From assembly GCA_032622095.1 (NCBI GenBank), contig CP136069.1, positions 3,189,566-3,253,565 on the forward strand: 64,000 nt of DNA. Direction: 5' to 3'. The notes under the pieces are model-generated. The model worked only from the letters and a program-made list of their open reading frames with translations, was not told the DNA's origin and did no database searches. Both the position numbers and the translations under genes were made by a program. This document shows positions 1-64,000 of this stretch, piece by piece. The first letter of the stretch is position 1. Each line of letters starts with the position of its first letter. This DNA comes from Siphonodentalium dalli. Its lineage: Eukaryota > Mollusca > Scaphopoda > Gadilida > Siphonodentaliidae.

Positions 1-407
1 GTCTGAACAGACTGAACTTCTGACGATGGGCTAGTGTGAAAAAGCAAAACCTGCAAATATCTCTCAAGTTTACATGTGTACTATGTATATTTGACTCATC
101 TAGCCAACAATTAAACTCCATTTTATTTTAAAATAATAAAATGAACTAACTCTAAACTTGTTGTTTCTGATAAATTCAGTAAAGTATTCATTTGGAAACA
201 CTAATTTAGTGTATCGTGATATGTATCATATCATTGATGATGTATCTTAATTCGTATTGTATATTGACCAAGTGTATCGTTGCAGCCCTATACTGTGGGT
301 GCCACTACGAGTTAACTCATATTTATCTGGTCTCAAAATCAACACTGCACATGCCAAATAACGCATAATGCAAGTACTTAGTTACTGCATATCCATTGCT
401 CCGGTCA

Positions 408-584
408 AATTTATTTATTTATTTTTAAAAAAAATTATTAAAATTGTAAAAAATAAAAAAAAATAATAACAAGTGATGAAAAATTGTTAGGCCAATGCAT
501 TCTCTTATATATGCGAGACGAGAATGCATTGGCACAGGGTATATGGGTTGATACAAAAATCTGACCTGGCACTTAAAGGGTTAA
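408..584. mobile_element. B hairpin and family D right end, truncated
   Basis: GCCAATGCATTCTCTTATAT with a shortened loop, then GGGTTGATACAAAAATCTGA and GGCACTTAAAGGGTTAA. Left end missing. Confidence 0.7.
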
Positions 585-1012
585 CACATGTTTATAATGG
601 AAACACGTATCTATTGACACAGAAAACATTCATTGTCACAATCCATGTAGAAAATGTGACAAATACCGGTACGAGATAACTCACAGTTGGCGTCCGGGAT
701 TGACACACAGAAAAATTTAGTCGTGGATGCTGCCTACAAGCTATCTCGTACTTAGAAACCGAAATTGGGAGCATTACTCGATATGTGACACTAAATTACA
801 ATGTACTACGACATCAAGGTGATTATTCAACAAAACATCTTGTGAAAGCATCAAGAATATACCGTAATTATTGTAGAAATATATTTATATCTGATAAAAT
901 ATTACACATCAGATTATTACTCATATTGCTTTAGCTCTGAGGTTTTTATAAAAGGCTATATATCAATATTAAACACCTAAAAAAATGAATGTCCCCCCCC
1001 CTAATAATAGTA

Positions 1013-1478
1013 TTAAATTAACATTGTTTTTAGTTACATTTCCCTTCTAGGAAGTTTCCATATCCCCTAATTTGCAGAAGATAAAATTCATAATTGAGGT
1101 GCCCAATGGGTGAACATCAACTTCAACTGGGGAACTTCAATCTGATCCTAGGTCTACCATAGCAGTTAAGGGCCTTAGCAGAATGAGGTCCCCAGAGGGT
1201 GAATTTAGTAATGCTAGCCCGCTATGCGGGATAGCGTCACTAAACTCGCCCTCTGGGGACATTATTCTGCAAATGACAGACACGCTATTTGCAGGCTTGT
1301 CTGTGAAGTAGAAACTAAGACAGTTGTAGCCGCATTACATTCATTAGACTGGTCCCATTTGAACTGGTCTCCAGAGGGTGAATTTGGTGAAGCTAGCCCA
1401 CCATGCAGGATACTGTCACTAAATTCACCCTCTGTGGACCTCATTCTGCAAATATCAGACACACTAAATCCAGGCTTG
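1013..1478. mobile_element. Two family A copies in a row, partial
   Basis: 1013-1299 holds the middle and right hairpin (ends TTTGCAGGCTTG); 1361-1478 is a second hairpin with GAATTTGGTGAAGCTAGC. Confidence 0.75.
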
Positions 1479-1516
1479 CAGACTTGGCACTCGCCTTTAA
1501 AAAAATTTATATAAAA

Positions 1517-2250
1517 ACCTCAAAAAAAATAAAGTCCCCCCCGCTAATATATTCAGTAATATTTTATGAGATATTGGATGGATTTTGACTTAACTTTACG
1601 AAAATGTTTAGTGGTATCTGAGACACAACCTATGCGAGACACTGTCCTGTTAGTTATGTTATGGCCGACTGAGCATGAATTGAATGGAAGAGGGGTGCTT
1701 TTCAAAAGTTGCAAAACACTGACGTAGAGTTGACAGTCACTCCAGTGTTCCAGGCTGTAAATGTGGTCCAAAAGTGACACTCTAGTCCATGATAACATGC
1801 CTGTCATCTTCGGGACACAATATGCTCGCTGCATGCCCAGGCCAGTCAGTCTAACCACATTCCTTTGGAATAACACCTTGAAGTTTCATGCTGTGAGCAA
1901 CAGAGAGTTATTGAAATCAGTCTCTTTGAAGCCATTTTTCAGTAAACCATGTTTCCCACCATGCAGGCCATTGAGGCACCAACAGATACTTGTTCAAAGC
2001 CCATGCGAGAAGTGAGGGACCAAGGCACAGCCGAATGACTGATCACTCTACCTGCGTTTTTGCAACTTTTGAAAATTGCCCCTCTTCCATTCAATTCGTG
2101 CTCACTCAGTCATATCTCACCTCACAGGACAGTGCTTAGCACACTTGATGTCTCTGATACCACAAATCATTTGTGGAAAGATTCATCAAAATTCAATTAG
2201 ATATCTCTGAAAATATTGCAGAATATATTAGGGGGTGGGACTTTCTTTAT
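1517..2250. mobile_element. TIR element with about 200-bp inverted arms
   Basis: Left arm holds AATAAAGTCCCCCCCGCTAA and GAATTGAATGGAAGAGGGG; the right arm holds their complements, ending TATTAGGGGGTGGGACTTTC. Open frames inside (1553-1876 minus, 1761-2015 plus) match nothing I know. Inserted just past the decayed end of the 105-bp array. Confidence 0.7.
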
Positions 2251-2307
2251 CAAGTTCAATGTCATGTATAAATGATACCGAGATGAATAATATTGTCCCA
2301 ACGTTAC

Positions 2308-4823
2308 TTATTCCTGATGATTCTTACCGAGATGAATGAGAGCATCAAGAATGTATGAAAGCTGTTTGTATCGGAGGAGATAATCGAGTGATGTCCCGAC
2401 ATTACTTATTAACGCTCCATGATGATTCTTACCGAGATGAATGAGAGCATCGAGAATGTATGAAAGCTGTTTGTATCGGAGGAGATAATCGAGTGCTGTC
2501 CCGACATTACTTATTAACGCTCCATGATGATTCTTACCGAGATGAATGAGAGCATCGAGAATGTATGAAAGCTGTTTGTATCGGAGGAGATAATCGAGTG
2601 ATGTCCCGACATTACTTATTAACGCTCCATGATGATTCTTACCGAGATGAATGAGAGCATCGAGAATGTATGAAAGCTGTTTGTATCGGAGGAGATAATC
2701 GAGTGCTGTCCCGACATTACTTATTAACGCTCCATGATGATTCTTACCGAGATGAATGAGAGCATCGAGAATGTATGAAAGCTGTTTGTATCGGAGGAGA
2801 TTATCGAGTGCTGTCCCGACATTACTTATTAACGCTCCATGATGATTCTTACCGAGATGAATGAGAGCATCGAGAATGTATGAAAGCTGTTTGTATCGGA
2901 GGAGATTATCGAGTGCTGTCCCGACATTACTTATTAACGCTCCATGATGATTCTTACCAAGATGAATGAGAGCATCGAGAATGTATGAAAGCTGTTTGTA
3001 TCGGAGGAGATAATCGAGTGCTGTCCCGACATTACTTATTAACGCTCCATGATGATTCTTACCGAGATGAATGAGAGCATCGAGAATGTATGAAAGCTGT
3101 TTGTATCGGAGGAGATAATCGAGTGATGTCCCGACATTACTTATTAACGCTCCATGATGATTCTTACCGAGATGAATGAGAGCATCGAGAATGTATGAAA
3201 GCTGTTTGTATCGGAGGAGATAATCGAGTGATGTCCCGACATTACTTATTAACGCGACATTACTTATTAACGCTCCATGATGATTCTTACCGAGATGAAT
3301 GAGAGCATCGAGAATGTATGAAAGCTGTTTGTATCGGAGGAGATAATCGAGTGATGTCCCGACATTACTTATTAACGCTCCATGATGATTCTTACCGAGA
3401 TGAATGAGAGCATCCAGAATGTATGAAAGCTGTTTGTATCGGAGGAGATTATCGAGTGCTGTCCCGACATTACTTATTAACGCTCCATGATGATTCTTAC
3501 CGAGATGAATGAGAGCATCGAGAATGTATGAAAGCTGTTTGTATCGGAGGAGATAATCGAGTGCTGTCCCGACATTACTTATTAACGCTCCATGATGATT
3601 CTTACCGAGATGAATGAGAGCATCGAGAATGTATGAAAGCTGTTTGTATTGGAGGAGATAATCGAGTGCTGTCCCGACATTACTTATTAACGCTCCATGA
3701 TGATTCTTACCGAGATGAATGAGAGCATCGAGAATGTATGAAAGCTGTTTGTATCGGAGGAGATAATCGAGTGCTGTCCCGACATTACTTATTAACGCTC
3801 CATGATGATTCTTACCGAGATGAATGAGAGCATCGAGAATGTATGAAAGCCGTTTGTATCGGAGGAGATAATCGAGTGATGTCCCGACATTACTTATTAA
3901 CGCTCCATGATGATTCTTACTGAGATGAATGAGTGCATCGAGAATGTATGAAAGCTGTTTGTATCGGAGGAGATTATCGAGTGCTGTCCCGACATTACTT
4001 ATTAACGCTTCATGATGATTCTTACCGAGATGAATGAGAGCATCGAGAATGTATGAAAGCTGTTTGTATTGGAGGAGATTATCGAGTGCTGTCCCGACAT
4101 TACCTATTAACGCTTCATGATGATTCTTACCGAGATGAATGAGTGCATCGAGAATGTATGAAAGCTGTTTGTATCGGAGGAGATAATCGAGTGCTGTCCC
4201 GACATTACTTATTAACGCTCCATGATGATTCTTACCGAGATGAATGAGAGCATCGAGAATGTATGAAAGCTGTTTGTATCGGAGGAGATAATCGAGTGCT
4301 GTCCCGACATTACTTATTAACGCTCCATGATGATTCTTACCGAGATGAATGAGAGCATCGAGAATGTATGAAAGCTGTTTGTATTGGAGGAGATTATCGA
4401 GTGCTGTCCCGACATTACCTATTAACGCTCCATGATGATTCTTACCGAGATGAATGAGAGCATCGAGAATGTATGAAAGCTGTTTGTATTGGAGGAGATA
4501 ATCGAGTGCTGTCCCGACATTACCTATTAATGCTCCATGATGATTCTTACCGAGATGAATGAGAGCATCGAGAATGTATGAAAGCTGTTTGTATCGGAGG
4601 AGATTATCGAGTGCTGTCCCGACATTACTTATTAACGCTCCATGATGATTCTTACCGAGATGAATGAGAGCATCGAGAATGTATGAAAGCTGTTTGTATC
4701 GGAGGAGATAATCGAGTGATGTCCCGACATTACTTATTAACGCTCCATGATGATTCTTACCGAGATGAATGAGTGCATCGAGAATGTATGAAAGCTGTTT
4801 GTATCGGAGGAGATAATCGAGAG
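2308..4823 (-). repeat. 105-bp tandem array across the exon 15 donor, 24 copies
   Basis: Each unit is 63 bp of exon 15 end plus 42 bp of intron, with an intact CTCG|GTAAGAATC-type donor in nearly every copy. Because 105 is 35 codons and no stop occurs, the whole array reads open with exon 15. Variants (DY/DN, R/Q, A/S) are shuffled among copies; one copy carries an extra 18 bp near 3255. A decayed further copy at about 2270-2305 ends in TCTCG|GTATCA. Confidence 0.95.
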
Positions 4824-4956
4824 CGGATTTTGTACGATTTCCAAGAGTTCTCTCCTCGGTGGCCAATCTGTTCACTTCTAATATCCGCTGTCTCACGAGG
4901 CTCAATCGCTTGTTGTTTCTCGATTCTTTTCTTACTTTGAAGCCCCTCCATGCCGA
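4761..4956 (-). CDS. ASPM: ASPM exon 15, last IQ and start of C-terminal domain
   Basis: Acceptor TTGACCTTTCAG|TCGGCA; donor [26 protein letters not shown] completes the IQ begun in exon 14. Then [20 protein letters not shown] and [20 protein letters not shown] match the ASPM C-terminal helical region (HYLLTYKHLSAILEAL in human). It leaves one base. The last 63 bases and the donor are copied 23 more times downstream. Later C-terminal exons are not visible in the window. Confidence 0.93.
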
Positions 4957-7900
4957 CTGAAAGGTCAAGAAAGGTCAGTATAGAATAGAATAGAATAGAA
5001 TAGAATTTATTACCATAAAGGACCCCGAAGGGTAACATGTAGTGCGTAATCAAATTACACACAGATGAATGCAAATTCAAAAATAACATGCATAATATTA
5101 ATATATGATATTATAAGAAATGATAATAAGGCAGTTTTTAGGACGGATATCAGAATGGATACAAAGCAGTTGTCTTGAGAGGGCAAATGTCTGCTTACAA
5201 TGTACTTATGAATACTTGCTTGTGTTGAGACGAGGAAATCTTTAATAGAGATATTTAAATGAATCTGAAATTGATCAATTATAATATTTGTTTGGAGTTA
5301 CAGTGAATTAATATGACAGATGCATTCAGATAAGAATATATGTAATTATGTATTTTTCATATAACACAAGAAATGTCAGTATATAATGTATTCATGCCCG
5401 AGACTAAGATGCCTGTCCACAGAGGGTGTGAATTAAGTGATGCTATATCACATAGCGGGCTAGAATCACCAAATTCACCCTCTGGGGACCTCATTCTGCA
5501 TGGCCTATTGGCCTTATCTGCTATATGAGACAAAGACAAAGATTGAAGTTCCCAAATGGTGAATATTGTGATGTACACCCATTGGGAACCTCGATTATGC
5601 AATAAGTCATCTGCCAATTTGGGGATATAGAGAAACTAAACTAAAAAATAAATAGAATCTATGTAAAGAAGTTTCTATAGAAATTTTAAAAAGAAACTTT
5701 CCAGAGAAGATGAGGTCCCCACAATGTGAATTTGGTGATGCTGTTAGCGTCGCTGAATTCACCCTCCGGGGACCTCATTCTGCAAATGACAGACACGCTA
5801 TAATCAGGCTAATACGCTCCTGTATCTTTTTTTTAATTCTAAAGGTTTCCGGATTTATTATGTTTGTGTGTTTATGTACTCAACTTTTATTAGCCTGAAC
5901 CATTTAAAGACATATTATGGACTTGTTCGGGTGCGTGAAAATGATAAATTAGTACTCAGGCGCTATGCCAACTGGGGGAATGTAGCATTCTACTAACATC
6001 GCCCAAAATATCAAAGAAATCGACCATACCACTCCATAAAAAACACCGTCTGAACAACGCTCAATTGGAAATATTTACATCTCGATTCAGGACGCAACAA
6101 TTGGCGATAAACTAACGCCATTGGTATTCATTGCATTTAATATATATATAAGGCTGACGGTGTGTGTTGTAAATTTGGATTAATATTCATAAAAATAACT
6201 ACTTTGAGCAAGATTATTCTCCATTTCTAATTGATCACCTAACCGGAGTGTTTCACATCACTTTTAATAACACTTTCAGTGCCAAGTCCGATTTTTGTAT
6301 CAACCCATATTTCCTTGATCATTTTTCAAATTTATTGATTATAATAATGTGATACATTGATGGAAAGAGCTCTAAAATCGAACTTGGCACTGAAAGGGTT
6401 AATTTTGATATTTTTCACATAGAAAACAAACCTGAATAACAACTATAGCATTTCTTTTCGTTGCCATCGTTTTTCGGCAGAACCATTTCCGGATAGCGCA
6501 CTGAATACACTTAGCTGCGAATTCACGCCTTGCCTGGGATCGCCGGAAATACATCTGGATTTTAATTACAGCAGCGCGGCGTCTACAGAAGGATTTCCTT
6601 TCAAGGTATACTCTGAAACATCTCTGAAATAACAAGAAATCATGGCATTGAAATCCATGTAAAAAGGACGACGGCATGCACTATCCAGAACTCTATGTGA
6701 TGACTTATATGAATGTCAAGATTTAAATAACCATACATATTACATTAATATATGATTTTTCAAGTGGCCCATTCTCAATTTGGGTGAAATTTGAGTTACA
6801 TTAAGTACCCAACCCTTGGGTTGGAAATTCCAACTGGGGCTCAAATGAGTGGAACAAATAGTTCGCCCCTCCCATAATTTGGGTTGGAAATTATAATACA
6901 ACTGCACGTATTATAGCATATACGCGATTTGGTTTCCACCACATGTGGCTGGCCATTGGGAAACCCATTCTGGATGATAATTTTTATGAGATATTTTCAA
7001 AATAAATAATCTGATCTGCAGTGGATTTTTTGTCTTATGACTTCCCAAGGATGGTCGTTATAACTTTTACCACCAGTCGAGTAAAGTTTCTATAGCCTCA
7101 TTGGCACACCGTACGACTACTATATAGAACCTACTATTAATTATTAAATTTTTTAAATGGTCTTTCGGATCCCCAGTACATTGTGATTTGCTTTAAGTGT
7201 GCTATGTCGTTGGCAAAACATCAATAACTTTCGCGGGGAAATGCGCGTGCCAATATAACGTCGCTTTGGATACAACATATGACGTCGCCTAACAGTTTAC
7301 TGTAAAGTGTGACTGTGCTTTTACTAATTTACTAAACTAAAGAAAAGTTTATTTAGTGATATGACAAACATTTTAGATATTTACGAGATGAGTCACGCTG
7401 TTTTTGCGATGTGGCTAACGAATTTGTGCAGTTTTATTTTTTACGTAATTTCCCGAATGGCATAGCAACCCCGAGTCCGGTTGACAATATTTATGATTTA
7501 AGTAATGATTATTGTATAAATTATAAACCATGTAATACCTTCACGCAATGAATACCGCTGTTTTGGCTAAATGAAAAGTTACATTTTGTAGTTTTAATTT
7601 TATTGCAATGACGTTTCAAGATGGCGGCCCCTCAAATTCAAGATGGCGGCGCCCATGTTCGAAAACGAACTTAGTATAAGGACGACCAGCGCATATGTTG
7701 CTACGCAACACATGCGCGGCTGTTCTGCGCCCAGCTGGTCGTCCTTAAAAAATAGAACTCTCAAATTAATTAATCAAGAGCTGCAGCATAATTGCAATCA
7801 ACAGGTACAGTAATGCCCTAAATTATCGACTTCTTAACCACAGCTGAATTATGGGTAACTTTTCAGGATTTAGTCGGAAATATGGCTTGTTGCAATTCAT

Positions 7901-10900
7901 TGGAAAGCTCTCACTGAGAGCTTTCCGATGAATGGTAACAAGCCATATTTCTGACTAAATCCTGAAAAATTACCCATAATTCTGCTGTGGTTAAGGAGTC
8001 GATTATTTAGAGCATTACTGTAGTTTATCCGATTGCATACCAGAGAGGTATGGCCATTGAGAATGATGATGATGTTTACACAACTAATCCCCTTTCTTTG
8101 GAGGCGCCTGTAAGTTGATGCATCCATATGTTCTATAATCATATTGGCAGGTGATTGGTTAATATATAATCATATTGGCAGCCTGGCAGGTGATTGGTTA
8201 ATATATAATCATATTGGCAGCCTGGCAGGTGATTGGTTAATATATAATCATATTGGCAGGTGATTGGTTAATATATAATCATATTGGCAGGTGATTGGTT
8301 AATATATAATCATATTGGCAGGTGATTGGTTAATATATAATCATATTGGCAGCCTGGCAGGTGATTGGTTTCAAATTGCATTTCAGAAAGATTCCAATAT
8401 TTTGAGTTATCAGGCATAACAATGCAATAAAAGAAGAAAAAAAGAGAAGAAATATCACTTTCCCTTGAAGGTGACTATTGCCCCTGTTACGAGGCAACTT
8501 GTGAGCGAATTTATACCCTGATCTCTAATAATTTGTAATGTTGCGTTCAAAGTATTTTTGAATATAATACCCATCTGACCTTTGACAAACCAGTGCACAC
8601 ATATTGCAACAGACCATCAACCCGTAGGTTAATTACCACGCCTTGTTTCGTTTAAATCATGTAATGTATATGGAGTTATGGAGTGGACATGAAGGGTAGT
8701 GTTTGATGACTTAAATGAGAGAACAATCTTGTCCTGTGACCTTGACCTTCAAAAATTGGAAAACAAATTTGTTCATGACACATCGTCTCCTCGTTAGGAA
8801 CTACGCCAAATTTCAACAGAATCCAATAAAGCATCGTGATGTTATGCAGCGGACACGAAGGTTGCAAGATAATATGACTAGTGAAGATGAAGTCTAAGTT
8901 TGAAAGCACCCTGTGACCTTGACCTTTTACAAACCACAAAACACACATATCGCGAGACACTGTCACCCTTAGGTTAACCATCACGTCTTGTTTCATTGGA
9001 ATCATGTGATGTACACAAACGTTATGAAGTGGACACGAAGGTTGGTGTCTGGTGTCTTAACTCTTTAACACTCAAATAGTTTTCTAGGGTAACCCTCAAT
9101 GACGTGATTTGACGTGGCTACCTATTCCTCAATGACGTGATTTGATGTGTTGGTTTGCATGGCAAGTTTTTTGTTTATATAAATGGTGTATATTCAGTTT
9201 TTTTATGCTTTATTGAATATGAATACTGTGACATAACTGCTCAGATCAACACATTGTCGATTTCTGGTCAAGTAGCGGGAAGTTTATATCGCTAAGTGCA
9301 GTTTAATATGGAATAATCCATTTCAATCCCAACTGGGGGTGCAAATAATTATTCCATTTTCAATGACATACCGGTACCCAGGTATTACAACGTACTGGTA
9401 TCAGTACTGGAATTGTCTTCTAATATTTCCAAATCCGCCTGAACAAACCAAAGATCTATTTTTTGTTGCCATATTCTGAATAATTATATCGTTTGAACCA
9501 ACTTTGCGATTCTTAATTCAACTTCGGTCGAATGAAAACCAAGTGTGTGTGTTGTGTTGCAAACCGGAAGAGTGGATCAATCGGGAGGTTATTGGAAGAG
9601 CCTGTATAATTGATGGAAGAGCCGGACCAATCCAACCCAAATAAGGAAGTTGAATTTATTTTTATTTTTTATTGATATTAGGAATCGTAGAGATTATTCA
9701 TATTTAAGAGAAGATTAATACCATCGCACCAGATAAATAAACAACATGTTTTGCGAAAGCGACAAACTGAAAATGACGCAACCAACAATCACGCCATAAA
9801 ATGTTATGATTTACTTGATATTAAAGCTAGATTTGTCCAGTTTTCTCCGCAAAAGTTGAAATTATAATCTGAGATGGGATGTGTGTTCCCTTCATCACAA
9901 GGATTTCCCCCTAAATGAACCGTCTGTTCAACTTTTTCTGGTGACTTTCTCAACTTTTCCGAGGAAGTTTGGCATAAATAAAAATGAAATTTTATCCATT
10001 CCTGTATGATTTAGACCGACCAGTTCCGTTGTATAGGCGTGATTCTCACAATGAAAATTTAGCTGGTAATAAGTTGTAGAATAACGGATACAATTTGCAT
10101 TGAAATGTACCTTTCGGAGGTGTTCAAGGTACCCATTAGACACGTCAAATCACGTCATTGAGGGTTAAAGAGTTATTAAATCAAGAGAACGACCTTGACC
10201 TTCAACAATTCGGAAAGAAATTTGTGTGCAATACATCGCCTTCTCACAATGAACAACTATGGCAAGTTTCAACAGAATCCAATAAAACAACGCGATGTTA
10301 TGGAGCGGACACGAAAAATCTTACAGATGAACAGAAAAGAGAAACAGTATATGCTCCCGAAAATTAATTAAGACCCCAATGAAATCTTGAGGATAAGTCA
10401 CCTTGTGTCTAAGTCACTTTGTTCTCTGTATAATTAAGACGACCATGAAATCTTTGTACAAGTCACCTTGTGTATAAGTCACTCTGTTCTCTGTATAATT
10501 AAGACCCCCATGATATCTTGTACAAGTCACCTTGTGTATAAGTCACTTTGTTCTCTGTATAATTAAAACCCCCATGATATCTTGTACAAGTCACCTTGTG
10601 TATAAGTCACTTTGTTCTCTGTATAATTAAGACCCCCATGATATCTTGTACAAGTCACCTTGTGTATAAGTCACTCTGTTCTCTGTATAATTAAGACCCC
10701 CATGATATCTTGTACAAGTCACCTTGTGTATAAGTCACTCTGTTCTCTGTATAATTAAGACCCCCCATGATATCTTGTACAAGTCACCTTGTGTACAAGT
10801 CACTTTGTTCTCTGTATAATTAAGACCCCCATGATATCTTGTACAAGTCACCTTGTGTATAAGTCACTTTGTTCTCTGTATAATTAAGATCCCCCATGAT

Positions 10901-13900
10901 ATCTTGTACAAGTCACCTTGTGTATAAGTCACTCTGTTCTCTGTATAATTAAGACCCCCATGATATCTTGTACAAGTCACCTTGTGTATAAGTCACTTTG
11001 TTCTCTGTATAATTAAGACCCCCATGATATCTTGTACAAGTCACCTTGTGTATAAGTCACTTTGTTCTCTGTATAATTAAGACCCCCATGATATATTGTA
11101 CAAGTCACCTTGTGTATAAGTCACTTTGTTCTCTGTATAATTAAGACCCCCCATGATATCTTGTACAAGTCACCTTGTGTATAAGTCACTCGGTTCTCTG
11201 TATAATTAAGACCCCCATGATATCTTGTACAAGTCACCTTGTGTATAAGTCACTTTGTTCTCTGTATAATTAAGACCCCCATGATATCTTGTACAAGTCA
11301 CCTTGTGTATAAGTCACTTTGTTCTCTGTATAATTAAGACCCCCCATGATATCTTGTACAAGTCACCTTGTGTATAAGTCACTTTGTTCTCTGTATAATT
11401 AAGACCCCCCATGATATCTTGTACAAGTCACCTTGTGTATAAGTCACTTTGTTCTCTGTATAATTAAGACCCCCATGATATCTTGTACAAGTCACCTTGT
11501 GTATAAGTCACTTTGTTCTCTGTATAATTAAGACCCCCCATGATATCTTGTACAAGTCACCTTGTGTATAAGTCACTTTGTTCTCTGTATAATTAAGACC
11601 CCCCATGATATCTTGTACAAGTCACCTTGGGTATAAGTCACTTTGTTCTCTGTATAATTAAGACCCCCCATGATATCTTGTACAAGTCACCTTGGGTATA
11701 AGTCACTCTGTTCTCTGTATAATTAAGACCCCCATGATATCTTGTACAAGTCACCTTGTGTATAAGTCACTTTGTTCTCTGTATAATTAAGACCCCCATG
11801 ATATCTTGTACAAGTCACCTTGTGTATAAGTCACTTTGTTCTCTGTATAATTAAGACCCCCATGATATCTTGTACAAGTCACCTTGTGTATAAGTCACTT
11901 TGTTCTCTGTATAATTAAGACCCCCCATGATATCTTGTACAAGTCACCTTGTGTATAAGTCACTTTGTTCTCTGTATAATTAAGACCCCCATGATATCTT
12001 GTACAAGTCACCTTGTGTATAAGTCACTTTGTTCTCTGTATAATTAAGACCCCCATGATATCTTGTACAAGTCACCTTGTGTATAAGTCACTCTGTTCTC
12101 TGTATAATTAAGACCCCCCCATGATATCTTGTACAAGTCACCATGTGTATAAGTCACTTTGTTCTCTGTATAATTAAGACCCCCATGATATCTTGTACAA
12201 GTCACCTTGTGTATAAGTCACTTTGTTCTCTGTATAATTAAGACCCCCCATGATATCTTGTACAAGTCACCTTGTGTATAAGTCACTTTGTTCTCTGTAT
12301 AATTAAGACCCCCATGATATCTTGTACAAGTCACCTTGTGTATAAGTCACTTTGTTCTCTGTATAATTAAGACCCCCATGATATCTTGTACAAGTCACCT
12401 TGTGTATAAGTCACTCTGTTCTCTGTAAAATTAAGACCCCCATGATATCTTGTACAAGTCACCTTGTGTATAAGTCACTTTGTTCTCTGTATAATTAAGA
12501 CCCCCATGATATCTTGTACAAGTCACCTTGTGTATAAGTCACTTTGTTCTCTGTATAATTAAGACCCCCATGATATCTTGTACAAGTCACCTTGTGTATA
12601 AGTCACTTTGTTCTCTGTATAATTAAGACCCCCATGATATCTTGTACAAGTCACCTTGTGTATAAGTCACTTTGTTCTCTGTATAATTAAGACCCCCATG
12701 ATATCTTGTACAAGTCACCTTGTGTATAAGTCACTTTGTTCTCTGTATAATTAAGACCCCCATGATATCTTGTACAAGTCACCTTGTGTATAAGTCACTT
12801 TGTTCTCTGTATAATTAAGACCCCCCATGATATCTTGTACAAGTCACCTTGTGTATAAGTCACTCTGTTCTCTGTATAATTAAGACCCCCCCCATGATAT
12901 CTTGTACAAGTCACCTTGTGTATAAGTCACTCTGTTCTCTGTATAATTAAGACCCCCATGATATCTTGTACAAGTCACCTTGTGTATAAGTCACTTTGTT
13001 CTCTGTATAATTAAGACCCCCATGATATCTTGTACAAGTCACCTTGTGTATAAGTCACTTTGTTCTCTGTATAATTAAGACCCCCATGATATCTTGTACA
13101 AGTCACCTTGTGTATAAGTCACTTTGTTCTCTGTATAATTAAGACCCCCATGATATCTTGTACAAGTCACCTTGTGTATAAGTCACTTTGTTCTCTGCAT
13201 AATTAAGACCCCCATGATATCTTGTACAAGTCACCTTGTGTATAAGTCACTTTGTTCTCTGTATAATTAAGACCCCCATGATATCTTGTACAAGTCACCT
13301 TGTGTATAAGTCACTTTGTTCTCTGTATAATTAAGACCCCCCATGATATCTTGTACAAGTCACCTTGTGTATAAGTCACTCTGTTCTCTGTATAATTAAG
13401 ACCCCCCATGATATCTTGTACAAGTCACCTTGTGTATAAGTCACTCTGTTCTCTGTATAATTAAGACCCCCATGATATCTTGTACAAGTCACCTTGTGTA
13501 TAAGTCACTTTGTTCTCTGTATAATTAAGACCCCCATGATATCTTGTACAAGTCACCTTGTGTATAAGTCACTTTGTTCTCTGTATAATTAAGACGACTA
13601 TGAAATCTTTGTACAAGTCACCTTGTGTAAAAGTCACTTTGTTCTCTGTATAATTAAGACCCCCATGATATCTTTGTACAAGTCACATTGTGTATAAGTC
13701 ACTTTGTTCTCTGTATAATTAAGACGACCATGAAATCTTTGTATTATTGATGAGGGCCGTCATGAAATCTTGTGTATAAGTCATATTGTTGAGTGTGAGA
13801 TTAAAGGTACTCAATCCGATTCGATGGTCCCCATATCATCAGATTCCAACAACAACAATTTTTTTTTTAAATGCCGCTTCAGTTATCAGAATCGATTAAT

Positions 13901-16900
13901 TAACCAAAAATAATGCTAACCACAGTCAAATATAGTATAAAATTGCCCAAAACCTGTTATTTTGCCGGTTTGTCAAATATCTGACACAAAAAAGTCAATT
14001 GATTTTAAAGTTATCCATCTTCGTCCGCAAATTTGGTCCGAGACAGTATTCTTGTCGACTTTTATTGGGCCACTTGATATTCGAGGTGGTGAAAAATAAT
14101 AGATTTAAAAAATCGATATCTGATCACTTTGAGCTTTGATGGGTGGGTTCCTCGACTCAAATCAAATATTATTTACCCCTGAAGCCAAAGAAATAGTAAT
14201 TTATGAGGGTCTGATCGGATTGAGTACCTTCAAATTAAATTTAAAGGTTGTCAGACGAAACTGATCTGCAGATAACTCTTGGTTGAAATTTATACAATAA
14301 CTAACCTGAATCAAAATTATTTATACAATATCTAACCTGAATCAAAATTATTTATACAATAACTAACCTGAATCAAAATTATTTATACAATAACTAACCG
14401 GAATCAAAATTATTTATACAATAACTAACCTGAATCAAAATTATTTATACAATAACTAACCTGAATCAAAATTATTTATACAATAACTAACCTGAATCAA
14501 AATTATTTATACAATAACTAACCTGAACCAAAATTATTTATACAATAACTAACCTGAATCAAAATTATTTATACAATAACTAACCTGAATCAAAATTATT
14601 TATACAATATCTAACCTGAATCAAAATTATTTATACAATATCTAACCTGAATCAAAATTATTTATACAATATCTAACCTGAATCAAAATTATTTATACAA
14701 TAACTAACCTGAATCAAAATTATTTTTCCAATATGATCTTCACAAAGATTTTTGAGAAATTCATGTCTTTCTGCTTCTTGTAACTGAAATAATTAGAAAA
14801 AAATTAGATAAACAAGTACCAGAATGATATACAGTCTAAATGAAATTAAACCCAAGCCTGCAAATAGTGTGTCTGTCATTTGCAGAATGAGGTCCCCAGA
14901 GGGTGAATTTAGTGATGCTATCCCGGACAGCGGGCTAGCATCACCAAATTCACCCTCTGGATACCTCATTCTGCTTAGGCGTCATCTTCTGGGAAGTATC
15001 TATAGTATCAAATTAACATTGTTTTTAGTTACATTTCCCTTCCAGGAAGTTTCTATATCCCCTAATATGCAGAAGATAAAATTCATAATTGAGGTGCCCA
15101 ATGGGTGAACATCACCAACTTCAACCTTCTGATCCTAGGTCTGCCATAGCAGTTGATGGCCTTACCCAGAATGAGGTCCCCAGAGGGTGAATTTAGTGAT
15201 GCTAGCCTGCTATGCGGGATAGCGTCATTAAATTTACCCGCTATTTGCAGGAAATATGGCTTGTTGCCATTCATCGGAAAGGTCTCCCCGAGAGCTTTCC
15301 GATGAATGGCAACAAGCCATATTTCCGACTAAATCCTGAAAAGTTACCCATAATTCATCTGTGGTTATGGAGTCGATTACTTAGGGCATTACTGTATACA
15401 TAATAGAATTGTATTTGCAAAGATATTAAAAAAAATAGTGTTTTCTCCAAACCTATGGATATGACATCACTTGACAGATAAGGATTATTACAACTTCGAA
15501 TAATTGTATAGTAAATGCCAAGTGCATATTCTAAATTAGGAGATGATGCAACATGACCATTGTACATCTCAATAATATTATTATAACGTGCTTATCTCTA
15601 TATTTTCATTACATTGTTCTTTATTATATAACATTTGAATGGCAAAACTTGTATTCTGCATGTATAGTGAAGCAAACCTTGAAACAGCCATTTTATTGCC
15701 ATTTGTTTGGGGTAAATTCTGATATTTTTTGGCCAAATTAAATCCTCATTTTCTGGGCTCACAATTAATGAATAATATACATATATATACGGATGGTCTT
15801 CACGGTGGGTTTTGCTGCTAAAATAGTCACATCCGTTAAAACCGCCATAAACAGAAAGAATATTAAAATATAGACATATTATATTCGTATACCGATCATA
15901 AATATCGCGTAAATAGTATGTTATTGCCAAGTTCGTACGCTGTGTTAGTAAACAAAGGCCATCGTATTATGTTACAGAGCAGTACATAAAATAGAATGCG
16001 ATAAGCAAAACACTCAACACCGGATATCAATAATTTGGGTTTTTGAATTAGATTTGCCATTTTTGGGTACCGGTACAAAATTTTTTGGCCAAATTAATTT
16101 TTGCACGAAAGCCCATTTATAAAATCATTATAGTGAGTAAGAACATAATTGTAATCAGTGAATATACTTTAACCTTGTATTCTCTTATATATGCAAGGCT
16201 CCCTATGGGAGAGATATCACTCCTTCATGGGACAAAAGTAGGGAGAAGTGTCACATTTTAAGGAGATGTCTCCCAAGTCACCCTCTAGGCTGGTCCTCTC
16301 CCAAGTTACCATCTCTGCTGGTCCCGGTCTCCCAAGTCACCCTCTAGGCTGGACTTCCCCCAAGTCACCCTCTAGGCTGGTCCTCTCCCAAGTCACCCTC
16401 TAGACTGGTCTTCTCCCAACTTACCATCTTGGTTGGTACTCTCCCAAGTCACCCTTTTGGCTGGTCCCCACCCAAGTCACACTTTTAGATGGTCCCCTCT
16501 CAAGTCACCCTCTAGGCTGGTCCTCTCCCAAGTTACCATCTCGGCTGGCCCCGGTCTCCCAAGTCACCCTCTAGGCTGGACTTCCCCCAAGTCACCCTCT
16601 AGGCAGGTCCCCACCCAAGTCACACTTTTAGATGGTCCCCTCTCAAGTCACCCTCTCGGCTGGTCCCCTCCCAAGTTGGCCACTAGGCTGGTCACCCTCC
16701 CAAGTTGGCCTCTAGGCTGGTCACCCTCCCAAGTTGGCCTCTAGGCTGGTCCCCTACCAAGTTGGCCTCCAGCTATATAGGCTGGTCCCCTCGCAAGTCA
16801 CCCTCTAGGCTGGTTCCCTCCCAAGTCTCCCTCTAGGCTGGTTCCCTCCCAAGTATCACTCTAGGCTGGTCCCTGTCTCCCAAGTGACTTCTCGGCTGGT

Positions 16901-19900
16901 CCCCTCCCAAGTGACCATCTGGGCTGGTCCCCGTCTGCCAAGTCACCATCTAAGCTGGTTCCCTCCCAAGTCACCAAGTCTGCAAATAGTGTGTCTGTCA
17001 TTTGCAGAATGAGGTCCCCAGAGGGTGAATTTAGTGATGCTATCCCGCATAGTGGGCTAGCATCACCAAATTCACCCTCTAGATACCTCATTCTGCTTAG
17101 GCTTCTGGGAAGTATCTATAGTATTAAATTAACATTGTTTTTAGTTACGTTTTCCCTTCTGGGAAGTTTCTATATCCCCTAATTTTCAGAAGATAAAATT
17201 CATAATTGAGTGCCCAATGGGTGAACATCACCAACTTCAATTAGGAAACTAGGTCTACCATAGCAGTTGAGGGCCTTAGCAGAATGAGGTCCCCCAGAGG
17301 GTGAATTTAGTGATGCTAGCCCACTGTGCAGGATAGCATCACTAAATTCACCCTCTGGGGACCCCATTCTGCAAATGACACCATCTAGGCTGGTCCCTGG
17401 ATCCACTGACCTTGACATTTCTCTTTTCCACGTATTTTCTGTAGCTTCTTTGAATACATGTGGCAGCCCGAGTTTCATGGTGGAACACTTCATCTCTCTT
17501 ATTCCGCAGATACCGCCTCACGTTCCGCTGGATACATTTGGCAGCCTCGGTTTGTTGATAGTACACCTCTTCTAGTTTTTTCCGCAGATACCTTCTCACA
17601 TGACGCTGAAGCCTCACAACAGCCAGCAGCATCTTCTTATCCTGTCGTCGCTTCAGATAGCGACGGACGGTGGCCTGTAGTTTAACCACGGCTTTAATCT
17701 GCTCGTAACACTTCCTAGCACGGTAACCACGGTAAACGCTCTGGATCTTCACAGCAGCAGATCTGTTTCTTCCATTAAAACTTTTCAGTTTTTTCATAAA
17801 CAAATAGGATCGGACGTATCGCTGGATACAAACAATAGAGTCTTTGATAACCGTATATCGTTTCCTGGCAACACGCCCTCTGAACACTGACTGTATACAA
17901 ACGACGGCATGCAGAGTATTCAGGTAAATAGTCCGTTGTCGATAATTTCTGAAGGTTGCTTGGATACGAGTTGCAGCTTTTACACAAACGACGGCATGTA
18001 GAGTATTCAGGTAAATAGTTCGTTGTCGATACATTCTGAAGGTTGCTTGGATACGAGTTGCAGCTTTTACACAAACGACGGCATGCAGAGTATTCAGGTA
18101 AATAGTCCGTTGTCGATACTTTCTGAAGTTTGCTTGGATATGAGTTACAGCTTTTATCCTCTCATCAGATTTTCTTGTCTGCCATTTTCGGAAGTATTTC
18201 TGTATCTGAATAACAGACGACTTGATCTGTTGGTATCTCACGACATCTCTCCGTCTTTCCAAACAAGCCCTCCATCGCGTCTGTAGCTTAATAACAGAAG
18301 ATTTTATTTGTTGGTATCTCACGACATCTCTCCGTCTTTCCAAATAAGCCCTCCATCTCGTCTGTATCTGAATAACAGAAGATTTGATCTGTTGGTATCT
18401 CATGAGGTCTCTCTGTCTTTCCAAACAAGCCCTCCATCTCGTCTGAATAATTCTCACAGCTTTCTGGTATTCCCTGTATTTACGTCGACAATTTGTCATT
18501 CTGATGAGTGACTGCAGTTTAACAACCAACGTACGTGTCCGAATATAATCTTGATGGACAAGAAACCTCCTGATAAATGATTGAATTACAACCGCTGACT
18601 TAACCCGTTCCAGATAGGACTGACGAATTATTCTTCCACAACATACATTCCTCCAGTGAAGCTGTATGACCAGGGCGGCATACTTCTTGCAGAGAAACTC
18701 TTTTTGTTGCTTATAACCCCTGTATCGACATTGTATCAATACAATCTTTCTTCTGATTTCCATATACATTTTCCTTACTATGAACATTCTGTAATAGCTT
18801 TGAATTGTAACAGCGCATCGATTTAGTTTCAAAGCTTTTCGTTCTTGGAACTGCCTGAAATGTTTCTGCAGGCAGTTAATGGCCAATCTCCTCCGTTGGA
18901 AGTCAAATTGATCGTTTAATCCTTTCAGGCTAGCTAGATACACTTCCTTTGATTTTGCAGCGATGGCGTGCAGGTGTCTAACGCTCTCCATGTTACAGCT
19001 AATAATCCGACAGGACGTGAATGGCGTTGACGGCAGACGATGGTGATGAGGCTTCTCCATAAACTCTGCGAGAATAAACTGAACATGTCTGCTATCGCAT
19101 TCTTTAGAAATGAGTTGATTTTTTAATTTCGTGACATTTGAACGACGGAACCAATTCTGGATTATTACAGCTGCGTACACACTCTGCGCAGACTTCAGCC
19201 GGCATTGCTGACATCTGTACGCACTCTGAACAATTTTAGCAGATTTGTGTAAAAGAGCAATATGTTTTTGTATGAGATACCGTCTGAAGTGTTTCTGTAT
19301 CGTTACTGATGCCGAGACTAAGCGACTGAATTTCACCCTCGTCCTCCGACACAACTGGTTTGATCTAACACGACTCTGCATGCTGACAATCAAATGACGC
19401 GATTGAATGTACTTTCGTCTAACTGACAGCATTTTCATCCATGATTGGATCTTGATAGCAGACTTCATCTCAACTGCATACTTCTTCGCTTTCCAAGATC
19501 TGTATGCGGACTGGATTGTGACGCATGCGGATTTCTGTCGAACATACTCCCCGCGAGACTTCTGCATGTTTGATACAGATCTCATCCACCGTTGGATACT
19601 AATAGCGGCATTCAGTGTCTGCTTGTATTTTATTCTAGCTTGATGCATCCTAAAATTCTTCTGAAGCACAATGCTTGCCTGAAACATAAACCCCGAAATT
19701 AAATGTGAATATATAAATTATCATGGTCCACTGAGAATCAACTGATAAATTTAAACAGGTTTATTTATTTTAAACTTTTTTCTTATAGACAAACAACTTA
19801 ATCATTCACTCATAAATGCTCAACACCTTAGTTAACCCTTTACCCAACAAAATGCCCAAATAAAGCTTCAACAGCCTAAAATATATTCGGTCTGTCTCAA

Positions 19901-22900
19901 TAAAACCATACAAATATGGATATCATTGGAACCGGTTCATTGACCACATTGTGATGGTTAAAGTTATGCCCTGTGCCAATGCATTCTCTTATATATGCGA
20001 GTCGACCATAGGTCGCCTCGCATATATAAGAGAATGCATTGGCCTAAAAAAAAAATTATAATATTTTTCTACATTCTTTGACAATTTTATCATTTTTAAT
20101 ATGTGTTAAGCCAATGCATTCTCTTATATATGCGAGGCGACCTATGGTCGACTCGCATATATAAGAGAATGCATTGGCACAGGGCCGTTCTGTTGGGTAA
20201 AGGGTTAATAGAATATTTTAGAAGTTAATAGAATATTTTAGATTTTTGTTGTTCAGTTGTGATGGTATTTCTAATTCTCTGAAAGTAAGAAATTTCTCTA
20301 CAAGTAGCATAGTCCAATTTGACTTGATTTCTCACAGTGGCATCATGACAGGGTTCATACACCTAGCTGAGAGTAAAATTCCATAACTTTTAGATATATA
20401 TTGATTTCTCACAGTGGCACCATGACCGGGTTCATACACCTAGCTGAGAGTAAAATTCCATAACTTTTAGATATATATTGATTTCTCACAGTGGCATCAT
20501 GACAGGGTTCATACATCTAGTTGAGAGTAAAATTCCTTAACTTTTTCAAGACTTTCGGACAGATTTTTCAGTTAAAACATTCCATAACTTTTCCATACCT
20601 CGTACCTAGCTAAACAATGAGGAAGACCAATATATAGAGGATCTCACATGAGTTTCTAGTTTATACGGAATTTATCAACCGAGTTCACTAAATTCGATTT
20701 GAGCCGAGGTTTACTGAGGCTCAAATTGAATTTAGTGGACGAGGCTGATAAATTACGTATAAAATAGGACGAGTGTGAGATACCTTTTATCACATGATCA
20801 AATAAACCCGAAGCAACGCGCAATATTCATCGAAAACAACAATCATAAACTACAGCGATCGCAAGTTATTTGAAGAACGCCGTGACGTCATTGCACGCGC
20901 TGATATTAAACACATATACGTTAGTTAAAATGAGCCCTTTATCTGCAAAGATGCATTTAACTAATTAAGCTGATATGAACAATAAATCATAAATGGTTCG
21001 CATCTGCACCCAGAGTCTATAATTTCTAAAATCATTGGGAAAAAAATTACGATTTTCCGGTTATGGATCACGATTTATTTCGAACAAGGCAATACAACGA
21101 TTAAAACTATGTTTGCACCCTATAAAATGGTGCTCTCGGATAATTTTGTCGCCAAATATATTCAGTAACATCAGGTAACATCGGTGAATTTAGAGAGAGT
21201 ACGCATTGACATAATTGTTTTAGGTCCGTTCGATTCGCGTTCTGTTATTGCGTATATAAATGAGTTCGGGTAAGTGAGACAATTCGTGTTTCGGCATACC
21301 GTAAAACGTGTAGTTCCAACTATAACTACGGAGATGGTATCGTAAGCTTACACGATAAGAACGGAAAGTAACAGCGTTTATTTACCTAAGAACTCGGCCT
21401 TGGGATATGACTTTTCAAGACCTTGAATCTCAGGGGAGCTTATTTTCAAGACTTTTCCCATAGTAGGGTGAAAAAAGGTCCCATTTTCCAGAATTTTCAA
21501 GGGTATTGAATCGAAATGTTCGAATTCCATAACTTTTCCAGGATTCCAGACCCGCGTACGAACCCTGCATGATAAATTATGTCAGCTCAATTAGTATTTA
21601 TATTAATCTAGATACAAACATGCTTAAATTTAACATTGTAACGTGGATCACCGGAGACATAGCAGAAGTATATGAACTACAAACCTGCTTTAATTTAACG
21701 TAGTATCCGTGTATCACTCGGGCCTTCCACCAGGCCTGTATAGCTATAGCCGACCCGAGCTGTAGTATGTATGCTCTGCGATCTTGCAGCAGAAGGATCT
21801 TCAATCTGAGCCGCCTCTGCATCGAAATGATTACTCTTCTGGAGCAGTTGTATCTCCGTCGTTGAATCCATCCCCTAACTCTAGACTGCAGAAACATAAC
21901 CTGCCGTCTAATCCGCCGATATTCAGCCTGATCTCGATGCCGTCTCCACACTGCCTGGATGACAGTAGCGGCTCCTTCTCTTCTCTTCGTGTAACCTCTC
22001 CATGACCTCTGTATGATGACGCAAGCTTTTCGTTTCATTTTAAATCCACTCTCCGTCTTCTTCGTCAGTAGTCTCGATTTGTAGAATGTTTGAATAATGA
22101 CAGCAGCCTTTTTAAGTCTGTGATACCGCATCCTTACTGAATGCATTCTAGAATAACTTTGAATGATGATCGCAGCACACTTTTGAGTTAAATATAGTCT
22201 TTGCTGCTTATATGATTTATAACATTTCTGAATCATCAGGGCGGCAGTGTTCCACTTTGAGATTTCATACCGCTGTCTGTAACCTCTATATAATCTTTGT
22301 ATGACGACAGCAGCTAGTCGTCTCTGCTTCATATCGCATCTAACTCTGTGTCCTTTGTAATGTTTCTGGACAACAAATGTAGCATCCCTTAGTTTCTTAT
22401 ACAAATGCCTTTGCATATATCCTCTAAAATAGCGTTGTATGGTCACTGCACACAATTTAATCTTCTGAAACTCACGTCTGTTCCTGTATCCTCTGAAATA
22501 GCGTTGAAGGGTCAGAGCACATGATTTAATCTTCTGAAACCCACGTCTGTCCCTGTATCCTCTAAAATAGCGTTGTATGGTCACTGCACACAATTTAATC
22601 TTCTGAAACTCACGTCTATCCCTGTATCCTCTGAAATAGCGTTGTATGGTCACTGCACACGATTTAATCTTCTGAAACTCACGTCTATCCCTGTATCCTC
22701 TGAAATAGCGTTGTATGGTCAGAGCACATGATTTAATCTTCTGAAACTCACGTCTATCCCTGTATCCTCTGAAATAGCGTTGTATGGTCACTGCACACGA
22801 TTTAATCTTCTGAAACTCACGTCTATCCCTGTATCCTCTAAAATAGCGTTGTATGGTCACTGCGCATGATTTAATCTTCTGAAACTCACGTCTGTCCCTG

Positions 22901-25900
22901 TATCCTCTAAAATAGCGTTGTATGGTCACTGCACACAATTTAATCTTCTGAAACTCACGTCTGTTCCTGTATCCTCTGAAATAGCGTTGTATGGTCACTG
23001 CACACAATTTAATCTTCTGAAACTCATGTCTACCCCTGTATCCTCTAAAATAGCGTTGTATGGTCACTGCGCATGATTTAATCTTCTGAAACTCACGTCT
23101 GTCCCTGTATCCTCTGAAATAGCGTTGTATGGTCACAGCACACGATTTAATCTTCTGAAACTCGCGTCTGTCCCTGTATCCTCTAAAATAAACTTGAATT
23201 GACAATGTAGCTGATTTTAACTCCAGAAACTCACTCCTTGCTAACTTCATCAAATATCTCGAGCGTACTGCCGTTTGAATAACCATCGCTGCATTTCTCT
23301 TCTTCATATAATTTCTTCTCTCCACAACCACCCGACGATTTTTCTGAACAACTCTCACAGCTTCCTGTATTTTCTTGTATTCCTGTCTCTGTCGGTATCC
23401 TTTCCAGGAACTCTGAATAATCATCGAAGCGCAACGTTGTCGTAGCATTTTTCTGTGGTGATAAACCCTCCATGCTTTTTGAATGGACACCGCAGATCGT
23501 CTTACAGTAACGTACTGCTCTCTAAATTTCTTACGAGCCGTATATGCCCGGACACTTCTCTGTAGCACGACTACAGCATGCTTCTTACAATTGTAATCTC
23601 GCCTAGCAACAAGCCCACGATAATAACTCTGTAGTAACACTGCTGCGGATCTCATCCTAATGTACTCTCTCGTCTCAATGAACGACCTGAAGTGCGTTTG
23701 AATGGTTACAGCTGAACGCCGAATTCTGCGGTACTCAAGTTGAGCAACATTCCTCTTCAACTTAGCTCTGTAAATGTTCTGCATAACGACTGCCGCATTC
23801 TTCATCTGAACAAAGTTCTTTCTTGCTAACCAGCCTCTGATCGCTCGCTGCAGTGTAAGAGCTGATGTCTTCTTGCGACAGTATTCTTTCAGTAGAACGT
23901 GACACCTCCACTGAGTCTGTATCATTGTTGCTGCTTCCATTTCTTTCACTGATCTCATCTCGATAATTTTCCTGTACTGGCGTTGCATTACGACAGCTGC
24001 AATTCTCAGCTTTGTATAACCTTGACACACACCTTTCATCAGTTTCCACGATCTGAATCGCTGTTGAATAATCATTGCCGATGATTTTTTCTCAGTAAAC
24101 ATCTTCCTCTCATGCACGCATCTCAACACTGACTGGATCTTTATTGTTGCTCTCTTCTTTTTTTCGTATTCTTTTCTTGCTAAGAAACCAACAACAGCGC
24201 TCTGAAATGAAATACATAACAAAATGTATAAATATGAAATATAAGGCATTTAAAAAGAAATACAGGGCTGTGTTCTCAGGTAATTATATAGGAGAAATTG
24301 AACGAGGGAGGCTTTATAAATAAATACCTGTGTTCTCCAGTGTTCTCAGGTAATTACATGTGAGAAATTGGATGAGGGAGGTAATTTAACTAATTTTATG
24401 GTAAAAATCCTACAACTTCCAAATTGTTGTATAAAATCTGTCATCCAATGCGTTTTAGCCAATAAGTCTTCAACAGAAACCTACCTAAAGGTCTAATTGT
24501 GGGTCAATTGGAGAATTAGTTTTGAACTCTTTTAAAATTTTGGATAAAATAGTAAAGAATTTCTTTTGATGAGGCCCTCTTCTTGGCGATTAATAATCAA
24601 AATTGAAATTCCCTGCCGATTTTACCCGTCTATATGAGCACCATTGACAGTCTCCCTTTCTGATATTAGTTGTAATTTTACATCTGGTGATACAGTCTGG
24701 TGTGCACGAATTTCGTAATCAACAGCCCCTAGTCGACACCAACCATGTACCGGTATATACAACCTGAACATCCCACATGAATTTCTCAAACTATGTTTTA
24801 GACATTTTGATTTCTAAGTGTTTGAATGCAGGTTATATCGTAAATTTATTAGAATGTCCATATCTATAGTGTTGAAACGATTAGCGATTTTAAGGAATCG
24901 ACTAGTCGCCAGAGGTGATCGACTACTAGTCGACTAGTTGGACCCCTTCCAAGAGTTCCCGTTTCTATGCCCATATGACGTATAAAATGGGCCATGTGGC
25001 ATCGCAGTTTTGAGTATACAACTCTTCGTTTCAGAACGTTCAAACGGAAAGCACGTGAACTATATAATCTCCCGTTTTGCCCGTGAGTCTCCCAATTTGA
25101 TGTCTTAAACCCAGCTCTCATGCAACCTCCATATAATCTCACGGTTCGGGGAATGCAGGTAATAAAAACTTATTTCAACAAAATTGTCGCCGGTAACAAG
25201 GAAATATATACGCAAGTCTCGTTCGTAAGTCTCGCTAACGAGATGTCGGGTGTATTCTATTGATGAGGCCCTCTCTGAATAGGTGCCTCATGTCGCTGGC
25301 TGGGGGGGGGTATGGGTATTAGAATCTATTCAGTTACTGAGTTGACTTTACCAGCTTGACTTGTCGCAAATTATGTTTCGTATATCATTGAAGCCATTTT
25401 GTTGCATCATTACTCTAGTATTACACGTGCCACAGTGAGAAGTTATCACTGGTCAATTGCGTCACATCGAACTAGACAGTGTTCAGGCGGCAGCGACACT
25501 TCATTTCTTTGATGATCAACATAAAAGAAACCGCTCCTACACGTGCATACATTGGGTTCAGTACAGGTCATGGAGTTCACCGCCCATGCGTGACTGATGG
25601 CATCGTTAAAGGAACAATGCAATAAGGCTTTAAGAAGTTAATATGTGTTAACTGTTACAGATTACGTTATAATATGGCAGTGCAATGGCACTGCTATCAT
25701 GATAGCACATAGGTAGTGCTTTTTCCCGACTAATCGACTAGCATATTTCGGGATCGACTAATTTAATAGTTGCATCGACTACGACTAGTCGATTAATCGT
25801 TTCAACACTACATATCTATCATTATATTTATCGATGCAGTGTTGCTGACCTAGATGAGTATCACATTTTATGCTCAAACTGAAAAATATAATATTAGGAT

Positions 25901-28900
25901 AAACTTCAGTGGCAAAGTACTGTTCGCGTGCATTCCAGATGAAGTGACAGTCATATCGGTAGATGTAGAGTTTGTAGACAGACTTTGAAGTAGCTAGATG
26001 CAGAAAGCTTCCGGCACATTCGCAGTCTAATAGTATCACAATTGTGCATGTATATGGGTAATGTTACGACATGAATTTTCCATTCCTTTATTAGCCAATA
26101 AAACTGAAACAATATGTTCTTCATACTTGTAAAATAGTCATAAATTTAGTTCTTGGTGATGCTTCAAGGTGATAATACCAATGTGCTAGTTCCCTTCATG
26201 ATTAATTAAAGATGTGGGAAAATGACATCGTGACTGATGTTGCACCAAAACGACATGGATTTTGAGCCCCCGTAGAGAGATTACCTTTCTCCAAAAATAC
26301 AGGCATTCTGGAATTAGTTTTTGTTCGCCAAAATTGGGACGGGGATACTCTTCAATAGAACTTAAAGTATATGTTTATTGATAACTTTGGTTATGTACAG
26401 ATTCAGAACTTTAACGTGGTCACATAGGAATTGGTTTGATTTTGTATTAATCACCGCGTTACCAAAACAAATCAGAACATTACCACGTCAGACGTAGATA
26501 AAAAGCACAACGCTTTGAATATGTGAAAGCATGTACAGTAACTTCTGCTTTTAAAATGCGACATATTTCAACAATGCAAAATCAGAATTGTTCCACTTTT
26601 CCAACAGATAAGATGCGTGGATTTTATGATATCGTAATCGCAACCATGCATCGGAATCGCGACAATGCAGACGGGCTTATTTGGAGTCCAAGACAACCAT
26701 CAGCATTTTATTTACAGGGGGCAATGATTATTAAGGTATTGTCATGTATATTGCATGGAGTGATGATAGTTACCACTGAAACTTTTATTTATACTTTTCC
26801 AGGGAAATATGGTGAATAGTCGACTAGATGATCACCAAAATTCTAGTCGACGTTAACTAATCGTTTCAACACTAGAGCAGTTTCATGACCAAAAAAAATC
26901 TTTTTAAAACACTTTTTACCATTTTTTCTTACATTCTTTAACAATTTTATAATTTTTAATGTGTTAAGCCAATGCATTCTCTTATATATGCGAGGCGACC
27001 TATGGTCGACTCGCATATATAAGAGAATGCATTGGCACAGGGCCCTGTTCAAATAAATGCTTAGCATTTCTTACTACAAAGTGAATTTGAAATCCACAAA
27101 AAGACAACGCTATTCAGAATTTTAACGAGTTTTTAGCTGACCTGAATTTTGGCAGCAGCTTGGTTTTCAATAGCCGCTTCTTCTATTTCTGTCTGCTTCT
27201 TGAGATATTTTCGAACGACGTAGCCCCTCCAGCCTGACTGAATGGTCGCAGCAGATGCAGTCTTTCTTATATCACGCCTTCGGTGAAGGAAGTTGACAAC
27301 ATGTTTCTGGATAATTCTAACTGCATCCAATTTCACCTGCATGAAACGTTACCATCATTTAGGACACAGAACAAAAATATCGAGTTTATCAGGGCAATGT
27401 GGAGGGTCCTTAAATCCTGTGTTGATGTTAATATGTCGGGGGGAAGTGAAAACGAACTTATCCGTTTCCTGGTTGAGATTTCCGATTCATTAAGACATGT
27501 GCTAACCCTTTCATAACGGGAGCTTGACTGGAAAAACCCATAGAGAGCCCCACATAAACCCCATAGAGAGCCCCACATAAAGCCCCACATAAACCCCATA
27601 GAGAGCGCCACATAAACCCCATAGAGAGCCCCACATAAACAGCAGCAGACAACGCTCTGTGGTGCATGCTTCCATATGTATGAGGCTCCCTGTGGGTTAA
27701 ACATTAAACTTTATACATGTACTAGTATATTGCCTCAGTTATTAACCCTTTTGTGACTGGACCTGCGTAGTCGACCATAGATCGCCTCGCATATAAGAGA
27801 ATCCATTGGCCCAACAATTGTTTATCATTTTTTATAAATTTGTCTTACATTCTTTAACAATATTTATCAATTTTTATAATTTTTTTTACATTTTTTAACG
27901 ATTATAAAAACTAGAATGCACTCAGAGAGATGCCAACGTGCGCAAAAATGTAATAAACAATAATTTAAAAAATAATTTTACTGTATTTTACTTATAAATT
28001 TATTTAATTTAATGTTAGCAAAAAAAGACAATTACCATTTCTCATTTCATCACAGATAAAAGGCAAATTACTATATTAATCATTTAAGTAATTAAAACCA
28101 ATTCCATGTTGCCGAAAGGATGAGACTTTAATATCGATTACATTTTTTTCAACGGCATATTTTCATTTTCCGATAGTCAAAGTTGACCAAAGGAGCAATT
28201 ATAAGAAATAATTAATATTATTTGTGTAAATATTGATAGCAGCCAATATGCAACAATAAATATAAATAATTAATCAATAACGATCATTTTATGTAATAAT
28301 AAACTCTTCAAACGGTGTTTGTGTCAACAAATGCGTTTTGTTTTGTGTTCCGTCATTCGTCGTATTTGACCCGGAACTCGGCTGAAGGTTAGGCTATTCA
28401 GCATATTGCGTCGAATTACGAAATCGCATTTTGAATGTCTCTCTTTTCCCGCACAATAAAAAGAGGTCTTCACACGAACCAAAAATTATCAAACTTCCCA
28501 ATTATAAGTAAAAATACCCAAATGAAGAAGTCTATGTAGGTCCCGAAGGAGTCTATAGACTCTTTGATGTAGAGTTCCGATGGAGAAAATGTAGGTCGAT
28601 CTATTTTTGTCATAACTCTGACGTATTTTGACCTGGGAAAAAAATCTAAATCGAGGCTCACTACGAGCATGCCAGTTTTAAATATAGAAACAGGGAATCC
28701 CGACAAATGGCGATATCGGCGACAAACAAATAATTGAAAACACATAAAATAAACATAGCAAAAACGCGGCACAGTTAAAATGTTTTACGTCGTTTTTGGT
28801 GACGTCATGGAGTGAAACGGAGTAGGGTTGACACCAACGTACGAATCTGTCTGATCGCCATACTGTTGCGCGAGCGCACGAAATAATATCAAATTTGTTA

Positions 28901-31900
28901 GGCCAATGCATTCTTTTATATATGCGAGGCGACCTATGCAATGTGTCATCTGCCAATTTGGGGATATAGAGAAACTAAACTAAAAAAGAAATAGAATCTA
29001 TGTGAAGAAGTTTCTATAGAAATGTGATAAGAAGCTTTCCAGAGATGAGTACTAAACAGAATGAGGTCCCCAGAGGGCGAATTTAATAGCGTCACTAAGA
29101 AAGACATTACAACTGTCATGCACTGAAAGGGGCCTACCACAACCCCTCTCCTTTATAAATCAAATTTGAGCTGAATGAAGTGAACAGAAAGGCAAGCCTT
29201 CTTGAAATAGTGTGTCTGTCATTTGCAGAATGAGGTCCACAGAGGGTGAATTTAGTGACGATATCCCCACGGCCGGCTAGTGTCACCAAATTCACTCTCT
29301 GGGGGAACTCATTCTGCTAAGGCCTCATCTTCTGAGAGGTATCTCCAGTCTCAAATTGCCATTGTTTTCAGTTACTTTTCCCTTCGGTTCAGTTTCTATA
29401 TCCCCTAATTTGCAGAAGATAAAATGTAAAATCGAGGTGACTAATGGATGAACATCACCAACTTCAACTGGAGAACTTCAATCTGATCCTCGGTCTCCCG
29501 TAGAAGCAGAATGAGGTTTCTAGAGGGTGAATTTGGTGGACGCTAGTCCACCGAGCAAGATAGTGTTACTAAATTCACCCTCTGGGGACCTCATTCTGCA
29601 AATGACAAGACACTATTTTGAGGCTTCACCAGGAGAAGAGGGAAAGGGGTGGAGAAGGGTGGTGGGTAGTTTTGGGTAACCAAGTTCTCACAATCATTTG
29701 ATTAACCCTTTACCCAAAAGAACGGCCCTGTGCCAATGCATCCTCTTATATATGCGAGTCGACCATAGGTCGCCTCGCATATATAAGAGAATGCATTGGC
29801 TTAACACATTAAAAATTATAAAATTGTTAAAGAATGTAAGAAGAAATGGTAAAAAGTGTTAAAAAAGATTTGTTTTAGGCCAATGCATTCTCTTATATAT
29901 GCGATGCGACCTATGGTCGACTCGCATATATAAGAGAATGCATTGGCACAGGGCATAACTGTAACTATCACAATGTGGTCAAGGAGCCGGTTCCAATGAT
30001 ATCCATATTTGTATGGTTCTATTGAGACAGACCGAAGATATTTTAGGCTGTTGAAGCTTTATTTGGCCCATTTTGTTGGGTAAAGGGTTAAAGTGATGTG
30101 AAACACTTCAGTAGGGCGGTCAGATAGAAATGGAGAATAAACTTGCTCAAAGTAGTAATTTTTACAAATATTATATCCAAATTGACAACAAATACCGTCA
30201 TTCTTATATGTTAATTAAATACAGTGACTATCGATGGCGAAATTGTTTTCGTTATCTTATCGCAGATAGTATCATAGTAGCATCCCGAATCGAGAAGTAA
30301 ATATTTACAATTGTGCGTAGTTCAGACGATGATTCCTGTGGAGTGGTAATGTCGATTTGTTTGACATTTTCGGCGACGCTACTAGAATGCTATATTCCAC
30401 AAGTTGGCATAGCGCCTGAATACTAACTTATTAGTTTCACGCACCGGAATAAGTCCTTAATATGTCTTTAACCTATTTAAAACAAAACTGGACATAATGA
30501 CTGGCACACATTACTGTTAGTAAAATAAAATGATCACCTTAAAATTGTCGCAGCACTTTTGGGCCCGCTTTTTCCGCCATGCGTTCTGGATAACTCTCGC
30601 TGCGCGAGATTCTTGGCTGATATCAAGCAGCCGTGCACATAAATACATGAGGTATGTTGTAACGACCTTCTCATCTGGTATCGTGTTACACATGTCGGCA
30701 GACTTCATCATCAGTGGAATTCCACCAATCGCTGACACCTATAACAAGTACAATCTAACTGTTTAGAATGCACCGAGATATAATATCAAGCATCCATGTA
30801 GAGATATATCGCATGCAATAATATGAACAATCTCTAGTCACATTTTGCCTGGAATTTGAAGATTTTAATGAATTTCATAGTTTTTTTTAATGCTGACCAA
30901 TATTAGTCAAGATCTAATACATGAGGGATATATAATATTAAGCATCCATGTAGAGATATACCGCATGCAATAATATAAACAATTTCTAGTCACATTTTGC
31001 CCGAAATTCAATGCTGTTAATGGATTATATCTAGTGTTTTTTTTTTTTTTCGCTGACCAATATTGGTCAAGATTAAAGAGTACATTTTTATATAAATACA
31101 AATATTAGACATTCAGCTGATTTTATTTAATATTTTACTCCGAGGGTTCGATAGTCTGAAGGTTTGATAGTCCCGAGGGTTTGATAGTCTGAGGGTTCGA
31201 TAGTCTGAGGGTTTGATAGAAGGGGCACAATCCCAACTTTGGTCAAAATTTTCAACAGCTAGAAGGCAACAACATACAGTAATGTCCAAAGTAATTGACC
31301 ACTTAACCACAGCAGAATTATGGGTAATTTTTCAGGATTTAGTCGGAAATACAGTCCTTTTAATTAGGAAAAATACCCCTAGGCAAAATTTTCGTCCTAG
31401 GCAAATTGCCTAGGAAGTTTTGAAAATGCTTTAAAATCATGTTAGTTACATCGTGAGCAGGCGAATATCTTGAGGACACAGTCCACTACACACAGTACAC
31501 AGCAAACTGCATACATTTATGATAATTGAATGAATAACTTGTCAATTTGTCTAACATATGATACTATGTTTGATTATTACATGCATTTTAAAATTTTATA
31601 TACTTGAGTTGACTTGTATCATGATTCACCACACCCACATGATCCCACATGTACATAATCCCATTTAATGCTTTCAGTGTTTTTATTTCTTGTAAATTAT
31701 GTTCACATTTCTTTAATCTTTAATATTAAGGACAAAACTGATGCCATTGTGAAAACATCCTGATGATATCGCGAATTGAGATCGTTAAATTCAGCGCCCA
31801 AAGAAACGTACATACATGTACTACTAAAAGCATGTACCGCCAAACATTCGGTCATTAGAAACGTACTATTTAAACTCGTACCGTTTTCGCCGATTCGTGG

Positions 31901-34900
31901 TATTGACGATAGGTGATTTTTTCTATTTTTGCCGGCGGGTCAATAAAATGTTTAGGGTTGCATGCAAAAAATAGGGTCGGTCGGGAAACCCAAACCAAAA
32001 GACTTTTTTTCTTTGGCCTGATAAGAAATGTCACTTACAGAACCTAGAAAGTTGGAAACTTCTCCCTCGGCAAAAAAAATGCCGACGCAAAATCGTAATC
32101 TCCTCGGCTCGTCCTCGGCAGTGCCGAATGCCGAGGGCTAATTAAAAGGACTGGAAATATGGCTTGTTGCCATATTTCCGACTAAATCCTGAAAAATTAC
32201 CCATAATTCTGCTGTGGTTAAGTGGTCAATTACTTTGGACATTACTGTATCATGGTTGTAGAATCACAAAACTCAAATACAGATTGCACTTATTCACATC
32301 TCACAGATTACTATAGTCAACTCCAGGGAAAAAAGCATCCACAAAAAAAAAAATCCAAAATTTTCTAAGTCAAAATAAGTTGAAAATGAAGTGTAATGTT
32401 AGGAAAAACAGTCCGAGCCAACCCTGAGCCGCAAAACAATATTTCAATTAATAAATTTTTTACGGTTTAATCAACATTCAAAGTTGGTCATTGACCGACA
32501 TTCACAATTGCATCACCAATGCAGCGTCATGCCATGCCAGAAATACACACTCTCTGTGGTGGTGATAATGCTGATTGCATAAACGTGGTCGAGTAACGCA
32601 GTAATATCAGTGGTCAACATCATTAAGGAGGGTCGATTAATTAGAGCATAGCTGTACATGCGATACCATAATTTCCTGGTAGCTAGTGCTGAAAGTGTGT
32701 GGACTTACAGCAACGACAAAAAAGTGCACATTGAGGCCTATATATAGGTGTATGGCCGACTATCGACCCCTCTGATTATCAATCCCTTATGCTATCGACC
32801 CCTCAGACTATCAAACCCTCGTACCTAGTCCCCTCGGACTAACATACAGTACCACATGGAAATATTCCCATATTGAAGATTGGTATCCCCACAATTAAAT
32901 GCTGTCATCTTTTGCAAAATACGCAATGGGTAATACAGTTAAACGGAGATAACAACAGCTTGAGATATCGGTTGGGTTGATGCTGTTTTGGACCGAGTCC
33001 CATCCTGTAACAGACTTTCATTGAAAATAAATACTACATTTACATGTGGAGACCGGGCATTCGCATGAACCCCTCAATGTGACTAATCATCTCACATGTC
33101 TGTGATTCAAAATGATATATATATCATTTACAGTGATCGACAGGGTTCGCGCTGGACCTAAATTTACATTTGCCAAATGAAAATATTTTTTGCCAAATTA
33201 TTTTAGCAATTGCCAAATGCTATCCCTGATAGTATCATTTTCTGCAACATTAAGTCTTATGTTTCGACACTCGCGGTTTGAACGACTTTTGATATCGATA
33301 GAAAAGTTAATATATAATTAAACTTGCATCTATTGTGATTTATCATACAACAATAAGCCAATCTCCTAACAATACAATGGTAGAAGGGTTTCTCCATCAG
33401 AAGGGCACACCACAGGAGGATTAGTAATCACTACAACATTCAGTACTAATGTTATGGGATTAACTGCATCTTAATAGGTGTTAACTTTCCCTAAACCTTA
33501 TATACCACCACTAATACAATTATGCTGTAAGAGTTTCCTGAAATTTACGGTATTGATTGACCAATATTTGTTAAATTGCTTGAGGAACTAATACGTGACT
33601 TGCCAAAACTTTTGCCAAATGAAATTATTTTTTGCCAAATGTGAATTATTTTTGCCATTGGCAAATTTGGCAAGTGGCAGCGCGAACCCTGGTGATCGAA
33701 AAAGGTAAAGTGACGATACGATCATTTAATATATTGTTTACATATATTTTATAAAAGTGCGACAAATCGAAATTAACTGGAAAACGAGGCTTTGTTTAGT
33801 TAGAAATCTTGTAAGTTTGACATTCAACGGACATCTGATATGTTTGATAACATCATGCTTGGGAAAGGCTACCCTCTTCGTTCATATACGCATATATGAC
33901 CTAATCATACAAACAAGATAACTCCCACTCACAACTCTGGGCATAACATCTATTATAGAAAATTAACGAGACGGGACTCGGTCCAAAACAGCATCAACCC
34001 AACCGATATCCCAAGCTGCTGTGGACCGAGAAAACTTGGTCTGTAGCTCTGCTTTTTTGTTTTCGACGAACGGCTGGCATTGGTATTCAGGTCGGCAACA
34101 TTTTTCCATGATTTCTGAGGATTTTTATGTAAGTTGGAAGAGTAGTAATACCCTGTGCCAATGCATTCTCTTATATATGCGAGTCGACCATAGGTCGCCT
34201 CGCATATATAAGAGAATGCATTGGCCTAACAATTTTTCATCATTTGTTATTATTTTTTACAATTTTAATAATTTTTTCTTATATTCTTTAACAATTTTAT
34301 AATTTCACCCATTCAGAGCCCCAGACAAACATGAGCAGACGACACTCTTCTATATGCTTCTATATATGTGTGGGGCTCCCTGCAGGGATTTTGATTTACC
34401 TTTTCATAAAGCAGCTTGAAGTTCTCTTTCTCGTTGAACATTAACTCCTCAAAGTCAGATGGGCTGTCTTTTTCTAGAAAAGAACAGAAGAGTTATTATG
34501 GGATGATTTTAGTGCCAATAGTCAGACTTTAAAGTGATGTGAAACACTCTGCTAGGGTGATCAAATAGAAATGGAGAATACATGTAATCTTGTTCAAAGT
34601 AGTTATTTTTACAAATATTATATCTAAATTGACAACACACACAGTAATTAAATGCAGTGACTGCCGATGGCGAAATCATTTTCGTTAGTTTATCGCCGAT
34701 AGAAAAGTTCTGATTCGAGTAGTAAATATTTACAATTTAGCGCAGTTCAGACAATGTTTTCTATGGAGTGGTACGGTCGATTTGCTTCAGATTTTCGGTG
34801 ATGTTAGTAGAATGCTACATTCCTCCAGTTGGCATAGTACCTGAATACTAACTTCTCAGTATCACACACCCAAACAAGTACATAATATGTCTTTAAATGC

Positions 34901-37900
34901 TCGTATGTCACTGTAGTTGGGTGACATGTAGATTCTAATGCTACCTGCCGACTATGACAAGTGAGTTTGATTCGATTCACTTAATCCTTCCATGACTGGA
35001 GCTTCCTGATTGTTTTTGCAAAAACCTGTGCCAATGCATTCTCTTCTACATGCGAGTCGACCATTGGTCGCCTCACATATAAAAGAGAATGCATTGGCCT
35101 ACATATTTTATATAATTTTTTTATAATTGTAAAAAAATGCAAGAAAAAATGAAAACATTGTTGAAGAATGTAAGAAATAATGATGAAATTGGTAAAAAAT
35201 GTAAAAAAAAATAAATATAAAATTGTTAAAGAATGTAAAAAAAAAAAAAAAATTAGAAAAATTGATAAAAAATTGTTAGGCCATTGCAGTCTCACAACAC
35301 GAGTTTATTATTTCTAGATCCCTAACATTTTATGAGATGGAATTGATCGTTTTGGAGGATAAACAGAAAATTAAAAACTTCCAATAGTGATGTTCCGATA
35401 ATGAAAAGTATCTCGGATGTCTCAAGATATAAGTAAAGTCTCATCCATAATGACCGACAGAAATCTAACATTTTCAGATAAACAAAGAAGGATAACTCTT
35501 GAATGGAACATGTGATCAACATCAACGAACTCTCTTTTGATAGCCCTCCTGATGCCGAACCTACATATCAAATTTCATTGAGATCCGATAACCCATGGTT
35601 GAGAAAAATGAGCAGATGGACAAAAATCCAACATTTTCAGATAAACAAAGAAGGATAACTCTTGAATGGAATATGTGATCAACATCAATGAACCCTCTTT
35701 TGAAAGCCCTCTTGATGCCGAACATACATATCAAATTTCATCAGAGATCCGATAACCCAGGGTTGAATTGACGAATCTCAAATTATTGACTGACAGCGGT
35801 AACTGACCAATCGCGTTACAGCGAACGAAGTTCAAGGGCGTTGCATTGCAAAACAAAAGAACCTCTCGACGACGCATTTATACTCCTTTTAAAACGGTGT
35901 TTAACACGATAATATAACTTCTTTCCGAGATTTTAAAGATGCCTACGTGTGCGTATTCATCTTGTAATAGTGACAGTCGTTATATAAAAACTTTGGAGCC
36001 AGATTCTAACGGTAAACCAATGGTGATATTTTGGGCATTTCCGAAGCCGAAAACTAACAAAGAACGATGTTTACGTTGGATCAGACTGTGCAACAGAAGT
36101 CACGAAAACTTCAATATCGACAGGATTACAAGGAATACATATGTTTGTTCAAAGGTAGGTTAATATAGTTAATATATATTTCGGATTTTTAACTGATATA
36201 TTTTGCTTACATGACTTCAGAATAGCGACATCAACGACATAAATTTCAAGTCACCTAACTTCAATACAGTCACTTTCCCAGTTCGGGATAACTGATCGCA
36301 TTCTCGCTGCACAAAAAATTCTCGGTTGATTTGCATGGTCATACGTTGTTCCAAGACATAAGGAAACATATACTCTGCAGTATTTAATATGATTTTCAGA
36401 TCTAGCTTCGGCAAAAAAAATGTATTTGGTTCTGAAATGACCCTACCCATTTTTCCCAGTTCGGGATTTGTTTTGCCGGTTCGGGATAACTGAATTTTGA
36501 CATTGCTGTTAACTTATCTCTTATTTTGTGTGTATTAAAGTTTTATTTTATGTGATTTTATGCTAATCCCTTTCAACAGAATGCATATTTGAGCTAATAA
36601 AATTGTTTAATGAGAGCGTGATAGCCTTTTGAAAATGACTGTTGAACTGTTGATATCATGTTTTATTCAGTTCAGGAATTATTTTTATTTTTTGTTGAAA
36701 CCTGCAGTATTTGCTTGATTCCAAATGGTTATCTCATGTTTCTTGATGTGATTCTAAAACATTTACTCACCATCATTAATAAAGTTACACAAATAAGGGC
36801 AAACATATTGTTACTATTCAATGCATGGATGGATGTAGTTGGTTAGAAGTACTAATAGTTTAAACAATATGTATTTGTTCCCACGTGTAATAAGTTTATC
36901 ACTTCCGTGTTATTAAAACTCATTTTGTTCTGTTATGCAACAACTAAAATCTATTTATTTCTCTAGTGTCGATTATCTATGCCTTCGCGGATCAAACGTG
37001 TGAAAATCAAATGAAATGCAACCCCGTTTCCTGTGTGTTAATCCGACACACCCAAAATCACACCCAAAATAGGTTGTGACACCCCTTATTTTACAACTTC
37101 ATATCATGGATTGAATAACATGGGTGCTTTGTCCTGGCGATTTTAAATGACATTCGGCTTACTATTACACTCAAAACCAAACGCGATATACTTAAAGAAC
37201 AGTTTGTTTTGGTTTCCTTTGTGTGGCGTCACACCCGGTACATCAAAGATAAAAGCCGACGCATTACTCAGATGATTGGTTGTCAAATTGTTGCACTGAT
37301 TTCTGAGAGAATCTGACGCCATTCGTGTTATTATTGCTTTTAAGAAACTGACATGTCTGGCTGGGTAGGGCCTGTTACTTGCTAAATATATACCGTGTGA
37401 ATTTCACTCACACCCAATAAAAAGAAATCACTTAGGACGAAATAATTTCGCATAAATTTTGTCTGGCACATTATTAATTATTATTGTGTGCAGACATGTC
37501 CTGACACATGAATTTAGTCAGTCTTAAATCATATCAAAACATTATATTGTTTCCCTCCTTTATATATCGTTTTTTATTTTATGCCCAAACAATTCTGGCA
37601 ATTAGCACCATGCACTCGCTGTAGCTCACAGCCTCATAAATCGCACAGCCGCCAGCGCTTGCAAGAGTTAGCGACAGTATCTAGGAAGTAATTACGGAGG
37701 CGTGGTTAAATCGTAAACGAGGTTCCCCAATTATATAAGCAGATGGACAGAAATCCAACATTTTCAGATTAACAAAGAGGGATAACTCTTAAACGGCAAA
37801 TGTGAACATTAATTTGATAGCCCTCCTGATGACAAACATGCATATCAATTATCCTCGAGATCCGATAACCCGTGGTTGAGATATATGAGCGGAGGGACGG

Positions 37901-40900
37901 ACGCATGTAATCCAGTATACCCCATATCATTTGGATCGGGGTATAACTAAACTATTGGTTGAGGCTGCGAATGCCAAATATACTCTGATGACGTTTTGCG
38001 GAGATGGGAAATCCGGATTGTTATTTATAATAACCGATATGAACAATAATAATATTGACTGAACGACATCGTGGCTTTGAGATTACCCATAATTGGTAAT
38101 AAATTGATCAATGCGACTGCATGCGAACCATTCTGTGCGGAATTTAAGAATTTTCAAGGATAGTTGTTGTTTGAACTACTTTTAAAGGAAGAAATCTATT
38201 TATTGTAATATGTAATGTTACCCCACAAGAATAAAAATAGAACTGTAATTCGGGATTTTTTTTACCCTGTGCCAATGCATTCTCTTATATATGCATTGGC
38301 CTAACAATTTTTTACAATTTTAATAATTTTTTCTTGTATTCTTTAACAATTTTATAATTTCACCCATACAGAGCCCCAGACAAATATGAGCAGACGACAC
38401 TCTTCTATATGCTTCTATATATGTGTGGTGCTCCCTGCAGGGTAATGGATGTTTTTTATTTTATGTCCTAAAAATTGTAAGAAAAATTGATAAAAAAAAA
38501 TGATAAAAAATTGTTAGGCCAATGCATTCTCTTATATATGCGAGGCGACCTATGGTCGACTCACATATATATGAGAATGCATTGGCACAGGGTAAAATAT
38601 CGGACTGAACCCACTCTCCAGGGTATAACAATGGTATATTTGTGGGAAATACAGAAAATTTCAAAACGTTCAATAAACAATTCTTGAACAATACAAACCG
38701 ATTTCGTCAACGTCTCGGGCGACGTCAACAGACAATTTCTTCACTAAATTATTAGGTATAGTCTACACTAAGCACACGTTTGTTCAATTAAATAAACCAT
38801 ATAGACCTAAATTTTAGCATAGTACAAGCTACAATCTTCAGAATATGCAATAAACATAGAACAACACAGTTTTGTTAACATATTAACGTTATTGCACTCG
38901 TTTGTCATGTTGCCGCGAGGTAAAACTCGAACCTCTGGTTCTCATTTTACCATCGCGTCACAAGAAACTCGTGCAATAACGTTATCATGTTCACAGACTT
39001 GTGTCGTTCAGTTCTATCTATTTACACACTTTAAAAGGAGTGGGTTGAAATTTAAGCACTTTTCATTTTGAGTTAGAATTACACACGGCGTAATTTAAAA
39101 TGCGAACGACTGGCAGGTTGTTGAAAACAGTGATAAGGCCACACAAAATCAATGGTTTGTTTCTCAGGCGCGCGCGCATGCCCCCAAAACACCGCGCATT
39201 TAACATTTTATCGCGTTTGCAAAAAATGGAAAAAAAAATTTGGTACGAAATTTCTATGGTACGTTTCTCTTTCTCCGTATATTGCTCGATCTCGCGCGGA
39301 ACGGCAATCGAGTGTACCCGAATTTCCTGTGCTTCCGGTGCGTTTGTATTATTTTTTCGACTTTGAACAATTTCATGCCACTTCTAAGCATACATATCAA
39401 GCATTTGACGGCTATTTTGCTAGATTGGACGGTCATATCTGATTATAATGAAGCTGGCACACTAATTGAGCTATTACGGGACCAGATAACAAAACTTAAA
39501 GTCGTCATCGATGTGAAAAATGTAGAGCTGGACGATCTCGAAATCGAATGTTTTGTGGGCACGAACAGAACTGATGACCGTGAATTCCAGCGGGTAGCGC
39601 ATTCTGTGGCGCTGTCTGTTGCTGTTAAAGACCTTGTTGAGGAATTTGGGAAATATTTCAAGTTCAAACTATCTGAATCATCTGACAAGAAAAATGACAA
39701 TAAAAACCGAACTGAAGATGCCTTCAAAATGCTCATGGACAAGTCTAAACATAGACAAGATACAGTTTTTCTCCCCGAGAAGGTGGATGGAGGAAATTCT
39801 AAATGCCGACTCTTCAATGACATCATTGACATGCTCGAAAAAAACAATGTCGGTTGGACGGCTGACGCTGTCAACACAATTGGCAAATATTTTGAATAAA
39901 TAAAAAACATCAAATTCACAATATGCTTCATTTAATATTAAAATAGCTACACAAACAAGACTGGGAAAGTATCGGATATGGGCTTATCAAATAATTTACA
40001 GATGGTGTGAGATATGTGTACAAACAGACAGAACATGTGTCTGAATTTTAATATTAAAACAGTTGAATTAAATGAAAGTACAAATATTGAGGCATATACC
40101 TAGCATGCATATATAGCTCTACTAAAAGTGACTTTAGAACAGATGAACACACTTTGTACCTGTTTATTAAACAGTGATGTTGTATGGTATACACATATGC
40201 CATATTTTATTAAATGTTTTAATACTATAAATATTAAAATGCAAAACATTTCAAATATAATTCTATGATTGGCTGTATTCATATATCAAAAGGGTCATAT
40301 CTGACATATAAAATAAATCTTCCTTAATAATTGCCACTGTTGAATGTCAATTGATATCGAGACCTGCCAAGCAGTGATGATGTGGTATCTTTGCTAGAGT
40401 GACATTCAATCAATCAATCATATGAACCAGTACTTGTAAGTGAATACTCCTGTTTCTGTAAGAGGCCCCCACCCCCTTTCCGTACGCCGTATTCCATGCC
40501 CTGTTATGAGGTACCGTACGTGTATTCCGGCCCCTCTGTTAGGAGGTATTCGGTATTCCAAAAATACCGGTATTCGTACGCCGAACTTCCAAAAAATGAA
40601 GTTTTCATATATTTTTATGTATTCCATATGGCTGTCAACTGGTATTCCGTATTCCACCCTCTGTGTTAAGTGGTATTCCGTATTCCATGGGGGGTGGGGG
40701 TGGGGGCCTCCTGTAATAAGTGGGATGAGACACCTGAAAGAGAGACTAGTTAAAATAATATGACAGATTGTACCCCTGGGCTGGTATTCAGGTTATCAAT
40801 AACAGGATAGAGTGTTCAATTCAAGCAGTCAAATTTAGGGGAAAATACCATTTAATATAATAAAGATGAACAGTGTTCATCCTTGATGAACAGTGTTCAT

Positions 40901-43900
40901 CCTTATTATATTAAATGGTATGTTTCTCTAAAATTGACTGCTTGCTGCAGTGTTAGTAGCCCATGATAAAAAAATAAAATAAAAAATAAAAAATCGCCCT
41001 CCCTCATGCATTTAAAAAAAAAATGCCTGAGAAACAAAACATTGAGTTTGTGTAACCTAAAGCTTTTGATTGACAAGGTATTGAATACCTAGAATCACGG
41101 TAGAACTAACAAGAGGTTGCACTATGGGTGCTGAAATACCCCCATGGTGACAATCGAGATATGGACTGGTCGGAATCCAAATTGTGTAAAAACAAAATTC
41201 AAAACAAATTACTGGACAAACGAACGACGAACGGAAATCCAACATTTTCATATAAACAAAAAGGGATAACTTTTGAATGGAAAATGTGAAACATGTCGAT
41301 GAACCCTCTTTTGAAAGCACCCATGATGCCAAACCTACGTACCAAATTTAATTGAGATCCGATAACCAATGGTTGAGATATATGAATGGATGAACATAAA
41401 TCTAATATTTTCAGATCACCAAAGAGGGATAACTCTTGAATCGAAAGCACTCCTTGAGCCAAATCGGCATACAAAATTCTAACGATATCCGATAACCCAT
41501 GGTTGAGATATATGGACAGACGAACGAACACATGTAATCCATTATACCCCTCCCCATATCTTTTTGGGATGGGGGTATAATCATTTTTGTTTCTACAAGC
41601 ATGGTAAATATTGGTAAATCATGGTAAATATAAGTTGCTGACTGTAGTAATTAAATTTCTTACTTCCAAATATGGCTGGACTTGAGTCGAGAAAGCTGTC
41701 ATTGCCTGTGTTATTAAGATCTGCGATCTTCTCCTGGTGCGTCTGAGTTGTCTTATTGTTTATTAGATTCTTCGGCAGAAGTACTGGATGGTAGTGATGC
41801 ACGAGATAACACAATGCTCTCCCATCGGAGAAAGATACCGTGAAGTTCTCGATCTGTAAAAATACAAGAGATGGTAGTGGTGTCTGATGTATCACAGTTA
41901 TCTCACATCAGAGAAAGATACCGTGAAGTTCTCAATCTGTAAAAATACAAGAGATGGTAGTGGTGTCTGATGTATCACAATGTTCTCACATCAGTAAAGT
42001 TTTCAATCTAAAAGATGGACAAGCAAGATTAACCCCATTGAGAGCCTCACATAAACTGCAGCAGACGACACTCTGTAGTGCATGCTTCCATCTGTGTGAG
42101 GCTCCCTGTGAGTTAAACATTAAACCCTATATATCGCCTCGGTTATTAACCCTTTAGAGAGCCCCACATAAACTGCAGCAGACGACACTCTGTAGTGCAT
42201 GCTTCCATCTGTGTGAGGCTCCCTGTGAGTTAAACATTAAACCCTATATATCGCCTCGGTTATTAACCCTTTAGAGAGCCCCACATAAACTGCAGCAGAC
42301 GACACTCTGTAGTGCATGCTTCCATCTGTGTGAGGCTCCCTGTGAGTTAAACATTAAACCCTATATATCACCTCGGTTATTAACCCTTTAGAGAGCCCCA
42401 CATAAACTGCAGCAGACGACACTCTGTAGTGCATGCTTCCATCTGTGTGAGGCTCCCTGTGAGTTAAACATTAAACCCTATATATCGCCTCGGTTATTAA
42501 CCCTTTAGAGAGCCCCACATAAACTGCAGCAGACGACACTCTGTAGTGCATGCTTCCATCTGTGTGAGGCTCCCTGTGGGTTAAACATTAAACTTTAAAT
42601 ATTGCCTCGTTTATTAACCATTTCACTACGGGAGCTGTGCTGGTGCAGCATTAAAGATACGAATGGCCTTCGCGGCAGGTATTTGCTGACAAAATAGTAA
42701 CATCCGTTAAAACCGCCATAAACAGAAAGAATATTATAATATCGACAGATTTTGTTCTTATATCATTTCATAAATATTGTGTAAATAGTATGTTATTGTC
42801 AAGTTTGTATGCTTTGTTTGTAAACAAAAGCCAAATAATGTTACAGAATCTGTGTAGTTTGTAGCTTGCCAAAGTCCGATGAAGATTTACCGTTGTTTAT
42901 TGAGGGCGCTGTGGAAGACAGAGATAACATTAATTATTGTCGGCAAGCACAGCAAACTCATTCAAATCAAGCCTGCAAATAGCGTGTCTGTCATTTGCAG
43001 AATGAGGTCCCCAAAGGGTGAATTTAGTGACGCTAGCCCGCATAGTGCAGGATAGCATAACTAAATCACCCACTGGGGACCTCATTCTGCAAATGACAGA
43101 CTATTTGCAGACTTGATTCAATTCACATTAAGTCTCAATTTACAACAACGCATACTACCCATTGGCAGTTCAAAATCCAGCTATTAAATGTACATTAACT
43201 ACTTCATGATTGGGAAATGATCGGACAGAAAAAATGTACTACATGTAATCAGTATTGTCTTTGCAAAGATATTAAATTTTACTAATCCAGTTCGTATTTA
43301 CGTCACACACCAAATAAGGAATTTACGCTCTGTTTTACGATAATATTATTGTCACTTCTAAATTGTAGGTGCGCGCATGTTGTAAATACCTTATAAATTA
43401 CATCGAAATAAGGAATATTTACAAACATCGTAAAACACACGCACATCTAAATAAGGAGTTTACGCAATAGCAAGTCACATCAATAGCACAGAGAGTATGT
43501 TCATTGTAGCACAGAGAGTATGTTCATTGTAGCACAGAGAGTATGTTCATTGTAGCATGTCACATTAATAGCACAGAGAGTATGTTCATTGTAGCATGTC
43601 ACATTAATAGCACAGAGAGTATGTTCATTGTAGCACAGAGAGTATGTTCATTGTAGCATGTCACATTAATAGCACAGAGAGTATGTTCATTGTAGCATGT
43701 CACATTAATAGCACAGAGAGTATGTTCATTGTAGCACAGAGAGTATGTTCATTGTAGCATGTCACATTAATAGCACAGAGAGTATGTTCATTGTAGCACA
43801 GAGAGTATGTTCATTGTAGCATTAATTTCTTGTTCCTTTATGTTTATAATACAATTTTGTCGCAGCACGCTACATGGCGATTGCCTTTAGTTTATGACAA

Positions 43901-46900
43901 ATCATGTGAAGGAGAAATCGTATACAGCATACAATGAATGTTGTTGTGCGAACACGTGGTTGTCATTTATGCAGAAGATTCGCGACACTAACTTAGTGAC
44001 TGCTGATAAACAAACAAACTGCTTTTCACGAAAACATATAACAATCGAATAGCATTTTCTCTCACAGAAAGTGTGTTTTGTGGATATCACATTCATAAAA
44101 TACTATCATTAGTATATTCTTGAGGAAATATTCATAATTTAATAACTGTTCTAAATTATAACCTACAAAGAAGACCATTCGTGCCTTTAAAGACCCTGTG
44201 CCAGTGTATTCTCCCATAGGGAGGGTGTGCTGAAGGACATTGTTGACAGATGAATGCAGGCAGGCCAAGCCTGCAAATAGCGTGTCTGTTATTTGCAGAA
44301 TGAGGTCCCCAGAGGGTGCATTTAGTGACGCTACCCCGCATGGTGGGCTAGCATCACTAAATACACCCTCTGGGACCTCATTCTGCTTAGGCCCTCAAAT
44401 GCTATGGTAGACCTAGGATCAAGATAGAAGTTCCCCAGTTGAAGTTGGTGATGTTCACCCATTGGGCACCTCGATTATGGATTTGATCTTCTGCAAATTA
44501 GGGGATATAGAAACTTCCTAGAAGGGAAATGTAACTAAAAACAATGTTAATTTGATAGCATAGATGAAGGCCTAAGCAGAATGAGGTCTCCAGAGGGTGA
44601 ATTTAGTGATGCTAGCCCACTATGCGGGATAGCTTCACTAAATTCACCCTCTGGGGACCTCATTCTGCAAATGACAGACACGCTATTTGCAGGCTTGAGG
44701 CAGGCACAGATGACGGGTACCAACCCATGGCAGCTAGAAGTCACATCCCACCAGATAAATTTACCTGAACATTGTAGTGAGAGCAGACAGATCTGCACCA
44801 TTTCATCAACAAAGCTAACTTCTCATTATCGGAGAAAATATCAGCATCACAGCTATCATCTCTAAGTAAGGAATCATCTAAAATTGAAGGAGAAACAATA
44901 AGTTTGATTCATCTGTAAATGATATGAGATACAAGTTAATTTATTAATCAATATAATTATGATATGGTCAGTCAAATACTGAGTTCAGTTATACAGTAAT
45001 GCCCAAAGTAATTGACCACTTAACCACAGCAGAATTATGGGTAATTTTTCAGGATTTAGTCTTGTTGCCATTCATCGGAAAACTCTCGCCAAGCCGTATT
45101 TCCGACTAAATCCTCAAAAATTACCCATAATTCTCTGCTGTGGTTAAGTGGTCAATTACTTTGGGCATTACTGTACCACTAAAACATTTAATTACATGAT
45201 CGTGCCCTTATTCCATTCAATAAACCCATTCTATAAATTGTGATATTAAACGTTCGTTTAATAACAGGAAATAGTTCAGGTGACCTTTGACTTCCGGTTT
45301 GGCGTCTGTTTACATTCCGTATGCAACGTCGCAAAATACTATGGCTTCCAATATTTTCCAACAAACTGTAATGAATGAAGAGTTTTAAAAGTTGTCATTA
45401 CATTTTCGCCATTAAATACGCCAAAGATTCTTTATTTATCTGGGCAAACAAAGCATAGATACGTGAAACATCATCGCATTCTTTATAGAAGGCGATGTTA
45501 GTTTCGCGTCTCATTTGTTGATTTAAGGATGTTTTGGATCATGTAATAAATTGAATCTACAACTCGTCCCCAGTTTATAGCGGAATTTACAAAACTCGTC
45601 CAGTAAATTAGGTCTGGACCTCACCAAATGCTCGGCCCAGACCTAATTTACTGGACGAGTTTTATAAATTCAGCTATAAATTGGGATCCTCTATTTATCA
45701 TTATTTCTTACATTCTTTACCAATTTTTTTTAATTTTTTCTTACATTTTTTAACAATTATAAATAACAATAATATAAAATATGTTAGGCCAATGCATTCT
45801 CTTATTTATGCAAGGTGACCTATGGTATATATACAAGAGAATGATTGGCATAGCGTATTTTTGCCTGAGAAAAGGGAAATTGCATGACCTAATTATTTGT
45901 CAGTATTAAGTTGTCACGAGTTTGTAAAAATGATGAAACAAAAAACAAACCAAAAATTTATGAATATTCCCAAGCCTGCAAATAGTGTGTCTGTCATTTG
46001 CAGAATGTGGTCCCCAGAGGGTGAATTTAGTGATGCATCCCCACATAGCAGGCTAGCAGAATGAGGTCCCCAGAGGGTGAATTTAGTGATGCATCCCCAC
46101 ATAGCAGGCTAGCAGAATGTGGTACCCAGAGGGTGAATTTAGTGATGCATCCCCACATAGCAGGCTAGCAGAATGAGGTCCCCAGAGGGTGAATTTAGTG
46201 ATGCATCCCCACATAGCAGGCTAGCAGAATGTGGTACCCAGAGGGTGAATTTAGTGATGCATCCCCACATAGCAGGCTAGCAGAATGAGGTCCCCAGAGG
46301 GTGAATTTAGTGATGCATCCCCACATAGCAGGCTAGCAGAATGAGGTCCCCAGAGGGTGAATTTAGTGATGCATCCCCACATAGCAGGCTAGCAGAATGA
46401 GGTCCCCAGAGGGTGAATTTAGTGATGCATCCCCACATAGCAGGCTAGCAGAATGTGGTACCCAGAGGGTGAATTTAGTGATGCATCCCCACATAGCAGG
46501 CTAGCAGAATGAGGTCCCCAGAGGGTGAATTTAGTGATGCATCCCCACATAGCAGGCTAGCAGAATGTGGTACCCAGAGGGTGAATTTAGTGATGCATCC
46601 CCACATAGCGGGCTAGCAGAATGAGGTCCCCAGAGGGTGAATTTAGTGATGCATCCCCACATAGCAGGCTAGCAGAATGTGGTACCCAGAGGGTGAATTT
46701 AGTGATGCATCCCCACATAGCAGGCTAGCAGAATGTGGTACCCAGAGGGTGAATTTAGTGATGCATCCCCACATAGCAGGCTAGCAGAATGTGGTACCCA
46801 GAGGGTGAATTTAGTGATGCATCCCCACATAGCAGGCTAGCAGAATGAGGTCCCCAGAGGGTGAATTTAGTGATGCATCCCCACATAGCAGGCTAGCAGA

Positions 46901-49900
46901 ATGAGGTCCCCAGAGGGTGAATTTAGTGATGCATCCCCACATAGCAGGCTAGCAGAATGTGGTACCCAGAGGGTGAATTTAGTGATGCATCCCCACATAG
47001 CAGGCTAGCAGAATGAGGTCCCCAGAGGGTGAATTTAGTGATGCATCCCCACATAGCGGGCTAGCATCACTAAATTCACCCTCTGGGGATATCATTCTGC
47101 AAATTACAGACCTAGCCGTTTGATGTGGGGAAATCACCCTCGCTCCCTCTTCCCACCTAGATTGAATTGATGGGATTATTTCGTTATCCTACTGTTAATT
47201 TGCGCATGCAATGAAAGATTAAAATGAACTAATATATCAATATCAGAGAGCGAAGATCAGAGAGCGAAGATCAAAGAGCGAAGATCTGAGAGCGAAGATC
47301 AGAGAGCGAAGATCAGAGAGCGAAGATCAGAGAGCGAATATCTGCGATCCTGGATTGGAATAGGTGAGCTATGTTTCCAAACTTTACAATGCAAACCTGT
47401 CATGATGGAATAAAATAATTTCTGGTCTCCAGAAACACTAATTTTTTTTGCAAATTGGGGTTAATGCCGAAGTCAACAATGCGTATCGGGCTCACAAGGC
47501 TATTTAGAAACAGATTATATAGCTGTTTTATCAATTATGTATACTCATTAAAGTGATGTGAAACACTCCGGTATGGTGATCAAATAGAAATGGAGAATAT
47601 TCTTGTTCAAAGTAGTTATTTTTACAAATATTATATCTAAATTGACAACACACACCGACATTCTTATATATTAATTAAATGCAGTGACTGTCGATGGCGA
47701 AATCATTATCGTTATTTTATCGCTGATAGAAGCGTCCCGATTCGAGTAGTAAATATTTACAATTTCGCGTAGTTCAGGCAATGTTTTCTATGGAGTGGTT
47801 TGGTCGATTTGCTTGAAATTTTCAGTGATGTTAGTAGAATGCTACATTCCTCCAGTTGGCATAGCACCTGAATACTAACTTATCAGTTTCACACACCCGA
47901 ACAAGTACATAATATGTCTTTAATGTTACTTGTGTTCTTTGTATTGTTTACATAACATTTCGAACCGACAAAAAATGGATGAGAAGGGCAATTACAGTTA
48001 ACTCTTTTGGTGGCTTGTAAACAAGCCTTGAAATAGGGTGTCTGTCATTTGCAGAATGATGTCCCCAGAGGGTGAATTTAGTGATGCTACCCTGCATAGC
48101 GGGTTAGCATCACCAAATTCACCCTCTGGGAACCTCATTCTGCTGAGGTGTAAGCAGAATGAGGTCCCCAGAGGGTGAATTTGGTGATGCTAGCCCGCTA
48201 TGCGGGGTAGCATCACTAAATTCACCCTCTGGGGACCTCATTCTGCAAATGACAGACACCCTATTTCAAGGCTTGCTTGGAAAACAAGACGAGAAATTGT
48301 ATAATTGGTCATGAAGCAGAACACAAGAGACTGGTTACATATTGTATGAGAGACTGATTATGCAGTGTATGTGTACAAGTTGATGTCCAACATGCTATCA
48401 ATTGCTGAAAAACCTTTGATAAATTGTGGAAAATGCCTAACAAGAGTGGGGCTCTTGAATTTGCTTCAGCTTGGATGTTGAACCTCAATTTCATTTAGAA
48501 TTTATAACCCATGCCTGATATATGCATGAACGATGGACAGACACACAGAAGAACAGATGGACGGACTAGGTCAATCCAGTAATAATGAACTTAATCATTA
48601 GGAAGGATCCCTACAATATTAACCCTTTCACTGCCAGGTCCGATTTTTGTATCAATCCATATACCCTGTGCCAATGCATTCTCTTATATATGTGAGTCGA
48701 CCATAGGTCGCCTTGCATATATAAGAGAATGCATTGGCCTAACAATTTTTTTTTTTACAATTTTAATAATTTATTCTTATATTCTTTAACAGACTTATTT
48801 TGTAGGTTTAGGGCCAATGAGATCGGCCCCTGGCACTCAAAGGGTTAAAGGCAAGTAGTCACTCAACCCAATATTATATGAGTACACAACACATCATACC
48901 TCTGACATCATCATTGAATACTTTTCGGAGTGCACGAAGCTAGTAGTCACTCAGTACACAACACATCATACCTCTGACATCATCACTGAATACTTTACGT
49001 AGTGCACGAAGCTAGTAGTCACTCAACCCAATATTATATGAGTACACAACGCATCATACCTCTGACATCATCACTGAATACTTTACGTAGTGCACGAAGC
49101 TAGTAGTCACTCAACCCAATATTATATGAGTACACAACACATCATACGTCTGACATCATCACTGAATACTTTACGTAGTGCACGAAGCTAGTAGTCACTC
49201 AGTACACAACACATCATACCTCTGACATCATCACTGAATACTTTACATAGTGCACGAAGCTAGTAGTCACTCAGTACACAACACATCATACCTCTGACAT
49301 CATCACTGAATACTTTACATAGTGCACGAAGCTAGTAGTCACTCAACCCAATATTATATGAGTACACAACGCATCATACGTCTGACATCATCACTGAATA
49401 CTTTACGTAGTGCATGAAGCTAGTAGTCACTCAGTACACAACGCATCATACGTCTGACATCATCACTGAATACTTTACGTAGTGCACGAAGCTAGTAGTC
49501 ACTCAGTACACAACACATCATACCTCTGACATCATCACTGAATACTTTACGTAGTGCACGAAGCTAGTAGTCACTCAACCCAATATTATATGAGTACACA
49601 ACACATCATACCTCTGACATCATCACTGAATACTTTTCGTAGTGCACGAAGCTCAGCTTTCGTTTTCAAGCTCCTTTCTAAATGAGCTACCTCCTCCTTC
49701 AACTTCCCGACGTCGAACAGTATATTAACCTGAAAGAAAGAATTTTTTTACCCTGTGCCAATGCATTCTCTTATATATGCAAGTTGACCATAGGTAGCCT
49801 CGCATATATAAGAGAATGCATTGGCCTAAAAAAAAATTATCATTTTTTTTAATAAATTTTTCTTACATAAAATAAAAAACATCCATTACCCTGCAGGGAG

Positions 49901-52900
49901 CCCCACACATATATAGAAGCATTTAGACGAGTGTCGTCTGCTCATGTTTGTCTGGGGCTCTGTATGGGTGAAATTATAAAATTGTTAAAGAATACAAGAA
50001 AAAATTATTAAAATTGTAAAAAATTGTTAGGCCAATGCATTCTCTTATATATGCGAGGCGACCTCTGGTCGACTCGCATATATAAGAGAATGCATTGGCA
50101 CAGGGTTAAATGGTCCCCACCCAAACAGTATATTCACCTGAAAGAAAGAAATTCATTCAAATTCCCGACATAGAACAGTATATTCAACTGAAAGAAAGAA
50201 ATTCATTCAACTTCCCTACGTCGAACAGTATATTAACCTGAAAGAAAGAAATTCATTCAAATTCCCGACATCGAACAGTATATTCACCTGAAAGAAAGAA
50301 ATTCATTTAAATTCCCGACGTAGAACAGTATATTCACCTGAAAGAAAGAAATTTATTCAACTCCCCTACGTCAAACAGTATATTAACCTGAAAGAAAGAA
50401 ATTCATTTAAATTCCCGACGTCGAACAGTATATTAACCTGAAAGAAAGAAATTCATTTAAATTCCCGACGTCGAACAGTATATTAACCTGAAAGAAAGAA
50501 ATTCATTCAACTCCCCTACGTCGAACAGTATATTGACCAGAAAGAAAGAAATTCATTTAAATTCCCGACGTAGAACAGTATATTAACCTGAAAGAAAGAA
50601 ATTCATTTAACTTCCCGACGTAGAACAGTATATTAACCTGAAAGAAAGAAATTTATTCAACTCCCCGACGTAGAACAGTATATTAACCTGAAAGAAAGAA
50701 ATATATTCAACTCCCCGACGTAGAACAGTATATTAACCTGAAAGAAAGAAATTTATTCAACTCCCCTACGTCGAACAGTATATTAACCTGAAAGAAAGAA
50801 ATTCATTCAATTTCTGTGACAAAAGCTTGTATTGTATAGCTATACTTATGATATATCAGTAAATTACAATGGATTGTATAGCTGTACCTACAGTAATGCC
50901 CTAAATAATCGACTCCTTAACCACAGAAGAATTATGTGTATTTTTCAGGATATAATTGGAAATATGGCTTGTTGCCATTCACCGGAAAGCTCTCACTGAG
51001 AGCTTTCCGACGAATGGCAACAAGCCATATTTCCGACTAAATCCTGAAAAGTTACCCATAATTCTGCTGTGGTTAAGGAGTTGATTATTTAGGGCATTAC
51101 TCTATGATATAATAGTATAATATTACTACATATCAGTACATCACAATTTATTGTATACTGGGTTTCTGCTACTAGAGCGGGCCATATTTACGACTAAATC
51201 CTGAAAAGTTAACCATAATTCTGCTGTGGTTAAGGAGTCGATTATTTAGGGCATTACTCTATATAATAGTATAATATTACTACATATCAGTACATCACAA
51301 TTTATTGTATACTGGGTTTCTGCTACTAGAGCGGGCCGGCCGTCCAGTGGTCTCATTCCCCTCCCCAATCCTGACTTCATATTGGCCACAAAATAGCCAC
51401 AGACCTAGCTCAGCCGCCTTTTTTACACAGGACAAGCGATCACAGACACTGATGATTAACAGATTGCAAGGAATCCTGCACTTGGTGCCTGAATAAGTCA
51501 TGATCAGTAGCGTGGACCACATGCAGTTATCTACACTATCCTGGGGTAACGCTTTGTCGGCGAATGTTTAGTAGTAATCAGCCTCTCGCATTTTAATTTA
51601 CCGTAGATTTCTGTCAATAAGTCCCAACTTTCTGACCCAATATTTCCCCTAAAAATGTGCATTATACAGCGGTAAGTCATTAGGGGGCTTAATTCTGAGC
51701 TATAACCATGAACACAGGTGAGTTTTGGCAATCGCTGTGACGAACGTACTGTACAGTGCATACTTTTTACCTCAAAACAAGGTCTCTATCAATGAAATGT
51801 TTATAATTAAAAATAAAACAATTAAAATATTAATAGTTACTATCAGTGCATTTATTCCTTATCCAATTAATACAAAATTATCCATTAAACAAATCCAGCA
51901 TGAGGTCATCTCCGTCTGAGGAATGTCTTTTAATTTGACACCTAATTGTTTTTATTGGTACTGCGAACAAAATGTATTATGAAAGCATGCAGAATGTGCA
52001 TCACGCTATATCATGTGACATGAGCTCTGCTCATGACGTCACACTGGTTACTGCTGGAGTACACTTGCCACTGAGCGTGACAATGTGTCTTTTGCCAACT
52101 GCGGTAGTTCCTTTGATGTTGGCTTTTAATATTGCTACTGTTATAAAAGTTGTTGTATCCACTGTATGTTGTGGTGCTTACATGCTTTTAGTTCATTAAC
52201 TTGAGATCAAAGAAAGATGATCGGTTTTAATTTGGTTTCTATACAAAGCTTCAATGTTCCTGCTTGTTGTTTCAAGTGCAAGGAAATGGCTACTTTTTTT
52301 TTGACGAGTGGGCGTGGTGAGAAGTGTCCCCGCGTGCACCGTGTGCGAATTTCACAGTTTCACGCCCCTCGGTTTAGATTCTGCGGCCCATTAGTGGATT
52401 TGGGGGTACACCATACACGTATAAACTAAAATCCACTTTTCGCTCAGATTTCCTCCAAATGTTGATCGGCGTTATTGATCCAAATTAATGCTGCCAAATG
52501 ATTATTTCTTTGTCTTCGGGGTGAAAAATATTTGATTAGAGTCGAGGAACCCACCCATCAAAGCTCAGAGTGATAACATATCGATTTTTGAAATTTGTTA
52601 TATCTCGAAATGTTTAATTATTTGTGGCCCAGAAACGAGTCATCAAACCGATTGTCTCAGACAAAATTGTGGATGACAATGGATAACTCTAAAATCAAGT
52701 GGTAAATACGGCCAAATTTTGTGATACGAAAGTGATAATACGGCCATATTTCTTTGAACAAAATCTTGATAAATAATGCGTTTTTCAGTAATAAACATCC
52801 AAATTTTCTCCCAACAGGGCGCCGGGTATGTGCTTCCCAAATATGGCTACATTCCCCCACCCTGTTGTAAAGCTAAACCTATGATATATTACTACTATAC

Positions 52901-55900
52901 CTGGAAGGTGAAAATTACGTTCCACAGCAAATTCAAGGTCTTCTCTCTGTGGCCATCGACAATATTTCTCGGGTCAATTTTATCTGAAAATAAAAAATAA
53001 AATAAAATGAATAAATAAGACCTTGCCAAGTCAATTGCTATTTCTCAGGAATGGAAACCGTAACTCTATTCTGAAGCAATTTATCGTGAACAGGAACAGT
53101 AACTCTATTCTGAAGCTATTTCTCAGGAATGGAAACCGTAACTCTATTCTGAAGCCATTTATCAAGACCTCAATCTGCAAATGTCAGTCACACCATTTCT
53201 CATGCCAAAATATTTTGAAAAGCATGCACGCATGCTTTTAATTAAAAATTTGTATTTCTGAGGCACAATCTGATGAAGCAATCGACCTCAGTACCAGATA
53301 CATTAATGCCCTAAATAATCGACTCCTTAATCAAAGCAGAATTATGGGTAATTTTTCAGGATTTAGTCGGAAATATGGCTTGTTGTCATTCATCGGAAAG
53401 CTCTCACCCAAAAAATTACCCATAAATTCTGCTGTGGCCAAGGCTGAAAATAAGTGGCCGGTCACGGTCATTGTCTGACGAAAAATAGCTTATGTCCAGT
53501 GCACTTCTGTATCTATCGGACATTTTGTTCAATGCAAATTTTTAAACAATCTGTATCTGTTTGGGTAAATCCAAGGAGCCACTACTGACCAGATAAATTC
53601 AGAGTTAATGCAATTATCTCGTTTGTGAAGTGCATTTGTATGTATTAAACTATTAATCGACGGAACGTTTTTGAACTTTTTAAATTCAAAAATAACTTGG
53701 GGTTTTCCTGGATGGCGATTGGATGCTCACTAACTCACTCATTGACAAATAATAAGTTGATTGGAAATTTAAATACAGTACAACTGAAAATTTGATAGGC
53801 ACCATTTTGAAATGACCAACATCATCCATTTGGTGCCTGTCATTATGAGTCAGTAGAAACAAATTTATTTTGAGCCTTGGCTGTGGTTAAGGAGTCGATT
53901 ATTTAGGGCAATACTGTAGCTCTGGGTTTAATTTCAGTTGTCGGTGGCCATTACCCAAACAGATGTCCATAAAGTTAGTTGATCGAGTCCATGTGATTTA
54001 TTGTGCTGAAACAGTTGACCTATTTTTGTAGCCGATTAACCGTGACGTGTAACCAGATATCCGCTATTTTCAACCTGACTTTACACTTATCATTTACACC
54101 ATATTAAATATGTACCAATATATCATCATAATTTGATTTCTTAACTGTATGGCAAACTCACGTAATGTTTACACAGACAGAGCTTGTATTAAACAAATGT
54201 AAATCACCAAATACGAACAGTAAACATGAGCAGACGACACTCTTCTATATGCTTCTATATATATGTGGGGCTCCCTGCAGGGTAATGGATGTTTTTTATT
54301 TTATGTCCTAAAAATTTTAAGAAAGATTTATTAAAAAAATGATAAAAAATTGTTAGACCTATGCATTCTCTTATATATGCGAGGGGACCTATGGTCGACT
54401 CGCATATATAAGAGAATGCATTGGCACAGGGTAAAAAATCGACGTGACCAGGCTGTACTGCATTGAAAATAATTGATCTTTGCCAATGACTCAGTGGCTT
54501 TAGTGCACGTGTTTTTAAAGTTATGCCCTGTGCCAATGCATTCTCTTATATATGCGAGTCGACCATAGGTCGCCTCGCATATATAAGAGAATGCATTGGC
54601 CTAAAAAAATAATATTTTTCTACATTCTTTGACAATTTTATCATTTTTAATATGTGTTAAGCCAATGCATTCTCTTATATATGCGAGGCGACCTATGGTC
54701 GACTCGCATATATAAGAGAATGCATTGGCACAGGGCCGTTCTGTTGGGTAAAGGAACATTAAAGATGACATCATGCATCTTTGATGTTAAGTCACCAAAG
54801 CCAGACTCTGTCACTTGTCATTCATGGAAGACTTTTGATCTCACACAAGATTTTTACTTTTAATATGTGTAATGTCGACTGTATACCCATCTGAGTGATA
54901 AAGTTTGTAGCAAAATTGATAAAGTACACGTGTTTAAAAGCTCCTGAATATGTTAGTTTTTGCAGTTGGCATTGCGTGTGTGTATTACATAGCAGTTAAC
55001 CGGTTGATCGTAGTTTAACCGGTTGCCGACAATAGCTGTTTGTCAATCGAATATCTGCTTCAATTCATTTTTTTACCCTGTGCCAATGCATTCTCTTATA
55101 TATGCGAGTCGACCATAGGTCGCCTCGCATATATAAGAGAATGCATTGGCCTAACAATTTTTTACAATTTTAATAATTTTTTCTTGTATTCTTTAACAAT
55201 TTTATAATTTCACCCATACAGAGCCCCAGACAAACATGAGCAGACGACACTCTTCTGAATGCTTCTATATATGTGTGGGGCTCCCTGCAGGGTATCTGCT
55301 TCAACACTAGTGATTTATGATAATAAAATATCATGGACACTTTATTACTGACTTTGCAGTTCACACATGTTTCGACATAGTTGCCAATTACATTAAATAT
55401 TAATCAAACTGAAGATTTCGGGAAACGGGTCTGTTCGATCTCATCTCCGCATGTTGGTATAAAAAGCATACCATATTTCATACCGACGAACACTTTTTCC
55501 CGACATGAACAAAAATGGATGCAAGCGCCAAGTTTCGAGACAATGCGCGTGGGCCTAAGATACGGAATTTAACTTTGCATGGCATGGCCTATCTATTAAC
55601 ACTTTACCCAACAAAACGACCAAAACCGGCCAAATAAAGCTTCAACAGCCTAAAATATCTTCGGTCTGTCTCAATAACACCATACAAATATGGATATCAT
55701 TGGAACCGGCTCCTTGACCACATTGTGATAGTTACAGTTAGCCCTCTGCCAATGCATTCTCTTATATATGCGAGTCGACCATAGGTCGCCTCGCATATAT
55801 AAGAGAATGCATTGGCCTAAAAAAATCTTTTTTTAACACTTTTTACCATTTTTTCTTACATTCTTTAACAATTTTATAATTTTTAATGTGTTAAGCCAAT

Positions 55901-58900
55901 GCATTCTCTTATATATGCGAGGCGACCTATGGTTGACTCGCATATATAAGAGAATGCATTGGCACAGGGCCCTTCTGTTGGGTAAAGGGTTAACATTCAA
56001 AATAATACAGCTCGCAAATTTATTGGCCTTCTCCATCACCATTATTGAGGTATCATTCTCAAAATCTATCCTTCTTGAATTCTGTGACATTATTTTGAAT
56101 AAGTATAATATATCCACAAAGATCACCCCAGAATATATAATCCTTGGTTTAGGAACAGACAAATCACACTTGGATATACTTGATATATGTTTTTTATTAT
56201 ACAAGAGATTTATATACTGTTGCAAAATAAGATCAATGAAGCCTACAGTCCAAGGACTTCTGGGGCGCATCAAACAATACAAAATTATAGAAACTGAATT
56301 TTCCTCAACTCTTGGGTCCAAGAAAGAGATATGTTGTAAGGAAAGATGGGATAAGCTAAGCAACATCTACTCCTGATAGACAAGATTTCTATATGATTCG
56401 GATATTAAAATGATGAGCTTATAACTTTATACATTACATATTCAAGTATGTTCCGCCTCCAGTAAGAAGTCAGAGAGCCGAGCAACATATCCTATGTTTA
56501 CGTCTCGAGCCGTCAACATAAGGGAAACCAAGACAATGGTTTCATCATCTCTCGCTGGCCTGCTTTTTTCATGATGTCATTTACGTTGAACAACGTTATG
56601 GCTTGTAATGCCACATATTCAACATCTATTTATTAGCAATAATTACCCAATGAAAACACTTTGATCATGTAGGAATAATTACCTAATGAAACGCCTTTAT
56701 CCTGTAGGAATTTGATAACCACCTCAATGTTATGTATCTTCTGTAGTCGACTGATTGCTGGGGCTCTCAGCCTCTTCGTGATGCTCCAGTCTCCAGTCAG
56801 TTGTTCTATGACTCGCCTGGGCATATAAAGTATGATAATTAAAGTGATGTGAAACACCCCTTCATGGTGATCAAATAAAATGGAAAATAAATTATAATTT
56901 TCCAACACACAGACCGTCATGCTTATATATTAATTAAATGCAGTGATACACGATGGTGAAATCGCCGAGAGTTGCGTCCTGAATCAAGAGGTAAATATTT
57001 ACATTTTAGCTTAGTTGAAACGACGTTATCTATGGAATGTATACCGATTTGCTTGAAATTTTCTGCAATGTTGTTAGTAGAATTGTACATTCCTCCAGTT
57101 GGCATAGCGTCTGAAAATTAACTTATCAATTTCACGCACCCGAACAAATACATATGTCTTTAATAATTTGGTATCATGTGCATATTTCATAGTATTTAAA
57201 TTGGCCTCATAGGTTTCTTAGATTGGTATTTAAATCTCACTACCGCCTCTGTACAGCACAAGTGACTCATCATGTGACGGACTCGTACTGAAATAATTGA
57301 AGACTTGCCCAACAGTCTTAATTAAATCAGTATATAAAATCGGTATAATTTATGAAATTTTCAGACAAGAACAAACAGAGGAATAAAACTTTAAAAAGAT
57401 GTAATCTGAATGTCCCGTATGTGAGACCTTCAAGTGTAACATCATACAAAATCTATTTTTAACATCACTTTTCGAATCATTTGACTGAGCAATAAGAGCA
57501 TCACTTGGGCGTGAAAAAATACGCCTGTGGTAATTACAAAGGACCATAACTCTGGAGAAAATTGGTGGGCGGAACACAAATCTACATAACAAATTTCATT
57601 CCAATCCAAGCCTTGAAATAATGCGTCTGTCATTTGCAGAATGAGGTCCCCAGAGGGTGAATTTAGTGATGCTACCCCGCGTAGTGGGCTAGCATCACCA
57701 AATTCACCCTCTGGGGACCTCATTCTGCTTACACCTCAGCAGAATGAGGTTCCCAGAGAGTGAATTTGGTGATGGTCTTATAACCTACTAGTAAAGTTAT
57801 CATCCAGAATGGATGTTTAAAAAATTTGAAATTCAAATGTGGCATATAAACTAAACTTTGAAAATTGGGGCATAATTAGTGTTGAAACGATTAGTGAATT
57901 TCAGAGTCGACTAGTCGAGACCCAAAAGTCGCGTTGCGTCGACTAGTCGGTACCCGATATCAAAACTTTCAAACATAACATGGTACGGAAAATTCATCGT
58001 ACATGGCGTACACTGATGACTGATGCGATGACGGTCTATTGCGTAGCGCATTTCCCTGCATAGACACCAATTTATTTGGGAAATAATACTGTAAACATCT
58101 TGATATTTATCCAACACACTGAATGTAATTATATAATTAGACATGTGGTGGATAATGATTAGAAACTCGATCATTTATACAGGTTTTAAATTTAATATCT
58201 GCGTTCGAGATTTCGTTTATTCACGTGATCACCAATAAACCGGTGCCGAGCGGTGTCACTATAAAATGTTAATGTTCCGACTAAATACGCCCTATAGAAT
58301 AGGCTATGTTGTAGAATACGATAGCCAGTTCTTAATGTCAGTATCATTTATATACGGTAGCAACAATGATGTCACCTTAAGCAACCTTCAATTGATCAAT
58401 TGAAATATACACAGTGTCTAGATCAAAGCGGTCTCCGACAAACGATAAAGCCGCGTCAATCATTGCCATCATGTCGCAGTGATGTCTTTGACCTCAACGA
58501 CGAGTGAGACATTGTGTTGTCAATTTCATTCTTTCGATTAATAGTCGGGTCACTGTGTGTGTCTATACTAGTAACACTGTCAATTCCGGGTGTCACCAAA
58601 CGTAAAACTTACCGTAACTTACACGCAGTTAACACCGTTTATGTCGGAATCGATCTTGAAAACGTTATACATGGAACTAATACACTATGTTCCGATTAGT
58701 CGACGACAAAATTCAGAGTCGACGTTCTGACATTTCAGCGTTGTCTACGACTAGTCGATTAATCGTTTCAACCCTAGGCATAATGATATGTGTGTTGCAT
58801 AACAACTCCTATCAAACATCAAAAAGATCAAAACTTCCAGATAATTTCTCAGTAAATTTTTATTGTAAATTAAATTCATTTGATATATAACAAATTATAT

Positions 58901-61900
58901 TAAGGCCATACACACTTAATAGTTCGTTTCTCAGGGATCGCTGCGTCCCCCAAAAACCTGCGCCTCCCCCTTATTTATTGGCACCTATAAAATAATAAAT
59001 ATATAAATACCGCATGTCCCAAAGCACCCCGGCCCGAATAACTCTTCTTAAAAGTTTACATACGTAAAGTGCAAATCTATCCGGCTAACCGGAATTTACA
59101 TTCACCAAGGGCGATAACTTCCGGTTAGCGACAAGATCAAAATGGCTACCTTGGTCAATATTTCTATCGGTGACCGATGTTGGACAATCATATCTGTCGA
59201 AAAGTCGAAATCCGTTCGTCAAATGGGGGAGGATTATATTGAGAAAACGAAAGATGTTGACGGTGCAAGCATCGGTGAATTTACGGTAGCGGTGGGGAGA
59301 ACAAAAACCGGCGATTTTGACGAACTTTCTCCGGAAATAAAGTGTGTGAGGTGATTGCAGTATTTGGAAGATACTTCAAAATTGTAATCGAAAACGATGT
59401 TCCACCGGCCGCCAATGTGAAAGTAACTGATGACGTGTTATCGATGATGATGACCAGTGGCAAAGAGATGGTTTTGACAAAAACTGTCAATGTAAAAAAT
59501 AAACCTGATGAGTTAACCAACTCATTCATTGATTGGTTGCAGGAGAAAAAAGTTGGTTTCCGACGGGATAGTCTGGACAGTGTCGGTCGACAGTTCGTAT
59601 CTAGTGTTTGTGATGCATTGTGGTATGTGGGGCCACACATTTCTAAACTAGAAGATAGAGCGTATCATGTTCCAGAATCACTTCGCAAGTTCTTTGGCTA
59701 TAACGACCCCAAAAAGTCAAAGCATGGAGTGCCACGACTAGACAGTCTGAAGCTTATAGATTTCACCGAGCAGTTGGGGAAAACGCTTGAGCAGCCTTTC
59801 CTGAAAGCTGAGTTGTGGAAGGAAATAAAAACAGCACTGTTTGATTTGACAGAAACCATTCATCTTAAACTGTCTCCTCTATACAACTTTATACCAATCT
59901 TTATTAAAAAATTAAGGGGATTATATGATGGTCAGCTGTCCTGTTTCACTATAGTGTCCATATCCAGTATTATTCCTTAATATGGACTCCGTTAAATATT
60001 ATATATATAAATACCTGCCTCACCACAAAATTAATTTGAAAAAAATAATAAATATAAATAACTGCCTCCCTCCCTCATCACTTTGAAAAAGAAAATCCCT
60101 GAGAAACAAACTATTAAGTTTATATGGCCTAATAAAGATGAAATAAAAGGGATGAACAAGTGAAGAAGAGAAACTCACGTTAATCTGTATCCGTCTTTCA
60201 AATCAGTGGCCAGATTCGACACTGAGAAGTCAAACTCATCCAGAGTTGTCTGCACATGGGTCACAGTTAGATCGAAGTAGGCGAGATGTTTAATGATGTC
60301 TCCCTCACCGCTCAGATAATCCCTCGAAAACAGAGTCAATAGTTCCTTACTCGACTGAAAAATACATAATCATTATACAGGGTTCATAACTTCATACAGA
60401 TAGTCTCTCAAAAAGACTCGCGGAGCCAACATCTCCTTTCACAGCAATTAAGCAACTGAAAACTACATAATAACCATACAGGTAATCTTACAAAATCAGA
60501 CTCGCAGAGCCAACATCGCCTTAACCCAACAAAACGGCCAAAAACGCCCAAATAAAGCTTCAACAGCCTAAAATATCTTCGGTCTGTTTCAATAACTAAA
60601 AAATTCTTTTTTAATACTTTTTACCATTTTTTCTTACATTTTTAAACAATTTTAATAATATTTTTCTACATTCTTTGTCAATTTTATCATTTTTAATATG
60701 TGTTAAGCGAATGCATTCTCTTATATATGCGAGGCGACCTATGGTCGACTCGCATATATAAGAGAATGTATTGGCACAGGGCCGTTCTATTGGGTAAAGG
60801 GTTAATGTCCGCTTCAATATCTTTCAGAATAAGGCAAAAATACCTGTCAATGTGTGTATAAACGAATGTGAGGCTTAAATTATTCCAACTAATGCCCAAC
60901 AAGAATAACATTCAAACGTACTTATGCCATTTTAAAAACAAAATCAGTCACCCCCCCCCCCCCCCCAGGAACTTACAAGAGAATTTATTTGCTCTCTTAT
61001 TACTAGTAATATAATCGTAAGTTGGGTTTTTCTCAAATAAAATGTCAATGTGGGATGTCCAATTACACTTTCACATGCCCATAATTTTACTGAGATGAGA
61101 AAGGTTTGAAATATATGTACCTTCAAATAGTTCAATATTGATTCAACGATCACAGTGACAATAAACATTTTGACAAGAAAAACAAGTGCAAATTAAAAAT
61201 TTGCGAGGGTATACAGGTGAGAGCATTTGATCCAATCTCCTGGGAGGGACTAAAAATAATGAATCTCCTGAGAAGGACTAAAAATAATGAATCTTCTAAG
61301 AAGGACTAAAAATAATGAATCTCCTGGGAAGGACTAAAAATAATGAATCTTCTGGGAAGGACTAAAAATAATGAATCTTCTGGGAAGGACTAAAAATAAT
61401 GAATCTCCTGGGAAGGACTAAAAATAATGAATCTCCTGGAAAGGACTAAAAATAATGAATCTTCTGGGAAGGACTAAAAATAATGAATCTCCTGGAAAGG
61501 ACTAAAAATAATGAATCTCCTGGAAAGGACTAAAAATAATGAATCTCCTGGGAAGGACTAAAAATAATGAATCTTCTGGGAAGGACTAAAAATAATGAAT
61601 CTCCTGGGAAGGACTAAAAATAATGAATCTCCTGGGAAGGACTAAAAATAATGAATCTCCTGGGAAGGACTAAAAATAATGAATCTCCTGGGAAGGACTA
61701 AAAATAATGAATCTCCTGGGAAGGACTAAAAATAATGAATCTCCTGGGAAGGACTAAAAATAATGAATCTTCTGGGAAGGACTAAAAATAATGAATCTTC
61801 TGGGAAGGACTAAAAATAATGAATCTCCTGGGAAGGACTAAAAATAATGAATCTCCTGGGAAGGACTAAAAATAATGAATCTTCTGGGAAGGACTAAAAA

Positions 61901-63075
61901 TAATGAATCTCCTGGGAAGGACTAAAAATAATGAATCTTCAGGGAAGGACTAAAAATAATGAATCTCCTGGAAAGGACTAAAAATAATGAATCTCCTGGA
62001 AAGGACTAAAAATAATGAATCTTCTGGGAAGGACTAAAAATAATGAATCTCCTGGGAAGGACTAAAAATAATGAATCTCCTGGGAAGGACTAAAAATAAT
62101 GAATCTCCTGGGAAGGACTAAAAATAATGAATCTCCTGGGAAGGACTAAAAATAATGAATCTCCTGGGAAGGACTAAAAATAATGAATCTTCTGGGAAGG
62201 ACTAAAAATAATGAATCTTCTGGGAAGGACTAAAAATAATGAATCTCCTGGGAAGGACTAAAAATAATGAATCTCCTGGGAAGGACTAAAAATAATGAAT
62301 CTTCTGGGAAGGACTAAAAATAATGAATCTTCTGGGAAGGACTAAAAATAATGAATCTCCTGGGAAGGACTAAAAATAATGAATCTTCTGGGAAGGACTA
62401 AAAATAATGAATCTCCTGGGAAGGACTAAAAATAATGAATCTTCTGGGAAGGACTAAAAATAATGAATCTCCTGGGAAGGACTAAAAATAATGAATCTCC
62501 TGGGAAGGACTAAAAATAATGAATCTTCTGGGAAGGACTAAAAATAATGAATCTCCTGGGAAGGACTAAAAATAATGAATCTTCTGGGAAGGACTAAAAA
62601 TAATGAATCTCCTGGGAAGGACTAAAAATAATGAATCTTCTGGGAAGGACTAAAAATAATGAATCTTCTGGGAAGGACTAAAAATAATGAATCTCCTGGG
62701 AAGGACTAAAAATAATGAATCTCCTGGGAAGGACTAAAAATAATGAATCTCCTGGGAAGGACTCAAAATAATGAATCTCCTGGGAAGGACTAAAAATAAT
62801 GAATCTCCTGAGAAGGACTAAAAATAATGAATCTCATGAGAAGGACTAAAAATACTAAATTTTGTTTTAAGATTCTCATAAACGATCTTTGTAAATTAGG
62901 CCATGATTGTATTACCTCAATCTCGTAGTCCTTACAAATCGTACCTTAACTTCAGAGTCCTTGCAGAACAAACAGGGGTTGTGGTCGATCAGCCTCTGTG
63001 ATTTAGCTGTGTCCAGGAAATAAACAAGCAAGATGAATCTCTTAAGTGTGTGTTCGGCAACAGCCTCTGCATAGC
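4761..63075 (-). CDS. ASPM: ASPM / abnormal spindle orthologue, partial, 15 exons
   Basis: Minus-strand gene; 15 exons join with matching phases into about 2,215 codons. ASPM proteins act at spindle poles, binding microtubule minus ends and calmodulin, and help orient the spindle. In order the exons give CH1 (exons 1-5), CH2 (exons 6-9), about 70 IQ motifs (exons 9-15, mostly exons 11 and 12) and the start of the C-terminal helical/ARM-like region (exon 15). Diagnostic stretches include [33 protein letters not shown] and [11 protein letters not shown]. Exon list: 62945-63075, 60179-60354, 56683-56816, 52901-52983, 49612-49729, 44765-44859, 41664-41853, 34400-34473, 30538-30738, 27142-27336, 21685-24201, 17411-19678, 14709-14783, 6432-6623, 4761-4956. 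The N-terminal ASH domain, start codon and C-terminus are missing from the window. Assignment is from recognised family sequence, not a search. Confidence 0.95.
4975..5100 (-). mobile_element. 3' tail of a non-LTR retrotransposon with (TTCTA)n
   Basis: Read on the minus strand, a segment with CCTTCGGGGTCCTTTATGG, then AATAAA, then about six TTCTA units. This looks like a LINE or LINE-mobilised SINE 3' end. The tail sits about 22 bp upstream of the exon 15 acceptor. No RT coding seen; 5' edge not defined. Confidence 0.55.
5405..5812. mobile_element. Family A foldback element, diverged
   Basis: Hairpin arms GGGACCTCATTCTGC at both ends and a middle with CACCCATTGGGAACCTCGAT and CAATTTGGGGATATAGAGAA. 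Confidence 0.75.
5904..6267. mobile_element. Family H TTAA element (reverse orientation)
   Basis: TTAAAGACATATTATGGAC ... GTGTTTCACATCACTTTTAA. Confidence 0.86.
6264..6402. mobile_element. Family D TTAA element
   Basis: TTAATAACACTTTCAGTGCC ... GGCACTGAAAGGGTTAA. Shares its left TTAA with the family H element before it; 30 bp from the exon 14 donor. Confidence 0.85.
6432..6623 (-). CDS. ASPM: ASPM exon 14, IQ motifs
   Basis: 64 codons, phase 0 both ends; acceptor TTGTTATTTCAG|AGATGT, donor GTTATTCAG|GTTTGTT. Holds [10 protein letters not shown] (end of a split IQ), [18 protein letters not shown] and [16 protein letters not shown], and ends VVIQ, again cut directly after the IQ Gln. A TTAA element (family D) ends about 30 bp past the donor. 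Confidence 0.92.
6680..7800. other. Intron DNA with small hairpins
   Basis: No exon. A hairpin on AAGGACGACCAGC and complement lies at 7678-7747, next to two 'tcaagatggcgg' repeats; 6780-6900 has a weaker foldback on CAACCCTTGGGTTG. Confidence 0.5.
7806..8022. mobile_element. Family F mariner-like foldback, complete
   Basis: TA|CAGTAATGCCCTAAATTAT ... GAGCATTACTG|TA. Almost the whole element is a hairpin: arms include CAGGATTTAGTCGGAAATAT and the centre CTCTCACTGAGAG. Confidence 0.9.
8130..8372. repeat. 31/43-bp tandem repeat
   Basis: CAGGTGATTGGTTAATATAT, AATCATATTGG with or without CAGCCTGG; about seven units. Confidence 0.92.
8465..10345. repeat. 'gaccttgacctt' dispersed repeat, split by the TTAA element
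   Basis: Units with GTGACCTTGACCTTCAA, TTTCAACAGAATCCAATAAA and GAGCGGACACGAAGG occur about three times (8740, 8910, 10190). A common type of repeat in marine invertebrate DNA. Confidence 0.7.
9057..10179. mobile_element. 1.1-kb TTAA (piggyBac-like) element
   Basis: Flanked by TTAA (9057-9060, 10176-10179). Ends share TCAATGACGTGATTTGACGT in inverted orientation. It interrupts a 'gaccttgacctt' repeat. No transposase ORF. Confidence 0.82.
10365..13790. repeat. 64-bp satellite, about 52 copies
   Basis: Unit: GACCCCCATGATATCTTGTA, CAAGTCACCTTGTGTATAAG, TCACTTTGTTCTCTGTATAA, TTAA. The C-run varies from 5 to 7; few other changes (T/C in 'cactttg'). Edge units carry a diverged GACGACCATGAAATC form, suggesting central homogenisation. 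Confidence 0.96.
13804..14232. mobile_element. TIR element, AAGGTACTCAATCCGA ends
   Basis: Left AAGGTACTCAATCCGAT, right complement ATCGGATTGAGTACCTT. No ORF; related DNA at 52440-52710. Confidence 0.8.
14280..14708 (-). repeat. 31-bp tandem array across the exon 13 donor, about 14 copies
   Basis: Minus-strand unit: AAATAATTTTGATTCAG|GTT, AGTTATTGTAT. Each carries the last 17-20 bp of exon 13 and the donor. Variants are GATA/GTTA after the donor. Confidence 0.95.
14709..14783 (-). CDS. ASPM: ASPM exon 13, short linker ending in IQ
   Basis: 25 codons, phase 0: acceptor TAATTATTTCAG|TTACAA, donor TTGATTCAG|GTTAGTT. Reads [20 protein letters not shown], then IILIQ, and is completed by [10 protein letters not shown] of exon 14 to form an IQ motif. 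The call rests on both splice sites, phase and this reconstitution. Its last 17-20 bases plus donor are the unit of the 31-bp array that follows. Confidence 0.8.
14853..15250. mobile_element. Family A foldback element, right end lost
   Basis: AAGCCTGCAAATAGTGTGTC, first hairpin, the usual middle, then the second hairpin cut at GCTATTTGCAGG and joined to a family F half. Confidence 0.85.
15251..15396. mobile_element. Family F foldback, left arm missing
   Basis: Loop GGCTTGTTGCCATTCATCGG, right arm to GGGCATTACTGTA. Confidence 0.8.
15397..16260. other. Intron DNA, no element recognised
   Basis: AT-rich. A short stretch near 15815-15950 resembles 42690-42830 (AAACCGCCATAAACAGAAAG), so an unnamed dispersed repeat is present. 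Confidence 0.5.
16270..17410 (-). repeat. About 28-bp minisatellite beginning at the exon 12 donor
   Basis: Plus-strand units such as CCCTCTAGGCTGGTCCTCTC then CCAAGTCA. Minus-strand units GGTGACTTGGGAGGGGACCA. The donor GTCAGTGGATCC leads straight into AGGGACCAGCCTAGATGGTG, a unit of the array. Interrupted by the family A element at 16977-17381. Confidence 0.85.
16977..17381. mobile_element. Family A foldback element
   Basis: CAAGTCTGCAAATAGTGTGT ... CATTCTGCAAATGACA; splits the minisatellite and ends 29 bp from the exon 12 donor. Confidence 0.85.
17411..19678 (-). CDS. ASPM: ASPM exon 12, second giant IQ-repeat exon
   Basis: 756 codons, phase 0 both ends; acceptor TTTATGTTTCAG|GCAAGC, donor ATGTCAAG|GTCAGTGG. 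About 28 IQ-like motifs starting [20 protein letters not shown]. It contains two local expansions: three 26-residue units around [20 protein letters not shown] (about 18160-18440) and three 29-residue units around [20 protein letters not shown] (about 17900-18140). The open frame continues past the donor into repeats, but homology and phase end at NVK. Confidence 0.94.
19832..20208. mobile_element. Family B TTAA hairpin element, reference copy
   Basis: TTAACCCTTTACCCAACAAA ... TCTGTTGGGTAAAGGGTTAA. Two near-perfect 70-bp palindromes on CCAATGCATTCTCTTATATA and complement, loops with GTCGACCATAGGTCGCC. Confidence 0.92.
20349..21567. mobile_element. hAT-like element, CAGGGTTC ends
   Basis: CAGGGTTCATACACC ... 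CGCGTACGAACCCTG with the sub-terminal TTCCATAACTTTT motif on both sides. The left end with its flank is present three times in tandem (20330-20540). Inside lies a foldback (20640-20790) with arms TTTGAGCC and AAATTCGATTTG. No clean target duplication. Confidence 0.65.
21685..24201 (-). CDS. ASPM: ASPM exon 11, giant IQ-repeat exon
   Basis: 839 codons uninterrupted, phase 0 both ends; acceptor TATTTCATTTCAG|AGCGCT, donor AAGCAG|GTTTGTAG. About 36 IQ-like motifs of the form (I/V)Q..(F/W/Y)R.(Y/W)..R(K/R), each a predicted calmodulin or myosin-light-chain binding helix. Between about 22430 and 23195 eleven nearly identical 23-residue units ([19 protein letters not shown]..) occur in tandem, far more alike than the flanking IQs. 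Functionally equivalent to the large IQ exon of vertebrate ASPM. Confidence 0.95.
22430..23195 (-). repeat. 69-bp coding tandem repeat (11 IQ units) in exon 11
   Basis: The period of 69 bp equals one 23-residue IQ unit. Variants are few and shuffled among copies (S/L before C, D/N/G in YR.R, V/L before TIQ), as expected from unequal exchange or conversion. Surrounding IQ motifs are diverged, so this block expanded recently. Confidence 0.92.
24265..24385. repeat. Imperfect tandem duplication upstream of exon 11
   Basis: GTGTTCTCAGGTAATTA and GAGAAATTG.A.GAGGGAGG occur twice about 75 bp apart. Confidence 0.75.
24867..25810. mobile_element. hAT-like element (family G), 944 bp
   Basis: TAGTGTTGAAACGATTAGCG ... 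GATTAATCGTTTCAACACTA, flanked by perfect 8-bp target duplication catatcta (24859-24866, 25811-25818). No transposase ORF. Confidence 0.93.
25819..26875. other. Intron DNA with one isolated family G terminus
   Basis: No exon or array seen. At 26812-26875 a lone family-G end (AATCGTTTCAACACTA) occurs without a convincing partner. Confidence 0.5.
26889..27050. mobile_element. Family B, one-hairpin fragment
   Basis: T-rich spacer, TTAAGCCAATGCATTC hairpin, CACAGGGCC end; about 90 bp from the exon 10 donor. Confidence 0.8.
27142..27336 (-). CDS. ASPM: ASPM exon 10, IQ motifs
   Basis: 65 codons, phase 0 both ends; acceptor TTTCATGCAG|GTGAAA, donor AAAATTCAG|GTCAGC. Contains [16 protein letters not shown] and [16 protein letters not shown], then ends AAAKIQ, splitting an IQ motif immediately after its Gln codon. 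The rest of that motif ([12 protein letters not shown]) begins exon 11. Confidence 0.93.
27502..27700. mobile_element. Family C TTAA element with internal repeats
   Basis: Starts TAACCCTTTCATAACGGGAG and ends GGCTCCCTGTGGGTTAA; CCCCATAGAGAGCCCCACAT is repeated about four times inside. Confidence 0.8.
27742..27910. mobile_element. Decayed family B element
   Basis: TTAACCCTTTTGTGACTGG then one eroded hairpin arm and T-rich spacer. Confidence 0.65.
28898..29095. mobile_element. Half B hairpin fused to a family A fragment
   Basis: GCCAATGCATTCTTTTATAT, GCGAGGCGACCTATG joined at 28937 to a family A middle (TCATCTGCCAATTTGGGGAT). Confidence 0.7.
29193..29627. mobile_element. Family A foldback element
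   Basis: CAAGCCTTCTTGAAATAGTG ... GACACTATTTTGAGGCTT with both hairpins and the usual middle. Confidence 0.85.
29702..30091. mobile_element. Family B TTAA hairpin element, full length
   Basis: TTAACCCTTTACCCAAAAGA ... TTTTGTTGGGTAAAGGGTTAA; opposite orientation to 19832-20208. Two B palindromes. Confidence 0.9.
30088..30471. mobile_element. Family H TTAA element
   Basis: TTAAAGTGATGTGAAACACT ... AATATGTCTTTAA; its first TTAA is also the last TTAA of the B element 29702-30091. Confidence 0.88.
30538..30738 (-). CDS. ASPM: ASPM exon 9, CH2 end and first IQ
   Basis: Acceptor CTTGTTATAG|GTGTCAGC; donor TTTAAG|GTGATC. Reads [18 protein letters not shown], then [20 protein letters not shown], the hallmark end of ASPM CH2, followed by the first IQ-like motif [14 protein letters not shown]. 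Exactly 67 codons, phase 0 both ends. Confidence 0.95.
31275..32249. mobile_element. Family F foldback split by insertion
   Basis: Arms TACAGTAATGTCCAAAGTAA and TACTTTGGACATTACTGTA; central loop carries the 802-bp element at 31352-32153. Confidence 0.85.
31352..32153. mobile_element. 802-bp TIR element nested in family F
   Basis: Perfect 16-bp ends CAGTCCTTTTAATTAG and CTAATTAAAAGGACTG; flanking direct repeat gaaata. No transposase ORF. Confidence 0.85.
32945..34030. mobile_element. TIR element with long inverted arms
   Basis: Arms about 60 bp: AGATATCGGTTGGGTTGATG then CTGTTTTGGACCGAGTCCC near 32963-33003, and its complement at 33970-34013. A hAT-like element sits inside. Confidence 0.7.
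33141..33691. mobile_element. hAT-like non-autonomous element, 551 bp
   Basis: CAGGGTTCGCGCTGG ... GGCAGCGCGAACCCTG with perfect 8-bp target duplication gtgatcga (33133-33140, 33692-33699). Sub-termini repeat TTTGCCAAAT. Confidence 0.92.
34149..34387. mobile_element. B/C composite hairpin element
   Basis: ACCCTGTGCCAATGCATTC hairpin, spacer, C segment ending GGGGCTCCCTGCAGGG. Its end is 12 bp downstream of the exon 8 donor. Confidence 0.85.
34400..34473 (-). CDS. ASPM: ASPM exon 8, CH2 linker
   Basis: A 74-bp exon: acceptor GTTCTTTTCTAG|AAAAAG, donor GAAAAG|GTAAATC. Reads [19 protein letters not shown], then LLYEK, matching the ELL.NEKKNF region preceding the GGIP motif. It joins exon 7 by completing a Lys codon and exon 9 in phase 0. 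A B/C hairpin element ends about 12 bp downstream of the donor. Confidence 0.9.
34529..34895. mobile_element. Family H TTAA element
   Basis: TTAAAGTGATGTGAAACACT ... CATAATATGTCTTTAA; lies about 55 bp upstream of exon 8. Confidence 0.88.
34980..35290. mobile_element. Family B element, diverged
   Basis: TTAATCCTTCCATGACTGGA, B hairpin with changed bases, long A/T spacer, truncated second arm. Confidence 0.65.
35320..35765. repeat. Family E repeat, two tandem units
   Basis: Two units with ACATTTTCAGATAAACAAAG and GATCCGATAACCCATGGTTG. Confidence 0.75.
35939..36154 (+). CDS. THAP zinc-finger first exon
   Basis: [15 protein letters not shown] opens the frame; [20 protein letters not shown] and NTYVCSK follow, then a donor CAAAG|GTAGGT. 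The pattern C-x4-C ... FP ... RW ... C fits the first three zinc ligands of a THAP (C2CH) DNA-binding domain; the final His would be on the next exon. THAP domains occur in host regulators and in P-element-type transposases. The exon lies between two halves of a family E repeat, so an origin in a transposon is plausible. Confidence 0.7.
36155..37735 (+). other. DNA downstream of the THAP exon, no further exon recognised
   Basis: AT-rich, no clear repeat. A second THAP exon beginning with the HF part of the zinc motif was expected but not found with confidence. Confidence 0.4.
37738..37945. repeat. Family E repeat, second half
   Basis: Ends ATTTGGATCGGGGTATAACT. Resumes a family E copy apparently interrupted after 35765, so 35766-37737 may be an insertion. 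Confidence 0.6.
38264..38594. mobile_element. B-C-B composite hairpin element
   Basis: TACCCTGTGCCAATGCATTC ... TGCATTGGCACAGGGTA with a C segment in the middle. The left hairpin has lost its loop (TATATATGCATTGGCC). Confidence 0.85.
39135..41058 (+). mobile_element. TIR element K1 carrying an unrecognised ORF
   Basis: Left AAGGCCACACAAAATCAATG then GTTTGTTTCTCAGGC; right GCCTGAGAAACAAAACATTG then TTTGTGTAACCT. Longer than K2 because of extra foldback DNA (40430-40710 and the palindrome at 40840-40945). Confidence 0.75.
39240..39899 (+). CDS. Element K1 protein, unknown family
   Basis: Open frame to 39899; similarity to the K2 protein starts near [12 protein letters not shown], so the real start may be a later Met (about 39375). 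Shared features: [15 protein letters not shown].., [25 protein letters not shown], then a stop where K2 continues for about 100 more residues, so K1 is shortened or the C-terminus is on another exon. Predicted soluble and charged. No transposase motif recognised. Confidence 0.55.
   Translation: MVRNFYGTFLFLRILLDLARNGNRVYPNFLCFRCVCIIFSTLNNFMPLLSIHIKHLTAILLDWTVISDYNEAGTLIELLRDQITKLKVVIDVKNVELDDLEIECFVGTNRTDDREFQRVAHSVALSVAVKDLVEEFGKYFKFKLSESSDKKNDNKNRTEDAFKMLMDKSKHRQDTVFLPEKVDGGNSKCRLFNDIIDMLEKNNVGWTADAVNTIGKYFE
41060..41580. repeat. Dispersed family E repeat
   Basis: Blocks TCCAACATTTTCAGATAAAC, GAGGATAACTCTTGAATGGA and GATCCGATAACCCATGGTTG recur in series. Ends CCCCATATCTTTTTGGGATG then GGGGTATAAT. 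Also at 35320-35765 and 37738-37945. Confidence 0.75.
41664..41853 (-). CDS. ASPM: ASPM exon 7, CH2 core
   Basis: Acceptor TATTTTTACAG|ATCGAG; donor TTTGGAA|GTAAGAAA. Reads [20 protein letters not shown], then YHPVLLP, the most conserved block of ASPM CH2. Phase 0 in; one base (A) out, completed by AA of exon 8. About 53 bp of the exon start plus its acceptor are repeated upstream as an 83-bp unit (41854-42010). Confidence 0.94.
41854..42010 (-). repeat. 83-bp tandem duplication across the exon 7 acceptor
   Basis: Upstream of exon 7 lies a copy of its first ~53 bp (AGAACTTCACGGTATCTTTC) with acceptor TATTTTTACAG, and a third decayed partial copy. Period 83 bp, the spacing between the two 'atctgtaaaaatac' blocks. 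Confidence 0.88.
42029..42611. repeat. 117-bp satellite made of family C TTAA elements, 5 copies
   Basis: Each unit is one family C element (TTAACCCTTTAGAGAGCCCC ... GGCTCCCTGTGAGTTAA) plus a constant 30-bp spacer (ACATTAAACCCTATATATCG). Nearly identical copies. Confidence 0.93.
42968..43115. mobile_element. Family A minimal foldback
   Basis: 148-bp single-hairpin form: CAAGCCTGCAAATAGCGTGT ... GACTATTTGCAGACTTG. Confidence 0.85.
43485..43822. repeat. Tandem repeat, 24/39-bp units
   Basis: AGCACAGAGAGTATGTTCAT, TGTAGC, with or without ATGTCACATTAAT; about 11 units. Confidence 0.9.
44267..44697. mobile_element. Family A foldback element, long complete copy
   Basis: CAAGCCTGCAAATAGCGTGT ... 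ACACGCTATTTGCAGGCTTG, 431 bp. A hairpin at each end surrounds a middle with CTAAAAACAATGTTAATTTG and CACCCATTGGGCACCTCGAT. Best reference copy of this family here. Confidence 0.92.
44765..44859 (-). CDS. ASPM: ASPM exon 6, start of CH2
   Basis: Reads [20 protein letters not shown], then [11 protein letters not shown], the first helix of the second CH domain. Donor AATGTTCAG|GTAAAT. Two possible acceptors lie 2 bp apart (TTACTTAG and TTAGAG). Phase with exon 5 favours the second, giving 44859 as the high edge. A family-A foldback element ends 67 bp downstream of the donor. Confidence 0.85.
44992..45175. mobile_element. Family F mariner-like foldback
   Basis: TACAGTAATGCCCAAAGTAA ... TTACTTTGGGCATTACTGTA with TA ends; variant with AAAGTAATTGACC arms. 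Confidence 0.88.
45555..45860. mobile_element. Foldback repeat and degenerate B hairpin
   Basis: 45560-45690 folds on arms CTCGTCCAGTAAATTAGGTC and complement; related to 20640-20790. 45786-45858 is a decayed B hairpin. Confidence 0.65.
45971..47110. repeat. Family A element expanded into a 56-bp satellite
   Basis: Starts as a normal family A terminus (CAAGCCTGCAAATAGTGTGT). Then about 19 units of GCAGAATGAGGTCCCCAGAG, GGTGAATTTAGTGATGCATC, CCCACATAGCAGGCTA follow, and a normal closing arm at 47060-47110. Two unit types (GAATGAGGTCCCC and GAATGTGGTACCC) are interspersed. Confidence 0.95.
47245..47340. repeat. 16-bp tandem repeat
   Basis: About six units of AGAGAGCGAAGATC with small changes. 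Confidence 0.85.
47548..47923. mobile_element. Family H TTAA element
   Basis: TTAAAGTGATGTGAAACACT ... ACATAATATGTCTTTAA; no ORF. Confidence 0.88.
48022..48275. mobile_element. Family A foldback element, short complete copy
   Basis: CAAGCCTTGAAATAGGGTGT ... CACCCTATTTCAAGGCTTG, two internal hairpins with arms GAATGAGGTCCCCAGAGGGT. Confidence 0.88.
48619..48848. mobile_element. Family D TTAA element containing a B hairpin
   Basis: TTAACCCTTTCACTGCCAGG to CCTGGCACTCAAAGGGTTAA; a complete B hairpin (48663-48740) is embedded. Abuts the exon 5 donor array. Confidence 0.85.
48854..49611 (-). repeat. 88/72-bp tandem array across the exon 5 donor, 10 copies
   Basis: Units carry the last 42 bp of exon 5 (GTGCACTACGTAAAGTATTC then AGTGATGATGTCAGAG) and the donor GTATGATG, then intron. 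Long units have an extra 16 bp (acccaatattatatga). The tenth copy is the exon itself. Confidence 0.95.
49612..49729 (-). CDS. ASPM: ASPM exon 5, end of CH1
   Basis: Acceptor TTTCTTTCAG|GTTAATATA; donor GTCAGAG|GTATGATG. It reads [18 protein letters not shown], then [16 protein letters not shown], the basic helical linker after CH1. Phase 0 in, one base out. Unusually, both ends are copied into tandem arrays: the acceptor end in a 50-bp array upstream (50110-50810) and the donor end in an 88/72-bp array downstream (48854-49611). A 357-bp hairpin element lies 20 bp upstream of the acceptor, between exon and acceptor array. Confidence 0.9.
49750..50106. mobile_element. B-C-B composite hairpin element, complete
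   Basis: ACCCTGTGCCAATGCATTC ... GGCACAGGGTTAA: a B hairpin at each end with an inverted C segment (CAGGGAGCCCCACACATATA ... TGTCTGGGGCTCTGTATGGG) in the centre. Inserted 20 bp upstream of the exon 5 acceptor, inside the acceptor array. Confidence 0.85.
50110..50810 (-). repeat. 50-bp tandem array across the exon 5 acceptor, about 14 copies
   Basis: On the minus strand each unit holds TTTCTTTCTTTCAG|GTTAAT and about 25 further exon 5 bases (ATACTGTTCGACGTCGGGAA), then TTCAATGAAT-type spacer. Copies vary (CGAC/CTAC, TTC/CTC). The true exon is separated from the array by the hairpin element at 49750-50106. Confidence 0.95.
50889..51340. mobile_element. Family F foldback plus 148-bp local duplication
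   Basis: Complete foldback 50889-51104 (TACAGTAATGCCCTAAATAA ... GGGCATTACTCTA). Its right arm and the following 80 bp ('gtataatattactacatatc' ... 'ctactagagcggg') are repeated directly at 51184-51340. Confidence 0.8.
51340..52440. other. Intron DNA, nothing assignable
   Basis: About 1.1 kb without a recognised element, exon or array. Open frames here are short and show no family resemblance. Confidence 0.5.
52440..52710. mobile_element. Degenerate copy of the 13804-14232 TIR family
   Basis: Contains GAACCCACCCATCAAAGCTC and flanking blocks that are the reverse complement of 14090-14200. Ends not resolved. Confidence 0.5.
52901..52983 (-). CDS. ASPM: ASPM exon 4, CH1 (DGHREKT motif)
   Basis: A short 83-bp exon found by phase and homology. 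Acceptor TTTATTTTCAG|ATAAAA, donor ACCTTCCAG|GTATAG. It reads [19 protein letters not shown], then LWNVIFTFQ, matching the invariant HREKTL..LW..I..FQ segment that ends the helical core of ASPM CH1. Two bases complete the codon begun in exon 3; it leaves in phase 0. Confidence 0.92.
53022..53165. repeat. Short tandem repeat, about 4 copies
   Basis: Imperfect units around GGAATGGAAACCGTAACTCT and ATTCTGAAG, 40 bp upstream of exon 4. Confidence 0.8.
53300..53918. mobile_element. Family F mariner-like foldback, interrupted
   Basis: TA-ended copy (TACATTAATGCCCTAAATAA ... GGGCAATACTGTA) split by another element at 53438-53880. Derived from the same foldback as 7806-8022. Confidence 0.8.
53438..53880. 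mobile_element. 443-bp TIR element nested in family F
   Basis: Ends CCAAGGCTGAAAATAA and TTATTTTGAGCCTTGG, flanked by the direct repeat ctgtgg (53432-53437, 53881-53886). No coding potential. Confidence 0.75.
54224..54434. mobile_element. B/C composite hairpin element, left-truncated
   Basis: Begins inside the C segment (AACATGAGCAGACGACACTC), then GGGGCTCCCTGCAGGG and a complete B hairpin ending GGCACAGGGTAA. Confidence 0.8.
54520..54755. mobile_element. Family B hairpin element, left end missing
   Basis: Two B palindromes and right end CGTTCTGTTGGGTAAAGG; lacks the left TTAACCC terminus. Confidence 0.8.
55073..55293. mobile_element. B/C composite hairpin element
   Basis: TACCCTGTGCCAATGCATTC hairpin followed by a family-C segment (CAGAGCCCCAGACAAACATG ... 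GGGGCTCCCTGCAGGG). Ends without the second B hairpin. Confidence 0.8.
55596..55993. mobile_element. Family B TTAA hairpin element, full length
   Basis: TTAACACTTTACCCAACAAA to TTGTTGGGTAAAGGGTTAA. Holds two 70-bp near-perfect palindromes (CCAATGCATTCTCTTATATA...) separated by a T-rich spacer, plus the 'ggtctgtctcaataac' segment shared with 19832-20208 and 29702-30091. TTAA ends and CCCTTT termini suggest piggyBac-type mobilisation. Confidence 0.88.
55994..56376 (+). pseudogene. LINE reverse-transcriptase C-terminal remnant
   Basis: Open frame ending with [20 protein letters not shown], then [13 protein letters not shown] and [14 protein letters not shown], typical of the region after the RT domain in non-LTR retrotransposons. 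5' truncated; it abuts the end of the TTAA element at 55993. No catalytic motif remains. Confidence 0.6.
56683..56816 (-). CDS. ASPM: ASPM exon 3, CH1 middle
   Basis: Acceptor TATATGCCCAG|GCGAG; donor TCATTAG|GTAATTATT. It reads [19 protein letters not shown], then [18 protein letters not shown] and DKGVSL, characteristic of ASPM CH1. It takes one base from the preceding split codon and leaves one base (G) for the next. A family-H TTAA element starts only about 22 bp upstream of the acceptor, so it may supply part of the branch-point region. Confidence 0.93.
56839..57163. mobile_element. Family H TTAA element
   Basis: TTAAAGTGATGTGAAACACC to CATATGTCTTTAA; same family as 5904-6267, 30088-30471, 34529-34895 and 47548-47923. 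Sits about 22 bp upstream of the exon 3 acceptor. Confidence 0.85.
57606..57778. mobile_element. Family A foldback element, truncated
   Basis: CAAGCCTTGAAATAATGCGT, then the GAATGAGGTCCCCAGAGGGT hairpin arms; broken off after a second arm starts. Confidence 0.8.
57877..58776. mobile_element. hAT-like element (family G), non-autonomous
   Basis: Starts TAGTGTTGAAACGATTAG and ends CGATTAATCGTTTCAACCCTA. Flanked by a perfect 8-bp target duplication, ggcataat (57869-57876 and 58777-58784), diagnostic of hAT-type insertion. Sub-terminal CGACTAGTCG palindromes recur. No transposase ORF. Confidence 0.9.
58902..60130 (+). mobile_element. TIR element K2 carrying an unrecognised ORF
   Basis: Terminal inverted repeats of about 35 bp: left AAGGCCATACACACTTAATA then TTCGTTTCTCAGGG; right complement CCCTGAGAAACAAACTATTA then TATGGCCT. 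A homologous element lies at 39135-41058. The interior encodes the protein listed at 59142-59980. No DDE or other transposase motif was recognised, so superfamily is open. Confidence 0.75.
59142..59980 (+). pseudogene. Element K2 protein, unknown family, frameshifted
   Basis: Two overlapping frames: 59142-59354 starts [20 protein letters not shown]; the sequence continues in another frame from about 59342 ([14 protein letters not shown]..) to 59980. Similarity to the K1 ORF runs across the switch, for example VDVK/VNVKNK, (F)[16 protein letters not shown] and (D)SVGRQF, so the frame change is probably a mutation, although an unseen intron is possible. C-terminal part has ALWYVGPH and [15 protein letters not shown]. 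No signal peptide, zinc finger or catalytic triad was evident. I do not recognise the family. Confidence 0.6.
60179..60354 (-). CDS. ASPM: ASPM exon 2, CH1 first part
   Basis: Acceptor TATTTTTCAG|TCGAG; donor ATTAAC|GTGAGT. It reads [19 protein letters not shown], later [20 protein letters not shown] and KDGYRL, the start of the ASPM calponin-homology fold. Phase 0 in, phase 2 out, completed by the first base of exon 3 (ACG, Thr). No repeat touches its ends; TIR element K2 ends 48 bp downstream of the donor. Confidence 0.93.
60521..60805. mobile_element. Family B TTAA hairpin element, shortened copy
   Basis: Begins TTAACCCAACAAAACGGCC and ends TTGGGTAAAGGGTTAA. It retains only one of the two internal hairpins (GCATTCTCTTATATATGCGA and complement). 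Confidence 0.8.
61215..62860. repeat. 28-bp tandem array, about 58 copies
   Basis: Unit contains AAGGACTAAAAATAATGAAT and CTCCTGGG. Lies in the intron between exons 1 and 2, ending about 85 bp from the exon 1 donor; it does not contain exon sequence. Variation is mainly C/T in 'atct(c/t)ctggg'. Confidence 0.93.
62945..63075 (-). CDS. ASPM: ASPM exon 1 (of window), entry to CH1
   Basis: Reads ...[19 protein letters not shown]..., then [14 protein letters not shown], a hallmark ASPM segment just before the first calponin-homology domain. The acceptor is ATCATTTTAG|GCTATG and the donor AAG|GTACGATTTG. The exon enters with two bases completing a codon and leaves in phase 0. Its acceptor and first dozen exonic bases are the unit of the 34-bp array that begins at the exon edge and runs to the window end. 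Upstream exons lie beyond 64000. Confidence 0.92.
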
Positions 63076-64000
63076 CTAAAATGATAAACAAATTAACTCT
63101 CCACATAGCCTAACATGTTAGACAAATTAACTCTCCACATAGCCTAAAATGATAAACTGATTAAACCCCCGCATAGCCTAAAATGATAAACAAATTAACC
63201 CTCCGCATAGCCTAAAATGATAAACTGATTAAACCCCCGCATAGCCTAAAATGATAAACAAATTAACCCTCCGCATAGCCTAAAATGATAAACTGATTAA
63301 ACCCCCGCATAGCGTAAAATGATAAACTGATTAAACCCCTGCATAGCCTAAAATGATAAACCCCCGCATAGCCTAAAATGATAAACTGATTAAACCCCTG
63401 CATAGCCTAAATTGATAAACTGATTAAACCCCCGCATAGCCTAAAATGATAAACTGATTAAACCCCCGCATAGCGTAAAATGATAAACTGATTAAACCCC
63501 CGCATAGCCTAAAATGATAAACTGATTAAACCCCCGCATAGCCTAAAATGATAAACTGATTAAACCCCTGCATAGCCTAAAATGATAAACTGATTAAACC
63601 CCCGCATAGCCTAAAATGATAAACTGATTAAACCCCTGCATAGCCTAAAATGATAAACTGATTAAACCCCTGCATAGCCTAAAATGATAAACTGATTAAA
63701 CCCCCGCATAGCCTAAAATGATAAACTAATTAAACCCCCGCATAGCCTAAAATGATAAACTGATTAAACCCCCGCATAGCCTAAAATGATAAACTGATTA
63801 AACCCCCGCATAGCCTAAAATGATAAACTGATTAAACCCCCGCATAGCCTAAAATGATAAACTGATTAAACCCCCGCATAGCCTAAAATGATAAACTAAT
63901 TAAACCCCCGCATAGCCTAAAATGATAAACTGATTAAACCCCTGCATAGCCTAAAATGATAAACAAACAAACCCTCCGCATAGCCTAAAATGATAAACAA
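63076..64000 (-). repeat. 34-bp tandem array across the exon 1 acceptor
   Basis: At least 27 copies, continuing past the window. On the minus strand each unit contains TTTATCATTTTAG|GCTATG plus about six more exon-like bases, that is, the exon 1 acceptor and first exonic bases, followed by a TTTAATC-type spacer. Copies fall in a few sub-types, such as CGGGGG or CAGGGG after GCTATG. Confidence 0.93.

Follow-up and report, generated by a model that had tools for sequence, protein, structure and literature searches.

Tandem arrays over exon-intron borders of ASPM in the scaphopod Siphonodentalium dalli: probable minisatellites of the mirage kind

Tandem repeats that run over exon-intron borders have been described before, and the closest described system is that of the lancelets, where they were named "mirages" in the Adh3 gene and were later reported in the globin genes BflGb6 and BflGb9, in troponin C and in PGBD5, with units of 10-72 bp in Adh3, 60 and 108 bp in PGBD5 and 150-160 bp in the globins, as given in the accessible parts of those papers (PMC3087553, PMC3902484). 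According to the same parts, the authors regard the Adh3 data, along with RT-PCR on the globin genes, as suggesting that regular splicing goes on undisturbed (PMC3087553, also PMC3902484). Human genes in segmental duplications carry variable minisatellites at exon-intron boundaries, which were sought via copy-number differences between paralogues and were tied, in the available text of that study, to new introns and alternative transcripts (PMC2812944). Intron gain by tandem duplication is represented, in the accessible portion of a further source (PMC4974935), by Rogers' AGGT model, ATP2A1 and the potato RdRp gene; in potato the duplicated stretch, a single duplication, also spans an existing intron/exon border, and a new intron may come from one duplication or, in fission yeast, from several exonic repeats. 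Among molluscs, abalone has a 27-bp intronic minisatellite, whose location relative to borders is not stated in the accessible text (PMC6905558), and no mollusc border array was found among the matches listed in a literature search outside which most subscription papers fall.

Here we consider a window, by which we mean the whole stretch of 64,000 nucleotides analysed (C9:3189566-3253565, in an assembly of 2.2 Gb and nine contigs), the minus strand of which encodes most of ASPM. A tandem unit containing an exon/intron border is found in seven arrays within this window and in four outside it. As in the lancelet mirages, the unit straddles a donor or an acceptor, it is repeated in tandem and many copies keep GT or AG, and the ASPM unit lengths are bracketed by those in the accessible lancelet descriptions; unlike those cases, the host is a mollusc and not a cephalochordate, there are seven in one gene, and they are described here from one assembly. 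With the human repeats, as far as the available text of that study goes, they share the feature of boundary minisatellites able to change gene structure; in ASPM no new intron is seen. With the intron-gain cases, as the accessible text presents them, they share tandem duplication including splice signals, whereas in ASPM one end of an existing intron is multiplied. No new intron between two copies of an exonic segment is seen among the ASPM border arrays; their copies lie within one intron beside the border, and those at exon 7 are intronic and out of frame. The first-pass annotation of this DNA had mentioned duplication of AGGT-containing segments as a route to new introns, which does not describe this gene, in that the introns already exist and the copies stand on their inner side. 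Nor was the Introner-like pattern of related copies dispersed among introns found, the seven border units being mutually unrelated. The ASPM arrays probably belong to the known mirage kind, apparently in a new phylum.

The ASPM exons were located by tblastn with homologues, and splice sites were called by eye and script. The model has 15 exons, all with GT-AG ends and consistent phases, and comprises 6,663 bp in 2,220 codons with no stop; at 6,663 of the 64,000 bases, it bears out the earlier statement of 15 exons making up about a tenth of the window. Further ASPM exons adjoin the window on both the upstream and the downstream side. When the CH region was searched, the best nine matches were all from molluscs, and in the tree of this region the window sits beside seven bivalves with support of 93/84 (below the star level of the tool) and is enclosed by a bivalve-gastropod set of 13 rows with support of 96/91. 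On this tree we reject a lancelet origin and regard the DNA as molluscan. Rfam gave no match on the window at the gathering threshold, and Pfam gave none on six other open frames of the window. The exons are as follows.

62945..63075, minus strand: exon 1 as numbered in the window, in the CH domain region (tblastn, GT-AG model)
60179..60354, minus strand: exon 2 (tblastn, gene model)
56683..56816, minus strand: exon 3 (tblastn, gene model)
52901..52983, minus strand: exon 4 (tblastn, gene model)
49612..49729, minus strand: exon 5 (sequence reading, gene model)
44765..44877, minus strand: exon 6 (tblastn, splice-site calling, gene model)
41664..41853, minus strand: exon 7 (tblastn, gene model)
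34400..34473, minus strand: exon 8 (splice-site calling, gene model)
30538..30738, minus strand: exon 9 (tblastn, gene model)
27142..27336, minus strand: exon 10 (tblastn, gene model)
21685..24201, minus strand: exon 11, IQ motifs (gene model)
17411..19678, minus strand: exon 12, IQ motifs (gene model)
14709..14783, minus strand: exon 13 (sequence reading, gene model)
6432..6623, minus strand: exon 14 (tblastn, gene model)
4761..4956, minus strand: exon 15 (tblastn, gene model)

TRF reported 102 rows in the window, which merge into 38 arrays covering 26.6% of it. Six of the 30 real ASPM borders lie inside an array, namely the acceptors of exons 1 and 7 and the donors of exons 3, 5, 13 and 15, and a seventh array, of 50 bp, is built of exon 5 acceptor copies with the real acceptor outside. 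Both kinds of border are therefore affected (donors of exons 3, 5, 13 and 15; acceptors of exons 1, 5 and 7), and the array copies, as read in the sequence, carry the exon end together with GT or AG. The seven border arrays, all called by TRF, are these.

63069..63998, minus strand: 34-bp array, about 27 copies, exon 1 acceptor; reaches the window edge
56634..56711, minus strand: TRF period 35 bp, 2.2 copies, exon 3 donor
50124..50814, minus strand: 50-bp array, 14 copies, exon 5 acceptor copies
48881..49653, minus strand: 72/88-bp array, 10 copies, exon 5 donor
41787..42007, minus strand: 83-bp unit, three copies including the exon's own, exon 7 acceptor (TRF extent 41810-41994)
14288..14733, minus strand: 31-bp array, 14 copies, exon 13 donor
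2315..4821, minus strand: 105-bp array, about 24 copies, exon 15 donor

The exon 3 array holds two donors 36 bases apart, and about 390 bp with two foldback pairs separate the 50-bp array from exon 5. The exon 7 array extends past its TRF limits; a third, outermost copy, 12 bases shorter, starts at 42007 after its own AG, and the intronic copy adjoining the exon is a degraded copy of its first 67 bases, with which it aligns without a gap and agrees at 54 of the 67 positions. Read off this alignment, the exon 7 unit would consist of about 16 intron and 67 exon bases. The first-pass annotation had listed six arrays containing exon ends together with their splice sites, and TRF confirms all of them (105, 31, 88/72, 50, 34 and 83 bp), but the 50-bp array lacks the real exon 5 acceptor and the exon 3 donor array of period 35 had been missed. 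In pairwise comparison no pair of the seven border units rose above the 95% shuffle level; because the units are mutually unrelated, the border-copying events look independent, much as that annotation had held. Three further cases were left out of the border-array count: the exon 11 donor has a degenerate copy 65 bp downstream (25/36 bases), a 28-bp array at 16270-16975 matches the intron that follows exon 12, starting at +14 from the donor, and the exon 1 donor has a possible copy (22/36 bases).

Several other repeats occur in and near the gene. In one short foldback element, CCAATGCATTCTCTTATATATGCGAG and its reverse complement face each other across 15 bases. This element is present as 18 pairs and four single arms in the 64 kb, with 40 hits window-wide (e.g. 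19976-20042, 49758-49824 and 50032-50098), and the two foldback pairs that stand between the 50-bp array and the exon 5 acceptor belong to it. A second foldback family, CAGAGGGTGAATTTAGTGA, has 49 hits, at 46000-47066 and dispersed (e.g. 1193-1434, 17019-17357 and 44591-44653); one copy separates the exon 12 donor from the 28-bp array, and 19 of the 49 hits are units of a 56-bp array that apparently expanded from a single arm of the foldback. At 10365-13739 an intron holds 3.4 kb of tandem repeat (64 bp x 52), many units of which contain a 16-bp subrepeat. Within the IQ exons there are arrays of 69 bp x 11 (22418-23190), 81 bp x 3 (18199-18445) and 87 bp x 3 (17897-18156), which look like recent IQ-repeat expansions. 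Outside the window, on the minus strand, a 33-bp unit is repeated at least 30 times across the stop codon in the last exon of ASPM (L013:1-976, C9:3179566-3180541), and the array reaches the end of the stretch taken; a coding/non-coding border has been copied there like the splice borders.

The count of border arrays in the window can be held against quite different expectations. If expectation is taken from array coverage, 8.0 of the 30 borders should lie in arrays against the six observed (P = 0.85). If, instead, each array is collapsed to one unit (the founder null), six units contain a border against 1.1 expected (P = 7e-4), or seven against 1.1 with the displaced 50-bp array added (P = 7e-5). 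We prefer the founder null and reject the coverage null, since every array has its origin in a single ancestral stretch. Under the founder null, four or five of the 13 arrays with at least five copies hold a border, against 0.44 expected. A per-position test, using 36-base windows and at least 25 matches to a local copy, scored 7/30 borders, compared with 8.6% of the 3,812 positions used as intron controls, and per-position local alignments over 18 settings scored 6-9 of 30 against 2.9-4.5 expected (P 0.014-0.09). The excess in the window is present by the fitting, founder null and modest by the broadest test, and the window was chosen for showing it. The earlier claim that existing borders were copied into arrays stands on TRF and the gene model, and such cases exceed expectation in the window when the founder null is applied. 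The accompanying argument, that border hits should be rare given the small exon content, is not the right test, because arrays cover 26.6% of the window and coverage thus predicts more arrayed borders than are seen. The founder null and array coverage differ sharply, and the choice between them matters for any genome-wide test.

For a sample outside the window, exon matches elsewhere in the genome were collected by searches with CAMTA, myosin V and myosin X proteins and with the kinesin family, and three sets of stretches were taken: 20 with a length of 10 kb, another 20 with lengths of 1.9-3.1 kb and, for kinesin, 40 of about 0.75 kb. In the first two sets, 38 of the 40 stretches contained 72 exon matches, which gave 133 scripted borders (101 myosin, 17 ASPM outside the window and 15 CAMTA); removal of L013 and L030 left 131, which with 76 script-called kinesin borders make 207. 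This sample is small, drawn from few gene families and not random over the genome (40 of the 123 kinesin matches were taken, and the myosin matches were picked selectively from lists), its borders come from a rough script, and only TRF-reported arrays were counted in it, degenerate copies being outside the count. Raw array matches at borders numbered four in the first two sets and two in the kinesin set. Inspection by eye removed two of the first four as border arrays: at L013 the array covers the ASPM stop codon instead, and at L030 the acceptor was miscalled. A call at L046, where the array ends before reaching the acceptor, was rejected too. True border arrays outside the window come to 4/207 (about 2%) against 4.0 expected from founder units, an observed/expected ratio of about 1 with a 95% interval of 0.27-2.5. 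All four are at donors, in two kinesin and two myosin genes.

L028, myosin donor: 67 bp x 2
L042, myosin donor: 21 bp x 2; exon part only about 4 bases
L075, kinesin donor: 60 bp x 3
L078, kinesin donor: 90 bp; runs off the fetched end, copy number a minimum

Directly past the duplicated myosin donor of L028, a different 77-bp tandem repeat starts (L028:4281-4585), giving two repeats in succession at one border. Near misses at L009, L020 (two), L034, L039 and L046 were not counted. Seventeen ASPM borders were called outside the window, one of which is the stop-codon call, and none of the 16 others lies in an array. The comparison of 6/30 borders in the window with 4/207 in the sample gives a Fisher P of 4e-4, a value inflated by how the window was picked. 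Border arrays with at least five copies number 4/30 in the window against 0/207 elsewhere as scored, the copy number at L078 being a minimum. Arrays cover 26.6% of the window, 11.3% of the larger stretches and 3.3% beside kinesin exons, the last figure not being comparable with the 10-kb stretches because the kinesin flanks extend only about 280 bp on either side. Exon borders show no detectable hot spots in this sample, and the ASPM window is an outlier that was picked as odd-looking. The first-pass annotation had called for a test of whether arrays are enriched at splice junctions across the genome and had suggested that borders may be unusually prone to slippage; in this sample of genes from the same genome the count equals the founder expectation, and the suggestion is not supported.

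We consider it probable that these arrays are border-spanning minisatellites of the mirage kind, the products of ordinary minisatellite birth, tolerated at borders. Suppose that a short stretch straddling an exon edge by chance undergoes tandem duplication, and that the resulting array then expands and contracts as any minisatellite would. The copy touching the exon body, namely the 5'-most donor or the 3'-most acceptor, would still be a usable border, and the remaining copies, on the intron side, would become intron and drift. Continued splicing at that usable border would explain why such arrays are tolerated. For the choice of the nearest splice-site copy we invoke exon definition together with the lancelet work; the spliced copy would be the one nearest the exon, and the arrays would probably be neutral. 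We attribute the high count in the window to chance, given how many arrays the gene holds, together with the choice of a striking window. We note that one neutral rate fits both the window and the sample only if the window was picked, because the density in the window exceeds both the 4/207 of the sample and the founder null.

Selection on the copies themselves offers another way of looking at the arrays. The first-pass annotation had considered that they might be kept as splice-site ladders supplying alternative borders, and the splice dinucleotides are indeed intact in 65/68 copies across five arrays, with GT invariant in 23 copies of the exon 15 array. These 88/91 intact copies are, however, no clear excess, because about 84/91 would be expected without selection (arithmetic from per-base rates), and the dinucleotides show no clearly better conservation than the remaining bases of the arrays. 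Moreover, none of the 60 scored alternative copies in five of the seven arrays keeps the frame open, and therefore a splice ladder cannot be what is kept in those five; as a general account, we regard it as very improbable. The border-array periods of 31, 88, 50, 34 and 83 are not divisible by 3, and the wholly exonic arrays have periods of 87, 81 and 69, all multiples of 3. Frame-open alternatives exist only in the two-copy exon 3 array (1/1) and in the 105-bp array (23/23), where an 888-aa frame at 2308-4974 is open throughout. The exon 15 array might be translated, its inner or last donors lengthening the C-terminal part of ASPM by 35-residue units, but 105 is divisible by 3 with a one-in-three chance, and one open founder opens all copies. 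The intron-derived part of that array carries nine non-synonymous variants and one synonymous, against 100/135 possible changes being non-synonymous; because this gives no sign of protein-level constraint, the open frame looks due to one open founder. In addition, molluscan homologues (e.g. Haliotis and Lottia) have (D/E)VATRLS directly after the HL motif, and the next ASPM exon (L013 9583-9807) reads DAATRLS. Translation of the array is, in our judgement, quite improbable.

The crowding in the window invites explanations of a different sort. A gene-specific excess in ASPM, whether through a local process (germline transcription, replication or repair) or through a high array birth rate, would fit the six to seven border founder units against 1.1, the four to five of 13 high-copy arrays against 0.44, the Fisher contrast with borders elsewhere and the richness of the window in arrays relative to both the larger stretches and the kinesin flanks. 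Yet the window was chosen for this very feature out of an unstated number of windows, the per-position test is weak (P 0.014-0.09), and the 16 ASPM borders outside the window (one more call being the stop codon) are all free of arrays; we hold such an excess to be unlikely, if worth keeping in mind. A reading that joins this to the previous one, with ASPM borders arrayed many times oftener than elsewhere via a gene-specific process and the exon 15 array perhaps reaching the protein as a variable 35-residue run, seems to us rather doubtful. Exon borders in general might be hot spots of tandem duplication, for example through splice-linked fragility, as the founder excess in the window and the several lancelet genes described in the accessible parts of those papers (PMC3087553, PMC3902484) could suggest. 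That is distinctly unlikely in view of the four cases against 4.0 expected at 207 other borders, and the roughly sixfold excess of the window falls outside the ratio interval of 0.27-2.5. Tandem arrays are also often misassembled, but an assembly artefact is scarcely credible here, since the copies differ by scattered variants, the 72/88 units run in a non-trivial order and short two- or three-copy cases occur in other genes (L028, L042 and L075).

Lastly, ordinary minisatellite birth tolerated at borders, which we favour, has consequences beyond this gene. Border-spanning repeats in print come, as far as the accessible texts go, from lancelets, from human duplicated genes and, as a single duplication, from potato (PMC3087553, PMC3902484, PMC2812944, PMC4974935). 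The mollusc cases in ASPM, kinesin and myosin genes, at the rate that tandem duplication by itself would give, suggest that no special border mechanism is needed, and that border arrays should occur wherever minisatellites arise at a high rate in a genome. If the crowding of border arrays in ASPM is a true excess, this gene would allow the duplication of borders to be followed.
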